In this document: positions 1 through 64,000 of the stretch, one piece after another | Layout: the number at the start of each line of letters is the position of its first letter | Position numbering within the stretch: the first letter of the stretch is position 1 | Source: Miltoncostaea oceani | GTDB taxonomy: Bacteria; Actinomycetota; Thermoleophilia; Miltoncostaeales; Miltoncostaeaceae | DNA: 64,000 bases | Reading direction: 5' to 3' | Assembly (NCBI RefSeq): GCF_018141545.1 | Contig: NZ_CP064356.1 | Coordinates: forward strand, 3,547,001-3,611,000 | The notes under the pieces: generated by a model | What the model saw: only the letters and a program-made list of their open reading frames with translations | Databases searched by the model: none | What the model was told of the DNA's origin: nothing | Made by a program: the position numbers and the translations under genes

Positions 1-174
1 CTCGGCATCGCCGAGCCCCCGTACAGCAAGCGCCGGCTCGCGATCGAGCGCGCCGAGGACGAGGCCCGCCGCGCCGCCGAGCGCGAGCGCCTCCCCTACG
101 GTCGCCGCCCGGTGCCGCCCGTCGCACCCCGGCCCTCCCGGCCGGAGCCCGTGAAGGCAGAGGAGCGCTCGTGA
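1..174 (+). CDS. Cytochrome b N-terminal subunit of a bc complex, 3' end only
   Basis: Only the last 57 codons are inside the window, so the haem-binding core cannot be seen. The visible tail is charged and low in complexity, rich in Arg, Glu, Ala and Pro, as expected for a cytosolic extension after the last membrane helix. The identification rests on the neighbour: the stop TGA (172-174) overlaps the GTG start of a cytochrome b C-terminal/cytochrome c fusion at 171, and in split bc complexes the gene before that one encodes the haem-bearing cytochrome b part. Function is therefore inferred from context. Confidence 0.6.
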   Translation, partial: LGIAEPPYSKRRLAIERAEDEARRAAERERLPYGRRPVPPVAPRPSRPEPVKAEERS

Positions 175-911
175 ACCGCGGCCAGCAGGAGTACTACAAG
201 CGCGACTACGCGCAGGCGAAGGCCGAGGGGAAGCCGTTCTTCCCGTACGCGGTCTACAAGGACCTGATCATCGCCACGCTGGCGATCGGCCTGGTCATCA
301 CGTTCGCGATCTGGCACCGCGTCGAGATGGGCGAGCCGGTCAACCCGGCGAGCACCGACTTCGTGCCGCGGCCCGAGTGGTACTTCTTCTTCCTCTTCGA
401 GCTGCTGAAGATCTTCAAGGGCCAGAACGCCCTGATGCCGGTGATCATGGCGACGTTCATCATCCCGAACATCCTCATGGTCCTGTTGATCCTCACGCCG
501 TTCATCGACCGGAACCCCGAGCGGCGCATCGAGAAGCGACCGATCGCCCTCGTCACCGGGATCGTCGTGATCGCGTTCCTCGCGTACCTGACCAACAAGG
601 GCGCCTCCGAGGAGGCGAGCGCGGCGGACGGCCTCCCGCTCTCGGGCCTGGAGTCGAACGCGGCGGCACTCGCCGGATCGCAGCTCTGGTTGGAGAACTG
701 CACGTCGTGTCACATGATCGCCGGGGTGGGACAGCCGGGGCCGGGACCGAACCTCTCGGACGTCGGCACCAAGAACGTGGTGTCCGCCGACACCGCCGAG
801 GAGTTCCTGAAGAACCCGCCGGGGAGCATGCCCGCCTTCGCGAACTTCACCCCCGAGCAGTACACCCAGCTCGGGACGTTCCTCGAAGGCCTGGGAACCG
901 AGTACAAGTAG
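171..911 (+). CDS. Cytochrome b C-terminal domain fused to cytochrome c (QcrC-like)
   Basis: The 246-residue protein has a membrane part and a haem-c part. Residues 30-50, 90-110 and 125-140 look like transmembrane helices, and residues 68-72 read PEWYF, the quinol-site signature of the cytochrome b C-terminal domain (subunit IV). After residue 150 comes a class I cytochrome c domain with haem motif CTSCH at 177-181 and a likely Met ligand in GSMP near residue 220. The same fusion is known in Bacillus QcrC. It carries electrons from menaquinol through cytochrome c to the terminal oxidase side of the membrane. The GTG start overlaps the upstream stop, so it is the last gene of the bc operon; a hairpin follows it. 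Confidence 0.9.
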   Translation: MNRGQQEYYKRDYAQAKAEGKPFFPYAVYKDLIIATLAIGLVITFAIWHRVEMGEPVNPASTDFVPRPEWYFFFLFELLKIFKGQNALMPVIMATFIIPNILMVLLILTPFIDRNPERRIEKRPIALVTGIVVIAFLAYLTNKGASEEASAADGLPLSGLESNAAALAGSQLWLENCTSCHMIAGVGQPGPGPNLSDVGTKNVVSADTAEEFLKNPPGSMPAFANFTPEQYTQLGTFLEGLGTEYK

Positions 912-919
912 CGGCCGGC

Positions 920-950
920 CGGCCGGGGGAGAGGGACATTCCCCCGGCCG
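920..950 (+). terminator. Hairpin terminator after the bc complex operon
   Basis: Positions 920-930 pair with 940-950: an 11-bp GC-rich stem (core GGCCGGGGGA / TCCCCCGGCC) around a 9-nt loop, starting 9 nt after the stop codon. There is no clear T tract, which is common in this genome type. Confidence 0.6.
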
Positions 951-979
951 ACGCCCCCCTCGGCCCCGGGGCGCGCCGC

Positions 980-985
980 TACCAT
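980..985 (+). promoter_or_regulatory. -10 box TACCAT ahead of ubiX
   Basis: TACCAT lies 5 nt before GTG 991 and 8 nt before ATG 994. Transcription would therefore begin at or next to the start codon, giving a leaderless mRNA. No Shine-Dalgarno sequence is visible. Confidence 0.5.
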
Positions 986-990
986 CCGAC

Positions 991-1629
991 GTGATGCGCG
1001 TCTTCCTCGGGGTCACCGGAGCGAGCGGCGCCCTCTACGCCGGCCACGCCCTCCGGGCCCTGACCGTCGCCGGGTGCGACGTCGGCCTCTGCGTCAGCGG
1101 CGCCGGGGCCCACGTGATCAGCCACGAGATCCTCGAGGCGGGCACCGGGCCCCCGGACGACCCGGCCCTCGCGGTCGAGGCGTTCGTCGAGCGGTTCGCG
1201 ACCGGGCCGGGCACCGTCACCCGCCTCGGCCTCAACGACCTGACCGCACCGTTCGCGTCGGGCTCGTCGCTCGCGCCCGCCGCCCTCATCGCCCCGTGCT
1301 CCGGGTCGACGATGGCGGCCATCGCCCACGGGACGGCGCGGAACCTGATCCACCGCTGCGCCGACGTGATGCTGAAGGAGCGCCGCACCCTGGTGCTGAT
1401 GCCGCGGGAGACCCCGCTCAACCTGATCCACATCGAGAACTGGGCCGCGGTGACCCGCGCCGGCGCGATCGTGATGCCGGCGATGCCCGGCTTCTACGGC
1501 CTGCCGCGCCGGATGGAGGACCTCGTCGACTTCATGGTCGCGAAGGCCCTCGACCACCTCGGCGTGCCGAACGACCTGATCACGCGCTGGGGCGAGGACG
1601 CCCCCGTGCGGCCCGGGACGGCGGCGTGA
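991..1629 (+). CDS. ubiX: Flavin prenyltransferase UbiX/MqnP-type
   Basis: The 212-residue protein matches the UbiX flavoprotein family in length and motifs: GVTGASG near residue 8 (FMN phosphate binding) and a central SGSTMAAIAHG stretch. UbiX makes prenylated FMN from FMN and dimethylallyl phosphate, the cofactor of UbiD-type decarboxylases. It heads a quinone-biosynthesis operon with menG, a polyprenyl synthase and mqnA, so it probably serves the decarboxylation step of the futalosine route. The start could be GTG 991 or ATG 994; both fit the TACCAT box. The stop overlaps the next start (GTGA). Confidence 0.88.
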   Translation: MMRVFLGVTGASGALYAGHALRALTVAGCDVGLCVSGAGAHVISHEILEAGTGPPDDPALAVEAFVERFATGPGTVTRLGLNDLTAPFASGSSLAPAALIAPCSGSTMAAIAHGTARNLIHRCADVMLKERRTLVLMPRETPLNLIHIENWAAVTRAGAIVMPAMPGFYGLPRRMEDLVDFMVAKALDHLGVPNDLITRWGEDAPVRPGTAA

Positions 1630-2336
1630 CGGCGGGGGCCCCCGGCCGGCTGCCGGCCGCCGAGGTGCGGGAGATGTTCGACCGCATCGCGCCGCGGTAC
1701 GACCTGCTGAACCGTGCGATGACGGCCGGCCTCGACGGCCGGTGGCGCACCGCGGCCGCGGCCGCCGCCGACGTCGCCGCCGGCGAGCGGGCGCTCGACT
1801 GCTGCACCGGGACGGGCGACCTCGCCTTCGCGCTCGCGGACCGGGTCACCCCGTCCGGGACGGTCGTCGGGCTCGACTTCGCCGAGGAGATGCTCGCCCT
1901 CGCGCGGGCGAAGGCCGCGGAGCGTGGCGTGGCCGTCGACTTCGTCGCGGGCGACGCCCTCGCGCTGCCGTTCCCCGACGACGACTTCGACGCCGCCACC
2001 GTGGCGTTCGGCATCCGCAACGTCAGCGACCTCGACGCCGGCATCGCCGAGATGGCCCGCGTCGTGCGGCCCGGCGGGCGCGTCGTGATCCTCGAGATCA
2101 CCACCCCGCGGCGGCTGCGCCCGTTCTACGAGGTGTGGTTCGACCGCGTCGTCCCCCGCCTCGGCCGCCTCCTGGGGCGCGACGCCGCCGCCTACTCGTA
2201 CCTGCCCGCGTCGGTCCGCCGGTTCCCGGAGCCGCCGGAGCTGGCCGCCCGCATGGCCGCCGCGGGGCTGACGGACGTCCGCTGGCGCCCCCTCGCCGGC
2301 GGGATCGTCGCCCTCCACCACGGGCGGGTCGCGTGA
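1626..2336 (+). CDS. menG: Demethylmenaquinone methyltransferase
   Basis: This 236-residue class I SAM-dependent methyltransferase carries the UbiE/MenG signatures: an N-terminal MFDRIAPRYDLLN stretch, the SAM loop CTGTGDLA near residue 57, and GIRNVSD near residue 124. It performs the C-methylation that turns demethylmenaquinone into menaquinone at the membrane surface. The GTG start overlaps the ubiX stop by 4 nt, and its own stop overlaps the polyprenyl synthase start, implying translational coupling. A longer in-frame reading exists upstream but runs inside ubiX and is not protein-like. Confidence 0.92.
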   Translation: MTAGAPGRLPAAEVREMFDRIAPRYDLLNRAMTAGLDGRWRTAAAAAADVAAGERALDCCTGTGDLAFALADRVTPSGTVVGLDFAEEMLALARAKAAERGVAVDFVAGDALALPFPDDDFDAATVAFGIRNVSDLDAGIAEMARVVRPGGRVVILEITTPRRLRPFYEVWFDRVVPRLGRLLGRDAAAYSYLPASVRRFPEPPELAARMAAAGLTDVRWRPLAGGIVALHHGRVA

Positions 2337-3316
2337 CGTCGACGGCGCCGCTGCCCGCGCGGGTCCGCCCCATGACGCCGTTCCTGGCGCTCTGCGAGGA
2401 GCGCCTGCGCCGCGCCGTGGCCGGCCACGCCGACGAGGTCGGGGCCCCCGCCGCCGACACCCTCGCCGCCGGCGGCAAGCGCGTGCGCCCCCTCCTGGTG
2501 TTCTGCGCGGCGCCCCAGACGGCGCTCGCCGACCCCGCGGTGCGGGAGGACCTGCTGTCGGCCGCGGCCGCCGTCGAGCTGGTGCACATGGCGACCCTCG
2601 TCCACGACGACCTGCTCGACGGGGCCACCATGCGCCGCGGCCGTCCGACGGTGGCGCAGTCGCTCGGGGCGGAGCGGGCGGTGTCCACCGGCGACTTCCT
2701 GTTCGCCCGCGCCTTCGGCGAGCTGACCCGCACCGGGTCGCCCGTCGCCGTCAGCTCCCTCGCCGTCGCCGCCCTGCACCTCTCCCAGGGGGAGATCGAC
2801 CAGCAGCGGGCCGCGTTCGACCTGACCCTCACCGAGGACGCCTACCTGGCGCGCTGCCGGCGCAAGACGGCCGCCCTCTTCTCGGTCGCGTGCCGCCTCG
2901 GCGCCCAGGTCGGCGGGGCCGGCCCCGCGGCGACGGAGCGCCTCGCCGCCTTCGGCGAGAACGTCGGCATGGCCTTCCAGATCTTCGACGACATCCTCGA
3001 CCTCGCCGGGGCGCCGGCCGCGACCGGCAAGCGCCGCGGCACGGACCTCTGCGACGGGACGGTGACCCTGCCCGTGATCCTCGCCATGCAGATCGAGCCC
3101 GGCCTCCGCCCCCTGGTGGCGGACGCCTGCGCGGGCCCCGGCCTGGAGGCGCTCTGCGACCGCCTCGCCGCGCACCCCGGCCTGGCCCTGGCGCGCGAGC
3201 GGGCGCTCGCGTTCGTGGCGGCCGCCCGGGCCGCGATCGAGGACGGCCCCGCCGACGGCGCCGCGGTCGACGCGCTGCTCGAGATCGCCGACGGCGTCGT
3301 GGACCGGTACTCGTGA
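2333..3316 (+). CDS. Polyprenyl diphosphate synthase for the menaquinone side chain
   Basis: The 327-residue trans-isoprenyl diphosphate synthase has both aspartate-rich motifs: DDLLD with the following GATMRRG, and DDILD in QIFDDILDLAG. These bind Mg-diphosphate of the allylic substrate and of isopentenyl diphosphate. Its place between menG and mqnA indicates that it makes the long isoprenoid tail of menaquinone; chain length cannot be read from the sequence. The start is GTG 2333, overlapping the menG stop by 4 nt. Upstream sequence in the same frame lies within menG. Confidence 0.9.
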   Translation: MTSTAPLPARVRPMTPFLALCEERLRRAVAGHADEVGAPAADTLAAGGKRVRPLLVFCAAPQTALADPAVREDLLSAAAAVELVHMATLVHDDLLDGATMRRGRPTVAQSLGAERAVSTGDFLFARAFGELTRTGSPVAVSSLAVAALHLSQGEIDQQRAAFDLTLTEDAYLARCRRKTAALFSVACRLGAQVGGAGPAATERLAAFGENVGMAFQIFDDILDLAGAPAATGKRRGTDLCDGTVTLPVILAMQIEPGLRPLVADACAGPGLEALCDRLAAHPGLALARERALAFVAAARAAIEDGPADGAAVDALLEIADGVVDRYS

Positions 3317-3873
3317 GCGACGCGCCGGCGACGCCCGCCCGCATCGAGGAGCTGCTGCGCGCCTCCGACCCCCTCGACGCCGCCCGCGCGGCCGGCGTGG
3401 CGGGCGGGCGCACCGTCACCGTGCTGCGCGAGCCCCCCGCCGGGGCCCTGGTCGACGGCGACGTCGAGGGATCGGTCGACGACCACCGTGCCGCCCACGC
3501 CGCCGGCCGCGCCAGCGAGGCCGCCGTGGCCTACGGCGCCGGGCACGACCCCGCCGACGTCGCGGCCCGCATCGCCGCCCTCGCGGCGCTCGCCCGCGAG
3601 ACGGGGCTGCTGCGCGCCGTCTGCCCGGTGCCCGCGGAGGGCACGGCCGAGCGCCCCGGCTCGTGGGGCGTCGAGGACCTCACCGTCGTCGCGGCCTGCC
3701 GCCTGGCGCTCCCCGACGACGTCGCGGTGCGGCCCCACTGGCGCCGGCTCGGCCCCGCCGCCTGCCAGATCGCCGTCGCGTTCGGCGCCTCCCAGTGGCT
3801 CGTGCCGGAGGACGACCGCACCGAGCTCGACCGCCTCGCCGGAGGGGTCGGCGCGGGCCTGGAGCGCGCGTGA
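3313..3873 (+). CDS. MqnE/CofH-like protein lacking the radical SAM head
   Basis: The 186-residue product has no CX3CX2C cluster motif, yet its second half follows the C-terminal half of the MqnE/MqnC/CofH radical SAM family. There is a stretch like the AH..G...N.TM.YG segment (AHAAGRASEAAVAYG), then a helix ending in a GLLRAVCPVP equivalent of GGFQAFIPL. After that come a VEDLTVVAACRLAL helix and RPHWRRLGPAACQIAVAFGA, equivalent to the yWvmlG..laq.aL.fGAdD tail. It sits in a GTGA-overlapping operon directly before mqnA. I infer a barrel remnant or partner subunit of the futalosine pathway, probably not catalytic for SAM chemistry. Family assignment is by eye. Confidence 0.7.
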   Translation: MSDAPATPARIEELLRASDPLDAARAAGVAGGRTVTVLREPPAGALVDGDVEGSVDDHRAAHAAGRASEAAVAYGAGHDPADVAARIAALAALARETGLLRAVCPVPAEGTAERPGSWGVEDLTVVAACRLALPDDVAVRPHWRRLGPAACQIAVAFGASQWLVPEDDRTELDRLAGGVGAGLERA

Positions 3874-4670
3874 GGCTCCTGCGCGTGGGGCGGATCTCCG
3901 CCCTCAACATGTATCCGATCTACCACGGCCTGGAGCGGGCCGCCGACCCGACCCTCTCGTTCACCGACGGGGTCCCGACGACGTTGAACGCCGCCCTCCT
4001 GGAGGGGCGCCTCGACGTGTCCGCCGTCTCGAGCATCGCCTACGCGCGCAACGCCGAGCGCCTGAGGCTCGTCCCCGTCGCGTCGATCACCGCCGACGGC
4101 GCGGTCGACTCGATCCGGCTGTTCTCGCGGGTGCCGTTCGACGAGGTCCGCACCGTCGCCGTGACGCCGCACAGCGCCACGTCGGTGGCGCTGCTGCGGG
4201 TGCTGATCGGCGCGGACGCCGCGCCGTTCGAGGTGCTCACCGAGGACCCGCGCGTCGCGCTGGGGCGGGTCGACGGGGTGCTGCTCATCGGCGACGAGGC
4301 CCTCGAGGGGTCGCGGGCGCCGTTCGCGCCGCACCGCACCGACCTCGGCGCCGTGTGGCGCGAGCGCACGGGGCACCCCATGGTCTTCGCCGTCTGGGCG
4401 GCGTCGGCCACCGCGGCCCGGGAGCGCCCCGAGGCCCTCGCCGAGCTGTCGGCCCTGCTCGCCCACGCCCGCACCGCGTACCTCGCCGACCCCGAGGCCG
4501 TGGTGCAGGCCGCCGCGGAGCGGTTCCCCTTCCCCGCCGCGTTCATCCGCCCGTACCTGCGGCGCCTGCGGTACGACTTCGGCGACGCCGAGCGGGCCGG
4601 GCTGGAGGAGTTCCTGCGCCGCGCGACCGCCAGCGGCGAGCTCGACGCCGTCCCCCGACTGGCCGCATAG
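3870..4670 (+). CDS. mqnA: Chorismate dehydratase of the futalosine pathway
   Basis: The 266-residue protein has the MqnA/MqnD periplasmic-binding-like fold pattern. It starts with VGRISALNMYPIYHGL and has a serine-rich SAVSSIAYARN segment near residue 50, where the substrate binds in this family. MqnA converts chorismate to 3-enolpyruvyl-benzoate, the first step of futalosine-dependent menaquinone synthesis. The GTG start overlaps the preceding stop. mqnC follows 19 nt later but has its own -10 box. Confidence 0.88.
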   Translation: MRLLRVGRISALNMYPIYHGLERAADPTLSFTDGVPTTLNAALLEGRLDVSAVSSIAYARNAERLRLVPVASITADGAVDSIRLFSRVPFDEVRTVAVTPHSATSVALLRVLIGADAAPFEVLTEDPRVALGRVDGVLLIGDEALEGSRAPFAPHRTDLGAVWRERTGHPMVFAVWAASATAARERPEALAELSALLAHARTAYLADPEAVVQAAAERFPFPAAFIRPYLRRLRYDFGDAERAGLEEFLRRATASGELDAVPRLAA

Positions 4671-4677
4671 GGCCCGC

Positions 4678-4683
4678 TAGGAT
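4678..4683 (+). promoter_or_regulatory. -10 box TAGGAT giving a leaderless mqnC
   Basis: TAGGAT ends 6 nt before ATG 4690, the spacing expected if transcription starts on the A of the start codon. No Shine-Dalgarno sequence precedes mqnC. Confidence 0.55.
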
Positions 4684-4689
4684 CGACTG

Positions 4690-5781
4690 ATGAGCACCCT
4701 CGCCCCCACCCGCATCGACGAGATCCTCGCCGGCCTCGATGACGGCGCGCGCCTCACCGACGAGGACGCCCTGACCCTGCTGGCCTCGCGCGACCTGGTC
4801 TCCGTCGGGGCGGCCGCCGCCCGCCGGCGCGACGCGGCGAGCGACCCCGGCGTCGTGACGTTCGTGATCGACCGGAACGTCAACTACACCAACTTCTGCA
4901 TCACCGACTGCGACTTCTGCGCCTTCTACCGCAAGCCCATGGACCCCGAGGGCTACGTCCTCCCGAAGTCCGTGATCTTCCGGAAGATCGAGGAGACGCT
5001 CGACCTCGGCGGCACCGCGCTGCTGCTGCAGGGCGGCCACCACCCGAACCTGCGGATCGAGTGGTACGAGGACCTCTTCACCGACATCAAGTCGCGCTAC
5101 CCCATCCACCTCCACGCGCTGTCGCCGTCCGAGATCCTCCACATCAGCAACGTCTCGCGGCTGACCCTGGACGAGACGATGGAGCGCCTGCGCGCCGCCG
5201 GACACGACTCCCTGCCCGGCGGGGGCGCCGAGATCCTGGTCGACCGCGTCCGCGACGTCATCGCGCCGCGCAAGACGACCAGCGACGAGTGGCTCGACGT
5301 GATGCGCGCCGCCCACCGCGCCGGCATGTCGACGACGGCGACGATGATGTACGGCACCGTCGACACCGTCGAGGACCGCATCGAGCACCTGCGACGGCTG
5401 CGCGAGGTGCAGGACGAGCACGGCGGCTTCCGGGCGTTCGTCTGCTGGAGCTACCAGTCGGGCGGGGGCAGCGCGCGCGGCGACGACCACCAGCACACCA
5501 CCGCCGCCGACTACCTGATGATGCTCGCCGTCAGCCGCCTCTACCTCGACAACTTCCCGCACTTCCAGTCGTCGTGGGTCACCCAGGGCCTCCGGGTCGG
5601 GCAGCTCGCCCTCGAGTTCGGGTGCGACGACATGGGCTCGATCATGATCGAGGAGAACGTCGTCCGCGCGGCGGGCACCGCCTTCCGCCTCGACACCGAC
5701 CGCATGGTCCGCGCCATCGAGGCGACCGGCCGGCGGGCGGTGCAGCGCGACACCCTCTACCGCGCCGTGAGGACCTTCTAG
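4690..5781 (+). CDS. mqnC: Cyclic dehypoxanthinyl futalosine synthase (radical SAM)
   Basis: The 363-residue radical SAM enzyme has C70, C74 and C77 in a CX3CX2C cluster motif (CITDCDFC). Further family features are LLQGGHHP, LPGGGAEI and, near the end, the LALEFGCDDMGS tail. MqnC cyclises dehypoxanthine futalosine to the spiro precursor of the naphthoquinone ring. Together with mqnA it shows that this organism makes menaquinone by the futalosine route; mqnB, mqnD and a complete mqnE are not in the window. The start is fixed by the leaderless promoter. Confidence 0.95.
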   Translation: MSTLAPTRIDEILAGLDDGARLTDEDALTLLASRDLVSVGAAAARRRDAASDPGVVTFVIDRNVNYTNFCITDCDFCAFYRKPMDPEGYVLPKSVIFRKIEETLDLGGTALLLQGGHHPNLRIEWYEDLFTDIKSRYPIHLHALSPSEILHISNVSRLTLDETMERLRAAGHDSLPGGGAEILVDRVRDVIAPRKTTSDEWLDVMRAAHRAGMSTTATMMYGTVDTVEDRIEHLRRLREVQDEHGGFRAFVCWSYQSGGGSARGDDHQHTTAADYLMMLAVSRLYLDNFPHFQSSWVTQGLRVGQLALEFGCDDMGSIMIEENVVRAAGTAFRLDTDRMVRAIEATGRRAVQRDTLYRAVRTF

Positions 5782-5806
5782 TGGCCCGCCCCGGGAAGGG
5801 ACACTA

Positions 5807-6130
5807 GTGGCCGACCTCACCGTCGCCGACGCCCACCGCCTCTGGGCCGCGGGTGAGCTCGCGATCATCGACGTGCGCGAGGAGGCCGAGCACCAGGCCA
5901 CCCACGTCCCCGGCGTCCCGCTGGTGCCGATGAGCGAGCTGCTCTCGCGCGTCGACGAGATCCCCGCCGACCTCCCGCTCGCGGTGCTGTGCCGCAGCGG
6001 GGCGCGGAGCGCGCAGGTCGCCGACTACCTCACCGCCGCCGGCGAGCACGGCGACGTCGCGAACGTGGAGGGCGGCATCATCGCGTGGGCCGCCGAGGGC
6101 CTGCCCTACGAGGGGGAGAGCCCGCGCTGA
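5807..6130 (+). CDS. Rhodanese-like domain protein
   Basis: This is a single rhodanese domain of 107 residues. It has the IDVREEAEH start, the substrate-side HVPGVPLVPM segment, and active-site Cys62 in the loop CRSGARS, which matches the sulfurtransferase loop length. It is a likely cytosolic persulfide carrier with unknown partners. The GTG start has a good ribosome binding site (GGGAAGGG, 5792-5799). It is followed at once by a small membrane protein that may act with it. Confidence 0.85.
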   Translation: MADLTVADAHRLWAAGELAIIDVREEAEHQATHVPGVPLVPMSELLSRVDEIPADLPLAVLCRSGARSAQVADYLTAAGEHGDVANVEGGIIAWAAEGLPYEGESPR

Positions 6131-6132
6131 CG

Positions 6133-6783
6133 GTGCTCGTCGCCCTCGCCGCGCTCACGGCGCTGGCCGCGGGGTGGACGGGGACGTGGTCGCCCTGCGG
6201 GTTGTCGATGGTCGACAGCCTCGCCGAGGCCGACGGCGGCCGCGGCGCGTGGGCGCGGGCCGCGTTCGGCGCGGGGGCCGTCGCCGGTGGCGTCGTGACG
6301 TTCGGCGGGCTGGCGCTGCTCGGCGCCGGCCTCCACGGGTCCGACGCGGCGGTCGCGGGCGCGGCGGCGGTCGCGGCGGTCGCGGCGGCGATGGACGCGC
6401 TCGGCGTCGGGGTCGTGCCGCGGATCCGCCGCCAGGTGCCGGAGCGGTGGCGGCGCACGATGGCCCTGCCGGCCGCGGCGGCCCTGTACGGCGGGCTGCT
6501 CGGCCTCGGGTTCACGACGTTCGTGATGACGTGGGCGGTGTGGGCCCTCGCGGCGGTCTGCCTGCTGCTCGGCGACCCCCTCGTCGGGGTGGCCGTCGGC
6601 GTCGCCTTCGGGGCGGGGAGGGCGGTGCCCGTCGTCGCGCTGTCCGCCCGGCGGTCCGGCGCCGGCGGCGACGTGCTGGAGCGGATGATCTCCGGGCCCC
6701 GTCCGCTGACGCGGGCCCGGCGTGCCGACGCGACGCTGCTCGCCGGCCTGGCGCTCGCGATCGCCGTCGCGGCGATCGCCTGA
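6133..6783 (+). CDS. Multi-helix membrane protein, CcdA/sulfur-transport-like
   Basis: The product is a hydrophobic protein of about 216 residues with five or six predicted helices. The first helix contains WSPCGLS and a later one GFTTFVMTW, reminiscent of the CcdA/DsbD transmembrane fold, where Cys-Pro motifs sit in helices. The resemblance is weak and only one such Cys is evident. It follows the rhodanese gene with 2 nt between the rhodanese stop and GTG 6133; CTG 6127 overlapping the stop (CTGA) is an alternative start. A redox or sulfur-handling role next to the rhodanese is a guess from context. Confidence 0.7.
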   Translation: MLVALAALTALAAGWTGTWSPCGLSMVDSLAEADGGRGAWARAAFGAGAVAGGVVTFGGLALLGAGLHGSDAAVAGAAAVAAVAAAMDALGVGVVPRIRRQVPERWRRTMALPAAAALYGGLLGLGFTTFVMTWAVWALAAVCLLLGDPLVGVAVGVAFGAGRAVPVVALSARRSGAGGDVLERMISGPRPLTRARRADATLLAGLALAIAVAAIA

Positions 6784-6787
6784 GCGC

Positions 6788-7255
6788 CTAGAAGTCCATC
6801 GGCTCGATGCGGTCGGTGCGGAGCGCCTCGATCAGCCGCTCGACGTCGGCCTCCATGTTGGAGCGCGCGAAGTTGCGGAGGCTGACGAGCAGGTCCTCGG
6901 TGCCGTCGTTCAGGGCGTCGTCGAACAGCTCGACCTCGTCCTGGCTGTAGTCACCGGTCTGCCGCCACTCGCAGTTCGGGCAGCGCCGCTCGATGCGCCA
7001 CGAGTCGCCGGAGCGCTCCTCCCAGCTGACGGGGTACACGAGGTCGGACTCGCACGAGGGGCAGACGTGGAGCTCGGTGACCGGGCCCTCGCCGCCGTGC
7101 AGGATCGTGTCGAGGTCGTCGTCGGCGTCGGTGTCGTGGACGTCCACGTTCCCGCCGAGGTTCTCCGCCTCGGTGCCCGCGGGCTCCGAGAAGTAGACGA
7201 TCTCGATGACCTTCCCCCCGGGGAGGGCGATCTTCTTCGTGCGGTAGCCCTTCAT
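6788..7255 (-). CDS. Double zinc-ribbon protein of unknown function
   Basis: The 155-residue protein starts MKGYRTKK at ATG 7255. It has two CxxC knuckles, CPSCESD and CPNCEWR, separated by about 25 residues, enough for one zinc ribbon. An acidic C-terminal half (FDDALNDGTEDLL..) is predicted helical. I do not recognise a named family; such proteins are typical small conserved unknowns of deep actinobacteria. An upstream in-frame ATG at 7369 gives a non-protein-like extension. The gene ends 5 nt from the convergent membrane protein gene and shares no obvious terminator with it. Confidence 0.75.
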   Translation of the reverse strand: MKGYRTKKIALPGGKVIEIVYFSEPAGTEAENLGGNVDVHDTDADDDLDTILHGGEGPVTELHVCPSCESDLVYPVSWEERSGDSWRIERRCPNCEWRQTGDYSQDEVELFDDALNDGTEDLLVSLRNFARSNMEADVERLIEALRTDRIEPMDF

Positions 7256-7385
7256 GGCTGTATCCGTCTTTCGGGCGCGCAACCGGCCGCCGTCCCTGGC
7301 CGCCGCTGCTCGGGTTGCAGTGCCGGTGGTATCGGCTCGCGTGAGGTGGACTTGAGACGCCCGGAGCACCGCCGGGCACGCGCCG
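7256..7385. other. Intergenic leader between lipA and the zinc-ribbon gene
   Basis: These 130 bp separate two minus-strand genes. No convincing gene, strong hairpin or classical promoter was seen; a weak GATACA-like box lies a few bases before the zinc-ribbon start. Confidence 0.3.
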
Positions 7386-8435
7386 TCAGACGGGGCTGAG
7401 CGCGGCCTCCGCGACCCGGTCGGCCTCGTACGAGGACCGCACCAGGGGGCCCGCCTCGACGTGCGCGAGGCCCGCCTCGCGGCCGGTCTCGGCGATCGCC
7501 GGGTACTCCGCCGGGGCGTAGTACCGGATCACCGGGAGGTGGGCGGGGGACGGCCGCAGGTACTGGCCGACGGTGACGGGGCCGCAGCCGACGGCGGCGA
7601 GGTCGGAGAGCACCGTCGCGATCTCGGGGAGGGTCTCCCCGAGGCCGACCATGATGCCGCTCTTGGTCACCACCCCGGCGGCCGCCGAGCGGGCGAGCAG
7701 CTCGAGGGTGCGTTCGTACCGCGCGCCGGGACGCACGCGCGAGTAGAGCCGCGGCACCGTCTCGGTGTTGTGGTTCAGCACGTCGGGCGCGGCCTCGATG
7801 ATCGTCGCGAGGGCGTCCCAGTCGCCCCGCAGGTCGGGGATGAGCACCTCGACCTTGCAGTCGGGGTTGCGGTCGCGGATCGCCGCGATCGTCCGCGCGA
7901 AGTGCGCGGCGCCGCCGTCGGGCTGGTCGTCGCGGGCGACGGCCGTCACGACGACGAATCGCAGGCCCATCTGGGCGGCGGCCTCGGCGACGCGGGCGGG
8001 CTCGTCGGGGTCGGGCGGGCCGAGCGGCCGGGCGGTGGCGACGTTGCAGAAGCGGCATCCGCGGGTGCAGTTGGCGCCCGCGATCATGAAGGTGGCGGTC
8101 CCCCGCGACCAGCACTGGCCGATGTTCGGGCAGGCGGCCTCCTCGCAGACGGTGACGAGCGCCGACTGGCGCATCAGCGCCTTCGTCTCGACGAAGCCGC
8201 CGGAGAGGGGGTTCTTGGCGATCACCCACCGCGGCAGGCGGCGGCGGTCGCAGAGCTGGGCGAGCTCCGCCGGCGTCACGTCGACGAGCGCGAGGTCGTC
8301 GACGGGGCCGTCGCCGATCAGCTCGCCCCCGAGCAGGACGTCGGGGATGTGGCCCTCCGCGCGGGCCGCCGCGACGGCGTCGCGGGTGGGGCCGCCGGGG
8401 ACGTCGTCAACCCGGAAGCCGCGTGCGCTCGCCAT
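7386..8435 (-). CDS. lipA: Lipoyl synthase with an extended N-terminus
   Basis: The 349-residue protein has both LipA iron-sulfur cluster motifs. C97, C102 and C108 in [12 protein letters not shown] (auxiliary cluster, CX4CX5C) are followed by C123, C127 and C130 in CTRGCRFC (radical SAM, CX3CX2C). The C-terminal RSSY supplies the conserved serine ligand. It inserts two sulfur atoms into octanoyl-protein to make lipoyl groups. The family is normally about 290-320 residues; here about 60 extra residues precede the WVIAKNP segment and match nothing I know. The start at ATG 8435 is supported by TACCCT 6 nt upstream. No lipB is nearby. Confidence 0.93.
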
Positions 8436-8441
8436 GCCCCG

Positions 8442-8447
8442 AGGGTA
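8442..8447 (-). promoter_or_regulatory. -10 box TACCCT giving a leaderless lipA
   Basis: Read on the minus strand, TACCCT ends 6 nt before ATG 8435, so the extended LipA start is also the likely mRNA start. Confidence 0.55.
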
Positions 8448-8476
8448 GCGGACCGGTGGCGGGCGCGACCGACCGG

Positions 8477-8482
8477 TACGCT
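8477..8482 (+). promoter_or_regulatory. -10 box TACGCT giving a leaderless dcd
   Basis: TACGCT ends 6 nt before GTG 8489. Together with the lipA box it forms a compact divergent promoter region of 53 bp. Confidence 0.5.
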
Positions 8483-8488
8483 GCCGCC

Positions 8489-9046
8489 GTGGTCCTCTCC
8501 GATCGCACCATCCGCGAAGAGATCGCCGCCGGCCGGCTGGTGATCGAGCCGTTCGACGACACCCTGCTGCAGCCGTCGTCGGTGGACGTCCGCGTGGCGG
8601 GGGAGTTCCGGGTGTTCCACAACAACCGGCGCGCCTACATCGACGTGAAGGACGCGAACGACGACCTCACCGAGGTCGTCGCGATCCCCGACGGCGAGGC
8701 GTTCATCCTCCACCCCGGCGAGTTCGTGCTCGGCTCGACGCAGGAGCGGGTCGCCCTGCCGGACGACCTGGTCGCGCGACTCGAGGGGAAGTCGAGCCTC
8801 GGGCGGCTGGGACTCCTGATCCACTCGACCGCGGGGTACATCGACCCGGGCTTCGACGGCACCATCACGCTGGAGCTGTCGAACGTCGCGCGGCTGCCCA
8901 TCTCGATCTACCCGGGCATGCCGATCGGCCAGATCTCGTTCCTGCAGATGACGACGCCGGTCGACCGGCCCTACCGGGGCAAGTACCAGGGGCAGAGCGG
9001 GCCGACGGCGAGCTCGTACCACCGGGAGTTCGACACCCCCCGCTGA
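8489..9046 (+). CDS. dcd: dCTP deaminase
   Basis: The 185-residue protein begins [12 protein letters not shown] and carries the dCTP deaminase/dUTPase signatures: LQPSSVDVR near the start, [10 protein letters not shown], and [11 protein letters not shown], which holds the nucleotide-binding and catalytic residues. It hydrolyses dCTP to dUTP, or to dUMP in bifunctional actinobacterial forms, for thymidylate supply. Which form this is cannot be told by eye. The GTG start is chosen over an upstream in-frame ATG because of the leaderless promoter and the family N-terminus. Confidence 0.93.
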
Positions 9047-9050
9047 GCGG

Positions 9051-9470
9051 TCAGCGCCCGGAGCGGCCCGCGGGCGTCAGCCACGCGTGGGCGAGCAGGC
9101 CGCCGACCAGGGCGGCGGCGAGGGCCCAGGCGGCCGCGATGACGGCGTCGCGACCCGACCCCGGCAGGAACGCGGGGGCGTCGGGGCCGCCGAGGGCGTC
9201 GATGACCCGTGCGATCACGACGAAGCAGGCGTGGATGACGTAGGCCGCGACGCCGGCGGCGAGGGCGTGCAGGGGACGCCGCGCGTCGGCGCGCACGCCG
9301 GCGAGGAACCCCCCCACCCCGAACGTCAGCGCCGCCGCCGCGAGCCGCAGCGGCCAGTCGCGGCCGGAGCCGGCCATGAGGCCGATGGAGGCGACGAGAC
9401 CCCCCCACGCGACCGGGATGGGATCGATCCGCGCGGTCGGACGGAGGGCGAGGGGCGCCACCTGCTCCAT
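9051..9470 (-). CDS. Small four-helix membrane protein, unknown
   Basis: This 139-residue hydrophobic protein has about four predicted transmembrane helices (around residues 18-33, 43-58, 70-90 and 110-130) and a short basic tail. No catalytic motif is visible and I do not recognise a family. It starts at ATG 9470, divergent from tatA, with only the TACCCT box of tatA between them. It ends 4 nt from the convergent dcd stop. The long upstream extension in this frame lies inside other genes and is not coding. Confidence 0.65.
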   Translation of the reverse strand: MEQVAPLALRPTARIDPIPVAWGGLVASIGLMAGSGRDWPLRLAAAALTFGVGGFLAGVRADARRPLHALAAGVAAYVIHACFVVIARVIDALGGPDAPAFLPGSGRDAVIAAAWALAAALVGGLLAHAWLTPAGRSGR

Positions 9471-9471
9471 G

Positions 9472-9477
9472 CTACCC
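9472..9477 (+). promoter_or_regulatory. -10 box TACCCT for tatA
   Basis: TACCCT lies 50 nt before the tatA start, giving a leader of about 44 nt that contains the ribosome binding site AAGGA (9514-9518). This gene is thus one of the leadered ones. Confidence 0.45.
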
Positions 9478-9527
9478 TCCGACGGGAAACGGCCCGGACG
9501 CACCCCCTCTTCCAAGGACGGCCGAAC

Positions 9528-9728
9528 GTGGACTTCTCCCCCATCCAGCTCCTCATCGTGCTGGCGATCATCCTCCTGGTCTTCGGCGCGAAGAAGCTCC
9601 CGGAGATCGGTCGGAACCTGGGTTCCGGCGCACGTGAGTTCAAGGACGGGATCACCGGCGCCTCGGACCACACGGACGGCGACGCGATCAGCGGGCCGCC
9701 CAAGCGGGAGGACGAGAAGGTCGGCTGA
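9528..9728 (+). CDS. tatA: Twin-arginine translocase subunit TatA
   Basis: The 66-residue protein has one N-terminal transmembrane helix (residues 6-19) and then the family hinge FGAKKLPEIGRNLG and an amphipathic helix ending in FKDGI, with an acidic tail. The length and the FGxKKLPEIG motif fit TatA rather than the longer TatB. It forms the pore element of the Tat export system for folded proteins; tatC is not in the window. The GTG start is preceded by AAGGA at a suitable distance. Confidence 0.9.
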   Translation: MDFSPIQLLIVLAIILLVFGAKKLPEIGRNLGSGAREFKDGITGASDHTDGDAISGPPKREDEKVG

Positions 9729-11058
9729 GCCGGCGCGGGACCGCGTCTGGAGGGCCGCCTGGGTCCTCCCGGTCGCGAGCGGCCCCGTCCGTGACGGGGC
9801 CGTCGCCGTGCGCGACGGGCGCATCGTGCGCGTGGGCCCCGCCGTGGAGGTGATCGCGGCCGCCCCCGACGCCGAGGTGACGGACCTCGGGCACGACGTC
9901 CTGATGCCCGGGCTGGTCGATGCGCACTGCCACCTCGAGTGGAGCCTCCTCGAGGGGCTGCTGCACCCCGCCGACTTCGCGGCGTGGCTGGGACGCCTGC
10001 TGCCGATGCGGGTGCGGATGACGCCCGCCGACCACGTCGCCGGCGCCCGCCTCGGCGCCATGCGGTCGCTGCGGGCCGGCACGACGACGCTGTCCGACTC
10101 GGGGCCGACGGGTGCCGGGGCCGGCGCCCTCGCGGCGAGCGGCCAGCGCGGCGTGGTGCACCTGGAGGCGTTCGGGCGCGACGAGGGCCGGGCGGCGACG
10201 GAGGCGGCGGCGGCCCTGTCGGCGCGGCTGGCGGAGCTCGACGACGCGGGCGGGCCGCGGGTGCGGGCCGGGGTGTCCCCCCACGCCCCGTACACCGTCG
10301 GCCCGGACCTGTGGCGGGCGTTGCGGGCCCGCGCCGACCTCGAGGGCCGGGGGTGGGCGACCCACCTCGCGGAGTCCCGTCACGAGCTCCCCGCGATCCG
10401 CGACGGCGCGGGGCCCCTCGCCGACCTCTTCGCCGCGGCCGAGCTGGTGCCGGGCCGCTGGGGCGGCGGGCCGGACGACGGCGTCGTCGCCCGCCTCGAC
10501 GCGACGGGCGCGCTCACCCCCGGGCTGCTCGCGGCGCACTGCGTGGAGCTGGGGGGCGACGACCCGGCCCTCCTCGCGGCGCGGGGCGTCGCCGTCGCGC
10601 ACTGCCCCCGCTCGAACGCCCACCTGCGGTGCGGCCGCGCACCCCTGGAGGACCTCCGCGACGCCGGGGTGGTGGTGGGGCTCGGCACGGACAGCCCCGC
10701 GAGTGGCGGCGACTACGACCTGCGTGCCGAGGCGCGGGCGTGCCGGGTCGCGCACGCGGGCGTCCACGACGTCGGCGACGCCGACCTGCTCGACATGATC
10801 ACGCGGGGGGGCGCCGCGGCGCTCGGCATGGAGGGCGAGGTGGGGGCGCTCGTCCCGGGCGCCCACGCCGACCTGCTGGTGCTCGCCCCGGCGGGCCGGG
10901 GCGGCGACGACCCGGTCGCGGTGGCCCTGGACGCGGCGACGACGGTCCGGTCGGTGGTCGTCGGGGGCGAGGTCGTCGTCCACGAGGGGCATCCGACCCG
11001 GCTCGACCACGACGAGATCCTCGCCGGTGCGCGCGATGCGCGCGCGCGGCTCTGCTAG
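9634..11058 (+). CDS. Amidohydrolase/chlorohydrolase-type metal-dependent hydrolase
   Basis: This is a TIM-barrel amidohydrolase of the cytosine deaminase/ATZ-TRZ type. It opens with a composite-sheet strand (RAAWVLPVASGPVRDGAVAV), then DAHCHLEW (HxH metal ligands), SPHAPYTV, ATHLAES, AHCVEL and the metal/acid Asp in GLGTDSPAS. It probably deaminates or hydrolyses a cyclic amine or nucleoside-like compound; the substrate is unknown. The start is a problem. No ATG, GTG or TTG lies in frame between the tatA stop and GTG 9808, which would delete the first strand. The entry therefore uses GTG 9634, which overlaps tatA by 95 nt; homology begins near 9740. Confidence 0.8.
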   Translation: MSSRTGSPAPRTTRTATRSAGRPSGRTRRSAEPARDRVWRAAWVLPVASGPVRDGAVAVRDGRIVRVGPAVEVIAAAPDAEVTDLGHDVLMPGLVDAHCHLEWSLLEGLLHPADFAAWLGRLLPMRVRMTPADHVAGARLGAMRSLRAGTTTLSDSGPTGAGAGALAASGQRGVVHLEAFGRDEGRAATEAAAALSARLAELDDAGGPRVRAGVSPHAPYTVGPDLWRALRARADLEGRGWATHLAESRHELPAIRDGAGPLADLFAAAELVPGRWGGGPDDGVVARLDATGALTPGLLAAHCVELGGDDPALLAARGVAVAHCPRSNAHLRCGRAPLEDLRDAGVVVGLGTDSPASGGDYDLRAEARACRVAHAGVHDVGDADLLDMITRGGAAALGMEGEVGALVPGAHADLLVLAPAGRGGDDPVAVALDAATTVRSVVVGGEVVVHEGHPTRLDHDEILAGARDARARLC

Positions 11059-11069
11059 CGTCGCTCGCC

Positions 11070-11636
11070 GTGCTCCTCGACCAGAAGCGGACCAAGCGGA
11101 TGGTGCAGGTGGTCGCGATCATCACGTCGATCGCGTTCGCCGGCGTCATCTTCATCGTCCTGGGCCTGATCCTCTTCGGCGGGGGCGGCAACACCGTCGC
11201 CGACGACGAGCTCTCGGACGCGCGGGCGCTGGTGGAGGAGCGGCCGAACGACGCCGACGCGTGGGAGCGGCTGTCCGCCGCGCAGGCGGCGGAGGAGATC
11301 GGCCAGACGACCGAGGCCGTCGCGTCGGCGCGCCGGGCCGTCGAGCTCGACCCCCGCAGCTACCGACGCCTGCAGAGCCTCATCGCCCTCCAGATCCGCA
11401 CGGGCGACACGGAGGGGGCGATCACGTCGCTCCAGACGTACACGGCGGCGAACCCGCGGCGCGAGCCGGAGGCGTTCCTCCAGCTCGGGCAGATCGCCGA
11501 GGAGGCGGGGCGGACGCAGCTCGCCGAGCTGTCGTACCAGACGTTCCTGCGCCTCGCGCCGGACGACACCACCGCCGAGGAGGTCCGTGCGCGCCTCCAG
11601 GCCCTCCGCACCGGCGGGACCGCCACCGCTCCCTAG
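11070..11636 (+). CDS. Membrane-anchored tetratricopeptide protein
   Basis: The 188-residue protein has a basic N-terminus, one transmembrane helix (about residues 12-35), a Gly-rich linker and then TPR-like helices. Typical TPR spacing is seen in ARALVEERPNDADAWERLSAAQ, split here around A-rich turns, and again around residues 78-150. It is probably a membrane-tethered scaffold. The GTG start follows TAGCGT (11056-11061) by 8 nt, so it is likely transcribed on its own although it lies 11 nt after the amidohydrolase stop. No partner is obvious. Confidence 0.75.
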   Translation: MLLDQKRTKRMVQVVAIITSIAFAGVIFIVLGLILFGGGGNTVADDELSDARALVEERPNDADAWERLSAAQAAEEIGQTTEAVASARRAVELDPRSYRRLQSLIALQIRTGDTEGAITSLQTYTAANPRREPEAFLQLGQIAEEAGRTQLAELSYQTFLRLAPDDTTAEEVRARLQALRTGGTATAP

Positions 11637-11670
11637 ACCATCGGACGGTGGGACCCCCGCGAGCCTTTGC

Positions 11671-11676
11671 TAGGCT
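11671..11676 (+). promoter_or_regulatory. -10 box TAGGCT of tRNA-Lys
   Basis: TAGGCT ends 7 nt before the first base of the mature tRNA, so the precursor has almost no 5' leader. Confidence 0.5.
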
Positions 11677-11683
11677 CCTCCGC

Positions 11684-11756
11684 GGGCCGTTAGCTTAGTT
11701 GGTAGAGCAGGGGACTCTTAATCCCAAGGTCGAAGGTTCGAATCCTTCACGGCCCA
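11684..11756 (+). tRNA. tRNA-Lys (anticodon CUU)
   Basis: This is a 73-nt cloverleaf. The acceptor stem GGGCCGT pairs with ACGGCCC followed by discriminator A. The D arm is GCTTAGTTGGTAGAGC. The anticodon loop CTCTTAA holds CTT, and the T arm carries GGTTCGAATCC. CCA is not encoded. One pair at the top of the anticodon stem is a mismatch. Confidence 0.95.
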
Positions 11757-11760
11757 CTTC

Positions 11761-11791
11761 CCGAAGGCCCGCTCATCGAGCGGGCCTTCGG
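11761..11791 (+). terminator. Perfect 14-bp hairpin after tRNA-Lys
   Basis: Positions 11761-11774 pair without mismatch to 11778-11791 around a 3-nt ATC loop, 4 nt after the tRNA end. No T run follows. It is the natural terminator for the tRNA transcript. Confidence 0.8.
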
Positions 11792-11859
11792 CGTTCGGTG
11801 GCGGACATCCGCGCGGTGGGTGGTCTCCGCGGCCGAGGCGTACCGGGCCGCCGCGCGGA

Positions 11860-12315
11860 TCAGGCCGCCACCGGCTCGCCGAGCGGGAGCACGATCGGCA
11901 TCGGACCGCCGATGACGAAGACCTGCGGGCCGCCCTCGCCCAGGGGCTCCTCGAACGTGCCGATGTTCACCGAGCCGGCGAAGGTCCCGAGCACGCGCAG
12001 GATGCCGTCACCGGTGTTCGTGATGTCGTGGCGCACCATCGCCGGCACCACCACCACCTGGCCGGCCTGGACGGGCGCCGTCTCCTCGCCGACGAGCCCC
12101 TCGCCCCGGCCCTCGAGGATGACGAGGAACTCCTCCGCGGTGTCGGTGTGGACGCCGACGTGCGCGCCCGGCTCGAGCTCGAAGTAGACGCACGCGCTCG
12201 CGGCCGTGCCGGTCGCGCTCGAGATGGGGAACGCCACCTTCAGCCGCCGCGCGGGGTCCGTCGGCGACTCGATCTCGAGCAGGTCGACGGCGGTGAGGTC
12301 GATGGCCTGGATCAT
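11860..12315 (-). CDS. Cupin-domain protein under TetR control
   Basis: The 151-residue protein has one conserved cupin barrel. The first motif is HVGVHTDTAEEFLVILEGRGE, read across residues around 66-86, with two His and a Glu. The second, around MVRHDITNTG, supplies another His. A mononuclear metal site is likely; substrate and reaction are unknown. The start is ATG 12315, preceded by a strong ribosome binding site (GAGGAGG, minus strand). It is divergent from a TetR regulator, and an inverted repeat lies in its promoter, so it is probably the regulator's target. Confidence 0.8.
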   Translation of the reverse strand: MIQAIDLTAVDLLEIESPTDPARRLKVAFPISSATGTAASACVYFELEPGAHVGVHTDTAEEFLVILEGRGEGLVGEETAPVQAGQVVVVPAMVRHDITNTGDGILRVLGTFAGSVNIGTFEEPLGEGGPQVFVIGGPMPIVLPLGEPVAA

Positions 12316-12335
12316 GGTCTGCCTCCTCAGATAAT

Positions 12336-12351
12336 TGCACATGTGTGTGCA
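12336..12351. promoter_or_regulatory. TetR-type operator 1 (cupin promoter)
   Basis: The 16-bp site has 6-bp inverted arms TGCACA and TGTGCA around TGTG. It sits just upstream of an AT-rich minus-strand -10 region (TTATCT) for the cupin gene and resembles operator 2 at 12 of 15 positions. Confidence 0.55.
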
Positions 12352-12404
12352 GTCATTTGGTGTGGCGACCTTACGACGGGCCGTGCGCGTCGTCAAGAGT
12401 TCGG

Positions 12405-12419
12405 GTACACTTGTGTGCA
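12405..12419. promoter_or_regulatory. TetR-type operator 2 overlapping the regulator's -10 box
   Basis: GTACACTTGTGTGCA contains the core ACAC-TT-GTGT and overlaps TACACT (12406-12411), the probable -10 box of the regulator gene, ending on the base before its ATG. This placement predicts autorepression of a leaderless gene. Confidence 0.55.
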
Positions 12420-13028
12420 ATGACGACGACCTCACCCGGCGCGCGGGAGCGCAACCGCCTGCGGACGCGGCAGAGGATCGTCGAGGCGGCCGCCGAGCTG
12501 CACACGACGGTCGGCCCTGCGCGGACCACGATCATGGGCATCGCCGAGCGCGCCGGCGTGCAGCGGCACACCGTCTACGCGCACTTCCCCGACGAGACCG
12601 CGCTCTTCCGGGCGTGCACCACCCACTGGTTCGCCCTGAACCCGCCGCCCGATCACGAGCACTGGGCCGCGATCGAGGACGTCGAGGACCGGGTCATCGC
12701 GGCGCTCGAGGACGTCTACGCCTACTGGGAGCGCACCGCCGACGACCTGATCCCGGTGATGGCCGACGCCGGGAGGGTCGAGGCGATGGATGAGGCGCTC
12801 GACTTCTGGGCCGAGCGCATCGGCGCCTGGGTGGATGCCGTCGCCGGGGGCCTGCGACTCCGCGGGCGGCGGCGGACCCGGTCGCGGGCCGCGCTGCGCC
12901 ACGCGCTGGCGCTCGAGACCTGGCGCTCCCTGACCGTCGCGGGCGAGCTCACCCGGCCCGAGGCGGTGCGGCTCATGGCGGCCTTCGTCCGCCTCGCGAT
13001 GGAGCCGGACGGGCGGCGCGCCGTCTGA
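12420..13028 (+). CDS. TetR-family transcriptional regulator
   Basis: The 202-residue protein has the N-terminal TetR DNA-binding domain: RQRIVEAAAELHTTVG, then the helix-turn-helix TIMGIAERAGVQRHTVYAHFPDE split around residues 34-55. An all-helical ligand domain follows. It is divergent from the cupin gene, and two related inverted repeats in the 104-bp gap are its likely operators. ATG 12420 is chosen because a TACACT box lies 8 nt upstream, implying a leaderless mRNA. The 3' end overlaps the convergent permease gene by 56 bp. Confidence 0.87.
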   Translation: MTTTSPGARERNRLRTRQRIVEAAAELHTTVGPARTTIMGIAERAGVQRHTVYAHFPDETALFRACTTHWFALNPPPDHEHWAAIEDVEDRVIAALEDVYAYWERTADDLIPVMADAGRVEAMDEALDFWAERIGAWVDAVAGGLRLRGRRRTRSRAALRHALALETWRSLTVAGELTRPEAVRLMAAFVRLAMEPDGRRAV

Positions 13029-13698
13029 GCCGCACGTCGGGGGCGACCACCCGGTCGTACGGGGGCCGACGTCCCGGCCCAGGGCGGCACGAGGACACCC
13101 GGGACGGTCGGCGCCTCCCGTCCCGGGCGAGCGACGCCACCAGCACGACGGCCGCGGCGGCGAGGATCGACCACCAGATCGTGGCGCTCCGCGCCCAGGC
13201 CTCCTCGCCCTCCCAGAGGGGGAAGAAGGGGAGCCGGTCGGGCATCGGCCGCACCAGCGCGAGCATCGCGACCACCGCGAGGACGGCCGGGGCGAGCACC
13301 AGGCCCGGCGTGGCGACCCCCGCCGCGCGCCTGGTCGTCGCCACCGCAACACCGGCGAGGATGGCCGCGAGGCCCTGCAGGACGAAGAGGGCCGCGTGGT
13401 CCGGCAGGCGGTCGCCCGCGACGACGACGGACGCCGTCCAGACCACGGCGAGCGGCACGACCGCCGCCGACCTGGCCGCCGTCCGCCACGCCAGCCCCCG
13501 TGGCAGCGAATCGACGACCGCCGCGGCCGGCTCGTCCATGCTCCACGCCGCTGCGGCCGCCAGCAGCCCGACCGCGGTGCCCTGCAGCGGCCACACGACG
13601 TCGGGCCAGGCGGCCGTCAGCGCCATCAGGCACGGGATGACCAGGCCGCACGCCGCGACCAGCCGCCACGGGACCGCCCGCAGCACGTACCGCGGCAT
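12973..13698 (-). CDS. Membrane protein at the end of an ABC transporter operon
   Basis: The 241-residue hydrophobic protein has about six helices (for example VLVIPCLMALTAAW-like and IWWSILAAAAVVLVASLA segments) and an Arg/Pro-rich cytosolic tail. No signature motif was found. Its ATG overlaps the stop of the upstream permease gene (ATGA), so it is co-translated with that transporter and is probably a further membrane subunit. The basic tail runs 56 bp into the convergent TetR gene; the true end is nevertheless set by the reading frame. Confidence 0.7.
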   Translation of the reverse strand: MPRYVLRAVPWRLVAACGLVIPCLMALTAAWPDVVWPLQGTAVGLLAAAAAWSMDEPAAAVVDSLPRGLAWRTAARSAAVVPLAVVWTASVVVAGDRLPDHAALFVLQGLAAILAGVAVATTRRAAGVATPGLVLAPAVLAVVAMLALVRPMPDRLPFFPLWEGEEAWARSATIWWSILAAAAVVLVASLARDGRRRPSRVSSCRPGPGRRPPYDRVVAPDVRLRRRAARPAPSRGGRRPP

Positions 13699-14594
13699 CA
13701 GGCCGGCGTCAGCGGGTTGACGAGGATCTCCGGGATGCCGGTCCACATCGCGAGCAGGCAGGCGGCGACGGAGACCGCGAGGACCACGCCACCCGCGAGC
13801 AGGAGCGGCCGGCGGGGGCGTTCGCGGTCGTGGAGCAACGCGAGGATCAGCCCGAGGGCGCTGAGGCAGGCGACATGCAGGACCCACCACTGCGGCGACC
13901 CCGGGAAGACCACCATCTGGTCGGCCCCCCACCCCTCCGCGCCGAACGGGCCGCCCCAGTAGGTCCAGGGCATGACGACGCGCACGCGGACCAGCGGCTC
14001 GAACAGGCCCTGCATCACGATCGTCGTCGCGATGACGGCGATGACGGCCACCGCGGGCGCGGCGCGGCCCGTGGTCCAGCGGGCGACCAGCAGACCGAGA
14101 AGCGGCCCACCGACGCACGCGAGGGGACCGAGGCCGAAGAGGACCGCCGCGACCCAGCCCACCTCGTCGGCTTCGCCGAACGGGAACCCGTCCGCCGGGG
14201 GCGGCGAGGCCTCGTAGGTGACGAGGGCCCACACCCACCATGCGAGGCCGGCCGCGAAGGGCACGCAGACGGCGGACGCGAGCGCCACCGTGCGGCTGCG
14301 CTCCCCGACCGGCACCGCCCCGGCGGCGCGGGCCGCCGCGTCGGACCGGCGGGTGAGCGACCACATGACGACGATCCCGAGCAGGCCGATCGCGCCGGCG
14401 GGGACGATGGCGTGGAAGACCGACGACGTCCGGACGTCGGGGCCGTCGATGCAGGCCAGCGCCACGACCACGACCCCGAGCAGGAAGAGCGGGTGGGTCG
14501 CGTACCGGCGCGCCTCGAGGAGGGCGAGGGGCCGGAGCGTGGCGGTCGCCGAGCGCGCCGGCGCCCGCGGGACGCCGGTGGCGAGCGTGCTCAT
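13698..14594 (-). CDS. ABC transporter permease
   Basis: This 298-residue protein has six or so transmembrane helices, organised like ABC-2 type export permeases encoded next to a CcmA/DrrA-like ATPase. A large loop in the middle (LVRVRVVMPWTYWGG) is probably extracytoplasmic. It starts at ATG 14594, overlapping the stop of the ATPase gene (ATGA), and is followed by another membrane protein with the same type of overlap. The exported substrate is unknown. Confidence 0.8.
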   Translation of the reverse strand: MSTLATGVPRAPARSATATLRPLALLEARRYATHPLFLLGVVVVALACIDGPDVRTSSVFHAIVPAGAIGLLGIVVMWSLTRRSDAAARAAGAVPVGERSRTVALASAVCVPFAAGLAWWVWALVTYEASPPPADGFPFGEADEVGWVAAVLFGLGPLACVGGPLLGLLVARWTTGRAAPAVAVIAVIATTIVMQGLFEPLVRVRVVMPWTYWGGPFGAEGWGADQMVVFPGSPQWWVLHVACLSALGLILALLHDRERPRRPLLLAGGVVLAVSVAACLLAMWTGIPEILVNPLTPA

Positions 14595-15472
14595 GCCGCG
14601 ACCGCCACCCGGTCGGCGGCCCGCCGGCCCACCATCAGCAGGTAGGCGTCCTCGACCGACGGTTCCGCGGGGACGGCGTCCGGCCCGGGGTGGCCGCCGA
14701 TCGAGCGGATCCGGCCGGTCCCGGTGCGCCAGGACACGGCGGCCCCGGGCACCTCCCGGTCGGCGAGCCACACCGAGCCGGCGGCGGCGCCGACGAAGTC
14801 GCTGACGGTCCCGTCGAAGCGCACCCGGCCCTCGGCGAGGACCACGACGCGCTCGCAGAGGGCCGCGACGTCCTCGGTCTGGTGGGTCGACAGCAGTACC
14901 GCCCCGACGGCCCCCCGAGCGGACAGCACCGCCCGCAGGCTGGCGCGCCGCTCGGGGTCGAGGCCGGTCGTCGGCTCGTCGAGGATCAGCAGGTCCGGGT
15001 CGCCGATGAAGGCCTGGCCGAGGGCGAGGCGGCGGCGCTGCCCGCCCGACAGCGTCCGAACCCGGGCCGACGCGCGCCCCCCGAGGTCGACGAGGTCGAG
15101 GACGCGCCGCACCTCGGCGTGGCGGGCGGCCGTGTCGCTCCACTCCTTCAGCACCGCGATGTAGTCGAGGAACGTGAAGGCCGTCATCCCCCTCGGGAAG
15201 GCGAGCTCCTGCGGCAGGTAGCCGATCACCCGGCGCACCCGCGTGCGCGCCGCCAGCGGGCCCGTCGCCTCGTCGCCGAGCACGTGGATGCTCCCTGCGT
15301 CGGGCGGCTCGACGGTCGCCAGCGCGCGGATCAGGGTGGTCTTGCCGGCGCCGTTCGGGCCGAGCAGTCCGGTGACGCCCGCCTCCAGGGTCAGGCTGAC
15401 GGCGTCGAGGGCGGTGACGGCCCCGAACCTCCTGGTGACCCCGTCGATCGTGACGAGGGGCGGTGCGGTCAT
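14591..15472 (-). CDS. ABC transporter ATP-binding protein (ABC-2 export type)
   Basis: The 293-residue ATPase has Walker A GPNGAGKTT near residue 39, a Q loop LPQELAFP, signature LSGGQRRRL, Walker B LLILDEPTTGLD and switch His in LSTHQTED. This is the DrrA/CcmA-like class that powers small export systems. A C-terminal region of about 70 residues after the ATPase core is variable. The gene overlaps both neighbours by 4 nt inside an operon headed by an ECF sigma factor, so its expression is probably under that sigma factor's control. Confidence 0.92.
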   Translation of the reverse strand: MTAPPLVTIDGVTRRFGAVTALDAVSLTLEAGVTGLLGPNGAGKTTLIRALATVEPPDAGSIHVLGDEATGPLAARTRVRRVIGYLPQELAFPRGMTAFTFLDYIAVLKEWSDTAARHAEVRRVLDLVDLGGRASARVRTLSGGQRRRLALGQAFIGDPDLLILDEPTTGLDPERRASLRAVLSARGAVGAVLLSTHQTEDVAALCERVVVLAEGRVRFDGTVSDFVGAAAGSVWLADREVPGAAVSWRTGTGRIRSIGGHPGPDAVPAEPSVEDAYLLMVGRRAADRVAVAA

Positions 15473-16287
15473 CGGTGTCCTCCGGGTGCGGTGGTCAGGC
15501 GGACGGCGAGCGCCACGGCGCCGGCGCCGGCGAGGGTCAGGTAGACGGGCACGAGCCGGGGGTCGACAGCGGCGGCGGCCTCGTCGGCGCGGTGGGCCAC
15601 GGCGACGACGACGACCCAGATCGCCCCGGCGGACGTGCCGGCGGCCGCCGGACTCCACGCCGTCATGACCAGGAGGCTGAACAGGGTCAGGGCGAGGGAC
15701 GGCAGCAGCCACGCGAACGCGAGGGATCCGATCGGCGGCACGGAGACCCCGAGGGCCACCACGACGGGGACGCTCGTCACGCAGACGGCCCCGGCGCGGA
15801 CCAGCGCCACACGGGCCTTCGAGTAGGGCGTCGCGGCGGTCAGGTCGTCGAGGGGGTCGAAGGAGGCGAACGACGCGACGACGCCCATGACGGGCACGAG
15901 CGGGGCCACCAGCAGGTAGAGCGCCCGCCCGCCCGCCGCGTTGCTAAGGGCGGCGAGGGCGGCGAACGCCACCACGGCGATCACCGCGAGCGTCCACGAG
16001 CCGTCGAGGGCGCGGGCGGCGCGCAGCAGCACCACGTCGGCGTCGGAGAGACCGAACCGGCGTAGGAGCCGCAGCGCGGGCGACGGCCGGGGCGTCGCGA
16101 TCTCGGCGACGACCCGGGCCCAGGCCGGCGCGAGGTCCCCCGCCGGGGAGAGGTGCGCGAGGCGCTCCCGGCACGCCGCGCACGAGATCAGGTGGGCCTC
16201 GACCGACGCGGCCGCGGAGAGGTCGGCGGCGCCGTCGAGGTAGCGCCCGAGAAGGGCCGCGTCGGCGTGCCAGGCGGTGGTGCTCAC
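15469..16287 (-). CDS. Zinc anti-sigma domain fused to a six-helix membrane domain
   Basis: The 272-residue protein begins with a zinc-binding anti-sigma (ZAS) module: H32, C36 and C39 in an HxxxCxxC arrangement (HLISCAAC). After residue 85 it becomes a polytopic membrane domain with about six helices resembling an ABC-2 permease, unlike the usual single-helix anti-sigma factor. It is encoded directly after the ECF sigma gene (GTGA overlap) and before the ABC ATPase. I infer that it holds the sigma factor at the membrane and may itself be a transporter subunit. Confidence 0.8.
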   Translation of the reverse strand: MSTTAWHADAALLGRYLDGAADLSAAASVEAHLISCAACRERLAHLSPAGDLAPAWARVVAEIATPRPSPALRLLRRFGLSDADVVLLRAARALDGSWTLAVIAVVAFAALAALSNAAGGRALYLLVAPLVPVMGVVASFASFDPLDDLTAATPYSKARVALVRAGAVCVTSVPVVVALGVSVPPIGSLAFAWLLPSLALTLFSLLVMTAWSPAAAGTSAGAIWVVVVAVAHRADEAAAAVDPRLVPVYLTLAGAGAVALAVRLTTAPGGHR

Positions 16288-16847
16288 GCCCCACCTCCCG
16301 CGGTCACGAGGGCGGTGCGCATCTCGGCCTTCGCCCGGCGCAGGCGGCCCTTCAGGGTCCCCTGCGGGATGCCGAGCAGGCGGGCGGCCTCACGCGTCGT
16401 GAGGCCGTCGAGGACCGTGGCCTGCACCACCGCCCGGAGCTCGGGCGACAGGCGCCCGAGCGCGGACCCGAGGTCGCCGTGCTCGACGCCGAGCAGCACC
16501 TCCTCCTCCGCGCTGGCGAGCGGGGTGGCGTGGGCGTCGAGGTCGGCGGCGCCGAACGGCGTCGGGGCCTCGTGACGGCGCAACCGGTCGACCAGGCGGC
16601 GCACGGCGATGCCCCACAGCCACGCGGCCGGCTCGCCGTCGGAGCGGAACCGCCGCGCGCCGCGCCACACCGCGACGAACGTGTCGGAGAGCACGTCGGC
16701 CACCACTTCCTCGTCGTTGCAGCGGCGACGCAGCCGCGCCGCGATCCACGGGCCGTGGCGGTCGAAGAGGACGCGCAGCGCCCCCTCGTCGCCGGCGGCG
16801 ACCGCGCGCAGCAGCACGGCGTCGTCGGAATTGCGGTTCACGTTCAC
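16284..16847 (-). CDS. ECF-type RNA polymerase sigma factor
   Basis: The 187-residue protein has sigma region 2 (LFDRHGPWIAARLRRR, DVLSDTFVAVWRGARRF) and region 4 (LSPELRAVVQATVLDGLTTREAARLLGIPQGTLKGRLRRAK, seen across residues 128-168), with no regions 1 or 3. It heads a five-gene operon with overlapping stops: anti-sigma/membrane protein, ABC ATPase and two permeases. GTG 16847 and GTG 16841 are both possible starts; GAGCAGG suits the second better. Autoregulation is likely by analogy with other ECF systems. Confidence 0.9.
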   Translation of the reverse strand: MNVNRNSDDAVLLRAVAAGDEGALRVLFDRHGPWIAARLRRRCNDEEVVADVLSDTFVAVWRGARRFRSDGEPAAWLWGIAVRRLVDRLRRHEAPTPFGAADLDAHATPLASAEEEVLLGVEHGDLGSALGRLSPELRAVVQATVLDGLTTREAARLLGIPQGTLKGRLRRAKAEMRTALVTAGGGA

Positions 16848-16880
16848 ACCTGCTCTGTCGCGGCGAGCAGGGCGATCGGA

Positions 16881-17084
16881 TCACGGATGGTGGGGCGGAT
16901 GCACCCCCGTCGTGCCACGGGGCGCGCCGGGGGCGCGGGGAACCGCCACGCGGCGGGGGACGCCTCCGGCGGCGGACGTGGAGCCGCCTGGTGGCGCGAG
17001 CCGCGCAGGAAGCGACCGGGGCGCGCCGGGCACCCGAGCCGTCCCGTCGGCGGTCGCCTCGGGGTCCTTCTCGGGTCCGTGCAT
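16881..17084 (-). CDS. Possible small basic protein with a strong ribosome binding site
   Basis: The 374-bp space between the sigma factor and trehalose synthase genes holds a 67-codon reading frame. Its ATG is preceded by GAGGAGG (minus strand, 17091-17097) at a 6-nt spacing, the best Shine-Dalgarno match nearby. The product (MHGPEKDPEATADG..) is Pro/Arg/Gly rich with no motif, helix or membrane segment, and looks disordered. The ribosome binding site argues for a gene; the composition argues for chance in GC-rich DNA. Confidence 0.35.
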   Translation of the reverse strand: MHGPEKDPEATADGTARVPGAPRSLPARLAPPGGSTSAAGGVPRRVAVPRAPGAPRGTTGVHPPHHP

Positions 17085-17221
17085 CGTGAGCCTCCTCGGG
17101 TCGGTGCCCGGGATCCGTCCCGGACGGACCGCTCCCGACTCCCGCGGCGTGTGGCTTTCCCGCATCCGCGACCGGGCGGGACCGGTGGCGCGAGGGGCCG
17201 GGCGGGTCCACCGTCACCCAG

Positions 17222-18775
17222 ATGACGACTGCTCCGCGCACTCCGCAACGGGACGGCCTGCGGCCGGCGGAGGTCCACATCGCGCCGCGCCGGCTGGCGC
17301 GCCTCGGGGACCTCCTCGATCCGGAGGGTTTCGCGCTCTCCTGCGAGCGACTGCGGTCCGCGGCGGATCTGGTGCGGGGACGGGTCGTCTGGCATGTCAA
17401 CTCGACCGCCCGCGGTGGCGGGGTCGCCGAGATGATGGGGTCGCTGATCGGCTACTCCCGCGACGCCGGCGCCGACGCCCGCTGGCTGGTGATCGCCGGC
17501 ACCCCCGACTTCTTCGCCGTCACGAAGCGGCTGCACAACATGCTGCACGGGGACCCCGGCGACGCCGGTGGCCTGGGTGCGGCCGAGCGGCGGGTCTACG
17601 AGGGCGTGCTGCGCGAGAACGCCGTCGAGCTGGCGGCCGTCGTCCGGCCCGGTGACGTGGTGGTGCTGCACGACCCGCAGACGGCGGGGCTGATACCCGC
17701 GATGCGGCGCCGCGGCGCGATCGTCGTGTGGCGATGCCACATTGGCAGCGAGCGCCTCGACGACCCGCGGGTCTCCGAGGCGTGGGCGTTCCTCGAGCGG
17801 TACCTGCCGGGGGCCCACGCCGCCGTCTTCACGCGCGAGGCGTACGTCCCGGCCTGCTGCCGGGCCGGGCGGGTGGCCGTCATCCAGCCGTCGATCGACC
17901 CGTTCTCACCGAAGAACCAGGACCTCGCCCCCGCCGTCGTGCGTGCGATCCTCGTCGACACGGGCCTCGTGGAGGGCCCCGACGGCGAGTCGCCCGTGTT
18001 CGTGCGCGACGACGGCGCGCCCGGCCGGGTGGACCGGGGCGCCGACATCCTTCGCGTCGGGCGCGCGCCGGGGTGGGAGACCCCGCTCGTCGTGCAGGTC
18101 TCCCGCTGGGACCGCCTCAAGGACCCCGCCGGGGTGATGGCGGGCTTCGCCCGCCTCGACGCGGCCGACGCCGCGGGGGCCCATCTCGTGCTGGCCGGCC
18201 CGGCGGTCACCGCGGTCGCCGACGACCCCGAGGCCCCGGAGGTGCTCGGCGAGGTCACCCGGGCCTGGCGTGCGCTCCCCCACGACACGCGCCGGCGCGT
18301 GCAGCTCGTCGCGCTCCCGATGGCGGACCCCGGGGAGAACGCCGCGATCGTCAACGCGCTCCAGCGTCACGCGACGGTGGTCGTGCAGAAGAGCATCGAG
18401 GAGGGCTTCGGCCTGACGGTCACCGAGGCGATGTGGAAGGGGCGCCCGGTCGTCGCGAGCGCGGTGGGGGGCATCACCGAGCAGATCCGCGACAACCGCG
18501 ACGGCCTCCTGGTGCCCGACCCGCGCGACCTCGACGGGTTCGCCGGCGTCCTCCGCGGCCTGCTCGCGGATCCCGCCCAGCAGCGCCGACTCGGCGTCGC
18601 GGCCCGCGAGCGCGTCCTCTCGCGGTTCCTCCCCATCCGCCACCTCACCGACTACGCGCGGCTGATCGGGGATCTGATCACCGATCACGGCTCGGCGCAC
18701 CGGCCGGATCGCCCCGCCCGCCCTCCGCGCGCCATCCGCACCGGCACCACCACCGGGACGGCGTCGACGGGGTGA
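17222..18775 (+). CDS. treT: Trehalose synthase, GT4 glycosyltransferase (TreT-like)
   Basis: This 517-residue GT-B glycosyltransferase is typical of TreT: VWHVNSTARGGGVAEMM near residue 60, WRCHIGS near 172, and the retaining-enzyme EX7E region in QKSIEEGFGLTVTEAMWKGRPV, read across residues 388-410. TreT joins NDP-glucose and glucose to trehalose, reversibly. A Pro/Arg/Thr-rich tail of about 30 residues follows the catalytic core. No ribosome binding site or clear promoter precedes ATG 17222. It is convergent with the aldolase gene across a strong hairpin. Confidence 0.85.
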   Translation: MTTAPRTPQRDGLRPAEVHIAPRRLARLGDLLDPEGFALSCERLRSAADLVRGRVVWHVNSTARGGGVAEMMGSLIGYSRDAGADARWLVIAGTPDFFAVTKRLHNMLHGDPGDAGGLGAAERRVYEGVLRENAVELAAVVRPGDVVVLHDPQTAGLIPAMRRRGAIVVWRCHIGSERLDDPRVSEAWAFLERYLPGAHAAVFTREAYVPACCRAGRVAVIQPSIDPFSPKNQDLAPAVVRAILVDTGLVEGPDGESPVFVRDDGAPGRVDRGADILRVGRAPGWETPLVVQVSRWDRLKDPAGVMAGFARLDAADAAGAHLVLAGPAVTAVADDPEAPEVLGEVTRAWRALPHDTRRRVQLVALPMADPGENAAIVNALQRHATVVVQKSIEEGFGLTVTEAMWKGRPVVASAVGGITEQIRDNRDGLLVPDPRDLDGFAGVLRGLLADPAQQRRLGVAARERVLSRFLPIRHLTDYARLIGDLITDHGSAHRPDRPARPPRAIRTGTTTGTASTG

Positions 18776-18796
18776 CGGCGCCCGGGGCGCGTGACG

Positions 18797-18826
18797 GCGC
18801 GGCGCGACCCCGGGGTCGCGCCGCGC
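18797..18826. terminator. Perfect bidirectional hairpin between treT and fbaB
   Basis: A 30-bp perfect palindrome, with 18797-18811 pairing to 18812-18826 and forming a hairpin with a CCGG loop. It lies between two convergent stop codons and can end transcription from both sides. Confidence 0.8.
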
Positions 18827-18833
18827 GCCGCGG

Positions 18834-19910
18834 TCAGGCCAGGGTGATCGTGTCGTCCAGGTAGACGTCCTGGACGGCGTTCAGCAGCGCCGCGCCGTCG
18901 GCGAAGGGGCGCTGGAAGGCCTTGCGGCCCGAGATGAGGCCGGCGCCGCCGGCGCGCTTGTTGACGACGGCGGTGCGGACGGCCTCCGCCAGGTCGCTGT
19001 CGCCTGCGGAGGCGCCACCCGAGTTGATCAGCGGGATCCGGCCCATGTAGCAGTTCGCCACCTGGTACCGGGTCTGGTCGATCGGGTTGTCGCTCATCAG
19101 CTCCGAGTAGACCCTCGGGTGCGTCTTGCCGAACTTCAGGTCGGTGAAGCCGGGGGCCGCCGTCTCGGGGAGCTTCTGCTTGATGATGTCCGCCTCGATC
19201 GTCACGCCGAGGTGGTTCGCCTGGCTCGTGAGGTCCGCGGCGACGTGGTAGTCGGGGCCGCCGTCCTTCGGGCTGAACGCCGAGTTCCGCATGTAGCACC
19301 ACAGGACCGTCGCCATCCCCAGCTCGTGGGCGGCGGCGAACGCCTGGGAGACCTCGACGATCTGGCGCTTCGACTCCGGCGAGCCGAAGTAGATCGTCGC
19401 GCCGACCGCGACCGCGCCGAGCTCCCACGCCTGCTTCACCGACGCGAACATGATCTGGTCGTAGGCGTTCGGGTACGACAGGAACTCGTTGTGGTTGATC
19501 TTCAGCATGAACGGGATGCGGTGGGCGTAGCGCCGCGACGCGATCCCGAGCGTGCCGAGCGTGCTCGCGACGGCGTTGCAGCCACCCTCGATCGCGAGCT
19601 CCACGATCCGGACCGGGTCGAAGAACTCGGGGTTCGGCGCGAACGACGCCGCCGCCGAGTGCTCGATGCCCTGGTCGACCGGGAGGATCGAGACGTAGCC
19701 GGTGCCGCCGAGGCGACCGTGGTCGAACAGCGTCTGCAGCGAACGCAGCACCGGGACCGGGCGGTCCGAGCCGGTCATGACGTCATCGACCCAGGTGGGC
19801 CCCGGAGCCGTGATGCGGTCCCGCGGGATCGTCTCGCAGGTGTGGGTGAGGAGGGCCTCGCCCTCGTCGCCCAGCAGCTCCTCGATCGACCTGCCTGCCG
19901 TCGTCGCCAC
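18834..19910 (-). CDS. fbaB: Class I fructose-bisphosphate aldolase
   Basis: The 358-residue protein follows E. coli FbaB (DhnA-type class I aldolase) nearly end to end: LSILPVDQG-like [56 protein letters not shown] and [13 protein letters not shown]. Class I aldolases form a Schiff base with a lysine; ADIIKQK and LKINHNE carry the candidates. It cleaves fructose 1,6-bisphosphate in glycolysis or runs in reverse in gluconeogenesis. GTG 19910 is chosen because GAGGAGG lies just upstream on the minus strand; an in-frame ATG at 19949 lacks such a site. Confidence 0.95.
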
Positions 19911-20037
19911 GGAAGTCCTCCTCGAATCGTTCACGCCCCGATGGGACACAGCCTAGTGGCTCGCCCGCGCGGCGCGGCGCGGGCCGCGAGGGACGAAACG
20001 GGGTGGCGATCCTGACAGACGCCCGCGCGAACCCGGC

Positions 20038-20043
20038 TACGAT
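20038..20043 (+). promoter_or_regulatory. -10 box TACGAT giving a leaderless ccdA
   Basis: TACGAT ends 6 nt before GTG 20050. A CTGACA hexamer at 20012-20017 is a possible -35 element, although the 20-bp spacing is long. Confidence 0.5.
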
Positions 20044-20049
20044 CGGCGT

Positions 20050-20766
20050 GTGCAGGACATCAGCGCCCTGAGCTACCCGGTGGCCTTCGCGGCGGGGTTC
20101 GTCTCGTTCGCGTCGCCCTGCGTGCTGGCCGTCGTCCCCGGCTACCTGACGTTCATCTCGGGGGTCTCGTTCGACGAGCTCGGGTCGCGCACCCGCGACG
20201 TCCTCGTGCCGACGGCGGCGTTCGTGTTCGGGTTCTCCCTCATGTTCACCGCCTACGGCGCGGGCGCCGGGCTGATCGGCTACTCGCTGACCGAGGACCA
20301 GGAGACGCTGAACCTGGTGGCCGGGATCCTCCTCATCGCGATGGGGATCGCCATGGTGGCGCTGCCGCGCCTCGGGCTGATGCAGACGGAGCGGCGCTTC
20401 ACGATGGCGCAGCGCCCGACGACGCTGGTCGGGGCGTCCCTCGTGGGGGCGGCGTTCGCGGTGGGGTGGACGCCCTGCATCGGGCCGATCCTCGCGAGCA
20501 TCCTCAGCTACGCCGCCCCGACGGGCTCCCCCGGCATCGGCGCGAGCCTCCTCTTCACCTACTCGCTCGGCCTCGGGATACCGTTCCTGCTCTCGGGTCT
20601 CTTCGTGACCCGGGCGATGGCGGCGTTCCGCTGGATGCGGGACCGGTGGCGCGTCGTCAACGCGACGGCGGCCGGCCTGTTCATCGTCATCGGGTTCCTC
20701 GTCGCGACCGGGAGGTTCGAGATCATCACCCAGCGTCTCGCCGGAGTGGGGTTCACGGGCATTTGA
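20050..20766 (+). CDS. ccdA: Cytochrome c biogenesis thiol transporter CcdA
   Basis: The 238-residue membrane protein has six helices and the two CcdA cysteines in the expected helices: C24 in ASPCVLAVVPGYL and C143 in GWTPCIGP. CcdA passes reducing equivalents from cytosolic thioredoxin across the membrane to thiol proteins for haem-c attachment. This fits the cytochrome c fusion at the start of the window. Its stop overlaps the TTG start of the next gene (TTGA), an odd operon partner from sugar metabolism. Confidence 0.9.
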   Translation: MQDISALSYPVAFAAGFVSFASPCVLAVVPGYLTFISGVSFDELGSRTRDVLVPTAAFVFGFSLMFTAYGAGAGLIGYSLTEDQETLNLVAGILLIAMGIAMVALPRLGLMQTERRFTMAQRPTTLVGASLVGAAFAVGWTPCIGPILASILSYAAPTGSPGIGASLLFTYSLGLGIPFLLSGLFVTRAMAAFRWMRDRWRVVNATAAGLFIVIGFLVATGRFEIITQRLAGVGFTGI

Positions 20767-21833
20767 GGATCGTGTCGATCGTCGGCAACCGGCCCCAGTT
20801 CGTGAAGGCCGCGCCGCTCAGCCGCGCCCTGCGCACCCGCGTCGACGAGGTCCTCGTCCACAGCGGCCAGCACTACGACCCCGAGCTCGCCGACCTCATC
20901 TTCGACGAGCTGGACATCCCCGCCCCCGACCACGCCCTCGGCGTCGGTCCCGGCAGCCCCCTCGCGCAGCTCGCCGTGATGTGCGAGCGCCTCGAGCCGC
21001 TGCTCGTCGCCGAGGCGCCCGACATGGTGCTCGTCTACGGCGACACCACCACCACCCTCGCGGGGGCGCTCGCGGCGGCGAAGCTCGACATCCCCCTCGG
21101 CCACGTCGAGGCGGGACTCCGGTCGTTCGACCGGTCGATGCCGGAGGAGCAGAACCGCGTCGTCACCGACCACCTCTCCGCCCTGCTGCTCTGCCCGACC
21201 GACACCGCCGTCGCCAACCTCGCCCGCGAGGGGCTGACCCGCGGCGTCCACCAGGTGGGCGACGTCATGCTCGACGCGAGCCGCATGTTCGCCCCGGTGG
21301 CGGGGGCGCGCCCCGGTCCCGCGGCGCTCGGACTGGACCCCGGCGGGTACCTGCTCGTCACGATCCACCGCGCGGCCGCGACCGACACCCCCGAGGCCCT
21401 CCGGGCGATGGTCGACGTGCTCACCGCCATCGAGGAGCCCGCCGTGTTCCCCGTGCACCCCCGCACCCGGCACAAGCTCGAGGCCGGGGGGCTGTGGGAC
21501 GAGGTCGCCGCCCACCCCACCCTGCGCCTCTCCCCGCCCGTCGGGTACCTCGACTTCACCGCCCTGCTCATCGGCGCCCGCGCCGTCGTGACCGACTCGG
21601 GCGGGGTGCAGAAGGAGGCCTACTTCCAGGGCGTCCCGTGCGTCACCCTGCGCGACGGGACGGAGTGGGTCGAGACCGTCGAGGGGGGCTTCAACACCCT
21701 CACGGGGATGGACCCCGGCCGCGTCCGCGCCGCCCTCGCGGACCTGTCGATGCCCGCCGAGCGGCCCCCGTACTACGGCGACGGGCGCGCCGCGGAGCGG
21801 ATCGCCGAGGCCGTCGTCGCCCACGGCGCCTGA
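20763..21833 (+). CDS. wecB: UDP-N-acetylglucosamine 2-epimerase family protein
   Basis: The 356-residue protein has the family landmarks: GNRPQFVKAAPL, GDTTTTLAGALAAAKL, HVEAGLRSFDRSMPEEQNR, VTIHRA and TDSGGVQKEA. It epimerises C2 of a UDP-GlcNAc-type sugar. Given the WbpA-, WbpB- and WbpD-like genes 3 kb downstream, a WbpI-type role on UDP-diacetamido-glucuronate is an alternative to WecB proper. Translation starts at TTG 20763 inside TTGA, the only start that keeps the conserved first strand LRIVSIVGNRPQ. Confidence 0.88.
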   Translation: MRIVSIVGNRPQFVKAAPLSRALRTRVDEVLVHSGQHYDPELADLIFDELDIPAPDHALGVGPGSPLAQLAVMCERLEPLLVAEAPDMVLVYGDTTTTLAGALAAAKLDIPLGHVEAGLRSFDRSMPEEQNRVVTDHLSALLLCPTDTAVANLAREGLTRGVHQVGDVMLDASRMFAPVAGARPGPAALGLDPGGYLLVTIHRAAATDTPEALRAMVDVLTAIEEPAVFPVHPRTRHKLEAGGLWDEVAAHPTLRLSPPVGYLDFTALLIGARAVVTDSGGVQKEAYFQGVPCVTLRDGTEWVETVEGGFNTLTGMDPGRVRAALADLSMPAERPPYYGDGRAAERIAEAVVAHGA

Positions 21834-21834
21834 G

Positions 21835-21861
21835 CGGCCCCTTACCACCCGGTCGGGGCCG
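21835..21861 (+). terminator. Hairpin after the ccdA-wecB operon
   Basis: CGGCCCC (21835-21841) pairs with GGGGCCG (21855-21861) around a 13-nt loop, immediately after the wecB stop. Confidence 0.5.
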
Positions 21862-21915
21862 GCGCTCTATACCTTCGTCCAGCGGCGACCGGTCGCCAGG
21901 GGCGGGCGACCGGCA

Positions 21916-21979
21916 TAGAATCCGCCGGTATCTCCCGGGTGGGATCCGTCCCGGGACCACGCAGCGACAAGGTGACGCG
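21916..21979 (+). promoter_or_regulatory. Promoter and structured leader of the secreted Ig-like protein
   Basis: TAGAAT at 21916-21921 is a good -10 box. The roughly 52-nt leader holds an imperfect palindrome (two CCCGGG sites flanking GGATCC) that can fold into a hairpin. A ribosome binding site AAGGTG follows, a few bases before GTG 21980. Confidence 0.45.
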
Positions 21980-23899
21980 GTGACCGTGCAGACCTCCCGA
22001 ACGACCACCCGACGCAGGTTCCGGACGATGGCGGCCCTCGCCGGCATCGGATGCCTCGCCTTCGCGGCCTCCGCCCTCGGGGTGACCGAGCCGCCGGGCG
22101 TCGGCACGTCGTCGCCGCGCAACCAGACCGCGCCGTGGGTGTTCAACTGGGGCACGCCGGAGCCCGCCGACGGCGAGTCGATCGTGGGCTACGTCGGCGG
22201 GGCCACCGCCGACCCCGGCGCCACCCCCGCGACCCCGGTCACCCCCGGCGGCACCGTCGCCGTCGCGGAGAGCGACCGCTACTTCCGCGTCGCCGCGCTG
22301 CTCGACGGCGGCGCCATCGGCCCGTACGCGACCCTGCCGATCCTGCCGGACTACACCGCCCCGACCGTCAGCGCCGTCCTGTCCGGCACGCCGAACGCCG
22401 CGGGCTGGTACCGGTCGCTCACGATCGACGTCACCTGCTCGGACGAGGGCGGCGGCCCCGTCAGCTGTCCCGACGTGACCTGGAGCGAGGACGGCGCGTT
22501 CGGCGCCGGGGCCCGCTCGGTCAGCGCGGTCGACGCGGCCGGCAACTCCGCGTCCTTCCCGCTCCCCGCCTTCAACTTCGACGCGACGCGGCCGAACCCG
22601 GGTGCGCCGACCACCTACGGCCAGCCGCTCTCGCCCGGCCCGCAGGCCCTCGTCGCCGAGGAGCCCCTCTTCAGCTGGACCCGCGGCCTCGACGAGCGCT
22701 CCGGCATCGCCCGCTACGAGCTGCAGTGGCGCCTGCTCGACGAGGACGACTGGACGACGATGAACGACGACGTGGCGAACCCCGCCGTCGGCGACCCGTC
22801 CGGCCGGCGCGCCGCCTCGACCCCCGACCTGCCGGTGCGGACCGCCTTCGAGTGGCGCGTCGTGACCTTCGACGTCGCCGGCAACTCGCGGGCCTCGAAC
22901 CGCCAGACGCTGACGATCGACCCGACCGTCCCCGCCGCGCCGACGATCACCGGCGGCCCGGCCGCGCCGACGAAGGTCTCGTCGCCGACCTTCTCCTGGA
23001 ACGGCACGGAGCAGACCTACCTCTGGGACGTCACCCTCGCCGGCGCGCAGAACCCGCTGCGCCTGGGCGGCGGCCCCGCCACCGAGGCCACGATCCAGAA
23101 CCTCCCCGACGGCGACTACACCTTCCGCGTCTCCCAGGTGACGCAGGCCGGGCGCGAGAGCGCCGAGGCGACCCGCTCCTTCAAGGTCGACACGACGCCC
23201 CCGCCGCCGCCCGGGATCCTGGTCCGCCCGCCGTTCCCGGCTATCTCGGAGCCCGTCTTCACGTGGGAGACCGAGGCCGGCGCCTACTCGCGCTGGGTCG
23301 TCCTCGACGCCGCCGGCAACGCCGTCATCCCCGTCAGCGACACCCCGGCGACGAGCGTGACGCTGCCGACGTTCCCCGACGGCGCCTACAGCTTCCAGCT
23401 CCAGCAGATCGACGCCGCCGGCAACGTGTCGGCCCCGGCCGTCGAGCCGTTCACGATGCTCGCCCCGCTGACGCCGGCGCCCGCGCCGTCCAGCGGCAAC
23501 ATCACGGTGCTGCCCCGCCAGAACGCCGTCCGCCTCAAGCCGAAGGCCGGCCAGGTCGTGCCGACCCGGGCCCCCGTGCTGCGCTGGACCCGCGGCCCGA
23601 AGGGCACCAAGCTCTACAACCTGCAGGTCTTCCGCGTCGTCAAGCGCCGCGGCAGCGCCCCGAAGATCCGCAAGGTGCTCTCGGTGTTCCCCCGCGGCCT
23701 CCAGATGCGGGCGCCCCGCGCCAAGCTCACCCCCGGCACCTGCTACGTCTGGCGCGTCTGGCCGTACACGGGCCGGGCGTTCACCCCGAAGCCCGTCGGC
23801 GTCAGCAACTTCTGCGTCGCCAGCTCCAAGGTGATCAAGCTCAAGCAGAAGCAGGCGCGGGCCCGCAAGATCGCCGCCGCCCGGGCCGCCCGGCGCTGA
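21980..23899 (+). CDS. Secreted multi-domain protein with fibronectin/Ig-like repeats
   Basis: The 639-residue protein has an N-terminal signal peptide: basic start, hydrophobic stretch near residues 17-36, possible cleavage after SALG. Several beta-sandwich repeats follow. The repeats share F-W-T/N segments (FSWTRGLD, FSWNGTEQ, FTWETEAG), DG-Y-F-V/Q (DGDYTFRVSQ, DGAYSFQLQQ) and DAAGN turns, typical of FN3/Ig-like folds. The last 80 residues are Lys/Arg-rich (KLKQKQARARK), perhaps for cell-wall attachment. Its role is probably structural or adhesive at the surface. Confidence 0.8.
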   Translation: MTVQTSRTTTRRRFRTMAALAGIGCLAFAASALGVTEPPGVGTSSPRNQTAPWVFNWGTPEPADGESIVGYVGGATADPGATPATPVTPGGTVAVAESDRYFRVAALLDGGAIGPYATLPILPDYTAPTVSAVLSGTPNAAGWYRSLTIDVTCSDEGGGPVSCPDVTWSEDGAFGAGARSVSAVDAAGNSASFPLPAFNFDATRPNPGAPTTYGQPLSPGPQALVAEEPLFSWTRGLDERSGIARYELQWRLLDEDDWTTMNDDVANPAVGDPSGRRAASTPDLPVRTAFEWRVVTFDVAGNSRASNRQTLTIDPTVPAAPTITGGPAAPTKVSSPTFSWNGTEQTYLWDVTLAGAQNPLRLGGGPATEATIQNLPDGDYTFRVSQVTQAGRESAEATRSFKVDTTPPPPPGILVRPPFPAISEPVFTWETEAGAYSRWVVLDAAGNAVIPVSDTPATSVTLPTFPDGAYSFQLQQIDAAGNVSAPAVEPFTMLAPLTPAPAPSSGNITVLPRQNAVRLKPKAGQVVPTRAPVLRWTRGPKGTKLYNLQVFRVVKRRGSAPKIRKVLSVFPRGLQMRAPRAKLTPGTCYVWRVWPYTGRAFTPKPVGVSNFCVASSKVIKLKQKQARARKIAAARAARR

Positions 23900-23955
23900 G
23901 CCCGTCCGACCTCGACGTCCGACCCGCGGGTCAGACGTCGAGGTCGAACGGGCTC
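23898..23955. terminator. Very long bidirectional hairpin between convergent genes
   Basis: The arms 23898-23919 and 23934-23955 pair at 21 of 22 positions. Between them GACCCGCGGGTC is itself a perfect palindrome. The structure covers the stop codons of both flanking genes, so part of the minus-strand protein's C-terminus is encoded in the stem. Confidence 0.8.
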
Positions 23956-24542
23956 GGCTCGAGCACCCCGGAGCGCTCCGGGCCGGGCCGGGGCGTCTCG
24001 TAGACCTCGGTCGCGCCGATCCGCGGCGACAGGGCGTCGGGGCGGATGACGACGAAGACCCGGGTCTCGCGCTCGCGCTCCGCCGCGTCCCAGGCCCTGG
24101 ACGCGATCCAGTCGATCGCGCCGAGCGACCCGAGCGCCCCGGCGAGGAGGCCGGCCATCAGGCCGCCGCCCCCGGTGAAGCGGTCGAAGATCAGCATCGC
24201 GATGACGCCCGTCAGGACGATCCCCGCGAGGCGCATCCGCCGGTCGCGGGTGCTCGCGAGGGTCTCGTGCACCGTCGCGCGGGGCGGCGGGACGGCCCGG
24301 TCGAGGCTCTCCCGGATGCGGCGCGCCCCCGACGGGGCGGCCAGCAACAGGGGCGGGAGGGCCGCCACGAGGGCGGCGAGGGCGGTCGCGCCCTCGCGCA
24401 CCGGCTCGCCCAGCAACCACGTCGTGGTCCAGAACAGCGCGATGACCAGCGCGGTGGCCACGGACGCCTGACCGCGCCAGCGCGTCTCGTCGGCGACGCG
24501 CACCAGGCGGGGCAGGCCGGCGAGCAGGCTTTCCGGCCTCAG
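23931..24542 (-). CDS. Membrane protein of unknown function
   Basis: The product of about 203 residues has two N-terminal helices (near residues 25-42 and 45-60), a basic loop, two further helices in the middle including a glycine-rich turn FTGGGGLMAG, and a soluble acidic C-terminus. No family was recognised. No ATG exists near the expected start. CTG 24542 follows AAAGGA at 6-nt spacing on the minus strand and is preferred; GTG 24503 is an alternative. Its promoter overlaps that of the divergent nucleotide-sugar dehydrogenase. Confidence 0.6.
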   Translation of the reverse strand: MRPESLLAGLPRLVRVADETRWRGQASVATALVIALFWTTTWLLGEPVREGATALAALVAALPPLLLAAPSGARRIRESLDRAVPPPRATVHETLASTRDRRMRLAGIVLTGVIAMLIFDRFTGGGGLMAGLLAGALGSLGAIDWIASRAWDAAERERETRVFVVIRPDALSPRIGATEVYETPRPGPERSGVLEPSPFDLDV

Positions 24543-24574
24543 CGGCGATCCTTTCGAACGGGTCGGCGAATCCG

Positions 24575-24581
24575 TAGAGTA
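24575..24581. promoter_or_regulatory. Overlapping divergent -10 boxes
   Basis: TAGAGT (plus, 24575-24580) and TACTCT (minus, 24576-24581) occupy nearly the same base pairs. RNA polymerase could bind in only one direction at a time, coupling the dehydrogenase and membrane-protein genes inversely. Confidence 0.5.
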
Positions 24582-24589
24582 GCCCGTCG

Positions 24590-24643
24590 GTGATTCACCT
24601 CCTCCCGCACCACGCGATCCCCGGATCGCACACGCGCCCCTGA
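24590..24643 (+). CDS. 17-residue leader peptide overlapping the dehydrogenase start
   Basis: GTG 24590 lies 9 nt after the TAGAGT box and opens an 17-codon frame (VIHLLPHHAIPGSHTRP). Its TGA (24641-24643) overlaps CTG 24640 of the nucleotide-sugar dehydrogenase. It would bring ribosomes to a CTG start that has no Shine-Dalgarno site. A single-base indel in the real N-terminus is the alternative reading. Confidence 0.4.
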   Translation: MIHLLPHHAIPGSHTRP

Positions 24644-25908
24644 CCTCCGCCGCGCCCCGGGTCGGCATCGTCGGCCTCGGCTACGTCGGGCTGCCGCTCG
24701 CCGCCACCTTCGCCGAGGCGGGCGTCAGCGTGCTCGGCCTCGACGCCATCCAGTCGAAGGTCGACACGATCAACGGCGGCGTGTCGTACATCGCCGACGT
24801 CCCGTCGGACCGCCTCGCCCCCCTCGTGGAGGGCGGGCTCGTCCGCGCCACCACGTCGTGGGACGAGCTCCGCGCCGTCGACGCGATCATCATCTGCCTG
24901 CCGACGCCGCTCACCGAGCACCGGGAGCCCGACCTGTCGGCCGTGCTCGGCGCCTGCGAGAGCCTCGCCCAGCGCCTGCGCCCCGGCCACCTGGTGGTGC
25001 TCGAGAGCACCACCTACCCGGGCACGACCCGCGACGAGGTCGCCCCCGTCCTGGAGCGCTCCGGCCTGCGCGCCGGCCGCGACTTCCACCTCGCGTTCTC
25101 CCCGGAGCGCGTCGACCCGGGCCGCACCGACTGGACCACGGCGACGACCCCGAAGGTCGTCGGGGGACTGACGCCGGAGTGCACGAGCCGCGCCGTCGAG
25201 CTCTACGCGCTCGCCTGCGAGACGATCGTGCCGGTCTCCGGCCCCGAGGTCGCCGAGCTCACCAAGCTGCTCGAGAACATCTTCCGCAGCGTCAACATCG
25301 CCCTCGTCAACGAGCTGGCGATGCTCTGCGACCGGATGGGCATCGACGTCTGGGACGTCATCGACGCCGCGGCGACGAAGCCGTTCGGCTACATGCCGTT
25401 CCGGCCCGGCCCCGGCCTCGGCGGCCACTGCATCCCGATCGACCCCTTCTACCTCACGTGGAAGGCCCGCGAGTACGACCTGCACACCGAGTTCATCGAG
25501 CTCGCCGGCAAGATCAACTCGCAGATGCCGCAGTTCTGCGTCACCAAGGTCGGGCGGGCGCTGAACAGCCACCGCAAGGCGCTGAACGGCAGCCGCGTGC
25601 TGCTGATCGGCGTCTCCTACAAGGCCGACGTCAACGACACCCGCGAGAGCCCGTCGCTGCGGATCATCGAGCTGCTGCGCGCTGACGGCGCCGACGTGAC
25701 CTACCACGACCCCCACGTCGAGGGGCTCGCCAAGCAGGGCCTGCGGAGCGTCCCCCTCGACGCCGAGACCCTGCGACGCAGCGACGTGACGGTGGTCGTG
25801 ACGGCGCACGCCGGCATCGACTGGGACATGGTCGTCCGCGAGGCGCCCCTCGTCGTGGACCTGCGCAACGTGGTCCCCGAGACCGACGGAAAGGTCTGGC
25901 GCCTGTGA
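24640..25908 (+). CDS. UDP-N-acetyl-hexosamine 6-dehydrogenase (WbpA/WecC-like)
   Basis: The protein of about 422 residues belongs to the UDP-glucose/GDP-mannose dehydrogenase family. It has an N-terminal NAD site VGIVGLGYVGLPLA, the central dimer helices with ELTKLLENIFRSVNIALVNE, read in parts, and a catalytic Cys in GLGGHCIPIDPFYL. A C-terminal Rossmann domain contains GVSYKADVNDTRESP. It oxidises C6 of a UDP-GlcNAc or UDP-ManNAc type sugar to the uronate. The Rossmann motif lies before the first ATG/GTG in frame, so the start must be near 24640, where only CTG is available. The gene heads a five-gene overlapping operon. Confidence 0.88.
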   Translation: MTSAAPRVGIVGLGYVGLPLAATFAEAGVSVLGLDAIQSKVDTINGGVSYIADVPSDRLAPLVEGGLVRATTSWDELRAVDAIIICLPTPLTEHREPDLSAVLGACESLAQRLRPGHLVVLESTTYPGTTRDEVAPVLERSGLRAGRDFHLAFSPERVDPGRTDWTTATTPKVVGGLTPECTSRAVELYALACETIVPVSGPEVAELTKLLENIFRSVNIALVNELAMLCDRMGIDVWDVIDAAATKPFGYMPFRPGPGLGGHCIPIDPFYLTWKAREYDLHTEFIELAGKINSQMPQFCVTKVGRALNSHRKALNGSRVLLIGVSYKADVNDTRESPSLRIIELLRADGADVTYHDPHVEGLAKQGLRSVPLDAETLRRSDVTVVVTAHAGIDWDMVVREAPLVVDLRNVVPETDGKVWRL

Positions 25909-26936
25909 GCGAGCGCCCCGTGAACGTCGGCGTTGTCGGGATGAACTACTGGGGCCCGAACCTCGCCCGCAACTTCGACCGGCTGGAGGGGTGCCGCCTC
26001 GCGTGGGTCTGCGACCGCGACGAGGCCGTCCTCGACCGTCACCGCGCCGCCTACCCGGGCAGCACGTTCACGACGGACCTCGACGACCTGCTGCGCGACG
26101 ACGACCTCGACGCCGTCGTCGTCGCCACGCCCGTCCCGACGCACGCGCCCCTCGCGCGCCGCGTGCTCGAGGCCGGCAAGGACGCCTTCGTCGAGAAGCC
26201 CCTCGCCCTCACCGGCGAGGACGCCAACGCCCTCGCCGCCCTCGCCGACGCCGGCGGCCGCGTGCTGATGGTCGACCACCTGCTCGTCTACCACCCCGCC
26301 GTGGCGAAGGTGAAGGAGCTCGTCGACGAGGGCCGCCTCGGCCAGGTGTTCTACCTCTACGGCAACCGGCAGAACCTCGGCATCGTGCGGCCCGACGAGA
26401 ACGCCCTCTGGAGCCTCGGGCCCCACGACATCTCCGTGATGCTGCACCTCGTCGGGGAGCGCCCCTCCGAGGTGTCGGCGACGGGCGAGAGCTACCTGCA
26501 GCCCGGCGTGGAGGACGTCGTCTTCGGTCGCATCCGGTTCCCCTCCGGCGTCATCGGCCACCTCCACCTCAGCTGGCTCGACCCCCACAAGATGCGCAAG
26601 ATGACGGTGATCGGCTCGGAGCGGATGGTCGTCTTCGACGACATGGAGACCGAGCGCAAGGTGACCGTCTACGACAAGGGCCCCATCCCCCGCACCGAGA
26701 CCTACGGCGAGTACATCCAGGTCCGGTCCGGGGACATCCACATCCCGAAGATCCCCGCGGCCGAGCCGCTGCGGATCGTCTGCGAGCGCTTCGTGCGCGC
26801 CGTGCGGGACCGCCAGCCGACGCCCTCGGACGGCCCGGCGGGCGCGACGGTGGTGGAGGTGCTCGAAGCGATGAGCCGGTCCCTGGCCGACTCGGGACGA
26901 CCCGTGGCCCTCGAGGCCGGAGGAGCGATCGCGTGA
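25905..26936 (+). CDS. Gfo/Idh/MocA-family sugar oxidoreductase (WbpB-like)
   Basis: The 343-residue protein has an N-terminal NAD-binding fold (VGVVGMNYWGPNLARNF), ATPVPTHAPLARR, and the family signature EKPLALTGEDA, whose Lys is catalytic. HHLLVYHPAV-like and GPHDISVMLH segments follow in the C-terminal domain. Between a UDP-sugar 6-dehydrogenase and a WbpD-like acetyltransferase it most likely oxidises C3 of a UDP-N-acetylhexosaminuronate, as WbpB does. The matching WbpE aminotransferase is not in this operon. The start is GTG within GTGA. Confidence 0.85.
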   Translation: MSERPVNVGVVGMNYWGPNLARNFDRLEGCRLAWVCDRDEAVLDRHRAAYPGSTFTTDLDDLLRDDDLDAVVVATPVPTHAPLARRVLEAGKDAFVEKPLALTGEDANALAALADAGGRVLMVDHLLVYHPAVAKVKELVDEGRLGQVFYLYGNRQNLGIVRPDENALWSLGPHDISVMLHLVGERPSEVSATGESYLQPGVEDVVFGRIRFPSGVIGHLHLSWLDPHKMRKMTVIGSERMVVFDDMETERKVTVYDKGPIPRTETYGEYIQVRSGDIHIPKIPAAEPLRIVCERFVRAVRDRQPTPSDGPAGATVVEVLEAMSRSLADSGRPVALEAGGAIA

Positions 26937-27631
26937 GCCGTGAGAACCTGGTCCTCGGCGAGGACGTCGTCATCGGCGAGGACGTCGAGATCGGCGCGAA
27001 CGTCGTCATCCACGCCGGCACCCGCATCGGGGACGGCTGCGTCATCCAGGACAACGTCGTCCTCGGCAAGCAGCCGAAGCTCAGCAAGCGGTCCACCAGC
27101 AAGAAGAAGGAGCCGCTCGCCCCGCTCGAGATCGGCGCGGGCGCCGCGATCTGCAGCGGCGCCGTCGTCTACGCCGGGACGGTGCTCGGACCGGACGTGA
27201 TCATCGGCGACCAGGCCTCGGTGCGGGAGCGCTGCACCCTCGGCGAGGGCGTCGTCGTCGGCCGCGGGGTGTGCGTCGAGAACGACGTCCCGATCGGTGC
27301 GTTCACCAAGATCCAGAGCAACTCGTACATCACCGCGTACTCGGAGCTCGAGGACCACGTCTTCATCGCCCCGTGCGTGACGACGACGAACGACAACTTC
27401 ATGGGCCGCACCGACGCCCGCCACGCCCTGATCAAGGGCGCGATCATCCGCCGCGGCGCCCGCGTCGGCGGCGGCGTCGTGATCCTCCCCGGCATCGAGA
27501 TCGGTCCCGAGGCGTTCGTCGCCGCCGGCGCCCTCGTCACCCGGGACGTCCCCGGGGGCAAGCTCGTCGCCGGGCTGCCCGCGCAGGTGTGGCGCGACGT
27601 GCCGCCCGAGGAGATGGTCGAGCCGGCATGA
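26933..27631 (+). CDS. Left-handed beta-helix N-acetyltransferase (WbpD-like)
   Basis: The 232-residue protein consists of hexapeptide repeats ([VIL]-G-x4 pattern: VLGEDVVIGEDVEIGANVVI, in part) interrupted by a loop and ended by GLPAQVWR. The pattern with TTTNDNFMGR and GAIIRRGARVGGG matches acetyltransferases acting on UDP-3-amino-uronates (WbpD/WlbB). It trims three active sites in a homotrimer with acetyl-CoA. GGAGGAG at 26919-26925 gives it a good ribosome binding site besides the GTGA overlap. Confidence 0.87.
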   Translation: MSRENLVLGEDVVIGEDVEIGANVVIHAGTRIGDGCVIQDNVVLGKQPKLSKRSTSKKKEPLAPLEIGAGAAICSGAVVYAGTVLGPDVIIGDQASVRERCTLGEGVVVGRGVCVENDVPIGAFTKIQSNSYITAYSELEDHVFIAPCVTTTNDNFMGRTDARHALIKGAIIRRGARVGGGVVILPGIEIGPEAFVAAGALVTRDVPGGKLVAGLPAQVWRDVPPEEMVEPA

Positions 27632-28143
27632 CCCGGCGCCGGCTCGCGCTCGAGGCCCCCGACGGTCGCGTGACCGTCACGGACCTGAGCCGGCCGGGAT
27701 CCCGCCTCCTCGCGCTCGACCTGCCCGACGGCACGCGCGTGCACGTCGCGGAGCACCTCTGCGGGTGGGTGGCGTCGGCGGGTCCGGGCGACCCGGCGCC
27801 CCTGTGGCCCACGATGGCGGAGGCCGTCGCCGCGTTCAGCGGCCGCACCCGCGACGGGGAGCCGTGGATCGCGGTGCTGGAGGAGTTCGCCACGACGCTC
27901 GCGGCGCCCCGCGGCGCACCGCTCCCCGCCGGCGACGAGGACCGCGTCACCGCGCTCCTCGCCCGCCACCCCGCCCTCTACGTCGATGGGCCCCGCGCAC
28001 ACGACACCGGCGGCTGGTACCTGTTCGTCGGCGGGCTGCCGGGCGACGCGTGGGTGCTGGAGATCGCCGACACCCCCGAGGCGGCGGCGCGGGCGGCGCT
28101 GGACCGCGCCGAGGCGATCCTCGACGTGGCGGACGTCCCGTGA
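27628..28143 (+). CDS. Unknown 171-residue protein in the UDP-sugar operon
   Basis: It begins MTRRRLALEAPDGRVTV at ATG 27628 (ATGA overlap) and ends with another GTGA overlap. The sequence is soluble and acidic, without signal peptide, membrane helix or conserved metal ligands. The middle (HLCGWVASAGPGDPAPLWPTMAEA) and end (GGWYLFVGGLPGDAWVLEIAD) have Trp and Gly patterns that I cannot assign. Tight coupling to its neighbours supports a real gene. No function is proposed. Confidence 0.7.
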   Translation: MTRRRLALEAPDGRVTVTDLSRPGSRLLALDLPDGTRVHVAEHLCGWVASAGPGDPAPLWPTMAEAVAAFSGRTRDGEPWIAVLEEFATTLAAPRGAPLPAGDEDRVTALLARHPALYVDGPRAHDTGGWYLFVGGLPGDAWVLEIADTPEAAARAALDRAEAILDVADVP

Positions 28144-28538
28144 CGGCGCGCCTGCAGCACGTCGCCGTCACGTTCCCACCGGGCGAGGGCGCGCAGGTGC
28201 GGGCCTTCTACGGCGGGGTGCTCGGGCTCGACGAGATGCCCGTCCCCCCCGAGGTCGCCCACCTCGGGTGGATCTGGTTCGCCACCGCCGACGCCGGGGT
28301 CGAGCTGCACTTCGTGCCGCACGAGATCACCCCCGACCCGCAGCGGGTGCACCACACGTGCCTCGAGTTCGACGACCTCCGCGCCGTCTGCGCGCGGCTC
28401 GACGCGGCGGGCATCGACTACCGCCCGCCCGGGGCGCGCATCCTCGGCCGTGAACGGGTCTTCGTCCGTGACCCGCTCGGCAACCTCGTCGAGCTGGTCG
28501 AGATCCTGCCGGGCGACGCCGGCGGGACGTCCGGCTAG
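28140..28538 (+). CDS. VOC/glyoxalase-family protein
   Basis: The 132-residue single VOC domain begins LQHVAVTFPPG and continues through FYGGVLGLDEMPVP and HHTCLEFDDL to DPLGNLVELVEIL. Metal ligands are expected at His in the first strand (QHVAV), His/Glu in the middle, and Glu in the last motif. The reaction is unknown (lyase, isomerase or dioxygenase types share this fold). It is the last gene of the UDP-sugar operon, and its stop overlaps the convergent S55-like gene by 4 bp. Confidence 0.85.
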   Translation: MTARLQHVAVTFPPGEGAQVRAFYGGVLGLDEMPVPPEVAHLGWIWFATADAGVELHFVPHEITPDPQRVHHTCLEFDDLRAVCARLDAAGIDYRPPGARILGRERVFVRDPLGNLVELVEILPGDAGGTSG

Positions 28539-30313
28539 CGGACCCGCACGCGGACGCCGGCGCGTCCGCCGTAGACGACGTACGGCACCCCGAGCGTCAC
28601 GCCGGTCGACGGGTCGTCGGCGTCGTCGCCCGGCAGGAGGATGCGGACGGCGTCGTTGCGGTCGTCGGTGACGCGCTCGAGGCCGGAGAGCACCTTCGCC
28701 AGGCGCGGGCCGGGTGCGCGGGCGGCGAACCGCTCCGCCGCGCGGACGGCGCCGGTGCGCGCCGCGACGCCCGCCGACGCGCCGAGGTCCTGCGTGAGGT
28801 CGGCGGGGAACGGGTCGAAGCCGCCGGAGGAGTTCGGGACGACGCGCAGGCCGGTGGGGCCGGCGCCGTCGAGCTCCCCCGGGACGCGGAAGGGCAGGCG
28901 CACCGTGCGGGCCGTCCCCCGCCACGGCTGCAGCCGCAGCGCCAGCACGGCGCGGCCCCCGGCGCGGAGGGTGCGGGGCCGGACGGAGGCCCCGGTGATG
29001 CGGGCCGCCCGCACCCGCGGCTCGAGCGTCTGGCGGACGTCCAGCGACGCGATCGGCAGGGAGCGGACGCCGTTCTGCATCAGGATCGCCATGACGCGGG
29101 GCGCCTGGCCGCTCGCGAGGGTGATCACGTCGCCCGCCGACGCGTAGACGTTGCGGTAGGTGACCGGCGCCGTCAGCGCGGGACTCCGGACCGTGACGCG
29201 CACGGTGAGGGTGCCGCCGCCGAGGCCGTCGCGCACGCGCACGGCGGGTTCGTCCTGGATCAGGCCCGCCATGATCGGCGCGGTGCGGTCGTCGGGCGCG
29301 AGGGTCGCGCGGACCGTGCTGGTGGTGCCGCGCCCCGTGTCGGTCGCCGTGCCCGTCGCGGCGATGCCCTCGACAGGGCCGATGCGCCCGGTGACGCCGT
29401 CGGAGCGGTCGCCGACGACCATGCCCTGCAGGGTCCCCGGCTCGGCGAGCTTGTAGCTGCCGCCGACGATCGGCGCCGCGATCGTCTGGTAGACGTAGCC
29501 GTCGCCGAGCAGGAAGCGGGTGCGGCCCGCCCCGAGGAACGGGTGCCCGAAGCCGAGGACCGTGGCGCCGTCGACGTAGGTGACGGTGCCGATCGCGCCG
29601 AGGGTGATGTCGCCGCCGGCGAGCAGCGCCGTCATGGACGACCCCGGCACGAGGGGCGTCGGCGGACGGGGCGTGCGCGGACCGAGCGACGTGAGCTGCA
29701 CGCCGGAGCGGCGGAGCTCGGCGGCGAGCGGGGCGATCAGGGGACGGGAGGCGCCCGCCACGGTCCACCGCGCGAGCGGGTAGGCCCCGACGCGGCCCGG
29801 GCTGCGGCGCTCCAGCGCCCGCGCGGCGGCGCGGTCGCCGACGAGGGTGACCCGGCGGTCGGCGCGGGGGGCGACCTCGTTGGCGCGCTGCCCCGACGAG
29901 GAGTCGATCATCTGCTCGATGGGGGTGACCCCGACGACGACGTTCTCCTGGTCGCCGGTGCCGTAGGCGACGGCGCCCATCACGCGGGCGACGCCGTCGG
30001 CGCCGGTGACGTAGACGGGGCTGCCGCTCATGCCCTCCGCGACGCCGCCGGTGGCGTCGATCACGGGACCGCTCGCCCGCACCAGCACCAGCGAGCCGCC
30101 CGGCCCGTCGGTGGAGCGCTGGACGTCGATGACGGTCACGGTGAACGTGACGATGTCGGTGCCGCGCACGACGGTGCGGGCCTCCCCGACCATGCCGGGC
30201 ACGACGTCGGAGAGCGGGAGGATCGGGTCGGCCGCGGCGGCCGGGCCGGCGGTGGCGCCGAGGCCGGCGACGAGCGCCAGCGCGGCGAGGGCGGCCGGGC
30301 GGCGGAGCCTCAC
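28535..30313 (-). CDS. SpoIVB/S55-like serine peptidase, secreted
   Basis: The 592-residue protein has a signal peptide (residues 1-30, ending ATAGPAAA) and then a long S55 domain. GMSGSPVYVTG, with catalytic Ser in SGSP, sits near residue 95. Further parts are GAVAYGTGDQENVVVGVTP and a second half with GHPFLGAGRT, as in SpoIVB-type proteins. The usual PDZ domain is not evident, and a C-terminal beta-rich region replaces it. In spore formers SpoIVB activates sigma K processing; here it is paired with a SpoIID-like gene (GTGA overlap) and the substrate is unknown. Confidence 0.8.
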   Translation of the reverse strand: MRLRRPAALAALALVAGLGATAGPAAAADPILPLSDVVPGMVGEARTVVRGTDIVTFTVTVIDVQRSTDGPGGSLVLVRASGPVIDATGGVAEGMSGSPVYVTGADGVARVMGAVAYGTGDQENVVVGVTPIEQMIDSSSGQRANEVAPRADRRVTLVGDRAAARALERRSPGRVGAYPLARWTVAGASRPLIAPLAAELRRSGVQLTSLGPRTPRPPTPLVPGSSMTALLAGGDITLGAIGTVTYVDGATVLGFGHPFLGAGRTRFLLGDGYVYQTIAAPIVGGSYKLAEPGTLQGMVVGDRSDGVTGRIGPVEGIAATGTATDTGRGTTSTVRATLAPDDRTAPIMAGLIQDEPAVRVRDGLGGGTLTVRVTVRSPALTAPVTYRNVYASAGDVITLASGQAPRVMAILMQNGVRSLPIASLDVRQTLEPRVRAARITGASVRPRTLRAGGRAVLALRLQPWRGTARTVRLPFRVPGELDGAGPTGLRVVPNSSGGFDPFPADLTQDLGASAGVAARTGAVRAAERFAARAPGPRLAKVLSGLERVTDDRNDAVRILLPGDDADDPSTGVTLGVPYVVYGGRAGVRVRVR

Positions 30314-31542
30314 CGGGAGGCCGGGCCGGCGACGGGCGTGCGGGTCACCGTGAACCACGTGTCGCGCAGGCCGAGCGACGAACGGAGCGTGGACCCGCTG
30401 ACCGTCGACCGGCGGCCGGAGGCCGTGGTGATCCGCGCCTCGATCACCCGGGGGGAGGTCCCGCGGCGCACCACCGTGACGTCCGTGACCGGTCCGTCCA
30501 GGCCGAGCAGCCGGCCGAGCCGGGCGCCGCTGAGCGTCGGCGGGTCGGGCCACCGGTGGTAGGGCGAGATGCGGTCGAAGGGGTCGGGCACGCTCACCAG
30601 GTAGGGCTTCGGGCCGCTCCCGCGGAAGACGTTCTGGACGTCCTCGGTGCGGCCACCGGACGTCGAGAAGAAGAACGCCGTGATGACCTGCCCATCGTAC
30701 GTCAGCACGGTGCCGCGGGTGGCGTCGACGGCGGCGCTGGTGCGCGGGTCCTCGCCGGAGCGCCCGCCGTACACCTGGCTGCGGGTGTCGTCGAAGACGT
30801 CGTAGGTGGCGGTCGGCGACATCGTCGCGAGGGCGTAGGTGCGCGCCGCGACGGCCTGGGCGACGAGGGCGGCGGGGGCGTCGTCCCCCCAGCTCGCCGG
30901 CATCTCCCGCGGGACGACGCCCTTGAGGTAGTCCTCCAGGCCGACGACGTTCACCAGCGAGAAGCCGCCGGACCCCGGCAGCGCGCGCAGGCCGCCGCGG
31001 TAGGTCCGCGCCGCCTCGGGGCGGCGGGCGCCCCACGAGACGACGCCGTCGCGGCCCGGCGCCTGGAACCGCACGTCCTTCGTGAACACCGCGACCCGCC
31101 GCGGGCCGCGCGTCAGGACCAGCCGCCCGTCGGGCAGCGTGGCGAGCCGGTAGGTGGCGCCCGCCTGCAGGCGGGTGGTGCGGACGCCGTTCGGCCGGGC
31201 GCCGATCGCACGCCACGGGGTCGCGCTCGTCACCGCGGCCGACGTGCGGGTCGTGGACAGCAGCACCCGCACGCTGCGGCGCTTCACCACCGTCAGCGAG
31301 ACGCCCTGGTAGTAGTGCTTCAGGATCCGCCCCGCGTCCCACCCGGCGAGGGCGCGGCCGCGCGCGCCGTACTGGGAGAGCCCCACCCCGTGCCCCCAGC
31401 CGCGGCCCTCGAACGTGAACGCCGCGTCGCCGCCCGGCGGCACGGGCGTCGTCGTGGTCTGGGCGCCCGCCGTCGCGGCGCCGGCCAGCGCGAGCGCGGC
31501 GGCGGTGAGGGCGAGGGGGATGAGGGGGCGGGAGGTCGTCAT
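30310..31542 (-). CDS. SpoIID/LytB-domain secreted protein
   Basis: The 410-residue protein has a signal peptide (hydrophobic residues 7-27) followed by the SpoIID signature: GRGWGHGVGLSQYGARG near residue 46, LEDYLKGVVPREMPASW, QAVAARTYAL, and the catalytic-cleft segment STSGGRTEDVQNVF. SpoIID is a lytic transglycosylase acting on stem-free peptidoglycan. It is co-transcribed with the SpoIVB-like protease, overlapping by 4 nt. ATG 31542 has no evident ribosome binding site; TAACGT about 35 nt upstream may be its -10 box. Confidence 0.9.
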   Translation of the reverse strand: MTTSRPLIPLALTAAALALAGAATAGAQTTTTPVPPGGDAAFTFEGRGWGHGVGLSQYGARGRALAGWDAGRILKHYYQGVSLTVVKRRSVRVLLSTTRTSAAVTSATPWRAIGARPNGVRTTRLQAGATYRLATLPDGRLVLTRGPRRVAVFTKDVRFQAPGRDGVVSWGARRPEAARTYRGGLRALPGSGGFSLVNVVGLEDYLKGVVPREMPASWGDDAPAALVAQAVAARTYALATMSPTATYDVFDDTRSQVYGGRSGEDPRTSAAVDATRGTVLTYDGQVITAFFFSTSGGRTEDVQNVFRGSGPKPYLVSVPDPFDRISPYHRWPDPPTLSGARLGRLLGLDGPVTDVTVVRRGTSPRVIEARITTASGRRSTVSGSTLRSSLGLRDTWFTVTRTPVAGPASR

Positions 31543-31628
31543 CGTCGGGGGCCCATCGGCCGGGGCCCCGGAGCACGTTACCGGGGCGGTCGCCCGGGGA
31601 CGACGCCACCGGGTCGCCGGCCGCCCGA

Positions 31629-32291
31629 CTAGGCTCCGGAGGTGACCGTCTCCAGGTACCGCGCCGCCAGCGCGATCCCTGTGGCCACCGCGCCACCGGT
31701 CGACGCCCCGAGCCGGCGCAGGTCGGCCAGCGCGGCGTCGCGGTCGCCCGCGGCGATCAGCCGGTGGACCGGCTCGGGCGCCGTGCCGCGGGACGCGGCG
31801 AGCAGGAGGAGGGTGGCCGACAGCGCCCCCGTCCGGGTCCGCACGTCCGGCGGGCACAGCGACCGGGCGAGCGCGTCGATGCGCCCGGCGGCGAGGCCCG
31901 CCGCGGGTCCGAGGGCCCGCAGGCCCGCCGCCGCGCCCGCGAGCACGTCGTCGCCCTCGGGGGTGAGACCCGGGCCGCGCCCGACGAGGCGCCCCGCCGC
32001 GGAGGCGAGCGGGACGTCCGGCGGGGCGACCCGCGGCAGGAGCCACGCCGCGAACGCCGCGAACGCCGCGGGGCCACCCGCCAGGGGCGGCACGACGGGG
32101 TCCCAGAGCGGCGGGTCGGCGGGGTCCCACCGCACGACCGGGGCGGGGGGCAGCCGGCCGAGCGCGACGCCGTTCGGCAGCCACGGCACCCCGGGGGCCG
32201 TCAGCGACACCACGAACCCGTCGAGGTCGAGGTGAACCGCCCCGCGGGCGACGCCCACGACCGGCAGGCGCCGCGGCCCGTCGAGCCGCAC
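31629..32291 (-). CDS. allH: DUF2877 protein, oxamate carbamoyltransferase subunit AllH-like
   Basis: The protein of about 220 residues carries the DUF2877 hallmark GPGLTPEGDDVLAGA near residue 110. DUF2877 proteins (E. coli AllH/YlbF) are a subunit of the FdrA-type oxamate carbamoyltransferase, which transfers carbamoyl between oxalurate and phosphate. The other two subunits are at 36035 (AllF) and 50764 (AllG), and a carbamate kinase is at 42961. GTG 32291 is chosen because GGGAGG sits 5 nt upstream. Unlike in E. coli, it is not in one operon with its partners. Confidence 0.82.
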   Translation of the reverse strand: MRLDGPRRLPVVGVARGAVHLDLDGFVVSLTAPGVPWLPNGVALGRLPPAPVVRWDPADPPLWDPVVPPLAGGPAAFAAFAAWLLPRVAPPDVPLASAAGRLVGRGPGLTPEGDDVLAGAAAGLRALGPAAGLAAGRIDALARSLCPPDVRTRTGALSATLLLLAASRGTAPEPVHRLIAAGDRDAALADLRRLGASTGGAVATGIALAARYLETVTSGA

Positions 32292-32324
32292 GGCGACCTC
32301 CCGCGACACGGCGCGGGCGACGAC

Positions 32325-32627
32325 GTGTGGATCGTCCCGCCGCCCGGCACCCGGATCGTCCAGACCGTGGTCATCGGCCCGTTCGTCGTCCAGCACCGCG
32401 AGGATCTGGGGATGGGGGCCTGCCGGCTGACCCGTCACCGGACCGCCCACGAGACCACGTTCGTGGTGATCGCGTACTCGGAGCGGTCGGAGATCGGGCT
32501 GCCCTGCCACGTCGTGCACCTCCGCGACGAGGCGGACGACCGCGAGTACGTGCTCGACACCGGCCTCGCCGGGCCGGGCCTGCCCACGGACTCCTTCACC
32601 ACGGAGCCCGCGGGCGGACGCGGCTGA
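32325..32627 (+). CDS. Small unknown protein divergent from allH
   Basis: This is a 100-codon frame starting at GTG 32325, or 71 residues from ATG 32412, which follows GAGGA at 7-nt spacing. The product has alternating beta strands (RIVQTVVIGPFVVQ, TTFVVIAYSE) and CHVVHL, with no motif I recognise. Amino acid usage looks protein-like, while the opposite strand does not. Real existence is plausible and the start uncertain. Confidence 0.45.
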   Translation: MWIVPPPGTRIVQTVVIGPFVVQHREDLGMGACRLTRHRTAHETTFVVIAYSERSEIGLPCHVVHLRDEADDREYVLDTGLAGPGLPTDSFTTEPAGGRG

Positions 32628-32633
32628 CGGCCG

Positions 32634-33071
32634 CTACCGGCTCCGCCACCCCTTCACCCCGGACGCCCGGGACACCATCCGCCGCTTGATCCCCCACGGG
32701 ATGCGGGCGTAGACGGGCGCGAACACCCGCGCCCAGAACCAGCCCGCCGTCGCGTGCGGCGGCGGCGCCCCCGCGGCGGGGCCGAGGCGGCGCATCGACT
32801 CCTGGAACAACGCCCGCTCGCCGCCCGCCCGCATGAGGCGCGGCAGGCCGGGGCGTGGCGCGACCACCGCCGGGTGGTCGCCGGGGCGGCGGCCGGGGGT
32901 GCCGGCCTTCTGCAGGCCGTCGCGGACGGCGTTCTCGCCGGCGGCGCGGGCCGTCGACCCGGGGGGCGCCGGCGGGGCGGCGGGCAGGCCGCCGCGTCCC
33001 CTGTGGGCGACCTTGTCGTGGCCGAAGTACTCGCGGACCGACTCGGGGATCCGGTCGTCGAGGTGGCTCAC
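32634..33071 (-). CDS. Unknown 145-residue protein
   Basis: The protein starts VSHLDDRIPESVREYFGHDK at GTG 33071, overlapping the stop of the flavoprotein gene (GTGA), so it is co-translated with it. The middle is Pro/Gly/Ala-rich and probably disordered. The C-terminus (TAGWFWARVFAPVYARIPWGIKRRMVS) is aromatic and basic and could lie on the membrane surface. No family or function is recognised; the tight coupling suggests a partner or regulator of the CoA-disulfide-reductase-like enzyme. Confidence 0.65.
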   Translation of the reverse strand: MSHLDDRIPESVREYFGHDKVAHRGRGGLPAAPPAPPGSTARAAGENAVRDGLQKAGTPGRRPGDHPAVVAPRPGLPRLMRAGGERALFQESMRRLGPAAGAPPPHATAGWFWARVFAPVYARIPWGIKRRMVSRASGVKGWRSR

Positions 33072-34396
33072 AGCTGCGCCAGCCCGTTCTGGGCCGCGAC
33101 CGACAGCGGCTCGTAGAGCGCCCCGATCGGCGGCGAGTAGACGTTCTCCATCCAGGCGATGTCCTCGAGGGTCGCGCCGCGCTTGAGGGCGAACGCGAGG
33201 AAGTCGGCGCGCTCCTTGATGCCCTCGCCGCCGACGAACTGGCCGCCGATGAGCCGCCCCGTGCCGGGCTCGGCGAGCAGCTTGACCCGCACCTGCTGGA
33301 CGCCCGGGAAGTAGCGGGCGCGGCTGATGCCGTTGGCGGTGCCGACGACGTACGGGATGCCGAGCGACGTGGCGAGGTGCTCGCCGAAGCTCGCGCCGCC
33401 GATCTGGACCTGCCCGCCGACCATCCCCCACGGGATGTTCACCGGGTCGTACCGGCGGTTACCGCCGCCGGCGTTGGCGCCCGCGACGCGGCCCTGCTGC
33501 ATCGCGTGGGAACCCGTCAGGCCCTGCACGGCGACGCCGGTCAGGCTCTGGGGCACCTCGACGCAGTCGCCCGCGGCGTAGACGCCCTCGACCGAGGTGC
33601 GCATGCGCTCGTCGACCGTGAACGCGCCCGTCGAGCCGACCTTCAGGCCCATCCGCCGGCCGATCGTGGTCTCCGGCTCCTTGTGGGTCGCGATCACGCA
33701 GATGTCGGCGTCGATGACGCCGTCGGTGGTGTCGACCCCGGTCAGGCGGCCGCCGGTGCCGACGAAGCCGGTGAGGCCGACCCCGAAGTGCAGGTGGCAG
33801 CCGAGGTCGGCGAGGCTCTGCTGCACCGGCTCCGCGATCTCCGGGTCGGCGACCTGGGCGAGCAGCCACGCGTTCTCGTCGACGAGGTGGGTCTCGATGC
33901 CGCGGTGGGCGAGCGCCGTCAGCATCTCGACGCCGAGCGGCCCCGCCTCGAGCACGACGGCCTTCTTCACGTCGTTGAGCGTCTCGTTCAGCTCGATGCC
34001 GCGGCGGATGTTCTTGACGAAGGTCAGCCCCGTCAGGTCGTTGCCGGGGACGTCGGGCAGCAGGTAGTTCCAGCCCGTGCAGACGATCAGCGTGTCCCAC
34101 GGCAGCACGTCGCCGTTCGCGGTCATCGTCCGGTTCGCGACGTCGACGTCGGTGACGACGGTCTCGCGCCGCAGGTCGATGCCGGCCTGCTCGTAGTTCT
34201 CGGGCCCGGCGAGGAACAGGCGCTCGAAGTCCGGGATCTCACGGCCGAGGACGTACGGGATGCCGCACGGCGAGTACGCGACGTCCTCGAACTCGGTGCA
34301 GACGACGACCGTCGCCTCGGGGTTCGTCCGTTTGGCCATCGACGCCGCGCTGATCCCCGCGGCGCCGCCTCCGATCACGCAGATGCGCTGGGGCAT
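33068..34396 (-). CDS. FAD-dependent NAD(P)H/CoA-disulfide reductase-like oxidoreductase
   Basis: The 442-residue flavoprotein has an N-terminal FAD site VIGGGAAGISAASMAK and a single redox cysteine in YSPCGIPY near residue 43, as in CoA-disulfide reductase and NADH oxidase. A second dinucleotide motif GPLGVEMLTAL, the FAD motif VYAAGDCVEV, and a C-terminal dimerisation domain follow. It probably reduces CoA disulfide, polysulfide or O2 with NAD(P)H. ATG 34396 follows GAGGAGAG on the minus strand. It lies between AllH and OsmC in the carbamoyl region. Confidence 0.88.
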   Translation of the reverse strand: MPQRICVIGGGAAGISAASMAKRTNPEATVVVCTEFEDVAYSPCGIPYVLGREIPDFERLFLAGPENYEQAGIDLRRETVVTDVDVANRTMTANGDVLPWDTLIVCTGWNYLLPDVPGNDLTGLTFVKNIRRGIELNETLNDVKKAVVLEAGPLGVEMLTALAHRGIETHLVDENAWLLAQVADPEIAEPVQQSLADLGCHLHFGVGLTGFVGTGGRLTGVDTTDGVIDADICVIATHKEPETTIGRRMGLKVGSTGAFTVDERMRTSVEGVYAAGDCVEVPQSLTGVAVQGLTGSHAMQQGRVAGANAGGGNRRYDPVNIPWGMVGGQVQIGGASFGEHLATSLGIPYVVGTANGISRARYFPGVQQVRVKLLAEPGTGRLIGGQFVGGEGIKERADFLAFALKRGATLEDIAWMENVYSPPIGALYEPLSVAAQNGLAQL

Positions 34397-34441
34397 TCGC
34401 TCTCCTCGTCGTGGGGCGGGCTGGTTCGGGGAGCCGCGAGG

Positions 34442-34867
34442 CTACCCGACCGGCTCCCCCAGGTGGTAGTGGATCTCCGGGGGTGACTGGATGGTGTTCG
34501 TGACCCAGCAGTAGCGCTTCGCCAGGTCCACCGCGGGCGCGAGGTCGGCGGCGGGGGTGGAGGACTCCACCCAGACGTCGTAGCGCCCGTGGCGGGGCTC
34601 GCCGGGGGCGCGGGTGGGGCGCACGCTGACCCGCAGGTCGTCGAGGGGGATGCGCCGCTTGCGCGCCGCCCACGCGACCGCGAGGCAGAAGCAGGACGCG
34701 AGGGCCGCGACGAGCACCTCCGTCGGCATGGGTCCGGTGTCCTCGCCACCGAACTCCTCCGGCTCGTCGACCCGCAGGCGGTGGCCGCGTCCCGCGACGT
34801 CGGTCGCCATGCCGCCCCGCCACTCGGCGGTCCACACGGCGTACTCGTGGTCGTCGGCGACGGGCAC
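34442..34867 (-). CDS. OsmC-family peroxiredoxin-like protein
   Basis: The 141-residue OsmC-fold protein has both conserved cysteines: one in ALASCFCLAVAWAARKR near residue 58 and one in RYCWVTNTI near 119. These reduce organic hydroperoxides in OsmC/Ohr proteins. The N-terminal WRGGMATDVAGRGH strand pair is also typical. It is the last gene of the operon LLM oxidoreductase - decarboxylase - AllF - glycosyltransferase - OsmC, lying 4 nt after the glycosyltransferase stop. The start is GTG 34867. Confidence 0.88.
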   Translation of the reverse strand: MPVADDHEYAVWTAEWRGGMATDVAGRGHRLRVDEPEEFGGEDTGPMPTEVLVAALASCFCLAVAWAARKRRIPLDDLRVSVRPTRAPGEPRHGRYDVWVESSTPAADLAPAVDLAKRYCWVTNTIQSPPEIHYHLGEPVG

Positions 34868-34871
34868 CGGC

Positions 34872-36038
34872 TCAGGCCGCCGCGATCTCGTCGTAGAGGG
34901 CCTCGTGGGCGGCGGCGGCGCGGTCCCAGCTGAAGCGGGCGGCGGTGTCCCGTCCCCCCGCCGCGAGCCGGGCGCGCAGGTCGCCGTCGTGCACGACCTC
35001 GACGAGGGCGGCGGCGAGCGCGTCGACGTCCCCGACCGGCGTCATGCGGCAGTCGCGGCCGTCGGCGAGGAACTCGCGGAGCACGGGGAGGTCGCTGACC
35101 ACGCACGGCAGCCCCGCCGCCTGCGCCTCGAGCACGACGAGGCCGAAGCCCTCGCGCTCGGAGGGGAAGGCGAAGACGTCGGCGGCGCGCATCAGCGCCG
35201 GCATCTCCCCGTCGGCGATCGGGCCGAGCACCGCGACGTCGGCGCCGACGGGGGGTCCGGGGCCGCGGTGGACGACCAGCCCGAGGTCGTGGGCGTCGCG
35301 CTCCCAGGCGTCCCGGTAGTCGGCGTAGTCGAAGAGGGTCTCGCCGCCGGCGATGGCGAGCAGGGCGCCGGCGCCGATGCCGGCGCGGGCCCGCGCGAAC
35401 GCGGCGAGCAGGGCCCGGCTGCCCTTGCGCGGCTCGATCCCGCCGATCGCGAGGACCGTGGGGCGCCCGTCCCAGCCGAGGTGCTCGCCCGCCGCGGCGC
35501 GGTCGAGGGGGCAGTCCGCGAACCGCCGGCCGTCGACGCCGTTCGAGATGACGCGCGCCGTGACGCCGTGGTCGCGCCGCAGCACGTCCGCCCAGTGCGC
35601 GCTGACGCAGACGCGGTGGTCGACGTCCTCGATCGAGGCGCGCTGGCACTCGGCGAGCACCGGGCTGGCGAAGTCGTCGACGTGGTGGACGGTGCGCACG
35701 ACGTGCGGGACGCGCCCCTCGGCGCGGAGGGCGAGGAGGGAGCGCGCCGACAGGCAGTCCTCGCTGTGGTGGATGTCGGCGGGTCCCGCGGCGCGCATGC
35801 CCTCGGCGAGCGTCGCCGCGTAGCGCAGGATGCGGGGCTCGACGTCCTCCCCGGGACGGCGGTCGACCGGCACGAGGCGGACCGGCACGCGCGGCTCGCG
35901 GAAGAAGCGCGCGCCGTCGGCGGAGAGGGCCCACAGCTCGACGTCGTGGCCGCGGTCGCCGAGGGCCTCGGCGAGGCTGAGGGCGTGGACGACCCCGCCG
36001 CGCGGCTTGGTCGAGTACGTCACCAACCGGACCCTCAC
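34872..36038 (-). CDS. MSMEG_0565-family GT4 glycosyltransferase
   Basis: The 388-residue GT-B glycosyltransferase has the family opening RLVTYSTKPRGGVVHALSLAEAL (read in parts) and VRTVHHVDDFASPVLAECQ. The donor-site stretch FPSEREGFGLVVLEAQAAGLP has the EX7E glutamates. These features identify the group found in Nit1-type nitrogen clusters of mycobacteria (MSMEG_0565). Acceptor and product are unknown. It overlaps the allF stop (GTGA), linking a Nit1-cluster gene directly to an oxamate-carbamoyltransferase gene. Confidence 0.85.
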   Translation of the reverse strand: MRVRLVTYSTKPRGGVVHALSLAEALGDRGHDVELWALSADGARFFREPRVPVRLVPVDRRPGEDVEPRILRYAATLAEGMRAAGPADIHHSEDCLSARSLLALRAEGRVPHVVRTVHHVDDFASPVLAECQRASIEDVDHRVCVSAHWADVLRRDHGVTARVISNGVDGRRFADCPLDRAAAGEHLGWDGRPTVLAIGGIEPRKGSRALLAAFARARAGIGAGALLAIAGGETLFDYADYRDAWERDAHDLGLVVHRGPGPPVGADVAVLGPIADGEMPALMRAADVFAFPSEREGFGLVVLEAQAAGLPCVVSDLPVLREFLADGRDCRMTPVGDVDALAAALVEVVHDGDLRARLAAGGRDTAARFSWDRAAAAHEALYDEIAAA

Positions 36039-37495
36039 CCGGCGAGCGCCGCGGCGAGCCGCGCGGCGGCGGCGTTGGTCGGCGCGAGCCGGACGCCGGC
36101 GTCGGCGAGCACGGCCTCCTGGCGCGAGCGGACCTGGGGGTCGGCCTCGGTGCCGAGGACGTACGCGACGACCGCGAGCTGGGGCCGGGCGGCGAGGGCC
36201 TCGCGGATCACGGGCGCCAGCACGCCCGCCGGGTCGTCGTGGCTCGAGTACCCGAGCACCACGTCGAGCAGCAGGACGCCCACGTCGGGGTCGGCCGCGT
36301 CGATCGCGAGGCGCTCCGCGCGGGCGGCGGGGTCGATCATGGGGTGGGGCCGGCCGCGGGTGTACTCCTCCTCCCCGAGGTCGATGCAGGCGTGTCCGCG
36401 GGGTTCGCCCTCGAGCGGCCGGGCCCGCCCGGCGGGGGCGTTGGTGCGGACGGTGCCGAGGCGCTCCGCGAGGATCGCCGCGGCCTCGGAGCAGAGGGTG
36501 CCGCCGGAGAACAGGCCGCGGACGTCGCCGCCCGACACCCAGCCGGCGCGCGGCGGCGGGACGGGGGACGCCGGGTGCCCCGCGAGGCCCGCGGCGATCA
36601 GGGCGGCCTCCTCGAGGGTCCCGGCGAGCGCGACGCCGTCGACGGGGTCGACCCCGCCGCCGACCATGCACGCCACGGCGGGGGTGCCGCACTCCGCCAG
36701 CGCCCGCAGCACCCGCCCGGCGACGGCCGGGGACGGGGGCTTCGAGACGCAGAGGATGACGTCGGTGCCGGGGTCGGCGGCGAGGCGGGCGATGGCGTCG
36801 AGGGCGGTGACCGCGCCGACGTCGTCCTTGAGGTCGCGCCCGCCGGTGCCGTAGCAGCGGCTCACCCCCGCCCCCGCCCGGTCGAGGAGCACCGTGACCT
36901 CCTGGGCCCCGGTGCCGGCCGCGGCGACGACGCCCACCGACCCGCGGGCCACCACGTTCGCGAAGCCGAGGGCGACGCCGTCGATGATCGCCGTCCCGGC
37001 GCCCGGTCCCATGACGAGCAGGCCGAGGTCGTGGGCCCGGGTCTTCAGGGCGACCTCGTCGGCGACGGTGACCCCGTCGCTGAAGAGCAGGACGTCCATG
37101 CCGGCGCCGAGGGCCTTGTGCGCCTCGAGCGCCGCGTACTCCCCGGGGACCGAGACGACCGCGACGTCGGCGGACGCGGACGCGAGGCTCCGGGGGCCGC
37201 GGACGGCCGGTCCGCCGGTGGCGGTCGCGCCCGGCGCGCGGTCGAGGACCTCCTCGGCGGCGTCCGCGCCCTGCTCGGCGCCCTCGCCGAGCACGGCGAT
37301 CACCAGGTCGTCGGGGCCGGCGGCGTCGATCGCGGGGTCGGTGATGCCGAAGCCCGCGGCCTCCTCGCGGTTCGCCGGCGTGCCCATGAAGCAGAGGGCG
37401 CGGGTGACGCCGTCGGCGGACTCCGCGGCGCGGGCCGCGGCCATCATCTTCGCGCTGTCGGCCCAGCGGCCGCCGCGGACCCGGACGACGCTCAC
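36035..37495 (-). CDS. allF: FdrA/AllF-type acyl-CoA synthetase-like carbamoyltransferase subunit
   Basis: The 486-residue protein has the two halves of the FdrA family. The first is a CoA-binding-like domain with LLFSDGVTVADEVALK, GPGAGTAIIDGVALGFANVV and AAAGTGAQEVTVLLDRAGAG. The second is a ligase-like domain with GLFSGGTLCSEAA, DLGEEEYTRGRPHPMID and LLLDVVLGYSSHDDPAG. E. coli FdrA/AllF is a subunit of oxamate carbamoyltransferase with AllG and AllH. The E. coli protein is somewhat longer. The GTG start overlaps the decarboxylase stop. Confidence 0.87.
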   Translation of the reverse strand: MSVVRVRGGRWADSAKMMAAARAAESADGVTRALCFMGTPANREEAAGFGITDPAIDAAGPDDLVIAVLGEGAEQGADAAEEVLDRAPGATATGGPAVRGPRSLASASADVAVVSVPGEYAALEAHKALGAGMDVLLFSDGVTVADEVALKTRAHDLGLLVMGPGAGTAIIDGVALGFANVVARGSVGVVAAAGTGAQEVTVLLDRAGAGVSRCYGTGGRDLKDDVGAVTALDAIARLAADPGTDVILCVSKPPSPAVAGRVLRALAECGTPAVACMVGGGVDPVDGVALAGTLEEAALIAAGLAGHPASPVPPPRAGWVSGGDVRGLFSGGTLCSEAAAILAERLGTVRTNAPAGRARPLEGEPRGHACIDLGEEEYTRGRPHPMIDPAARAERLAIDAADPDVGVLLLDVVLGYSSHDDPAGVLAPVIREALAARPQLAVVAYVLGTEADPQVRSRQEAVLADAGVRLAPTNAAAARLAAALAG

Positions 37496-38730
37496 AGGCC
37501 CGACACCACGCGGCCCTCGGTGCCGGCGAGCAACGGCTCCGCCTGCGCGCCGAGCGCCTCGTCGTCGGTCTCGCGGGCGCGGAGCAGGGTCGCGCGGCCC
37601 GCCTCGACGAGCACCGCGCCGGGGCGCAGGTGGATGAACGGGGAGGCCTGCGCCATCGCGTAGGCGCCGGTCTGGCCGATCCACACGAGGTCGCCGACCG
37701 CGAGCGGCGGCAGCGGCACCTCCCGGGCGACCGCGTCGTGCTGCAGGCAGAGCGGCCCGTAGAGGTCGGTGGGGCGCTCGGCCCCCGGGCGCGGCGCGGC
37801 GACCCGCACCGGCGAGCGCTTCCACTGGACACACGGGACCTGGGTGATGCCGACGTCCACCACGAGTCTTCCCCTCCCCCTCTTCGCGACGACACGGGTC
37901 AGCAACCAGCCGGCGTCGCGGATGAGCGCGCGGCCGGGTTCGAGGATCAGCGGCGGGTGGCCGGGGCCGAGCGCGGCGCGCACGGCGTCGAGGTGGCCGG
38001 ACAGCGCCGACGCGGCCGGCCAGCCCCCGCCGAGGTCGAGCCACCGGATGCCGCCGACGCGCGCGGCGACGTCGCGCAGGAGCGCCCCCGCCGCGGCGAA
38101 GCGCTCCACCGGCACCGGGTACTCGACGGTCACGCCGTGGATCGGCGGGCCGGTCGGCGGCAGCGGGCCGAGCTGGTAGGCGCCGAGGTGGATGTGCAGA
38201 CCGGTGAGCGGCAGGCCGGCGCGCGCGAGCAGCGCGGCGGAGGCCGGCGCGAGGCGCGGCGGCACCCCGAAGCGGTCGCGGCCGACCCGGTCGGGCGGGA
38301 TGAGGCGCAGGCCGACCCGGGCCCCGGGCGCCGCGAGGTGGGCGAGGCCGGCGATGGCACGCACCTGCTCGACCCCGTCGGCGACGACGGTCGCGCCCTC
38401 GGCGAGGGCGCGGCGCAGGTCGTCGTCGGTCTTGAGCGGCCCGTTGAAGACGATCCGCGACCCGGGGACGCCGGCGCGGCGGGCGATCCGGTACTCGTGG
38501 CCGGACGCGACCTCCGCGCCGCACCCGGCGCGGTGCAGGCGAGCGACGACGCCCATCAGCGGGTTCGACTTCATCGAGTAGGCGACGGTCACGTCCGGGC
38601 CGGCGACGGCCTGGAACGCCCGCGCCTCGCGCTCCATGCGGGCGCCGTCGAACACGTAGAGGGGGGTGCCGAAGCGCGCGGCCAGGCCGGCGGGGTCCCC
38701 GGGGGGTCCGTCGGGCACGGCGCGGATCAT
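37492..38730 (-). CDS. PLP-dependent decarboxylase, DAP/ornithine decarboxylase fold
   Basis: The 412-residue alanine-racemase-fold decarboxylase opens FGTPLYVFDGARM and carries the Schiff-base lysine K54 in YSMKSNPLMG. FNGPLKTDDDLRRAL, HIHLGAYQLG, LDLGGGWP (PLP phosphate), EPGRALIRDAGWLL and the C-terminal GAYAMAQASPFIHLRP complete the barrel-plus-sheet architecture. The FNGP and HLGAYQLGP segments resemble decarboxylases of siderophore or carboxynorspermidine type more than LysA. The substrate is unknown. It lies between the LLM oxidoreductase and AllF with ATGA and GTGA overlaps. Confidence 0.85.
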   Translation of the reverse strand: MIRAVPDGPPGDPAGLAARFGTPLYVFDGARMEREARAFQAVAGPDVTVAYSMKSNPLMGVVARLHRAGCGAEVASGHEYRIARRAGVPGSRIVFNGPLKTDDDLRRALAEGATVVADGVEQVRAIAGLAHLAAPGARVGLRLIPPDRVGRDRFGVPPRLAPASAALLARAGLPLTGLHIHLGAYQLGPLPPTGPPIHGVTVEYPVPVERFAAAGALLRDVAARVGGIRWLDLGGGWPAASALSGHLDAVRAALGPGHPPLILEPGRALIRDAGWLLTRVVAKRGRGRLVVDVGITQVPCVQWKRSPVRVAAPRPGAERPTDLYGPLCLQHDAVAREVPLPPLAVGDLVWIGQTGAYAMAQASPFIHLRPGAVLVEAGRATLLRARETDDEALGAQAEPLLAGTEGRVVSGL

Positions 38731-39710
38731 GCCGCCGCCCGGTCGCGCAGCAGCGGCCAGACCCGCGTGGCGACCCGCTCGGCCTCCTCGCGGTGGGGGT
38801 AGCCCGACCCGATGACGAGGTCGACCCCGGCCGCGCGGTACGCCCGCAGCAGCGCCGCGACCTGGGCGTGGGCGCCGACGAGGGCCGTGCCGGCGCCGCC
38901 GCGGACGGACCGGATGCCGGCCCAGAGGCCCGGCGCCACCCAGCCGTCGCCGTCGGCGTCGATCTCGTTCATGCGGGCCTGGCCGACGCTGTCGAACGCC
39001 GCGTACTCGCCGGCGCGGGCGTCGCGCACCTCGGCCCGCTCCACCAGCCGGGCGGCGGCGGCGCGCGCCTCGCGCTCGGTGTCGCGGGAGATCAGGTGGA
39101 TCCGCAGGCCGAAGCGCATCGGCCGCCCCGCACGCGCCCGCATGTCGGCGATCCGGGCGGCGATCGCGTCGGGCGGCTCGCCCCACATCAGGTACGTGTC
39201 GGCGACCCGCGCCGCCAGGTCGAGCGCCGCCGGGCTGGCGCCGCCCAGGTAGAGCGGGCCGTCGAAGGCGCCGCGGAGGGTGTCGGCGAGCTCCCCGAGC
39301 CGCGCGTAGCGGGCGTCGTGGTCGAGCGGCGGCGCCCCGTACCCCGTGTCGGGGCCGCCGCCCGCGACGAGGTTGACCGCCACCCGGCCGGGGGCGATCG
39401 CGGCGAGGGTCCGCACCTGGTGGGCGACGAGCCCCGGCAGCAGGGCGGCCGGGTTGACGGCGACGAGCAGGCGGATGCGGCGGGTGAGCACCGCCAGCGC
39501 GGCCGCGGTCGTCCAGCTCTCCATGAACGGGGCGTCCGGGGCGAACGAGTCGTTCACCGTCCCGGTCGGGATGAGGATCTCGGTGGCCCCGGCGCGCTCG
39601 GCGGCGAGGGCCACGGAGGCGAGGTGGTCGATGGTGGGCGCCAGCTCGGGCGCGCGGGTGCCGAGCCGTCGCCCGTCACCCTCCGAGGGGCAGTACCAGC
39701 CGAGCTCCAT
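38727..39710 (-). CDS. LLM-class flavin-dependent monooxygenase
   Basis: The 327-residue bacterial-luciferase-fold protein resembles SsuD-type enzymes: ELGWYCPSEGDG start, SVALAAERAGATEILIPTG, VNLVAGGG (flavin phosphate region), LYLGGASPAALDLAARVADTYLMWGEP and SGYPHREEAERV. These FMNH2-dependent monooxygenases cleave C-S, C-N or ring bonds, RutA being an example from pyrimidine catabolism. It heads the operon with the decarboxylase, AllF and glycosyltransferase. ATG 39710 lies 10 nt after a TAGGAT box, so its leader is very short. Confidence 0.88.
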   Translation of the reverse strand: MELGWYCPSEGDGRRLGTRAPELAPTIDHLASVALAAERAGATEILIPTGTVNDSFAPDAPFMESWTTAAALAVLTRRIRLLVAVNPAALLPGLVAHQVRTLAAIAPGRVAVNLVAGGGPDTGYGAPPLDHDARYARLGELADTLRGAFDGPLYLGGASPAALDLAARVADTYLMWGEPPDAIAARIADMRARAGRPMRFGLRIHLISRDTEREARAAAARLVERAEVRDARAGEYAAFDSVGQARMNEIDADGDGWVAPGLWAGIRSVRGGAGTALVGAHAQVAALLRAYRAAGVDLVIGSGYPHREEAERVATRVWPLLRDRAAA

Positions 39711-39720
39711 CACCCGGGGG

Positions 39721-39726
39721 ATCCTA
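39721..39726 (-). promoter_or_regulatory. -10 box TAGGAT of the LLM-AllF operon
   Basis: Read on the minus strand, TAGGAT ends 10 nt before ATG 39710. It is the only promoter-like element for the five overlapping or adjoining genes down to 34442. Confidence 0.45.
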
Positions 39727-39779
39727 GACGGGGGTGCGGCGCTAGGCTCACCGTCGAGGAGGGCGGCCGGGGGGGCCAG

Positions 39780-40052
39780 ATGGGGCACTGGAGGGTGGTC
39801 ATCGAGACGCGATCGCCCGCGGCCACCAGCCGCGACGCGTTCGAGGTCACGCCCGCGCCGGCGCCGGGCACCGAGCGGGCGGTGCTCGCGCAGCTCGTGA
39901 CGGGCATCCACCCCGGCGCCGTGGAGCGCTCCCACGTGGACGGCCGGTCCGTGTTCGACGACGGCGCCCGCGAGATCTCGGCCCGGTTCGAGCCGGGCGA
40001 CGGCGGCGGCGACACGCCGGGACCGGCCCAGGAGACGCTCTTCGACACGTGA
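39780..40052 (+). CDS. Small unknown soluble protein
   Basis: This 90-residue frame starts MGHWRVVIETRSPAATSRDAF at ATG 39780. A TAGGCT box at 39743-39748 and GAGGAGGG near 39756 precede it, although the purine run is 17 nt away from the ATG. Beta-alpha-beta character with an acidic tail (ARFEPGDGGGD) is all that can be said. It lies between the divergent LLM operon and a convergent TetR gene. No family is recognised. Confidence 0.55.
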   Translation: MGHWRVVIETRSPAATSRDAFEVTPAPAPGTERAVLAQLVTGIHPGAVERSHVDGRSVFDDGAREISARFEPGDGGGDTPGPAQETLFDT

Positions 40053-40056
40053 GCGG

Positions 40057-40686
40057 TCACGGCGCGGCGACCGCCACGCGGTCCAGCCGGTCGGCGATCG
40101 CGCGGCGTGCCATGTCGAACCAGCGGGGGTCGCGCTCGACGAGGTGCAGGCCGTTCGCCTCCGCCAGCATCGCGTTGATCTCGAACGTGAGCTGGGCGGG
40201 GTCGGCGTCGGCGTCGATCTCCCCCCGCTCGCGGGCGGTCGCGAGGGCGTCCTCGATGAGCGCCGTCCACGCCCGCTGGACGGCGACCACGCGCTCGCGG
40301 ACGCGCCCCGGGCGGGTGTCGAGCTCGGCGAGCGCCGACGCGAAGAAGCAGCCGCCGGGGAAGACGTCGCGCCCGACGTGGGAGAGGAAGCTCTCGCAGA
40401 GGCGCTCGACGCGGGCGACGCCCTCGACCTCGAGGGACGGCGCGAGGACGTCCTCCTGGAAGATCTCCTCGGCCGTCGCGATCGTGGCGAGCTGCAGCTC
40501 CTCCTTCGACCCGAAGTGGGCGAACAGGCCGCTCTTGCTCATGCCGGTGGCGGTGGCGAGGCGGCCGATGGTCAACCCGTCGAGGCCCTCGACCGTGGCG
40601 AGGCGCGCCGCCGTCATCAGGATGGCGCGCCGGCTGCGCTCGCCGTCGGAGCGGCGGCGGCGCCCGGGGGTCGTCTCCGATTCCAC
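40057..40686 (-). CDS. TetR-family regulator controlling the adjacent methyltransferase
   Basis: The 209-residue protein has an N-terminal TetR HTH (RRAILMTAARLATVEGLDGLTIGRLATATGMSKSGLFAHFGSKEEL, split over residues 20-65) and a C-terminal helical domain with FFASALAELDTRPG, typical of the AcrR/TetR_C group. GTG 40686 is supported by TAAGTT 7 nt upstream (minus strand), a leaderless arrangement. Two nearly identical 16-bp inverted repeats lie in the 77-bp gap to the divergent methyltransferase gene and are its probable operators. Confidence 0.87.
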   Translation of the reverse strand: MESETTPGRRRRSDGERSRRAILMTAARLATVEGLDGLTIGRLATATGMSKSGLFAHFGSKEELQLATIATAEEIFQEDVLAPSLEVEGVARVERLCESFLSHVGRDVFPGGCFFASALAELDTRPGRVRERVVAVQRAWTALIEDALATARERGEIDADADPAQLTFEINAMLAEANGLHLVERDPRWFDMARRAIADRLDRVAVAAP

Positions 40687-40688
40687 TA

Positions 40689-40718
40689 TTGACAACTTAG
40701 CACGACCGTTCGTACTGT
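40689..40718 (+). promoter_or_regulatory. Promoter TTGACA-18-TACTGT of the methyltransferase gene
   Basis: A consensus -35 hexamer TTGACA (40689-40694) and -10 box TACTGT (40713-40718) are separated by 18 bp. This is the most complete sigma-70 promoter visible in the window, and an operator fills the spacer. Confidence 0.7.
40700..40715. promoter_or_regulatory. TetR operator A, inside the promoter spacer
   Basis: GCACGACCGTTCGTAC is, on the other strand, identical to operator B at 14 of 16 positions. It lies between -35 and -10, so binding would block RNA polymerase. Confidence 0.65.
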
Positions 40719-40727
40719 AGCGGCCGT

Positions 40728-40743
40728 GCACGAACGATCGTGC
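40728..40743. promoter_or_regulatory. TetR operator B, downstream of the start site
   Basis: GCACGAACGATCGTGC has 6-bp arms GCACGA and TCGTGC around ACGA. Its centre is 28 bp from operator A. Confidence 0.65.
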
Positions 40744-40763
40744 CATCTACGAGGAGGATCGTG

Positions 40764-41597
40764 ATGGGAACCACCGCACCGTCCGCGCCGGACTACGCCG
40801 CGATCACGCGGCGCCAGCAGACCGTCTGGTCGGGCGGCGACTACTCCGCCGTCGCGGCGCGGATCACCCTGATCTCCGAGCGCCTCGCCGACTCCGCCGA
40901 CCTGCGCTCCGGCAGCCGCGTGCTCGACGTCGCCGGCGGCAGCGGCAACACCGCCCTCGCCGCGGCGCGCTGCGGCGCCGATGTCGTCTCCCTCGACTAC
41001 GTGCCGTCGCTGCTGGAGCGCGGTCGCGAGCGCGCCCGGGCGGAGGGCCTGGAGGTCGAGTACGTGGAGGGCGACGCCCAGGCGCTGCCGTTCACCGACG
41101 CGTCGTTCGACGCCGTGATCTCCGCCGTCGGCGTGATGTTCGCCCCCGACCAGGCCACCGTCGCCGCCGAGATGCTGCGCGTCTGCCGGCCGGGCGGCAC
41201 GATCGCGATCGCCAACTGGACGCCGGACGGCTTCATCGGCGGCCTCCTGCGGACCGTCGGCGCGCACGTGCCGCCGCCCGCCGGGGTGGCGTCGCCGCTG
41301 CTCTGGGGCACCGAGGACCACGTGCGCACGCTGTTCGGGGCGGGCGTCGAGGACGTGCGGACGCGCCGACGCCACCAGGTGTTCCGCTTCGACTCGCCGG
41401 AGGCCTTCACGGGGTTCTTCCGCGAGATGTACGGCCCGACGCGCACCGCCTTCGGGACGCTGACCGACGAGGGCGGGCGGGCGCTCGCCGGCGAGATCGG
41501 CGACCTGGTGCGCCGCTTCGACCGCCTCGGCGGCGACGGGCCCGTCGCCATCCCGGCGGAGTACCTCGAGGTCGTGGCGACCCGGACCGCGCACTAG
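40764..41597 (+). CDS. Class I SAM-dependent methyltransferase
   Basis: The 277-residue protein has the UbiE-like methyltransferase core: VLDVAGGSGNTALAAARCGADVVSLDYVPSLL (read in parts), EGDAQALPFTDASFDAVISAVGVMFAPD, and MLRVCRPGGTIAIANWTPDGF. The substrate is unknown; TetR control suggests a stress or detoxification role, such as methylating a toxic compound. A strong ribosome binding site GAGGAGG lies 6 nt before ATG 40764. The stop overlaps the convergent aminotransferase-like gene by 4 bp. Confidence 0.88.
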   Translation: MGTTAPSAPDYAAITRRQQTVWSGGDYSAVAARITLISERLADSADLRSGSRVLDVAGGSGNTALAAARCGADVVSLDYVPSLLERGRERARAEGLEVEYVEGDAQALPFTDASFDAVISAVGVMFAPDQATVAAEMLRVCRPGGTIAIANWTPDGFIGGLLRTVGAHVPPPAGVASPLLWGTEDHVRTLFGAGVEDVRTRRRHQVFRFDSPEAFTGFFREMYGPTRTAFGTLTDEGGRALAGEIGDLVRRFDRLGGDGPVAIPAEYLEVVATRTAH

Positions 41598-42961
41598 CGC
41601 CCGGTCCCCGCGGCGACCACGTCGGCGATGCGCCGGCCGCGGGCGGTGCCGTACGAGAGGAACAGGTCCCGGACCGCCTCCCGGTACACGCCGCTCGCGG
41701 CCTCGGCGCACGCGTCGTCCCACGCGCCCGCCAGGCGCTCGAGGGCGGACGGGTCGGGGTCGCTCAGGTTCACGCGGATGGTGGTGGTCGCACCGACGTC
41801 GCCGAGGCCGTCGCCGGGGTAGACCGCGATGTGGCGGGCGCAGAGCGCGACGGTCAGCTCCTGGGCGCTCGCCCCGGTGCCGGAGACGTCGACGACGCAC
41901 GAGAACCCGTAGGACGGGTCGATGACCGGGGTGGCGATGGCCCGCAGCCGGGCGAGGTTGCCCCGGATGACCTCCTCGCCGCCCCGCAGCCACGCGTCGT
42001 CGACGAGGGCCGCGGCCGCGCCGACCTGCGCGACGCGGTTCGTGTTGAGGCGGACCGCGGCGATCTTGACCTGCAGGCACGCGCGGACGAGGGCCGGGTC
42101 GCCGCCGAGGGCGCCGATGCGCGCGCCGGCCATGCCGTGCCCGTGGGCGAGGCCGCTCGACACGAGGAGCGTGGCGCCGGGCCGGCCGCGCTGCACGTCG
42201 GCGACGGGGTGGTGGCGGGCGGCGGGGTCGACGCGGTGCGACGAGTGGGTGGTGTCGGCGAGGATCACGATGCCGTGCTCCTCCGACAGGGCGAGCAGGG
42301 CGTCGAGCTCGTCGCGGCGCTGCACCGTCCCGAACGGGTTCACCGGGTCGCAGACGACGATCATCTTCGTCCGCGGCGTGAGGGCGGCCGCGACGGCGTC
42401 CGGGTCGAGCCGCCACCCCGACGAGGCCGCCAGGTCGACCCACACCGGCACGCCTCCCGCGAGGCGCAGCGCCGGGACGAAGTGGAAGTAGCCGGGGTCG
42501 GTGACGATCACCTCGTCGCCGGGGTCGATGCAGGCGAGCGCCGCGTAGCCGACCCCCGCCTGCGCGCCCTCGGTGCCGATGACGTCGAACCCGTCGTCGC
42601 GGGCGCGGCCGAGCAGCCGGGTGGCCATGAGGTCGCGCAGCGGCTCGTCGAGGTCGGGCGAGTACGGGCCGACGTGCTCCGCGTCGACCGCCCCGCGCAT
42701 CGCGTCGAGGGCGCGCGGCGACGGGCCGATGTGGTTCGCCATCCAGCCGAGGTCGGCCCACTCGGCCCGGTCGAGGGCGATCGCCCCGTCCCGGTACACG
42801 TCGGCAGGGTCCCACCCGAGGATCCGGTAGGCGTCGCGGTAGGTCATGTAGTTGCCGAACCCCTGGGGGTCGGCGAGCACCGCGCGGGCGCGCTCCGATG
42901 CGAGCGGCACGTCGGCGGGGGCCGGGGGGCGCCACGTCAGCACCGACCGGGCGCGCGCCAT
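41594..42961 (-). CDS. Fold-type I aminotransferase homologue lacking the PLP lysine
   Basis: The 455-residue protein follows class I/II aminotransferases: GTEGAQAGVGYAALACIDPGDEVIVTDPGYFHF, DPVNPFGT, ILADTTH (Asp that binds PLP nitrogen) and the substrate Arg in TTTIRVNLSD. At the position of the SxSK Schiff-base lysine it reads SSGLAHGHGMAGARIG, with His in place of Lys and no other Lys near. It may be a non-canonical PLP enzyme like ColD, which uses His, or a non-catalytic protein. The ATG overlaps the carbamate kinase stop (ATGA). Confidence 0.82.
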   Translation of the reverse strand: MARARSVLTWRPPAPADVPLASERARAVLADPQGFGNYMTYRDAYRILGWDPADVYRDGAIALDRAEWADLGWMANHIGPSPRALDAMRGAVDAEHVGPYSPDLDEPLRDLMATRLLGRARDDGFDVIGTEGAQAGVGYAALACIDPGDEVIVTDPGYFHFVPALRLAGGVPVWVDLAASSGWRLDPDAVAAALTPRTKMIVVCDPVNPFGTVQRRDELDALLALSEEHGIVILADTTHSSHRVDPAARHHPVADVQRGRPGATLLVSSGLAHGHGMAGARIGALGGDPALVRACLQVKIAAVRLNTNRVAQVGAAAALVDDAWLRGGEEVIRGNLARLRAIATPVIDPSYGFSCVVDVSGTGASAQELTVALCARHIAVYPGDGLGDVGATTTIRVNLSDPDPSALERLAGAWDDACAEAASGVYREAVRDLFLSYGTARGRRIADVVAAGTGR

Positions 42962-43893
42962 CAGGGCGTGATCCGGGTGCCGCCGCGGCCGGCGAGGGCC
43001 TCGGCGACGCGCTCGAGCGACGTGACGATGGCGCTCGACCCGCCCCCCGCGATGAACTGGGCGGCCGCCTCGATCTTCGGCCCCATGCTGCCCGCGGGGA
43101 ACTGGCCGTCGGCCATGTGGGCCCGCGCCTCGGCGACGGTCATCGTCGCGACGGGACGCTCCTGCGGCGTGCCGAAGTCGAGGAGGACCTGGTCCACGCC
43201 CGTCACCAGCAGCAGGGCGTCGGCGCCGACGAGCGCGCCGATCAGCGCCGCGGCGAAGTCCTTGTCGATCACGGCGTCGACGCCGACGAGGTCCTCCCCG
43301 TCGCGGGCGACGGGGACCCCGCCGCCCCCACACGCGACGACGACCTCCCCCGCGTCGAGCAGGCTCCGGATCTCCCCGGCCTCGACCACCTCGACCGGCG
43401 TCGGCGACGCGACGACCCGCCGCCAGCCGCGCCCCGAGTCCTCGGCCACCGTCCACCCGCGCGACTCGGCGAGCCGCCGCGCCCGGCCCTCCGAGAAGAA
43501 CGGGCCGATCGGCTTCGTCGGGTTCTCGAAGGCGGGGTCGTCGCGGTTCACGACCACCTGGGTCATCACCGCCGCGACCGTGCGCTCCCGTCCCGCGGCG
43601 ACCATCGCGTCGCCGACGGCCTGGGAGAGGAGGTAGCCGAGCTGGCCCTGGGTCATCGCGCCGAGCGCGAAGAGCGGTTGCGGCGGGACCTCCCGCGCGA
43701 CGGCCTCCTGGGCCATCGCGAGCGCCCCGACCTGGGGGCCGTTGCCGTGGACGATCAGCAGGCGGTCGCCGTTCGCGAGGATCGCCACCGCGGTGCGCGC
43801 GACCTCGCGGGCCCGCTCCTCCTGGTCCCGGAAGGCACCGAGGCCCGCGGGTGCGAGAGCGTTGCCACCGATGGCCAGCACGACCGTCGCCAT
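42961..43893 (-). CDS. arcC: Carbamate kinase
   Basis: The 310-residue protein carries carbamate kinase landmarks: VLAIGGNALAP, LIVHGNGPQVGALA, FALGAMTQGQLGYLLSQA, ENPTKPIGPF, VACGGGGVPV, GVDAVIDKDFAAALIG, and FPAGSMGPKIEAA. It makes ATP from carbamoyl phosphate and ADP. With AllF, AllG and AllH in the same region it probably plays the part of E. coli AllK, drawing ATP from carbamoyl phosphate released by the carbamoyltransferase. ATG 43893 follows GAGGAGGT on the minus strand. The aminotransferase-like gene follows directly. Confidence 0.95.
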   Translation of the reverse strand: MATVVLAIGGNALAPAGLGAFRDQEERAREVARTAVAILANGDRLLIVHGNGPQVGALAMAQEAVAREVPPQPLFALGAMTQGQLGYLLSQAVGDAMVAAGRERTVAAVMTQVVVNRDDPAFENPTKPIGPFFSEGRARRLAESRGWTVAEDSGRGWRRVVASPTPVEVVEAGEIRSLLDAGEVVVACGGGGVPVARDGEDLVGVDAVIDKDFAAALIGALVGADALLLVTGVDQVLLDFGTPQERPVATMTVAEARAHMADGQFPAGSMGPKIEAAAQFIAGGGSSAIVTSLERVAEALAGRGGTRITP

Positions 43894-44058
43894 CGCCTCT
43901 ACCTCCTCGTGTACATGGAACCACCAGACCGGTTCGGCGTTCGGGAGGTTGCGCCAAGAGGGCCCGCGGGAGAGGATCCTACCTTCCGAATCGGCGGTGT
44001 CGTCCAATCGGATCGCGTGGACGACGCCGGCAGTGCCATTTCTCCGGGAGGAGCGAAC

Positions 44059-44544
44059 GTGGCGAAGATCGAGGGAATGAAGCCCGAGGCCGGCCAGGAG
44101 CTCTACGACGTCGCGGAGAAGGTCTTCCCCGACATCAAGGCCGAGCCTGGCGAGGAGGCATGGATCTTCATGCACACCGTGCCCTACGAGGGTTCGGTGG
44201 GGCTCGTCAACCTGCTCACGGCGACGCGCCTGGGCCGCAAGGGTTTCAAGGTCAGCCTGGTGCTCTACGGGCCGGGCGTGCTGATGGCGTCGGGCACCCG
44301 CGGGTACCCGGCCGTCGGCCAGGAGGCCTTCCCGGGTCACATGGCGATCAACAACCAGCTGAAGACCCTCATGTCCGAGGGGGCGACGATCTACGCGTGT
44401 CGCTTCGCCATGGGCGCCCTCTACGGCTTCCGCGAGGACGACCTGATCCCCGGGGTCAAGGCCTTCAACCCGCTGGACGTGCTCGACTCCGCGCTCACCG
44501 CGTGGCGGAACAAGGCCTTCCAGCTGAACACCTGGACGGTCTAG
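44059..44544 (+). CDS. Sll0783/MSMEG_0572-family nitrogen-starvation protein
   Basis: The 161-residue protein (VAKIEGMKPEAGQELYDV start; EEAWIFMHTVPYEGSVGLVNLLTATRLGRKGFKVSLVLYGPGV, read in parts) matches the marker protein of Nit1-type clusters. Its Synechocystis homologue Sll0783 is induced by nitrogen starvation and affects polyhydroxybutyrate accumulation. The biochemical activity is unknown; the fold resembles DsrE-like proteins, with Cys in YACRFAMGALYG. GTG 44059 has GGGAGGAG at 6-nt spacing. It heads the operon with 44573, the amidohydrolase, radical SAM and GNAT genes. Confidence 0.9.
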   Translation: MAKIEGMKPEAGQELYDVAEKVFPDIKAEPGEEAWIFMHTVPYEGSVGLVNLLTATRLGRKGFKVSLVLYGPGVLMASGTRGYPAVGQEAFPGHMAINNQLKTLMSEGATIYACRFAMGALYGFREDDLIPGVKAFNPLDVLDSALTAWRNKAFQLNTWTV

Positions 44545-44572
44545 CCGGTCCACGGCGGGCGATGCCGCTCCC

Positions 44573-45199
44573 GTGAGCGATCGCGACGACATCCTCAGGC
44601 GGTGGCGGCAGGGAGAGGAGCGCCTCTACCCCGTCGCCACCGTCCGTCCCGACCTCTACGAGGCCGTGGTCGGCGTCGTGCGCGCCCTCGCGGACCATCT
44701 CTCCACGGTCCCCGACCTCGACGCCCTCGTCATCACGTTCCGCACCGCGGGGCGTGACGACGAGCTGCGGGCGGCGGGGGTGCGGACCGTGGAGCTGTCG
44801 CCCGAGATCGACCTCGACCTGGTGCGCGACGCCGCATACCAGGTGCGGGCGCGCGAGCTGTCGATGCGCGCCTCGTCCGAGAGGACGGGGGCCGCGATAC
44901 GGCGGGCCCGCGCGGCCGGGGAGACCACCGCCGTGATCTGGGCGGAGGGGGAGCGCGAGCTCTGGCCGCCCTACCGGCGCGTCGAGATGTCGGTGTCCAC
45001 GGGGCGGGCCGTCGCGGTCTCGACCGCGATGGACCCCGACACCATGACGCCGCGCTACGCCCTGGAGGGGATCGCGCTCGACCCCGGCACCGGCGAGGCG
45101 CTCGACGCCGAGCCGATCGCGCCCCGGCGCGAGTTCTCCGACCCCGACGAGTGGCGCGCGGCGGCGGCGGCGCTCCGCGAATCCCTCCTGACCAGCTGA
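44573..45199 (+). CDS. Unknown 208-residue protein of the Nit1-like operon
   Basis: The soluble protein starts at GTG 44573, 28 nt after the Sll0783-like stop. It has an alpha-helical N-terminus (RRWRQGEERLYPVATVRPDLYEAVVGVVRALADHL, in parts), a beta region with VELSPEIDLDLVRDAAYQVRA, and a C-terminal domain with YRRVEMSVSTGRAVAVSTAMDPDT. No cysteine pair, nucleotide loop or membrane segment is present. I know no family for it. Its fixed place between two Nit1-type genes makes it a candidate extra component of that pathway. Confidence 0.8.
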   Translation: MSDRDDILRRWRQGEERLYPVATVRPDLYEAVVGVVRALADHLSTVPDLDALVITFRTAGRDDELRAAGVRTVELSPEIDLDLVRDAAYQVRARELSMRASSERTGAAIRRARAAGETTAVIWAEGERELWPPYRRVEMSVSTGRAVAVSTAMDPDTMTPRYALEGIALDPGTGEALDAEPIAPRREFSDPDEWRAAAAALRESLLTS

Positions 45200-45215
45200 C
45201 GACGGGAGACCCGAC

Positions 45216-46079
45216 GTGTCCCTGCCCGAAGGAATGAAGCGCAACGTGGTCGACGGCCACGCCCACATCGGCGAGATCGAGGCCTGGCCGTTCTACGGCA
45301 TCGACCATCCCGTGAAGCCGATCGTCTACGACTTCCCGCGGGCGAAGGACTACCTCAAGTACATGGACCGGTACGGCATCGAGCGCAGCCTCTGCATGTC
45401 GAACTACGGGATCCCGAAGCCCGAGCAGCCCTTCTCCCTGAACCCCGTGGTGATGGAGGCCGCGACGAGCAGCGACCGCATCCGCGGACTGCTGTGGGTG
45501 TCGTTCCTGCCGCGGGACAAGGAGCACACCCTCGAGGCCCTGAAGCACTGCGGCGAGGCCGGGATCATCGGCCTGAAGACGACGTTCCTGCTGGGGGGCA
45601 ACCCCAACCCCGAGGAGTGGGACGAGGAGACCAAGGCGATCGCCGACATGTGCTTCGACGCCTGCGAGAAGCACGACTACGTCTTCCACTTCCACACGTC
45701 GGCCGGCGGCAACAGCGACATCAACAACTTCATCCCGATGGTCGAGGCCTACGGGAAGCGCTGCAAGATCCACCTCGTCCACTTCGGCGGCGGCGTCAGC
45801 GGCCACATCAAGCTGGTGCCGAAGTTCCTGCAGTGGGTGAAGGACGGCTACAAGGTCTACACCGACACCTCGTGGGCGATCGGGTTCGGGGCCCGCTGGC
45901 TGCTCGTCGAGATCGAGAAGCAGGGGATCGGCGGCGACCGCGTCCTCTTCGGGTCCGACGAGCCGTGGTCCGACTTCATGAGCGAGTACTGGAAGATCGA
46001 GGGCGCCCCCGTCTCCGAGGAGCTGAAGAGGATGGTCCTGGTGGACAACTTCACGAAGCTCCACGAGAAGCACTGGTGA
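45216..46079 (+). CDS. TIM-barrel amidohydrolase in the Nit1-like operon
   Basis: The 287-residue amidohydrolase-2-type enzyme has metal ligands of the short family: HAHIG (HxH) near residue 16, GLKTTFLLGG on strand 4, YVFHFHTSAGG, KIHLVHFGGG, and the catalytic Asp in LFGSDEPWSD. It probably hydrolyses an amide or decarboxylates a small acid. It occupies the position where Nit1 clusters normally have a nitrilase, so it may replace it functionally. GTG 45216 follows GGGAGA; its stop overlaps the radical SAM start (GTGA). Confidence 0.88.
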   Translation: MSLPEGMKRNVVDGHAHIGEIEAWPFYGIDHPVKPIVYDFPRAKDYLKYMDRYGIERSLCMSNYGIPKPEQPFSLNPVVMEAATSSDRIRGLLWVSFLPRDKEHTLEALKHCGEAGIIGLKTTFLLGGNPNPEEWDEETKAIADMCFDACEKHDYVFHFHTSAGGNSDINNFIPMVEAYGKRCKIHLVHFGGGVSGHIKLVPKFLQWVKDGYKVYTDTSWAIGFGARWLLVEIEKQGIGGDRVLFGSDEPWSDFMSEYWKIEGAPVSEELKRMVLVDNFTKLHEKHW

Positions 46080-47245
46080 GCACGACCCGGATCCCGCCGT
46101 CGGACACCGGGTTCGACATCAAGACGCTCGCCGTCGAGCTGCAGTCGCTCGGCGTCCGGACCCGCGGCGGGACCCCCACGGGGCCCGGCGCGACCCGGGC
46201 GGGCGGCGCCGGCCCGTCGGACGCCGGCTTCGTCTGGATCGACGGCGCCCCGCTGACCGTCCCCGTGCACGGCGACTACGTGTCGCGGTCCCCGTACGAG
46301 CTGGTCATGCACAGCTCGGGCAAGGCGGGGCGGCTGCTGCGCGACGGCGTCGAGATCGGCCCGGTGCACCTGCACCCGCGCCCCCGGATCTACGACCTGG
46401 AGACGGCCGACGGGGTGCCGTACTGGAAGATCGCCCTGATGCACCTCGACAGCCTCGCGTCGACGGTGTTCCAGCGGTGCGTCTACTGGGGCACCGACGA
46501 GCAGTGCCACTTCTGCGCCATCGGCACGAGCCTCGCGAACGGCCGGACGGTGCCGGTGAAGACGCCGGCGCTGCTCGCGGAGGTGGCGGAGGCCGCCGCG
46601 CGGCTCGACGGCGCGAAGGACGTGACCCTCACCACGGGGACGCCGAACCGCGACGACCGGGGCGCGGCCTACATGGCGCGGTGCGCCGAGGCGATCCGCG
46701 AGTCGAGCGGCCTGCCGGTGCAGGTGCAGCTCGAGCCGCCGCACGACTTCGGCTGGTTCGCACGGCTGAAGGACAGCGGCGTCGAGGCCCTCGGCCTGCA
46801 CCTCGAGGTCTGGGACGAGGACGTCCTGCGGCGCGTCGCCCCGGGCAAGCACGCCCAGGGACGCGAGCTCTACCTGTCGGCCTGGGAGGCGGCGGTCGAG
46901 GTCTTCGGCCGCGGCCAGGTCTCGACGTACTTCATCCTCGGCCTCGGCGAGTCGGCGCAGTCGGTGATGGAGGGCTGCCGGGCCGCGATCGACCGGGGCG
47001 TCTACCCGTTCGTCGTGCCGCTTCGGCCGGCGCCGGGGAGCATCGTGGCGCACGAGACCCCGCCGTCGGTGGACTACATGCGCGAGGTCTACGAGATGGT
47101 GGCGCCGCTGCTGGCCGACGCCGAGATGCTCAGCCAGGGCGCCCGCGCGGGCTGCGTGCGCTGCCAGGCATGCTCGGCGCTCAGCACGTTCGAGCGGGCG
47201 TTCGGCGGCGGACGCGACGGGCAGCCGGCCGAGGAGGCCGCCTGA
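46076..47245 (+). CDS. MSMEG_0568-family radical SAM protein
   Basis: The 389-residue protein has C135, C144 and C147 in the spacing CX8CX2C (CVYWGTDEQCHFC), not the standard CX3CX2C. This, with TLTTGTPNRDDRG and the AYTLGLGE-like YFILGLGES, matches the MSMEG_0568/Sll0785 group of Nit1 clusters. A second Cys set GCVRCQAC at the C-terminus could bind an auxiliary iron-sulfur cluster. The reaction is unknown. It is tightly coupled to the amidohydrolase upstream and to the GNAT gene downstream (TGATG). Confidence 0.9.
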   Translation: MSTTRIPPSDTGFDIKTLAVELQSLGVRTRGGTPTGPGATRAGGAGPSDAGFVWIDGAPLTVPVHGDYVSRSPYELVMHSSGKAGRLLRDGVEIGPVHLHPRPRIYDLETADGVPYWKIALMHLDSLASTVFQRCVYWGTDEQCHFCAIGTSLANGRTVPVKTPALLAEVAEAAARLDGAKDVTLTTGTPNRDDRGAAYMARCAEAIRESSGLPVQVQLEPPHDFGWFARLKDSGVEALGLHLEVWDEDVLRRVAPGKHAQGRELYLSAWEAAVEVFGRGQVSTYFILGLGESAQSVMEGCRAAIDRGVYPFVVPLRPAPGSIVAHETPPSVDYMREVYEMVAPLLADAEMLSQGARAGCVRCQACSALSTFERAFGGGRDGQPAEEAA

Positions 47246-47754
47246 TGGGCGACCGGGGGGCGGGGGCGGGCGTGGACGTCCGCGTCGCCCGCTCCCCGGA
47301 GGACGTCGCCGCGCACCACCGCGTGCGGCGGGAGGTCTTCGTCGCAGAGCAGGGGATCTTCGAGCACGACGACCGCGACGCCTGGGACGACCACGCCCTG
47401 AAGGTCGTGGCCGAGGTCGACGGGCGGATCGTGGGGGCGGTGCGCCTCTACCCCCTCGACGAGGCGGGCCTCTGGAAGGGCGACCGCCTGGCGGTGCTGC
47501 GCGACGCCCGCCGCCTCCGCGTCGGCGCGCCCCTCGTGCGCTTCGCGGTCGCCACGGCGGGGGGCCACGGCGGCACCCGCATGATCGCGCTCATCCAGCG
47601 TCGCAACGTGCCGTTCTTCGGCAGCCTCGGCTGGAGCGCCATCGGCGCCGAGTCGGACTTCCGGGGCACGACCCACCAGGAGATGGAGATCGCCCTCGCC
47701 GGGGCCGAGCCGGGGTTCGCCCCCGGCGGCTACGCCTGGGCGTACGGGGTCTGA
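47245..47754 (+). CDS. Sll0786/MSMEG_0567-type GNAT acetyltransferase
   Basis: This 169-residue GNAT-fold protein has VRREVFVAEQGIFEHDDRDAWDDHAL (in parts), VAEVDGRIVGAVRLYPL and a C-terminal RRNVPFFGSLGWSAIG region. In mycobacteria the MSMEG_0567 protein joins this domain with an AIR-synthase-like domain; here the two are separate genes, with the second at 49792 on the other strand, as in cyanobacteria (Sll0786, Sll0787). The acetyl acceptor is unknown. GAGGAGG lies 8 nt before ATG 47245. Confidence 0.88.
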   Translation: MGDRGAGAGVDVRVARSPEDVAAHHRVRREVFVAEQGIFEHDDRDAWDDHALKVVAEVDGRIVGAVRLYPLDEAGLWKGDRLAVLRDARRLRVGAPLVRFAVATAGGHGGTRMIALIQRRNVPFFGSLGWSAIGAESDFRGTTHQEMEIALAGAEPGFAPGGYAWAYGV

Positions 47755-47873
47755 GCCCCGCGGCGGGCCCCCCGGGTGGGGGATCCGCACCGCCCCGATT
47801 CGACGCCGCCCCGCGCGTTCCGTAGGTTCCCGGGCACTGCCGGCGGCCCGTTCCCGAGAACGCCGAGGAGCCG

Positions 47874-49844
47874 ATGGGACACATGCGCGAGCGCGTCCGG
47901 CGACGGCGCGTCACGGGGGTCGCGATCGCGGCGGCGCTGGCCGCGGCGCCCGCCGGCGCGGGCGCGGCGCCCGTCGCCCTCCCGCCCGTGGACGTCTCCC
48001 CCGCGGGGTCGTCCGCGACGGCCCCGCGCGCGGGCATGGACGCCTCCGGCGCCCTCGTCGTGGTGTGGCAGGCGCCCCGCGCCGGCGGCCCCGCCGTGTG
48101 GGCGTCGACCCGGCCGCCCGCGGGCGCGCCCGGCGCGCCCGTCGCGATCTCGGCGGCGGGTGGCGGGTCGGCCCCGGCGCTCGCCGTCGCCCCCTCCGGC
48201 GAGGCGGTCGCGGCGTGGTGGCGGGCGGGTGACGCGGGCACGGTGGTGCAGGCCGCCCGCCGTGCGCCCGGCGGCGCGTTCGGCGCGCCCGTGGACCTCT
48301 CCGCCCCCGGCGCCTTCGCCCCCCAGGTGGCGCTCGCCGCGGACGGCGGGGCGGTCGTCGCGTGGCTGCGGTTCGACGGCGCCGGCACGGTGGTGGAGGC
48401 CGCGGTGCGTCCCCCGGGCGGCGCCTTCGGCCCGCCGATCCCCCTCTCGTCCCCCGGTCGCGACGCGTTCGCCCCGCAGGTCGCGGTCGCACCCGGCGGC
48501 CGCGTCGCCGTCGCGTGGAACCGCGGGCGCCCACCCGTCGTCGAGGCGGCGCTCGGCACCCTGACCGACGGGTTCGCCGCGGCCCGGCCGCTCTCGGAGG
48601 CCGGCGAGGACGCCTACGACCCCCAGATCGCCCTGACGCCCGGGGGCGGCGCGCTCGTCGCCTGGACGCGCTCCGACGGGGCGAGCGCCCGCACCCAGCT
48701 CGCCGTGCTCCCCGCCGATCCCGGCGCCGCCCCGGGCGCACCGGTCTCGGTCTCCGCGCCGGGCGCCGACGCCACCCAGCCCCAGGTCGCGGTCGACGCC
48801 GCCGGCGCGGCCGTGCTGACCTGGCGGCGCGGCGCGGGCGGCGCCGAGCGCGTCCAGGCGCTGACGCGGAGCCCCGCCGGGGTGCTCTCCGCCCCCGTCG
48901 ACGTGTCGCCCGCGGGCGCCGGCGCGGCCGACCCGCGTCTGGCCCTCGACGCCGCCGGGCGGGCCGTGATCGCGTGGCGGCGCACCGACGGCAGCGACCC
49001 GCGGGTCCAGATCGCGACCCGCGACCCCGGCGGCGCGTTCGCCGAGCCCGTCAGCGTGTCCGCCCGGGGCGCCGTCGTCGCCGACCCGCGCGTCGCCCTC
49101 GACGGCGGCGGCAACGGCGTCGTCACCTGGCGGCGGGCGACCGGCGACGACGACATCGTCCAGATCGCCGGCCTCGACGACGCACCGCCGGTGCTGCTCG
49201 ACGTGGAGGTCCCGGCGTCGGCGGTGGCGGGCGACCCGGTGCGGCTCGGCGTGCGGGCACGCGACGTCTGGTCGCCGCTCGCCCCCGGACCCACGTGGAG
49301 CTTCGGCCCCGGGGCGGGCGCCCTCGGCGCGTCGATCGAGCACACCTTCCCCGTCCGCGGCACCTACCTCGTGCGGATCGCCCAGGCCGACGCGATCGGA
49401 CGGGTCGCCGTGGCGGAGCGGACGATCGACGTCACCCCGCCCGCCCCGGTCTCGGCGCTGCGCGCGCCCGCCGGGACGCCGCCGCGGGCCGCGACGTCGC
49501 TCCGGCGGCCGGTGGCGCTGCGGATCGGGTGGGGCTGGCAGCGCCGCGCCGACCGGGTGTGGCTGCGGGTGACCGGCACCGCCGGACGCGCGCTGGCGGG
49601 GCGGCGGGTGATCGTCGAGCGGCGCGTCGGGGGCGGCACCCGTGTGCTCTGCCGCGTGCCGGTCACCCGGAGCGGCCGCGTCGCCGGCCGGTGCCGCGTC
49701 GACGCGCTGATGCGCCACGGCACGATCGCCCTGCGGGTGCGGGCACGGGTGACCGCCACCCGGACCACGCGCGCCCGGGCCCTGCCCTACGTCACCCGGA
49801 CGCTGGTCCCGGCGCCCCGGAAGCCCCCGGCCGCAACCCCGTGA
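47874..49844 (+). CDS. Secreted repeat protein (beta-propeller-like) with PKD-like domain
   Basis: The 656-residue protein has a basic N-terminus and signal peptide (hydrophobic residues 14-32, AGAGAAPVA cleavage region). About eight repeats of 48-52 residues follow, each of the form P-Q-V-A-x-D-x-x-G-x-A-V-V-A-W-x-R followed by A-x-R-x-P-G-G-x-F. This Trp-anchored repeat suits a beta-propeller. A PKD-like unit (SFGPGAGALGASIEHTFPVRG, in parts) and a basic beta-rich tail follow. ATG 47874 or 47883 follows GAGGAG. It interrupts the Nit1-like cluster and overlaps the next gene on the opposite strand by 53 bp. Confidence 0.8.
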   Translation: MGHMRERVRRRRVTGVAIAAALAAAPAGAGAAPVALPPVDVSPAGSSATAPRAGMDASGALVVVWQAPRAGGPAVWASTRPPAGAPGAPVAISAAGGGSAPALAVAPSGEAVAAWWRAGDAGTVVQAARRAPGGAFGAPVDLSAPGAFAPQVALAADGGAVVAWLRFDGAGTVVEAAVRPPGGAFGPPIPLSSPGRDAFAPQVAVAPGGRVAVAWNRGRPPVVEAALGTLTDGFAAARPLSEAGEDAYDPQIALTPGGGALVAWTRSDGASARTQLAVLPADPGAAPGAPVSVSAPGADATQPQVAVDAAGAAVLTWRRGAGGAERVQALTRSPAGVLSAPVDVSPAGAGAADPRLALDAAGRAVIAWRRTDGSDPRVQIATRDPGGAFAEPVSVSARGAVVADPRVALDGGGNGVVTWRRATGDDDIVQIAGLDDAPPVLLDVEVPASAVAGDPVRLGVRARDVWSPLAPGPTWSFGPGAGALGASIEHTFPVRGTYLVRIAQADAIGRVAVAERTIDVTPPAPVSALRAPAGTPPRAATSLRRPVALRIGWGWQRRADRVWLRVTGTAGRALAGRRVIVERRVGGGTRVLCRVPVTRSGRVAGRCRVDALMRHGTIALRVRARVTATRTTRARALPYVTRTLVPAPRKPPAATP

Positions 49845-50760
49845 GCGGCTCGGCGGCGAGGTCCCACACCACCTCGCGCACCCCCGCCGACGCCATCCGC
49901 AGCACCCCGGAGCCGTCGAGCACGGCGACCGGCGCGGCGCTCAGGCCCCGCGCCGCGGCGCGCGCGGCGATCGCGGCGTGGTCGCCGACGAGCAGGAACG
50001 CGTAGGAGGGGAACGCGAGGAGCCAGCGCTCGAGGGTGGTCCCGGCCGGGACGGGCAGGCGGTCCATGTCGAGCTCGGCGCCGAGGCCGCCCGCGCTCTC
50101 GCAGAGCTGCAGCAGGGACCCGGCGATCCCGGGCATCGACACGTCGCGCGCGGCCCACGCCTCCCCGGCCTCGGCGGCCTCGGGCATCAGCTCCAGGTCG
50201 GACCGGGCGCGGTCGCGCCGGGGACCGCGGAGGTGGCTGAAGTGGTCGCCGTCCTCCCCCGCCACCATCTGCCCCTCCAGGCAGGCGACGAGGGTCACGT
50301 GGTCGCCGGGCCGCGCGTCGCGCGCCCGCAGCGTCGCCCGGGCCCGGCCGACGCCGAACGTGGAGAGGGCGGGGGCGAGGCCCTCCTCGATGGTGGCGTG
50401 GCCACCGACGACGGGGACCCCGTAGAGGCCGGCGCCGGTGCGCAGGCCGGCGAGGACGGCCTCCGCCACGGGGCGGTCGCCCGCGACGAGGCAGTCGAGC
50501 AGCGCCAGCGGCCGGGCGCCGGTCGCGGCGAGGTCGTTCACGACGGTGACGACGCCCGCGACGCCCGCGGGCCCCGGGGACGCCGCGACGAAGCCGGGCC
50601 GGATCGCCTCGGCGGCCATCACGAGGTGCCCGGCGCCGTCGTCGATCACGGCGGCGTCGTCGCCGTCGCCGCCGAGGGCGGAGGCCACCGCCCCGAGCTC
50701 CCGCTTGCCGCGCAGACCGGGATGGGCGCCCACGAGACCGGCGAGAAGGGATAGGTTCAT
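49792..50760 (-). CDS. Sll0787-type AIR-synthase-related protein
   Basis: The 322-residue PurM/ThiL-fold protein has GDGDDAAVIDDG (nucleotide/metal aspartates) near residue 32, NDLAATGARPLALLDCLV, VVGGHATIEEGL, and MPGIAGSLLQLCESAGGLGAELDMD. These are ATP-grasping features of AIR-synthase-like ATPases such as ThiL and HypE. It is the Sll0787 component of Nit1-type clusters, fused to the GNAT domain in mycobacteria. Here it stands alone on the minus strand, with its ATG 3 bp from the ATG of AllG. The leaderless box TAGTGT lies inside allG. Confidence 0.87.
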   Translation of the reverse strand: MNLSLLAGLVGAHPGLRGKRELGAVASALGGDGDDAAVIDDGAGHLVMAAEAIRPGFVAASPGPAGVAGVVTVVNDLAATGARPLALLDCLVAGDRPVAEAVLAGLRTGAGLYGVPVVGGHATIEEGLAPALSTFGVGRARATLRARDARPGDHVTLVACLEGQMVAGEDGDHFSHLRGPRRDRARSDLELMPEAAEAGEAWAARDVSMPGIAGSLLQLCESAGGLGAELDMDRLPVPAGTTLERWLLAFPSYAFLLVGDHAAIAARAAARGLSAAPVAVLDGSGVLRMASAGVREVVWDLAAEPLTGLRPGASGAPGPASG

Positions 50761-50775
50761 GTCATGGGCACACTA
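50752..50775. promoter_or_regulatory. Interlocked divergent leaderless promoters of the AIR-synthase-like gene and allG
   Basis: TAGGTT (50752-50757) lies 6 nt before ATG 50764 of allG but inside the first codons of the minus-strand gene. TAGTGT (minus, 50770-50775) lies 9 nt before ATG 50760 but inside the first codons of allG. The two start codons are 3 bp apart. Confidence 0.6.
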
Positions 50776-52158
50776 CGGATCGCCACCGTCGGACTGGACC
50801 TCATGGCGGAGGCCCTCCGGGCCCAGGACGCCGACGTCACCGCGGTCGACTGGCGCCCCCCGGGAGGGGGCGACCCGGAGGTCGTGCGGGCGCTGACGGC
50901 GACGTACGGGGACCCCCGCGTCGGGGAGGCGAACGCCCGGGCGCTGGCCCGCCTGCAGGAGGCGCGGCCGATGATCGTCGGCGCCGGCCCGGCGGGGGAG
51001 CTGATCCCCGGGCTCGAGGGCCGGATGGTGCTGCACGCCGGCCCCCCGGTGGAGTGGGAGCGGATGTGCGCCCCGCAGCGCAACGCCGTGACCGGCGCGT
51101 GCATCCTGGAGGGGTGGGCCTCGGGGCCGCAGGAGGCCGCCGACCTGGTCGCCCGCGGTGGCGTGCGCCTCGCGCCGGCCCACTCCCTCGAGGCGGCCGG
51201 GGCGATGTGCGGCGTCATCTCCCCCTCGATGGCGTGCTGGGCGGCGCGCGACGAGATCGGCGGCGGGGTCGGCTACAGCCCCTTCAACGACGGGCCGGGC
51301 GACGCGTTCTGGCTCGGCGTCGGCTCGCCGGAGGCGATCCGACGTCAGCGGCTCATGGCCGACGAGGTCGCGCCGGGCTTCGCGGCGGCGTTGCGGGCCG
51401 AGGGCCCGATCGACGCCCTCGCCCTCTGCGCGCAGGGCATCGCGATGGGCGACGACTGCCACATGCGCCACCAGGCGACGACGATGCTGCTGCTGCGGCA
51501 GGTGCTGCCGGCCATGGCCGAGCACGCCCCCGCCGCGGTCCTGCCGACGGCGCGCCTGCTCGGCGGCAACGGCCACTTCGCCCTGACCGTGACCATCGCC
51601 GCCGCCCGCGCGGCGCTCGCGGGGATCCGGGGGATCCCCGCGTCGAGCCTCGTGGTGTTCATCAGCCGCAACGGCACCGACGCCGCCGTCCAGATCGCCG
51701 GGTTGCCGGACCGCTGGTTCACATTCCCGGCGCCGCTGGTCGGCGACCCCCTCTACCGCCCCGGCTTCTCCGACGACGACGCGGCGCCCGACATCGGCGA
51801 CTCGGCCCTCGTGGAGTGCGCGGGCCTCGGCGGCGCCGCGAGCGCCGCCAGCCCGGGCGTCGCGGCGTTCCTGGGCGGCGGCCTGCAGGACGCGATCGAG
51901 CGGACGCGCCGGATGGGCGACATCTGCATCGGGCGCAGTGAGCGGCTGCGGATCCCCACCCTCGACGGCGAGGGCACCCCGCTCGGGGTGGACGCCCGCG
52001 CCTGCGTCGACCTGGGCGAGACGCCCCTCATCAACACCGGCATCCTGCACCGCGAGGACGGCGGCCAGATCGGGGCGGGCATCGCCGTCACGCCCGTCGA
52101 GCCGATCCGGGACGCGCTGCGCGCCCTGGCGGCGCACCTGGAGGACGGTCCGCGGTGA
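50764..52158 (+). CDS. allG: DUF1116 protein, oxamate carbamoyltransferase subunit AllG-like
   Basis: The 464-residue DUF1116 protein (E. coli AllG/YlbE type) has DWRPPGGGDPEVVRAL near the start and GPPVEWERMCAPQRNAVTGACILEGWA (in parts), a characteristic block in these proteins. Further marks are GDDCHMRHQATT, GGNGHFALTV, SRNGTDAAVQIAGLPDRWF and IGAGI near the end. AllG works with AllF/FdrA and AllH in oxamate carbamoyltransferase. This completes the trio within the window. It starts without a leader and overlaps the following methyltransferase by GTGA. Confidence 0.88.
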   Translation: MGTLRIATVGLDLMAEALRAQDADVTAVDWRPPGGGDPEVVRALTATYGDPRVGEANARALARLQEARPMIVGAGPAGELIPGLEGRMVLHAGPPVEWERMCAPQRNAVTGACILEGWASGPQEAADLVARGGVRLAPAHSLEAAGAMCGVISPSMACWAARDEIGGGVGYSPFNDGPGDAFWLGVGSPEAIRRQRLMADEVAPGFAAALRAEGPIDALALCAQGIAMGDDCHMRHQATTMLLLRQVLPAMAEHAPAAVLPTARLLGGNGHFALTVTIAAARAALAGIRGIPASSLVVFISRNGTDAAVQIAGLPDRWFTFPAPLVGDPLYRPGFSDDDAAPDIGDSALVECAGLGGAASAASPGVAAFLGGGLQDAIERTRRMGDICIGRSERLRIPTLDGEGTPLGVDARACVDLGETPLINTGILHREDGGQIGAGIAVTPVEPIRDALRALAAHLEDGPR

Positions 52159-52934
52159 GCGGCGAGTGGGACGCGGGCAGTTACCAGCGCGTCTCCGGTC
52201 CGCAGGTCGAATGGGGGCGGCGCGTCGTCGAGCGGATCCCCCTCCGCGGCGACGAGGACGCCCTCGACGCCGGCTGCGGCACCGGCCGGGTGACGCGGCT
52301 GCTGGCCGAGCGGCTGCCCGACGGCACGGTGCTCGCCGTCGACGCCTCCCACGCGATGGCCGAGGAGGCCGCCCGGCGCCTGGCCGACCTCGCGCCGCGG
52401 GTGCGGGTGCGGGTCGCCGACCTCCTCGCGCTGCGGGTGGACGAGCCGGTTGAGCTGATCGTCTCGACGGCGACCTTCCACTGGATCCTCGACCACGACC
52501 GCCTCTTCGCCCGCATGCGCGCCGCCCTGCGGCCCGGCGGCCGGCTCGTCGCCCAGTGCGGCGGCGCGGGCAACATCGCCCGCACGCTGCGGGCCGCCGA
52601 CGAGGTCTCCGCGCGGCCGGCGTACGCCGCGTCGCTCGCGGAGATGCCGGAGGCCTGGCTGTTCGCCGACCACCACGCCACCGTCGACCGCCTCGACCGC
52701 GCCGGGTTCACCGAGACCCGGGCGTGGCTGGAGGACGCCCCCGTCCACTTCCCCGACGCGGTGGCCGGGGCCGAGTTCCTGGCGACGGTCGTGCTGCGCC
52801 ACCACCTCGAGCGCCTCGACCCGGAGCGGCGGGCGCCGTTCGCCCGCGAGGTCGCGGAGCTCTGCATGCTCCCCGACGGGCGCATGGAGATCGACTACGT
52901 GCGCCTCAACCTGGAGGCCCGGCGCGAGGAGTGA
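52155..52934 (+). CDS. SAM-dependent methyltransferase, trans-aconitate methyltransferase-like
   Basis: The 259-residue class I methyltransferase has an N-terminal WDAGSYQRVSGPQVEWGRRV helix, SAM loop DAGCGTGRVTRLLAERLP, DASHAMAEEA, STATFHWILDHDRLFARMRAALRPGGRL (in parts), and a C-terminal LPDGRMEIDYVRLNLEA strand pair. This architecture matches Tam-type enzymes that methylate carboxyl groups of small acids. Its GTGA coupling to AllG hints at a carboxylate made or used by the carbamoyltransferase. It is convergent with rmlB across a short hairpin. Confidence 0.85.
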   Translation: MSGEWDAGSYQRVSGPQVEWGRRVVERIPLRGDEDALDAGCGTGRVTRLLAERLPDGTVLAVDASHAMAEEAARRLADLAPRVRVRVADLLALRVDEPVELIVSTATFHWILDHDRLFARMRAALRPGGRLVAQCGGAGNIARTLRAADEVSARPAYAASLAEMPEAWLFADHHATVDRLDRAGFTETRAWLEDAPVHFPDAVAGAEFLATVVLRHHLERLDPERRAPFAREVAELCMLPDGRMEIDYVRLNLEARREE

Positions 52935-52952
52935 GGCGGGGCCCCGGCCTCA
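52932..52952. terminator. Short bidirectional hairpin between the methyltransferase gene and rmlB
   Basis: TGAGGC (52932-52937) pairs with GCCTCA (52947-52952), with GGGG/CCCC stacked inside and one bulged G. It covers both stop codons. Confidence 0.4.
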
Positions 52953-53942
52953 GCGGCCCCCGTACTGCTCCTCGTAGTACCGCCGGTAGTCGCCGCTCTT
53001 GATCGGCTCCCACCAGTCGCGGCGGTCCGCGTACCAGGCGACGGTCGCGGCGAGGGCGTCCTCGAACGAGTGGGCCGGCTCCCAGCCGAGGCCGCGGAGC
53101 TTCGCCGTGTCGAGGGCGTAGCGGCGGTCGTGGCCGGGGCGGTCGGCGACGTGGCGGATGAGGGACCCGTCGCGGCCGGTGAGCTCCAGGACGCGGCGGG
53201 TGATCTCCATGTTCGGCTCCTCGTTGCCGCCGCCCACGTTGTAGACCTCGCCCGCCTCCCCCTTCTCGAGGGCCGTCCAGATGCCGCTGCAGTGGTCGTC
53301 GACGTAGATCCAGTCGCGGATCTGCATGCCGTCGCCGTAGACCGGGAGCTGCTGGCCGTCGAGCGCGTTCGTGACGAACAGCGGGATGAGCTTCTCGGGG
53401 TACTGGCGGGGGCCGAAGGTGTTGGACCCGCGGGTGATGACCGCGTCGAGCCCGAACGTCCGGTGCCACGCGAGCACCTGCAGGTCGCCGCCCGCCTTGC
53501 TCGCCGAGTAGGGGCTGGACGGGCTGATCGGGTCGGTCTCGCGGAACGCGCCCGTCGGGATCGAGCCGTAGACCTCGTCCGTCGAGACCTGGACGAAGCG
53601 CCGGACGCCGGCGGTGCGGGCCGCGTCGAGCAGGACGGCGGTGCCGACGACGTCGGTGCTGATGAAGTCCGCCGGGTCGAGGATCGAGCGGTCGACGTGG
53701 CTCTCGGCGGCGAAGTTCACGACCGCGTCGCAGCCGGCGATCGCCCCGGCCACGGCGGCGGCGTCGGCGATGTCGGCGTGGACGAAGGTGTAGGCCTCGT
53801 CGTCGGCGACGTCGGCGACGTTCGCGGGGTTGCCGGCGTAGGTGAGCTTGTCGAGGTTGACCACCTCGGCCCCGTGGCCGAGCGCCAGGCGGACGAACGC
53901 GGACCCGATGAACCCGCAGCCGCCGGTGACGAGAAGCCTCAT
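52950..53942 (-). CDS. rmlB: dTDP-glucose 4,6-dehydratase
   Basis: The 330-residue extended SDR begins MRLLVTGGCGFIGSAFVRLAL (NAD site) and has NFAAESHVDRSI and STDEVYGS with the catalytic Thr-Asp-Glu. The YxxxK pair is PYSASKAGGD, followed by RGSNTFGPRQYPEKLIPLF and VYNVGGGNE. It makes dTDP-4-keto-6-deoxyglucose. It is last in the minus-strand operon rmlA-rmlD-rmlB, overlapping the rmlD stop (ATGA). rmlC, needed for L-rhamnose, is not in the window. Confidence 0.95.
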   Translation of the reverse strand: MRLLVTGGCGFIGSAFVRLALGHGAEVVNLDKLTYAGNPANVADVADDEAYTFVHADIADAAAVAGAIAGCDAVVNFAAESHVDRSILDPADFISTDVVGTAVLLDAARTAGVRRFVQVSTDEVYGSIPTGAFRETDPISPSSPYSASKAGGDLQVLAWHRTFGLDAVITRGSNTFGPRQYPEKLIPLFVTNALDGQQLPVYGDGMQIRDWIYVDDHCSGIWTALEKGEAGEVYNVGGGNEEPNMEITRRVLELTGRDGSLIRHVADRPGHDRRYALDTAKLRGLGWEPAHSFEDALAATVAWYADRRDWWEPIKSGDYRRYYEEQYGGR

Positions 53943-54766
53943 GAGATCTCCCTGATGTAGTCGTGCAGCGCCTCGCGCCAGGGTCGCAGGCGCGGGGCGT
54001 CCGCGCGCGTCACGCGCAGCGGCGAGTGGGCGGGCCGCGGCGCGGGCCGCCCGAACTCCGCGGTGGTGATGTGCCGCACCCGGCAGTCGACGCCGGCCTC
54101 GGCGAAGACGGCCTCCGCGAAGCCGGCCCACGACACCTCGCCGCCGCCGGCGGTGTGGTAGATCCCCGGCGGGAGGGCGATGAGGTCCTCCAACGCGGGG
54201 GCGAGGTCGCGGGTCCAGGTGGGGCAGCCGACCTGGTCGGCGACGACGGCGACCTCGTCGCGGTCGCGCCCGAGGGCGAGCATCGTGTCGACGAAGTTGC
54301 GCCCGTGGGCGCCGTAGAGCCACGCCGTGCGGGCGATGCGGACGCCCCCGGGGTGGGCCGCGACGGCGGCGCGCTCGCCGGCGAGCTTGGTGCGGCCGTA
54401 GGCGCCGAGCGGCGCGGGCGGGTCGTCCTCGGCGTAGCCGTCGGCGGCGGTGCCGTCGAAGACGTAGTCCGTCGAGGGGACCACCACGACGGCGCCCACC
54501 TCGCGGGCGGCGGCCGCGACGTTGCCGGAGCCGTCGGCGTTGACGGCGGCGGCGCGGTCCTCGTGCTCCTCGGCGCCGTCGACGTCCGTCCACGCGGCGA
54601 GGTGCAGGACCGCCTCGGGTCGCACCTCGGTGACGCAGGCCCGCACGGCGGCGGGGTCGGTCACGTCGACCTCCAGGTCGACGGCCGTCACCTCGTGGCG
54701 CCCCTCCAGGTGGGCGACCAGGTCGCGCCCGAGCATCCCCGAGGCGCCGGTGACGAGGACCCTCAG
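53939..54766 (-). CDS. rmlD: dTDP-4-dehydrorhamnose reductase
   Basis: The 275-residue SDR has LRVLVTGASGMLGRDLVAHL, HLAAWTDVDGAEE, STDYVFDGTAADGY, YGRTKLAGE (catalytic Tyr and Lys), RTAWLYGAHGRNFV and DQVGCPTW, all RmlD marks. It reduces dTDP-4-keto-L-rhamnose to dTDP-L-rhamnose with NAD(P)H. The only start that keeps the first strand is CTG 54766, overlapping the rmlA stop as CTGA; no ATG or GTG is available there. RmlC, which makes its substrate, must be elsewhere. Confidence 0.92.
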   Translation of the reverse strand: MRVLVTGASGMLGRDLVAHLEGRHEVTAVDLEVDVTDPAAVRACVTEVRPEAVLHLAAWTDVDGAEEHEDRAAAVNADGSGNVAAAAREVGAVVVVPSTDYVFDGTAADGYAEDDPPAPLGAYGRTKLAGERAAVAAHPGGVRIARTAWLYGAHGRNFVDTMLALGRDRDEVAVVADQVGCPTWTRDLAPALEDLIALPPGIYHTAGGGEVSWAGFAEAVFAEAGVDCRVRHITTAEFGRPAPRPAHSPLRVTRADAPRLRPWREALHDYIREIS

Positions 54767-55836
54767 ACCAGGCCGATCGTCGAGGAGTCGCCCACCATGA
54801 AGCGGTAGGCGCGCGGCTTCTCGGACGTGCGGGCGATCGTCACGCCGCGGCCGATGAGGCTGCTCTCGACGCGGGCGTCGAGGTCCTCGAGGCGGCTGTC
54901 CTGCAGCAGGATGCTGTGCTCGACTTCGGCGCGGCGGACGACGACGCCCGGCGAGATCGCCGAGTACGGGCCGATGTAGGCGTCCTCGATCAGGGCGCCC
55001 GCGCCGATGATGGCGGGGCCGCGGACGGAGGAGCGCACGAGGCGCGCGCCCTCCTCGATCACGATGCGGCCCTCCACCGAGGTGTCGGTGAGCTCGCCGG
55101 CGATGCGGGTCTCGAGCACGTCGAGGATCAGCCGGTTCGCCTCGAGCATGTCGTCGATGCGGCCCGTGTCCTTCCACCACCCCGTGACCTCGTGCGGCTC
55201 GACCTGCAGGCCACGGTCGATGAGGTGCTGGATGGCGTCGGTGATCTCCAGCTCGCCGCGGGCCGACGGGCGGATCGCGTGCGCCGACTCCATGATCGCG
55301 GGGCTGAACATGTAGACGCCGACGAGCGCGAGGTCGCTGCGGGGCTCCTTCGGCTTCTCGACGAGGCGGGTGACCCGGCCGTCCTCGAGCTCGGCCACGC
55401 CGTACGACTCGGGGTCGCGCACCTTCTGCAGCAGGATCATGGCGGCGGCGTCGGAGGACCGGAACCGGTCGACGAGCTCGGTGATGCCGTCGCGCAGGAG
55501 GTTGTCGCCGAGGTACATCACGAACGGCGACCCGTCGAGGAACTCCTCGGCGGTCAGCACGGCGTGGGCGAGCCCGAGCGGGGCGTCCTGGCGGATGTAC
55601 GTCGCCCGGATGCCGAGGGCCGAGCCGTCCCCCACGGCGGCCTCGATCTCGGCCTGCGTGTCGCCGACGACGATGCCGACGTCGGTGACGCCCGCGGCGC
55701 GGAGCGCCTCGAGGCCGTAGAAGAGGACCGGCTTGTTCGCGACCGGCACGAGCTGCTTCGCGCTCGTGTGCGTGATGGGTCGGAGGCGGGTGCCGGCGCC
55801 GCCGGAGAGTACGAGACCCTTGAGCTCGGCCGCCAC
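54763..55836 (-). CDS. rmlA: Glucose-1-phosphate thymidylyltransferase, long form
   Basis: The 357-residue nucleotidyltransferase has LSGGAGTRLRPITHTSAKQL (nucleotide loop and Lys), MYLGDNLLRDG (metal Asp), VEKPKEPRSDLALVGVYMF and EITDAIQHLID. A C-terminal left-handed beta-helix follows (GPAIIGAGALIEDAYIGPYSAI, in parts). The extra 60-70 residues and that domain put it in the long RmlA group of archaea and actinobacteria. It makes dTDP-glucose. GTG 55836 lies 6 nt after TAGGGT (minus, 55843-55848), so it is leaderless and heads the rml operon. Confidence 0.93.
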   Translation of the reverse strand: MAAELKGLVLSGGAGTRLRPITHTSAKQLVPVANKPVLFYGLEALRAAGVTDVGIVVGDTQAEIEAAVGDGSALGIRATYIRQDAPLGLAHAVLTAEEFLDGSPFVMYLGDNLLRDGITELVDRFRSSDAAAMILLQKVRDPESYGVAELEDGRVTRLVEKPKEPRSDLALVGVYMFSPAIMESAHAIRPSARGELEITDAIQHLIDRGLQVEPHEVTGWWKDTGRIDDMLEANRLILDVLETRIAGELTDTSVEGRIVIEEGARLVRSSVRGPAIIGAGALIEDAYIGPYSAISPGVVVRRAEVEHSILLQDSRLEDLDARVESSLIGRGVTIARTSEKPRAYRFMVGDSSTIGLV

Positions 55837-55842
55837 GCGCGC

Positions 55843-55848
55843 ACCCTA
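55843..55848 (-). promoter_or_regulatory. -10 box TAGGGT of the rmlADB operon
   Basis: TAGGGT on the minus strand ends 6 nt before GTG 55836. Only 40 bp separate it from the plus-strand -10 box of gpgS. Confidence 0.5.
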
Positions 55849-55888
55849 GCAGCCGTCCGATGGGGGCCTCGGTCGTCGCGGACGCCGC

Positions 55889-55894
55889 TACGAT
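55889..55894 (+). promoter_or_regulatory. -10 box TACGAT giving a leaderless gpgS
   Basis: TACGAT ends 7 nt before GTG 55902, which decides that start over the in-frame ATG at 55860 lying upstream of the promoter. Confidence 0.55.
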
Positions 55895-55901
55895 CGACGG
55901 C

Positions 55902-56852
55902 GTGGAACGCGAGGAATGGCTGCGGCGGCGCACCTACCGGGGTGCCGACTACGACCCCGAGCGCCTCGCCCGGGACGCCCGCGCGCAGGGCCTGGCCGTG
56001 TCGGTCGTGCTGCCGGCCCTCGACGTGGCCGACACCGTCGGCGCGATCGTGACCTCCGTGCGCGAGCGGCTCGTCGAGGAGGTCCCCCTCGTCGCGGAGA
56101 TCCTGGTGGTCGACAGCCGCAGCACCGACGGCACCCGCGCCGCCGCGGAGGCGGCGGGCGCGCGGGTGGTCGACGACCGCGACGTGCTGCCGCGCCTCGC
56201 CCCCGGGCGCGGCAAGGGCGAGGCGATGTGGAAGAGTCTCGCCGCGGTCCGCGGCGACCTCGTCGTGTGGCTCGACTCGGACGTCGTCGACTTCGACCCG
56301 GCCTTCGTCACCGGCCTGCTCGGACCGCTCGTGGACGACCCGGACGTCGGCTACGTGAAGGCCGTCTACGACCGCCACCTCGGCGGCGCGAGCGACGGCG
56401 GCGGACGCGTCACGGAGATCTGCGCGCGGCCGCTGATCAACCTCTTCTACCCCGAGCTCGCGGGGTTCGCCCAGCCGCTCTCGGGCGAGGCGGCGGGGCG
56501 GCGGGCGCTGCTGTCGTCGGTGCCGTTCTTCACCGGCTACGCCGTGGAGATCGGGTTGCTGATCGACCTCCTCCGCGCGGCGGGCCTCGGCGCGCTGGCG
56601 CAGGTGGACCTGGGTGAGCGGCGCCACCACAACCAGCCGACGGCGGCGCTCGGCGCGATGGCCTCCACGATCTCGCAGGCGGTGCTGCGCCGCGTCGCCG
56701 AGGAGGGCCGCGCGCCCGCCGGCCTCGCGGGGGAGGGCCTCTACGCCCGCCCGGCGCGGGGCGCGGACGACGCCCTCACGCTGACGGTGCTCGACACGCG
56801 GCCCGGCGAGCGGGCACCCATGAGCGACGTCCTGCAGGCGAGCGCGGTCTGA
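55902..56852 (+). CDS. gpgS: Glucosyl-3-phosphoglycerate synthase
   Basis: The 316-residue GT-A glycosyltransferase begins VEREEWLRRRTYRGADYDP. It has VSVVLPALDVADTVG, VDSRSTDGTR, the metal motif WLDSDVVDFDP, GYVKAVYDRHL, PLSGEAAGRRALLSSVPFFTGYAVEIG (in parts) and HHNQPTAALG, all GpgS features. It joins NDP-glucose to 3-phosphoglycerate, the first step to glucosylglycerate, a compatible solute and precursor of methylglucose lipopolysaccharide in actinobacteria. The phosphatase gene follows with a CTGA overlap. Confidence 0.92.
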   Translation: MEREEWLRRRTYRGADYDPERLARDARAQGLAVSVVLPALDVADTVGAIVTSVRERLVEEVPLVAEILVVDSRSTDGTRAAAEAAGARVVDDRDVLPRLAPGRGKGEAMWKSLAAVRGDLVVWLDSDVVDFDPAFVTGLLGPLVDDPDVGYVKAVYDRHLGGASDGGGRVTEICARPLINLFYPELAGFAQPLSGEAAGRRALLSSVPFFTGYAVEIGLLIDLLRAAGLGALAQVDLGERRHHNQPTAALGAMASTISQAVLRRVAEEGRAPAGLAGEGLYARPARGADDALTLTVLDTRPGERAPMSDVLQASAV

Positions 56853-57628
56853 GCGGGTCGTCCAACGGCGCCGGGCACCCGGCGGCGGTCGTCTACCTCG
56901 ACCTCGACGGGACGCTCCTCGGCCCGTCGGGCTCGATCCTGCGCGACGCCGACGGGCGGTTCACCCACGCCGGGATCCGGGTCTTCGAGCTGCTCGACGC
57001 CGCGGGCGTGCCGGTGGTGCTCGTCAGCGGCCGCAGCCGGCGGCGGCTGGAGGCGGTCGCGCAGACGCTCGGAGCCGTGGGGGTGCTGCCGGAGATGGGC
57101 GCGACGGACGCCGGCTACCCCGTCCTCCCCGGCGAGACGGTCCACGACGCGATCGCCCGCACCGGGGTCCCCGACGCCCTCCTCGCGGCGGAGCCCGGGC
57201 TCGCCCGGCACCCCCTGGCGACGTGGGGGCGCGAGGGCAGCCACGTCTTCCTCGGGCGCGTCGGCGACGCGGCGGCGGGGCTCGTGCACGACCGCAGCGA
57301 CGGCACGCTGCGCCTGGCCGACAACGGCCACACGGGACCGGGCGACGCCCACATCTTCCACCTGCTGCCGGCGGCGGCGAGCAAGGCCGCGGCGGTCGCG
57401 CGGGACGTCGCGGCCCGGGGCGCCGACCCCGCCCGCTGCCTCGCGGTCGGCGACAGCGGGCAGGACCTCGACATGGGGTCGGTGCTCGGCAGCGTCGCGA
57501 TCGTGGCGAACGGTGCGGCCGCCGACGCGGGTGTCGCGGCACGCGCCCCGTGGGTGACGCGCGGCTCCTACGGCGCGGGCGTGCTCGAGGCCGTCGAGGA
57601 GTGGCTCAGGGGGCCGCCGGCGGGGTGA
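56849..57628 (+). CDS. HAD-IIB phosphatase, probable glucosyl/mannosyl-3-phosphoglycerate phosphatase
   Basis: The 259-residue HAD protein has motif I YLDLDGTLLG, motif II LVSGRSRRR, and motif IV/III SKAAAVARDVAARG and VGDSGQDLDMG, with a large IIB cap (FTGxG-like GSHVFLGRVGD). It matches mannosyl-3-phosphoglycerate phosphatases. Following gpgS, it would release glucosylglycerate. No ATG or GTG precedes motif I in frame after the gpgS stop; CTG 56849, in CTGA, is therefore the start. Its end overlaps a convergent small gene by 23 bp. Confidence 0.87.
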   Translation: MSGSSNGAGHPAAVVYLDLDGTLLGPSGSILRDADGRFTHAGIRVFELLDAAGVPVVLVSGRSRRRLEAVAQTLGAVGVLPEMGATDAGYPVLPGETVHDAIARTGVPDALLAAEPGLARHPLATWGREGSHVFLGRVGDAAAGLVHDRSDGTLRLADNGHTGPGDAHIFHLLPAAASKAAAVARDVAARGADPARCLAVGDSGQDLDMGSVLGSVAIVANGAAADAGVAARAPWVTRGSYGAGVLEAVEEWLRGPPAG

Positions 57629-57914
57629 CCACCGGCTGGGGGACCGGCTGGGAGCAGACCCGGGCGACCTCCGTCCAGGCCCGCAGGGCGGCCCGGGCGC
57701 GGAGGACGCGCGGGCGGGGGGCCTCGGTGCGGCGCGCCTGCGCGAGGACGCGGTGCGCGGGGCGGGCGGTGGGGCAGCGGCCCCAGTCGGCGGACAGCGC
57801 CGCGGCGCGCGCGATGGCGGCGTCGCCGGGTGCGGCGGCGGCCGGGGCGGCCGACGCGAGGGCCGGCACGAGCGCGGCGAGAAGGACGAGGGCGGTGACG
57901 AGGGCGAGGCGCAC
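57606..57914 (-). CDS. Small secreted protein
   Basis: The 102-residue product opens VRLALVTALVLLAALVPALASAAP, read as a basic start, a hydrophobic core and an Ala cleavage site, a clear signal peptide. The mature part of about 75 residues has two cysteines (GRCPT, ARVCSQ) that may form one disulfide, Ala/Arg-rich helices, and a Pro-rich C-terminus. No family is recognised. GTG 57914 follows GGGAG. The gene overlaps the convergent HAD phosphatase gene by 23 bp. Confidence 0.6.
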   Translation of the reverse strand: MRLALVTALVLLAALVPALASAAPAAAAPGDAAIARAAALSADWGRCPTARPAHRVLAQARRTEAPRPRVLRARAALRAWTEVARVCSQPVPQPVVTPPAAP

Positions 57915-58017
57915 TGCGGGCTCCCGGGTGGGACGTCGATCCGTGACGTGACCCACGATGCCGCGCGGCGGCCCCGGCGCCCCGGGCCGGTCGGCCAGTC
58001 CGCGCCCCCCAGCCGGT

Positions 58018-59154
58018 CTAGTCGGCCCGCGCCCCGTGGATCGCCGCGACGGCGGCGGCCGTGGACGCGAGGTCGACCTCGGTGGCGGCGAGGGCCTCGT
58101 CGCGGGTGCGGATGCCGCGGCCGATCGCGAGCGCCGCGGTGAAGCCGGCGCGGCGGACCGCGCCGGGGCCGAGGCCGACCTCCCCGCAGAGGGCGACGCA
58201 CGGGACGCCGGCGGTGGCGCAGGCGGCGGCCACCGCGGCGGGGGCCTTACCGGCGAGGCTCGTCGCGTCGAGGCGCCCCTCCCCGGTGACGCAGCACGTC
58301 GCGCCCTCCAGGTGCCGCGCGAGGCCGACGGCGTCGAGGACGAGCGGCGCCCCGGGGGTGAGCTCCGCCCCGATGAGGGCGAGCAGGCCGCCGGCCGCCC
58401 CGCCGGCGGCGCCCGCGCCGGCCACGGCCTGCAGGTCGATGCCGGTCGCCGCCCGGATCACCCCCGCCAGCGACGCGAGCCCGGCGTCGAGGCGGGCGAC
58501 GGCGTCGGGTGTCGCCCCCTTCTGGGGACCGTAGACGTGGGCGGCGCCGTCGGGGCCGTGGAAGGGGTTCGCGACGTCGCACGCCACCTGCACGACGGCG
58601 TCGTCGAGGCGGGGGTCGCGGCCGCGGAGGTCGAGGGACGCGACGCGGGACATGTCGGCGCCGCGCCCCTCCAGCACCCGGCCGTCGGCGTCGAGGGCCC
58701 GCACCCCGAGGGCCGCCGCGAGGCCGAGCCCGCCGTCGGTGGTGGCGCTCCCCCCGAGGCCGACGATGATCCGGCGGGCGCCGAGGTCGAGGGCGGCGCG
58801 GATCAGCTCGCCGGTGCCGCGGGTGGTGGTGCGCTCGGGGTCGCGCTCGTGGTCGGCGAGGCGCTCGTAGCCGGACGCCAGGGCCAGCTCGACCACCGCG
58901 ACCTGGCCCGGCAGCTCGCCGACCGCGGCGGTGACGGGACGCCCGAGGGGGTCGGCGGCGGTCACGTCGCGGCGGCGCCCGCCGGCCGCGGCGACGAGCG
59001 CGTCGAGGGTGCCCTCGCCGCCGTCGGCGACCGGCACCGGGCGGATCTCCGCCCCCGCGTCGGCGAGGCGGATCCCCGCGCCGATCGCCCGCGCCGCCGC
59101 CGCGGCGGGCAGGGCCCCCTTGAACGGGGCGGGCGCGACGACCCAGACGCTCAC
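58018..59154 (-). CDS. glxK: Glycerate 2-kinase
   Basis: The 378-residue GarK/GlxK-family protein has VVAPAPFKGALPAAAAARAI, VPVADGGEGTLDAL, GTGELIRAALDLGARRIIVGLGGSATTDGG (in parts), VYGPQKGA, CCVTGEGRLDATSLAGKAP and CGEVGLG. It phosphorylates D-glycerate to 2-phosphoglycerate. Next to the glucosylglycerate genes it could recycle glycerate released from that solute, or serve glyoxylate metabolism linked to ureide breakdown. The start is GTG 59154 within GTGA of the upstream SDR gene. Confidence 0.92.
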   Translation of the reverse strand: MSVWVVAPAPFKGALPAAAAARAIGAGIRLADAGAEIRPVPVADGGEGTLDALVAAAGGRRRDVTAADPLGRPVTAAVGELPGQVAVVELALASGYERLADHERDPERTTTRGTGELIRAALDLGARRIIVGLGGSATTDGGLGLAAALGVRALDADGRVLEGRGADMSRVASLDLRGRDPRLDDAVVQVACDVANPFHGPDGAAHVYGPQKGATPDAVARLDAGLASLAGVIRAATGIDLQAVAGAGAAGGAAGGLLALIGAELTPGAPLVLDAVGLARHLEGATCCVTGEGRLDATSLAGKAPAAVAAACATAGVPCVALCGEVGLGPGAVRRAGFTAALAIGRGIRTRDEALAATEVDLASTAAAVAAIHGARAD

Positions 59155-60035
59155 TCCTCGGGCGCGGGCGGCGGCGGCGCCGGGGCGCGGCGCGGCCAGT
59201 CGAGCTGCAGGAACCCGACGATCTCGTCGTGCCAGAGGTGGTCGTCGCTCGTCGCGGCGCGGGTCGCGGCGAGGCCCTCCGCGTCGTCGCCGACCGTGAC
59301 GCGGAAGGGCGCGTCGCCGTCGGAGGCGGTCGCGACGATGGCCCGCGCGACGTCGGCGGCGGGTGTCGGGGAGCGCTCCCGCCACGCCGCGAAGCCGCGG
59401 CGGAGGTCGCCGAGCAGGGGCAGGTACGGGCCCTCCCCCCGCGCGAGGGAGCCGGTCGGGCGGGTGGCGCGGGGGAAGTCGGTGTCGACCATGCCCGGCT
59501 CGATCGAGCTGACGCGGATCCCGAAGGGGCGGCACTCCACCGCGAGGGCCTCGGCCATCGCGAGGAGCGCGTACTTGGAGGCGTGGTACATCCCGACGAG
59601 GGGGTTGGAGAGGCGCGCGCCGATCGACGACGTGAAGACGATCGCGCCGTCGCCGCGCTCCCGCATCGCGGGGAGGACGGCCTGCACCACCGCCGCCGCG
59701 CCGAGGAAGTTGGTCTCGAACATCGCGCGGACCTCGTCGAGGTCGACGTCCTCGACCGCTCCCAGCACCGCGTAGCCGGCGTTGCTGACGAGGGCGTCGA
59801 GGGCGCCGCCGGCGAGGGACTCCGCCTCGGCGACGGCCGCCGTCACGGTCGCGGCGTCGGTGACGTCGAGCCGCACCACGTGGACGCCGGGGCGGTCGCG
59901 GTAGGCCGCGCGTCCGGCGTCGAGGTCGCGCACCCCCGCGACGGCCCGCCAGCCGGCGTCGTCGAAGAGCTCGACGGCGGCACGGCCGATGCCGCGGCCG
60001 GCGCCGGTGACGAGGACGGTCCGCGGGTCGCTCAC
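59151..60035 (-). CDS. Short-chain dehydrogenase/reductase
   Basis: The 294-residue classical SDR has TVLVTGAGRGIGRAAVEL (cofactor), NAGYAVLG, SSIGARLSNPLVGMYHASKYALLAMAE (in parts; catalytic Ser, Tyr and Lys), and SSIEPGMVDTDF. A C-terminal extension of about 60 residues ends in a Pro-rich tail. The substrate is unknown. GTG 60035 is 7 nt after TAGCCT (minus, 60043-60048), a box that includes the stop codon of the histidine kinase gene. The glycerate kinase gene is co-translated behind it. Confidence 0.87.
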   Translation of the reverse strand: MSDPRTVLVTGAGRGIGRAAVELFDDAGWRAVAGVRDLDAGRAAYRDRPGVHVVRLDVTDAATVTAAVAEAESLAGGALDALVSNAGYAVLGAVEDVDLDEVRAMFETNFLGAAAVVQAVLPAMRERGDGAIVFTSSIGARLSNPLVGMYHASKYALLAMAEALAVECRPFGIRVSSIEPGMVDTDFPRATRPTGSLARGEGPYLPLLGDLRRGFAAWRERSPTPAADVARAIVATASDGDAPFRVTVGDDAEGLAATRAATSDDHLWHDEIVGFLQLDWPRRAPAPPPPAPEE

Positions 60036-60045
60036 GAGGGGGAGG

Positions 60046-61869
60046 CTACCCGCCGGGCGGGGCGGCCGGGCCGAGGTGCGAGAGGTCGGGGATCGGCGAC
60101 TCCTCGGTGATCGCGCCGGCGTCGCGCAACGGCAGCCGCAGCGTGAAGGTGCTCCCGGTCCCCACGACGGAGTCGAGGGTGATCGACCCCCGGTGCGCCG
60201 ACGCCAGGCCACGGGCGATCGCGAGGCCGAGCCCGGCGCTGCGCCCCTCGCGGGAGGGGTCGCCGCGGTAGAAGCGGTCGAAGACGAAGGGCTGGTCGTC
60301 GGGGGGGATGCCCTCGCCGGTGTCGCGGACCGCGAGGGTGGCGTCCTGCCCGTCGCGGCCGACGACGACGTCCACCCGCCCGCCCGCGGGGGTGTGCCGC
60401 TCGGCGTTGTCGAGCAGGATCAGCAGGATCTGCTCGACCCGGGCGGGGTCGACCTCGACGACGACCGGCCCGGCCGTCGTCCGCTCCACCGCGAGCGTGA
60501 CGCCCTCGCGGGCGGCGAGGGGGACGCGGGGGGCGACGACGACCTCGGCGAGGTCGTCGAGGGAGATCACCTCCCGGTCGAGCGGGAGGGCGCCGGAGTC
60601 GAGGCGGGCGAGCTGCAGCTGCTCCTCGACGAGCCGCTCGAGGCGACCGGTCTCCTGGCTCATGGCGACGAGGAACTCCCGCCGGTGCCGCTCGTCGACG
60701 CCCCCGTCCTCGAGGAGCTCCAGGAACCCCTTGAGCGCGGCGATCGGCGTCTTCAGCTCGTGGGACACGTTGGCGACGAGGTCGCGCCGGGCGCGCTCCA
60801 GGCGGCGCTCCTCGGTGACGTCGCGGAGGGTGATCACGGTGCCGGCGTCGTCCCCGTCGGCGAGGCGGGCGACGTGCAGCTCCAGCTCGACGCCGTCGGG
60901 CAGCACCACGAGGCGCCGCTCGGTGGCGGCGGCCCCGGGACGCCGGGCGGCGAGGACGGCGTCGCCGATCGCCGGGGGCAGGGCGTCGAGGCGGGCGGAC
61001 TCGGCCCCCTCCGGCAGCCCCAGCAGCCGTCCGGCGGCGTCGTTGGCGACGGTCACCGTGCCGTCCGGTCCGACGGCGAGGACCCCCTCGGCGAGGGAGC
61101 CGATCATGGCCCGGTCGCGGTCGCGTTCGCTGGTGATCTCGGCGACCAGGGACTGGAGGCGCCCCGCCATGCCGTTGAGGCTCTCCCCGAGGGTCACGAT
61201 CTCCTCGGGGGCGATGCGCCCGCGGGGGTAGCGGGCCGAGAGGTCACCCCCGGCGAGGGTCGCGGCCGTCGTCGCGAGGCGCTGGATGCGACCGCCGAGG
61301 ACCCGCGCGATCGCGATGCCCGCGAGGGCCGCGAGGCCGAGGACCACGATCATCGCGAGGATCACCCGCTGGCGGACCGCGGCCAGCTCGGGGGAGAGGC
61401 CGCTGATGCCGCGCGCCGCGACGATCAGGCCGCTCCCGCCGGTCTCGGGGGAGAACGGGACGACGACGGCGACGGCCGGCGCGCCGGGCCCCCGGACGGT
61501 CGGCGGACCCCCGTTGAGGTCGACACGGGGCAGGAGCTTCGGCTCGTCGGGGACCGACTCCACGTACCGCGAGTCGAGCTCCGAGGCCTGGTAGGTGACG
61601 CTCACCTCCGCCCCGGTCTCGTTCCGTATGCGCTCCGCGAGACCCGCCAGGCCGGCCTCGGGCCTCAGGACCGGCAGGCGCGTGTCCGCGGCGGCCGCGA
61701 GCAGCTCCCGCTGGAGCTGGTCGCGTTCGAGCTTCGCCCGGTCGTCGCGGACGTTCGACTCGAGCGTGGGGAGCACGACGAGCAGCACCGCGAGGCTGGC
61801 CGCCATGCCCACGGCGAGCAGGGCGCCGACCAGCCACCCCTGCAGGCCGAAGCCGCGGCGGCGGGTCAC
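60046..61869 (-). CDS. Sensor histidine kinase with HAMP and PAS domains
   Basis: The 607-residue membrane kinase has helix 1 at about residues 10-33, a periplasmic sensor of about 130 residues and helix 2 near 170-190. A HAMP linker (GGRIQRLATTAATLAGG), a PAS domain (GVLAVGPDGTVTVANDAAGRLLG), the HisKA box VSHELKTPIAALKGF with the phospho-His, and the HATPase N (LLDNAERHTPAGG), G1 and G2 (GLGLAIARG) boxes follow. The layout resembles PhoR/ResE kinases. The start overlaps the response regulator stop (GTGA), so the two are one operon. Confidence 0.92.
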   Translation of the reverse strand: MTRRRGFGLQGWLVGALLAVGMAASLAVLLVVLPTLESNVRDDRAKLERDQLQRELLAAAADTRLPVLRPEAGLAGLAERIRNETGAEVSVTYQASELDSRYVESVPDEPKLLPRVDLNGGPPTVRGPGAPAVAVVVPFSPETGGSGLIVAARGISGLSPELAAVRQRVILAMIVVLGLAALAGIAIARVLGGRIQRLATTAATLAGGDLSARYPRGRIAPEEIVTLGESLNGMAGRLQSLVAEITSERDRDRAMIGSLAEGVLAVGPDGTVTVANDAAGRLLGLPEGAESARLDALPPAIGDAVLAARRPGAAATERRLVVLPDGVELELHVARLADGDDAGTVITLRDVTEERRLERARRDLVANVSHELKTPIAALKGFLELLEDGGVDERHRREFLVAMSQETGRLERLVEEQLQLARLDSGALPLDREVISLDDLAEVVVAPRVPLAAREGVTLAVERTTAGPVVVEVDPARVEQILLILLDNAERHTPAGGRVDVVVGRDGQDATLAVRDTGEGIPPDDQPFVFDRFYRGDPSREGRSAGLGLAIARGLASAHRGSITLDSVVGTGSTFTLRLPLRDAGAITEESPIPDLSHLGPAAPPGG

Positions 61870-62561
61870 CCCTGCGGGCCGTCCCCGCCGAACGCGTACC
61901 CCACCCCGCGGACCGTGCGGATGAGCTGCGGGGCCGACGGGTCGTGCTCGACCTTCTGGCGCAGGTGGCGGACGTGCACGTCGACGCTGCGCAGGTCCCC
62001 GAAGAAGTCGCCCTTCCACAGGTGGTTCATCAGCTCCTCGCGGGTGAAGACCCGCCGGGGGGAGCCCGCCAGCTTGTGGAGGATCTCGAACTCGGAGTAC
62101 GTGAGCGGGATCTCCCGGTCGTCGCGCGTCACCGTCCGCGACACCGAGTCGATCTCGAGATCGCCCGCCCGGAGGGGCGCCGAGCGGTCCGGCTCGAGGC
62201 GCGCGCGGCGCAGGTTCGCCTTGACGCGCGACACCAGCTCGCGGGGCGAGAACGGCTTCGTGACGTAGTCGTCGGCGCCGAGCTCCAGGCCGAGGACCTT
62301 GTCGAGCTCCTCCCCGCGGGCGGACAGCATGATGATCGGGATCGTCCGCTCCGCGCGGATCCGCTTGCAGACCTCGAGCCCGTCGAGGCCCGGCAGCATG
62401 ATGTCCAGGACCACGAGGTCCACGGGCTCGCGCTCGACCACGTCGAGGGCCTCGTCGCCACGGGCGGCGGTGAGCACCTGGAACCCCGCCTCGCGCAGGG
62501 CGTACTCGACGATCGTGCGGATGGACTGCTCGTCCTCGACCACCAGGATGCGGTCGGCCAT
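61866..62561 (-). CDS. OmpR/PhoB-family response regulator
   Basis: The 231-residue protein has a receiver domain (ILVVEDEQSIR, phospho-acceptor D53 in VVLDIMLPG, TKPFSP with the conserved Lys) and a winged-helix DNA-binding domain. The latter shows LTYSEFEILHKLAGSPRRVFTREELMNHLWKGD in parts and ends with RTVRGVGYAF. It is the partner of the kinase encoded next. Target genes are unknown; the divergent HtrA protease is a candidate. ATG 62561 has GGAGGT 10 nt upstream. Confidence 0.93.
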   Translation of the reverse strand: MADRILVVEDEQSIRTIVEYALREAGFQVLTAARGDEALDVVEREPVDLVVLDIMLPGLDGLEVCKRIRAERTIPIIMLSARGEELDKVLGLELGADDYVTKPFSPRELVSRVKANLRRARLEPDRSAPLRAGDLEIDSVSRTVTRDDREIPLTYSEFEILHKLAGSPRRVFTREELMNHLWKGDFFGDLRSVDVHVRHLRQKVEHDPSAPQLIRTVRGVGYAFGGDGPQG

Positions 62562-62650
62562 GTGCGGGGTACCTCCGGGCGCCTTCCGCGATCGTAGCGG
62601 GGCCCGCGCCCGCCCCGGCGGGTCTTCTCGGAGCCTTAAGACTCGGGCGC

Positions 62651-62656
62651 TACCCT
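62651..62656 (+). promoter_or_regulatory. -10 box TACCCT giving a leaderless htrA
   Basis: TACCCT ends 6 nt before GTG 62663, in the 101-bp gap to the divergent response regulator. Confidence 0.55.
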
Positions 62657-62662
62657 GATGTC

Positions 62663-63895
62663 GTGCCGCCGTACGGACCCCGGACCAACCCCTTCGGCGC
62701 GCCCCCGCCGCGCCGTCGCCCGCCGCGCTGGCTGACCGGCGCGCTCGTGCCCGCCGTGATCGGCGGGGTCGTCGCGCTCGGCGGCGCCGCGGTGACCGGC
62801 AACCTCGGCGGCGACACCGTCGTCGAGCGCACCGTCGACCCGACCCCCCTCCCCGCTTCGACGACGAGCGCCGGGGCCGCCGCGGCCGCGGCCGAGGGCG
62901 ACGGCGCGGCGGGCGCGCCCCTCCCGGCCGTGCAGACCGTCGTCGCGCAGGCGTCGCCCGCCGTGGTGAAGGTCACCACCGGGGAGGCCACCAGCGGGGG
63001 GCGCCTCGGCTCCGGGTTCCTCGTGGACCGGCGCGGGCGGGTGCTCACCAACGCCCACGTCGTCGACGACGCGCGGACCGCGACGGTGCTGTTCGAGGAC
63101 GGCACCGAGAGCGAGGCGGAGGTGCTCGGCAGCGACGAGAGCACCGACCTCGCCGTCCTCCAGGTCGCGGACGTCCCCGCGGGGACCCGCCCCCTCCCGC
63201 TCGGCCGCAGCGCCGGCCTCGTGGTCGGCGACCCGGTGATCGCGATCGGCAACCCCTTCGGGCTCGACCGCACCGCGACGACGGGGATCATCTCGGCGCT
63301 GAAGCGCAGCATCACCGCACCCAACGGCTTCGAGATCCAGAACGTCGTCCAGACCGACGCGGCGATCAACCAGGGCAACTCGGGGGGGCCGCTGCTCGAC
63401 GGCCGCGGCCGGGTGCTCGGCATCAACTCCCAGATCGCGACGGAGAGCGGCGGCAGCGACGGGATCGGGTTCGCCGTCCCGATCGACACGATCCGGCCCG
63501 TCGCCGACGCGATCATCGCGACCGGCGAGCCGCGGCACGCGTGGCTCGGGGTCACCGGCCGCCAGATCACCCCCGCCGTGGCGCGCGGCCTCGGCGACCC
63601 CGACGTGCGTGGCGTGGCCGTCGTCGGCGTCGACGAGCGGGGGCCCGCCGGGGACGCCGGCCTGCGGGCCGCGACCACGGCCCCCGACGCCGAGGTGCCG
63701 CGGGGCGGCGACCTGATCGTCGCGGTCGACGGGCGCCCGGTGGAGGACATGGCCGACGTCAGCCTCGCCGTCTCCTCGCGGGCCGTCGGCGACCGCGTCA
63801 CCCTGACGGTGCAGCGCGACGGGGCGACCCGCCGGCTGGACATCGTGCTCGCCGACCGGCCCGACGACGTGGGGGTCGTGCCCACCGCCCCCTGA
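62663..63895 (+). CDS. HtrA/DegP-family serine protease with PDZ domain
   Basis: The 410-residue protein has a Pro/Arg-rich cytosolic start, one membrane anchor (residues 24-46), a linker, and a trypsin-like domain with catalytic triad H132 (TNAHVVDD), D162 (STDLAVL) and S240 (QGNSGGPLL). A single PDZ domain from about residue 300 follows, with LIVAVDGRPVEDMADV. It is probably an envelope quality-control protease. Divergence from a two-component system suggests envelope-stress control. The start is set by the leaderless promoter. Confidence 0.94.
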   Translation: MPPYGPRTNPFGAPPPRRRPPRWLTGALVPAVIGGVVALGGAAVTGNLGGDTVVERTVDPTPLPASTTSAGAAAAAAEGDGAAGAPLPAVQTVVAQASPAVVKVTTGEATSGGRLGSGFLVDRRGRVLTNAHVVDDARTATVLFEDGTESEAEVLGSDESTDLAVLQVADVPAGTRPLPLGRSAGLVVGDPVIAIGNPFGLDRTATTGIISALKRSITAPNGFEIQNVVQTDAAINQGNSGGPLLDGRGRVLGINSQIATESGGSDGIGFAVPIDTIRPVADAIIATGEPRHAWLGVTGRQITPAVARGLGDPDVRGVAVVGVDERGPAGDAGLRAATTAPDAEVPRGGDLIVAVDGRPVEDMADVSLAVSSRAVGDRVTLTVQRDGATRRLDIVLADRPDDVGVVPTAP

Positions 63896-63919
63896 CCGGG
63901 GGGCGGGGCCGGCCGGGGG

Positions 63920-64000
63920 TCAGCGGTTCCGGACCCTCACGTTCTTGGAGGCGCGGGGGCGGAGCTGGGTGGTGCCGAGGAACCGGGCGCTCACCACGAG
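63920..64000 (-). CDS. C-terminal end of a protein running out of the window
   Basis: Twenty-six codons and a TGA are visible on the minus strand, reading VVSARFLGTTQLRPRASKNV near the end and finishing VRVRNR. The strand-rich basic tail resembles ends of secreted repeat proteins, but too little is present to name it. It is convergent with the htrA-like gene, 24 bp away. Confidence 0.45.
   Translation of the reverse strand, partial: LVVSARFLGTTQLRPRASKNVRVRNR

Follow-up and report, generated by a model that had tools for sequence, protein, structure and literature searches.

A Nit1-type gene cluster with AllFGH and carbamate kinase genes in Miltoncostaea oceani and its recurrence in other genomes

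Gene content of the locus

The window (the whole 64,000-nt stretch of Miltoncostaea oceani DNA that was analysed) holds genes for AllFGH, carbamate kinase and five families of the Nit1 type, and profile searches confirmed them at the positions that an earlier note, made from the sequence alone, had assigned.

All genes and carbamate kinase. The third subunit of the oxamate-carbamoyltransferase type, AllH (DUF2877; 31629..32519, minus strand), matches PF11392 (54.4 bits; cut-off, 25) and is 32% identical to Escherichia coli AllH over 122 aa. AllF (FdrA; 36035..37495, minus strand) scores 426.4 bits with the FdrA model NF004760, slightly below its cut-off of 433, and 119.7 bits with Ligase_CoA (PF00549) in a profile search; it is 40% identical to E. 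coli FdrA over 495 aa, and its best solved relative is 3dmy, 'Protein fdrA' (E, 1.8e-80). AllG (DUF1116; 50764..52158, plus strand; PF06545, 197.9 bits; cut-off, 27) shares 39% identity with E. coli YlbE, and carbamate kinase (42961..43893, minus strand; TIGR00746, 364.4 bits; cut-off, 358.25) shares 42% with YbcF/AllK. All three subunits and the kinase partner are thus in the window, AllF being just under cut-off. The strands and gaps make their division into four transcription units a fair one.

Nit1-core genes. Four families that had been named by eye each score above the profile cut-off: the MSMEG_0565-family GT4 glycosyltransferase (34872..36038, minus strand; TIGR04047, 391.2 bits; cut-off, 259.85), whose gene does overlap that of AllF by 4 bp; the Sll0783/MSMEG_0572-family protein (44059..44544, plus strand; TIGR04044, 199.2 bits; cut-off, 109.85); the MSMEG_0568/Sll0785-family radical SAM protein (46076..47245, plus strand; TIGR04043, 418 bits; cut-off, 303.7), with conserved Cys motifs; and the Sll0786-family GNAT acetyltransferase (47245..47754, plus strand; TIGR04045, 118.1 bits; cut-off, 68.45). 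The Sll0783 protein has a DsrE-like fold (Foldseek best match, 3pnx DsrE; E, 1.6e-6), and its Cys114 is invariant in 51/51 rows of type II, our label for the Nit1 variant that bears AllFGH and the kinase (the window counted twice), and in 10/10 rows of type I. The fifth family needs qualification: a relative of the Sll0787 AIR-synthase-like protein is present (PurM superfamily; 49792..50760, minus strand), but at 211 bits against a TIGR04049 cut-off of 321.3 it is a divergent one. Its PDB relatives include PurL, ThiL and HypE. The promoter region that it was said to share with AllG is not shown: the genes are adjacent and divergent, and their nearest starts, 50760 (minus) and 50764 (plus), leave 3 bp; one of these start codons may be misplaced. 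A divergent intergenic region of 165 bp (43894..44058) separates carbamate kinase from the Sll0783 operon.

Other genes. The DsrE-like fold and three further proteins had been overlooked and alter the picture, as do genes found in relatives (nitrile hydratase in some, homologues of coenzyme M biosynthesis genes in many). The first of the proteins, u208 (44573..45199, plus strand), is conserved in an alignment, belongs to no named family and serves as a marker of this cluster type; neither NCBIfam nor Pfam gave a match at E 0.001. Its structure model (pLDDT, 93) gave no Foldseek match at E ≤0.001, and a second structure comparison (VIA) reached at best Z 6.5 over 79 residues, in the C-terminal half only. 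The second is an amidohydrolase (45216..46079, plus strand; PF04909, 59.1 bits) in which the metal-ligand-like residues His15, His17, His160, His189 and Asp248 are invariant in the aligned rows; it occurs in 29 of 80 named loci. The third is an FAD-dependent flavoprotein resembling CoA-disulfide reductase (CoADR) and NADH oxidase (33068..34396, minus strand), which scores 235 and 231 bits with CoADR models, both under their cut-offs, and has 6ruz, 5l1n and 8a56 as PDB relatives. Its single redox Cys44 is invariant in 25/25 aligned sequences, window included, and a homologue lies inside the locus in 25/80 named loci.

Clusters of the window's family also carry an aminotransferase, a PLP decarboxylase and a luciferase-like monooxygenase. 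The class I/II aminotransferase-like protein (41594..42961, minus strand; PF00155, 120.8 bits) exceeds the cut-off of none of the 25 NCBIfam models listed for it; the start of its gene overlaps the carbamate kinase stop by 1 bp, and the two are coupled. The other two are lineage-specific: a PLP-dependent fold-III (LysA-like) decarboxylase (37492..38730, minus strand; PF02784, 69.5 bits; lysA TIGR01048, 155.7 bits, under cut-off), whose gene overlaps that of AllF by 4 bp, and an SsuD-like luciferase-family monooxygenase (38727..39710, minus strand; TIGR03565, 251 bits, under the cut-off of 518.2), whose gene overlaps the decarboxylase gene by 4 bp.

Relation to known systems

According to PMC11049912, Podar et al. 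first described Nit1C in 2005, as a conserved cluster to which they gave no function. With this cluster (Pseudomonas nitBCDEFGH; MSMEG_0565-0572, 'gpr'; sll0783-0787) the window shares the Sll0783, radical SAM, GNAT and MSMEG_0565 families above cut-off and the AIR-like relative below it, whereas it adds AllFGH, carbamate kinase, u208 and the CoADR-like flavoprotein and has no Sll0784-type nitrilase in its cluster. The best nitrilase score in its own genome, distant from the window, is 215.9 bits against a cut-off of 502.6, which is strict in that 0/22 genomes pass it, type I included. A weak Sll0784 match lies inside the cluster stretch in 7/10 type I genomes and 0/12 type II genomes.

The E. 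coli enzyme is presented in PMC11326118 as a biochemically shown carbamoyltransferase whose operon also encodes a catabolic carbamate kinase. Like that allFGHK oxamic transcarbamylase operon, the window has all three subunits and the kinase, with 39-42% identity for AllF, AllG and kinase; unlike it, the genes are split over four units among Nit1 genes, AllH is much more divergent, and AllG falls in a separate tree group. In a midpoint-rooted tree of 51 AllG rows, a branch with 100/99 support divides 36 rows, the window's among them, from E. coli AllG. Alignment shows that many charged residues are common to AllG and AllF of the cluster and their canonical counterparts. The complement of subunits and kinase would also fit ordinary oxalurate or allantoin catabolism genes simply located within a Nit1 cluster, and AllFGHK beside biuret genes in nitrifiers is interpreted as oxalurate use in PMC12625717. 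We regard this as improbable here: cluster AllG is separate from the E. coli protein, the annotated genes of these clusters include no allantoin gene, and the physical interlock with Nit1 genes is conserved over many families.

Recurrence across genomes

Co-occurrence was counted in a sample of 396 genomes of the phylum, and locus structure in 80 named loci fetched via the radical SAM protein; the counts do not draw on single-linkage clustering, which merged families when applied to all ORFs. The type II radical SAM protein is found in 13/396 genomes, and strong u208 matches occur in exactly those 13. AllG is present in 12 of the 13 as against 50/396 overall (hypergeometric, 5e-11, a value inflated by relatedness). 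Among the 80 loci, AllF or AllG is nearby in 65 and any of AllF, AllG, AllH and carbamate kinase in 71. The arrangement recurs as well: AllF has the MSMEG_0565 gene as a same-strand neighbour in all 45 loci holding both, the kinase directly precedes AllF in 46/48, in 47 of the 58 loci where kinase and u208/Sll0783 are both present the two diverge at no more than 900 bp, and AIR and AllG are divergent neighbours in 23/47. The divergent promoters showed no enrichment of a GlnR-like box (11/48 at ≤2 mismatches, against 14.6 in shuffles).

The proposed link between the All/kinase and Nit1 sets holds up in this survey: the family assignments are sound, and both sets are found together and clustered in actinobacteria that are only distantly related. 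Clusters were found in Actinomycetes as well as in Acidimicrobiia and Thermoleophilia; AllF and AllG of the cluster type also occur in MAGs labelled Dormiibacterota, and AllF in MAGs labelled Bacillota. Chance adjacency of unrelated operons might be read from the spread of the genes over several units and both strands, and from nine type I loci of ~20 kb (L036-L044) in which no All gene or kinase was found; it is contradicted by the recurrence over distant classes and MAGs and is scarcely credible. In Pseudonocardia dioxanivorans, moreover, AllF, AllG, kinase, glycosyltransferase, GNAT and a weak u208 match stay together even though the radical SAM gene is elsewhere (L193).

Coenzyme M genes and nitrile hydratase in relatives

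Nitrile hydratase is encoded in 20/80 named loci; none was found in the window's own genome. Homologues of coenzyme M biosynthesis genes lie inside the cluster in 38/80 loci: XcbA, mostly with ComA, XcbD and XcbC, and less often XcbE. ComA (phosphosulfolactate synthase) is present in 36 of the 38 XcbA loci, directly upstream in 33, and lies on other contigs in G089 and G169. XcbD occurs in 37/80 loci and exceeds its cut-off of 600 in two of five scored relatives (L141, 616; L154, 605); XcbC is above its curated cut-off in 0/4 scored relatives and XcbE in 0/3. In holding XcbA, XcbD and ComA these relatives resemble the bacterial coenzyme M biosynthesis clusters (Xanthobacter xcb; etn/vinyl chloride clusters), and a CoA-disulfide-reductase gene is also located in the etn cluster, according to PMC8727900.

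The window differs in this respect. XcbC, XcbD and XcbE were not found in its cluster (window and fetched stretches searched), and XcbA has no match in its genome or in sampled genomes of its family. The genome does encode a ComA homologue, 2.7 Mb away, whose neighbours are a LysR regulator and an L-aspartate-oxidase-like gene, so we make no coenzyme M claim for this organism.

For a known coenzyme M enzyme near the clusters, 15 genomes were searched with the MetE family (PF01717), and three of them (G028, G089 and G421) gave no homologue. PF01717 matches in the remaining genomes are on other contigs or >160 kb from the cluster, although placement of the cluster contig is uncertain in G418 (17 matches).

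Proposed function

Direct observation covers the identity of the gene families, the repeated occurrence of the cluster and a single, supported AllG group. On these grounds we tentatively read the window as a member of a conserved Nit1 variant for nitrogen scavenging whose nitrogen-releasing end would be AllFGH and carbamate kinase, not nitrilase; we hold this to be possible, somewhat short of probable. When nitrogen is limiting, the Nit1 core (DsrE-like Sll0783, radical SAM, GNAT, PurM-like kinase and GT4) would act with u208, and in some genomes also with the amidohydrolase, to convert a nitrogenous substrate to a carbamoylated intermediate of the ureido or thiocarbamoyl type. AllFGH would cleave this with phosphate to carbamoyl phosphate, from which carbamate kinase would yield ATP, ammonia and CO2. 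The front end would depend on lineage: many relatives would use nitrile hydratase, coenzyme-M-type thiol biosynthesis or both, and the window's family the aminotransferase, the PLP decarboxylase and the SsuD-like monooxygenase.

We infer both the direction and the substrate of the AllFGH reaction. The Nit1 pathway had been suggested to feed or drain a carbamoyl compound, with the kinase recovering ATP; linkage of the two sets supports this in part, and a drain with ATP recovery would be the most economical reading because of the dedicated kinase beside AllFGH. Several points weigh against the proposed function. The carbamate kinase reaction is reversible, a glycosyltransferase and a GNAT are odd in a purely catabolic route, the divergent promoters are not enriched for a GlnR-like box, AllH was detected in only 32/80 named loci and the amidohydrolase in only 29, and nine of the 80 are without All gene or kinase. 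In five of those nine genomes (Paraburkholderia elongata, three Pseudonocardia and one MAG) AllG is absent genome-wide.

The glycosyltransferase and GNAT look biosynthetic when taken together with the radical SAM and PurM-like proteins, and the direction might be reversed: carbamoyl phosphate would be spent, AllFGH would carbamoylate a precursor, the PurM/HypE-like protein would activate or dehydrate the amide, and radical SAM, GNAT and GT4 would build a small molecule or cofactor while the kinase merely buffers carbamoyl phosphate. HypE among the PDB relatives and the cofactor-type genes embedded in the 38 loci point the same way. This remains an unlikely reading, since a dedicated kinase directly before AllF is typical of catabolic use and a HypE-like C-terminal Cys is absent from the six AIR C-termini inspected. 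Elsewhere in bacteria, furthermore, Nit1 is tied to nitrogen starvation, which induces the core in M. smegmatis (PMC6039565), and to cyanide use, nit1C being reported as necessary for cyanide assimilation in Pseudomonas (PMC11049912).

A more specific form of nitrogen scavenging, a thiol-carried (coenzyme-M-like) route for cyanide or nitrile, is a long shot. A coenzyme-M-type thiol, made by the ComA-XcbA-XcbD-XcbE-XcbC set embedded in many members, would capture cyanide or a cyano group, assisted by the DsrE-like Sll0783 protein and the disulfide/persulfide-reductase-like flavoprotein. Hydration by nitrile hydratase would turn the bound cyano group into a thiocarbamate. Phosphorolysis of this by AllFGH would yield carbamoyl phosphate, and carbamate kinase would conserve the energy as ATP. 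The window's genome is without XcbA and nitrile hydratase, and its lineage would therefore need a different carrier. If true, the route would give coenzyme M a role beyond methanogenesis and alkene metabolism and would constitute a new energy-conserving pathway for cyanide or nitrile nitrogen. In term-level literature searches, coenzyme M was not treated together with nitrile hydratase and carbamate kinase, nor with cyanide assimilation and thiocyanate, and term counts gave no pairing of Nit1 terms with All or coenzyme M terms in the papers listed.

A recurring variant with carbamoyltransferase and kinase in the nitrilase's place would narrow the core product down to one with a terminal carbamoyl or cyano group. 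Coenzyme M genes inside the cluster, present in three genomes that lack a MetE-family homologue, hint at a possible undescribed cofactor use. Cluster-bearing isolates (Kribbella, Nonomuraea, Nocardioides soli and Pseudonocardia dioxanivorans) make the question testable.

Gene content and layout of the cluster

Profile searches of the window, whose source genome comprises 4.54 Mb in three contigs, confirmed the families that the earlier note had recognized between 31629 and 52158. AllH, AllF, AllG, carbamate kinase, the MSMEG_0565 glycosyltransferase, Sll0783, the MSMEG_0568 radical SAM protein (rSAM) and the Sll0786 GNAT all lie where it had placed them; the Sll0787 AIR-like protein scores below its family cut-off and so counts as a divergent relative. 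Among and around these are genes that the earlier note did not mention, for a CoA-disulfide-reductase-like flavoprotein (33068-34396, minus strand), a LysA-like decarboxylase, an SsuD-like monooxygenase, an aminotransferase-like protein, an amidohydrolase, and a 208-aa protein of no named family, u208 (44573-45199, plus strand). Overlaps of 4 bp link the monooxygenase, decarboxylase, AllF and glycosyltransferase genes, the kinase and aminotransferase genes overlap by 1 bp, and Sll0783, u208, amidohydrolase, rSAM and GNAT form a tight plus-strand run. The nearest named relatives of the window rSAM are from Actinobacteria, Thermoleophilia and Miltoncostaeaceae MAGs, the Miltoncostaeaceae one with 77% identity.

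A secreted-looking PKD-domain protein (47874-49844) separates the GNAT and AIR genes; among the loci searched it has a homologue only in a genome of the same genus. A divergent TetR-like regulator and methyltransferase (40057-41597) also lie within the cluster; among the loci searched the regulator had no match, and the methyltransferase had none at the equivalent position. ARAGORN placed a tRNA-Arg within the monooxygenase gene (38975-39053, minus strand), probably a false call.

Recurrence across genomes

We searched a phylum sample of 396 genomes for the rSAM, u208, AllG and XcbA families. The rSAM family was matched in 94 genomes at E 0.001, and above its cut-off in 24. A sequence signature marked the window's rSAM subtype, here type II, in 13 genomes, counting G100, where the contig ends within the locus and the rSAM scores below the cut-off; other Nit1 clusters are termed type I. 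AllF, AllG, kinase, u208, glycosyltransferase and flavoprotein genes recur around the type II rSAM. The All genes and kinase were absent from nine type I loci of ~20 kb, and five weaker rSAM loci (L057-L061) held nothing of the set but the rSAM. Matches to u208 were strong in the 13 type II genomes and weak in one other (E 1e-4). The claimed linkage of All and kinase genes to Nit1-type genes is strongly supported: AllG occurs in 12 of the 13 type II genomes (missing in G120) versus 50 of all 396 (hypergeometric 5e-11, a value that ignores shared descent), and in a separate scan of named genomes with the rSAM alignment, AllF or AllG was found in 65 of the 80 best loci among 423 relatives, short contigs counted in.

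These best 80 of 423 span Thermoleophilia, Acidimicrobiia and Actinomycetes, and include several MAGs whose labels name other phyla as well as one Paraburkholderia. In 71 of the 80 (again with short contigs) one or more of AllF, AllG, AllH and kinase is present, and AllF or AllG in 41 of the 46 that reach at least 19.5 kb. Every locus with both AllF and the glycosyltransferase (45/45) has the two side by side on one strand; the kinase precedes AllF in 46/48 and is transcribed divergently from the u208/Sll0783 operon in 47/58. About 20 of 48 such divergent promoters (43894-44058 in the window and its equivalents in 47 named loci) carry a core resembling TATAGTAGA, which may be a promoter or operator element. 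A number of clusters (L142, L148, L161, L167, L173 and others) include a large SARP-like (BTAD/AAA) regulator of ~1070 aa, and a homologue of the amidohydrolase occurs in four type I clusters as well (L037, L039, L040, L042).

Exceptions and split clusters

No All gene or kinase was found in 9/80 named loci (L139, L155, L162, L165, L188, L191, L193, L200, L204). The genomes of four have AllG elsewhere; genome-wide, AllG was absent from the other five, namely Paraburkholderia elongata (L162), three Pseudonocardia (L188, L200, L204) and the MAG of L165. The P. elongata locus holds rSAM, GNAT, Sll0783, u208-like and flavoprotein genes and a P450. In two Pseudonocardia genomes the missing cluster genes lie together at a second place. 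That of P. dioxanivorans has AllG, glycosyltransferase, AllF, kinase, GNAT and a weak u208 match (31 bits); that of the L191 genome has nitrile hydratase, glycosyltransferase, AllF, kinase, GNAT, Sll0783, flavoprotein and AllG. Five small genomes from another genus of the window's family (L095-L099) retain AllF and AllG, and neither the rSAM nor u208 was matched in them; the glycosyltransferase adjoins AllF in four of their stretches, and the fifth ends in AllF.

Relation to known systems

Identity of the window proteins to those of E. coli is 40% (AllF), 39% (AllG), 42% (kinase) and, over 122 aa, 32% (AllH). In a tree of 51 AllG rows, 36 fall on one side of a branch with 100/99 support, comprising the cluster type and the five small genomes, whereas E. 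coli AllG and other actinobacterial AllG lie apart. Many charged residues are invariant in both the cluster-type and canonical kinds. The sole AllG found at one Actinophytocola MAG locus (L178) is canonical by this tree; it adjoins the cluster together with a second AllF (12.8-16 kb).

The strict Sll0784 nitrilase cut-off was passed by none of 22 genomes searched, type I among them. Weak nitrilase-superfamily matches fell within the cluster stretch in 7/10 type I genomes versus 0/12 type II, and those of the window's own genome lie solely far from the window. Lacking this nitrilase, and with an AIR-like protein that scores under its family cut-off, the window cluster is not Nit1C in the strict sense; we describe it as a variant of Nit1.

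Among its less-characterized proteins, modelled Sll0783 has a DsrE fold (pLDDT 81.5; best structural match 3pnx, E 1.6e-6), and its Cys114 is present in 51/51 type II rows (the window entered twice) and in 10/10 rows of type I. For the flavoprotein, a member of the CoA-disulfide-reductase/NADH-oxidase group, Cys44 is conserved in 25/25 sequences. The predicted structure of u208 is confident (pLDDT 93), and a structural search gave no clear relative.

Proposed function

E. coli AllFGH is described as converting oxalurate to carbamoyl phosphate, with a catabolic operon-mate kinase (PMC11326118). The M. smegmatis Nit1 genes are reported to be strongly induced under nitrogen starvation (PMC6039565), and cyanide assimilation in Pseudomonas to need nit1C (PMC11049912). 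From this chemistry and these reports we infer that the cluster may be a nitrogen-scavenging Nit1 variant whose route terminates in a carbamoyl compound and recovers carbamoyl phosphate and ATP. The earlier suggestion that Nit1 feeds or drains a carbamoyl compound stands in part. The gene families and their linkage are observed, and the direction of the route, its substrate and nitrogen control are inferred. Enrichment of GlnR sites in the divergent promoters was not found.

Nitrile hydratase and coenzyme M genes in relatives

Nitrile hydratase alpha and beta genes lie within the cluster in 20/80 named loci, in some with an AmiS/UreI-like gene. Coenzyme M biosynthesis homologues are also common: an XcbA-family gene (NF052538, DUF7714) in 38/80, XcbD in 37/80, XcbC in 28/80 and XcbE in 20/80. 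ComA is found in 36 of the 38 XcbA loci, immediately upstream in 33. Eight of the 396 genomes have the XcbA family, seven of them type II; in two of these (G089, G169) ComA is on other contigs. Judged from these homologues, the likely product in Xcb-bearing relatives would be coenzyme-M-like; we stop short of coenzyme M itself because curated cut-offs were passed by only 2/5 XcbD, 0/4 XcbC and 0/3 XcbE proteins scored. Known epoxyalkane:coenzyme M transferases are of the MetE family, and 3 of 15 genomes searched had no MetE-family protein.

A version of the pathway with a thiol carrier would fit the nitrile hydratase, coenzyme M, DsrE and disulfide-reductase genes; it misfits the window's lineage, since the window's own genome has neither nitrile hydratase nor XcbA, and we consider it improbable. 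The aminotransferase/decarboxylase pair that marks the window's lineage was never seen together with the Xcb genes in the 80 named loci, so the two sets appear to be alternatives, within 10-kb flanks. The window's own genome has a phosphosulfolactate-synthase-like ComA away from the cluster (8943-9875 of locus L222, at about 815.6 kb on contig C1), where neighbouring genes encode a LysR regulator and an L-aspartate-oxidase-like protein.

What the first reader, a model, noticed from the sequence alone, without database searches (positions are those of the whole stretch)
42120..42200. Aminotransferase-fold protein with His in place of the PLP lysine
The family motif SxSK...GxRxG reads SSGLAHGHGMAGARIG; no Lys exists in this stretch, while the PLP Asp and the carboxylate Arg are kept. 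A His at this place is known from ColD, a PMP-dependent dehydratase. Translational coupling to carbamate kinase suggests an unusual reaction in the carbamoyl pathway.
Basis: partly seen in the sequence, partly recalled or inferred. Interest (0 to 1): 0.68.

Follow-up and report, generated by a model that had tools for sequence, protein, structure and literature searches.

The report
Lysine-less aminotransferase family with active-site histidine
A protein built like a vitamin-B6 aminotransferase lacks the lysine such enzymes use to hold their cofactor and has a histidine there instead; the swap is conserved across two bacterial phyla, which suggests an unusual, uncharacterised B6 enzyme in an uncharacterised nitrogen-related pathway.

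Summary
The gene (41594-42961, minus strand, 455 aa) is a class I/II aminotransferase-fold protein (Pfam PF00155, E 2e-35; AlphaFold model pLDDT 90, Z 38.9 to Thermus aspartate aminotransferase). The PLP-lysine position is His273. It is no sequencing error: among 27 aligned homologues from Thermoleophilia and Ca. Dadabacteria/Thermodesulfobacteriota, 26 have His and one has a one-codon deletion, against Lys in 17 of 17 comparison aminotransferases. PLP Asp, Asn, phosphate Arg and alpha-carboxylate Arg are kept; Tyr225 is also His; Lys299 and Arg304 are invariant. The family is one fully supported clade. It lies in a conserved cluster: AllF/AllG/AllH-like oxamate-carbamoyltransferase subunits, carbamate kinase, a LysA-like decarboxylase, and MSMEG_0572, radical-SAM and glycosyltransferase proteins shared with Nit1C cyanide-assimilation clusters, without the Nit1C nitrilase. 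The coupling to carbamate kinase is real, but adjacency occurs only in Miltoncostaeaceae. Most likely the protein binds PLP/PMP non-covalently and uses His273 as acid-base catalyst, as in ColD, on an alpha-carboxylate substrate. ColD is a nucleotide-sugar enzyme of another family, so it is an analogue. Substrate and reaction are unknown and activity is unproven.

The parts
41594..42961 (-). His-type aminotransferase-fold protein, 455 aa, ATG start
   Evidence: ORF; PF00155 E 2.4e-35; AlphaFold model pLDDT 90.3, VIA Z 38.9 to 5bj4
42143..42145 (-). codon of His273 at the PLP-lysine (K258) position
   Evidence: alignment: 26/27 His with one deletion, versus 17/17 Lys in other aminotransferases
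42254..42256 (-). codon of Asp236 (pyridine-N Asp, D222 position), kept
42245..42247 (-). codon of His239 at the Tyr225 position
   Evidence: 27/27 His versus Tyr/Phe in 17/17 others
42119..42121 (-). codon of Arg281 (PLP phosphate Arg, R266 position), kept
41774..41776 (-). codon of Arg396 (alpha-carboxylate Arg, R386 position), kept
42065..42067 (-). codon of Lys299, the only invariant Lys of the family, in model helix 289-302
42050..42052 (-). codon of Arg304 (RLNTN motif), family-specific; may line the partner subunit's active site (inference)
   Evidence: 27/27 versus none of the comparison set
42961..43893 (-). carbamate kinase, 1-nt stop/start overlap with the His-type gene
   Evidence: TIGR00746 366.9 bits, cut-off 358.25; junction
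36035..37495 (-). FdrA/AllF homologue (start inferred)
   Evidence: NF004760 427.5 bits, just under cut-off 433; PF00549
37492..38730 (-). LysA-like fold-type-III PLP decarboxylase
   Evidence: PF02784/PF00278; TIGR01048 157.8 bits, below cut-off; homologue in most related loci
38727..39710 (-). luciferase-like monooxygenase; found in Miltoncostaeaceae loci only
   Evidence: PF00296, nearest NCBIfam alkanesulfonate monooxygenase; distribution
34872..36032 (-). MSMEG_0565-family glycosyltransferase
   Evidence: TIGR04047 393.4 bits over cut-off
34445..34828 (-). OsmC-like protein (extent of the tblastn match)
   Evidence: 40% identity to the OsmC-family gene of the L053 cluster, itself PF02566
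33068..34396 (-). FAD-dependent pyridine-nucleotide-disulphide oxidoreductase
   Evidence: PF07992; conserved in most related loci
31629..32519 (-). AllH homologue (true start uncertain)
   Evidence: PF11392 E 2.4e-14
50764..52158 (+). AllG homologue
   Evidence: PF06545 E 2.1e-58
44077..44544 (+). MSMEG_0572/Sll0783-family protein
   Evidence: TIGR04044 199.5 bits over cut-off
45216..46079 (+). amidohydrolase (PF04909)
   Evidence: conserved in the cluster
46076..47245 (+). radical SAM protein, homologue of an MSMEG_0568-family member
   Evidence: 38% identity to L053 gene that passes TIGR04043

Best explanation
This is a class I/II aminotransferase-fold enzyme that has given up the internal-aldimine lysine. 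It binds PLP or PMP without a covalent bond, held by Asp236, Asn208, Tyr158 and Arg281, and recognises an alpha-amino or alpha-keto acid through Arg396. His273 stands where the lysine was and moves the proton between cofactor C4' and the substrate. The version I commit to: PMP condenses with an alpha-keto acid carrying a beta leaving group; His273 takes the C4' proton; the leaving group is expelled (dehydration or elimination); an amino donor regenerates PMP, as in ColD. It acts in a pathway that makes or breaks a carbamoylated nitrogen compound together with AllF/G/H-like carbamoyltransferase, carbamate kinase and the LysA-like decarboxylase. Shown: fold (predicted model and profile matches), residue substitutions, conservation, gene neighbourhood. 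Inferred: cofactor binding, His as base, substrate class, elimination rather than plain transamination.
For: His at the Lys position in 26 of 27 aligned homologues across two phyla, Lys in 17/17 controls, with Asp, Asn, both Arg and an aromatic at the W140 position all invariant; all further Dadabacteria copies also His. dN 0.11-0.17 against dS 0.52-0.60 shows purifying selection. The family is one side of a 100/100-supported branch. Fold confirmed by model. Precedent: in ColD/E1/SpnQ a His in place of the Lys is the catalytic acid-base with PMP (PMC8987622); an engineered aspartate aminotransferase K258H keeps catalytic activity (title of Malashkevich 1995, cited in PMC10029208; the paper itself was not read). 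Cluster conservation.
Against: No biochemical evidence that this family binds B6. Invariant Lys299 could have a role at a partner active site; the model gave no coordinates to measure this. One homologue (L045/L017, genome G008) lacks the His in an otherwise intact cluster. Elimination versus transamination cannot be told from sequence. Substrate unknown.
Confidence: 0.55

Rival explanations
1. It is a transaminase that works slowly or specially without the lysine: His273 only does the aldimine-ketimine proton shift and no leaving group is lost.
For: Alpha-carboxylate Arg396 and the overall aminotransferase site are kept; the K258H aspartate aminotransferase precedent (reference seen).
Against: A family-wide loss of Lys together with Tyr225 to His suggests selection for different chemistry rather than a poorer transaminase (inference).
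Confidence: 0.25
2. A catalytically dead pseudo-enzyme that serves as a regulator or as a scaffold or binding subunit of the cluster's enzymes.
For: Loss of the key Lys; one member has even lost the His; lysine-less partner subunits are known in the superfamily, such as LCB1 of serine palmitoyltransferase (own knowledge).
Against: The replacement is one specific residue, a competent base, rather than drift, and all other cofactor residues are invariant in 27 sequences. No lysine-bearing class I partner was seen in the cluster.
Confidence: 0.14
3. The Schiff-base lysine has moved: Lys299, the only invariant lysine, binds PLP.
For: Lys299 is invariant in 27/27, and comparison aminotransferases have mixed residues there.
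Against: In the model Lys299 lies in helix 289-302, after the phosphate-Arg strand 283-287, outside loop 271-277 that carries the canonical lysine; a migrated internal aldimine would be very unusual (own knowledge). Distance not measured.
Confidence: 0.06

Closest known systems
ColD / E1 / SpnQ nucleotide-sugar 3-dehydratases
   Same: Aminotransferase fold with the catalytic Lys replaced by His; PMP cofactor and His acid-base are established there (PMC8987622)
   Different: Those are related to sugar aminotransferases and act on nucleotide sugars; E1 and SpnQ carry a [2Fe-2S] cluster. This protein is PF00155, matches PF01041 only over residues 144-241, and keeps the amino-acid carboxylate Arg
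Class I (I-gamma) aspartate / prephenate / kynurenine aminotransferases
   Same: Same fold (Z 35-39) and cofactor residues D236, N208, R281, R396
   Different: No PLP lysine; Tyr225 is His; invariant Lys299/Arg304 and an N-terminal block with invariant NYxxYRD
GntC (guanitoxin) and VioD capreomycidine synthase
   Same: Among the best NCBIfam matches (GntC E 2.3e-33); GntC structure Z 37.1
   Different: Far below the GntC cut-off (115.6 versus 415 bits); those enzymes use lysine (own knowledge)
Nit1C cyanide-assimilation cluster
   Same: Shares MSMEG_0572/Sll0783, MSMEG_0568 radical SAM and MSMEG_0565 glycosyltransferase families; Nit1C gene list from PMC11049912
   Different: No Nit1C-type nitrilase over cut-off in 7/7 genomes tested; has allFGH-like genes, carbamate kinase, decarboxylase and the His-type protein
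E. coli AllFGHK oxamate carbamoyltransferase plus carbamate kinase
   Same: Homologues of AllF, AllG, AllH and a carbamate kinase; function of AllFGHK from PMC11326118
   Different: Not one operon here; no allantoin-pathway genes were noted around it; substrate unknown

Membership tests
Pfam Aminotran_1_2 (PF00155), aminotransferase-fold class I/II | profile match over the curated cut-off | tested here: met
   122.8 bits versus cut-off 19.7
Pfam Aminotran_1_2 (PF00155), aminotransferase-fold class I/II | class I aminotransferase three-dimensional fold | tested here: met
   pLDDT 90.3 model; Foldseek E 2e-24; VIA Z 38.9 over 354 residues
canonical PLP aminotransferase (enzyme class) | Schiff-base lysine after the SxS motif | tested here: not met
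   His273 at this position
canonical PLP aminotransferase (enzyme class) | Asp for pyridine N, Asn194, Arg266, Arg386 | tested here: met
   D236, N208, R281, R396 invariant in 27/27
ColD/E1/SpnQ 3-dehydratases | His in place of the catalytic Lys | tested here: met
ColD/E1/SpnQ 3-dehydratases | sequence membership in the DegT/DnrJ/EryC1/StrS sugar-aminotransferase family | tested here: not met
   PF01041 52.4 bits over residues 144-241 only, against PF00155 122.8 bits over 123-413; PF01041 clears its own cut-off but is much the weaker, partial match
ColD/E1/SpnQ 3-dehydratases | PMP cofactor and nucleotide-sugar substrate | not testable with these tools
   needs purified protein
Nit1C cluster | NitB (MSMEG_0572) and NitD-type radical SAM present | tested here: met
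   the equation of NitB with MSMEG_0572 and NitD with MSMEG_0568 is my reading of the gene lists
Nit1C cluster | sll0784/NitC-type nitrilase | tested here: not met
   0 of 7 genomes over the TIGR04048 cut-off
AllFGHK oxamate carbamoyltransferase system | AllF, AllG, AllH and carbamate kinase encoded | tested here: met
   AllG, AllH and carbamate kinase over cut-offs; FdrA/AllF 427.5 versus 433, just below
AllFGHK oxamate carbamoyltransferase system | oxamate/oxalurate as substrate | not testable with these tools
   needs an assay

The most novel reading that the evidence does not exclude
A second, independent origin of lysine-free vitamin-B6 catalysis, in class I aminotransferases acting on amino or keto acids, as a step of an undescribed carbamoyl-linked pathway shared by Thermoleophilia and Dadabacteria and related to Nit1C clusters.
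Probability: 0.45. Interest if true: 0.78.

Novelty: new variant of a known kind. Interest (0 to 1): 0.62.

Why it matters
Nearly all PLP enzymes depend on a lysine; the natural His replacements I know of are nucleotide-sugar dehydratases. A conserved lysine-to-histidine family in class I, with the amino-acid carboxylate Arg kept, would show that the route was taken more than once and on another substrate class. It also points to an uncharacterised pathway that joins a recently identified carbamoyltransferase type (AllFGH) with the Nit1C genes, whose chemistry beyond the nitrilase is unclear.

Tried and rejected
Sequencing error or chance: rejected, because His recurs in independently assembled genomes of two phyla. 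Membership in the ColD/DegT family: rejected on the Pfam comparison; nucleotide-sugar dehydratases were also not among the 50 listed VIA rows, which by itself is inconclusive. Plasmid origin: no plasmid record covers 80% of the query in one place. Strict co-occurrence with AllG: 11 of 12 His-type genomes in the relatives set have AllG (the exception is 67% complete), but AllG also occurs in 17 genomes without the His-type gene. Phylum-wide sample: only Miltoncostaeaceae genomes were hit in 396. Literature searches found no report of this family or of a class I Lys-to-His family, within an open-access library only. Lys299 distance to the cofactor could not be measured because model coordinates are not exposed.

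Full report
Observation. The minus-strand ORF 42961..41594 encodes 455 residues. It matches Pfam PF00155 (E 2.4e-35), and its best PDB relatives are class I aspartate aminotransferases. The motif SSGLAHGHGMAGARIG aligns with SGFAKTYAMTGWRVG of 1j32, so the first His, His273 (codon 42143-42145), replaces the PLP lysine. The protein has only two lysines, K199 and K299.

It is a family trait. Relatives were found in Miltoncostaeaceae (50-86% identity), in Solirubrobacterales and other Thermoleophilia MAGs, and in Ca. Dadabacteria/Thermodesulfobacteriota MAGs (44-49%). In the phylum-level group of one Dadabacteria genome, 22 of 58 genomes carry a family member; a 23rd hit (L104) is an ordinary Lys aminotransferase. 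In the 27-sequence alignment A2 the position is His in 26 and deleted in one, against Lys in 17 of 17 comparison aminotransferases. D236, N208, R281, R396, Y158 and Y100 are invariant. Tyr225 is replaced by His239 in all 27. K299 and R304 are invariant and not shared consistently with other aminotransferases. dN/dS is 0.2-0.3. A maximum-likelihood tree puts all 27 on one side of a 100/100-supported branch of length 1.5; long branches make the exact placement among lysine aminotransferases unsure.

Exception. L045/L017/L070 (one MAG, genome G008) reads SGLAGLGLASIRLG, a clean one-codon deletion of the His position in an intact open frame and an intact cluster. It is either a natural loss of function or a binning or assembly oddity; I have no explanation.

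Fold. AlphaFold2 on A2 gives pLDDT 90.3 and pTM 0.90. Foldseek and VIA-align place it with Thermus aspartate aminotransferase (Z 38.9, rmsd 2.4, 354 residues) and GntC (Z 37.1). The His lies in the canonical lysine loop (271-277) between strands 264-270 and 283-287; K299 lies in helix 289-302.

Context. In this window: carbamate kinase (TIGR00746 over cut-off), FdrA/AllF (just under cut-off), AllG (PF06545), AllH (PF11392), MSMEG_0565 glycosyltransferase, LysA-like decarboxylase, luciferase-like monooxygenase, FAD oxidoreductase, MSMEG_0572, amidohydrolase and radical SAM. Most of these recur around the homologues in the other lineages where contigs are long enough. AllG was confirmed in 5 of 5 host genomes tested across lineages. 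Nit1C families are shared, but the Nit1C nitrilase is absent in 7 of 7 genomes. The stop/start overlap with carbamate kinase is present in Miltoncostaeaceae only; elsewhere the upstream neighbour is a Methyltransf_20 protein and, in some Dadabacteria, the downstream one is a CysK/CBS-like PLP enzyme followed by the decarboxylase.

Mechanism. In ColD, E1 and SpnQ a His at this position abstracts the C4' proton of the PMP-substrate Schiff base and drives loss of a hydroxyl (PMC8987622). By analogy, and because the carboxylate Arg is kept, I infer a His-based PMP/PLP reaction on an alpha-amino or alpha-keto acid, most likely with loss of a beta group. AllFGH of E. coli interconverts oxalurate and phosphate with oxamate and carbamoyl phosphate (PMC11326118), so a carbamoylated intermediate in this cluster is plausible but not shown.

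Verdict. Observation confirmed; ColD is an analogue in mechanism, not a family home; the carbamate kinase link is real but lineage-specific adjacency. New variant of a known kind, in an uncharacterised cluster.

Noticed in passing
L045 (also L017, L070), 10001-11335: A homologue lacking the His by a clean one-codon deletion (SGLAGLGLASIRLG), although the frame, other site residues and whole gene cluster are intact.
   Followed up: partly
L053 8060-8515; homologues in L050, L065, L066: A 151-aa protein that joins an FdrA N-terminal segment (NF004760 over residues 7-84) to an AllG-like N-terminal piece, in the same Dadabacteria clusters as AllF/AllG/AllH; possibly an extra mini-subunit.
   Followed up: partly
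window 44077-44544: The MSMEG_0572/Sll0783-family protein is 98.7% identical to that of L039, where the His-type protein is 81% identical: unusually strong conservation.
   Followed up: no
L057 and L065 (same MAG OFTM111); genomes G438, G468: Some Dadabacteria/Deltaproteobacteria MAGs carry two copies of the His-type gene.
   Followed up: no
L066 4440-5501: A divergent carbamate-kinase paralogue (29% identity) sits in the Bacterium HR37 cluster.
   Followed up: no
L053 8530-9126; homologues in L048, L050, L058-L061, L064-L066: A conserved protein without a family match over cut-off sits directly upstream of the methyltransferase and the His-type gene.
   Followed up: no
window 44573-45199: Protein without any Pfam or NCBIfam match, conserved between MSMEG_0572 and the amidohydrolase in Thermoleophilia clusters.
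   Followed up: no
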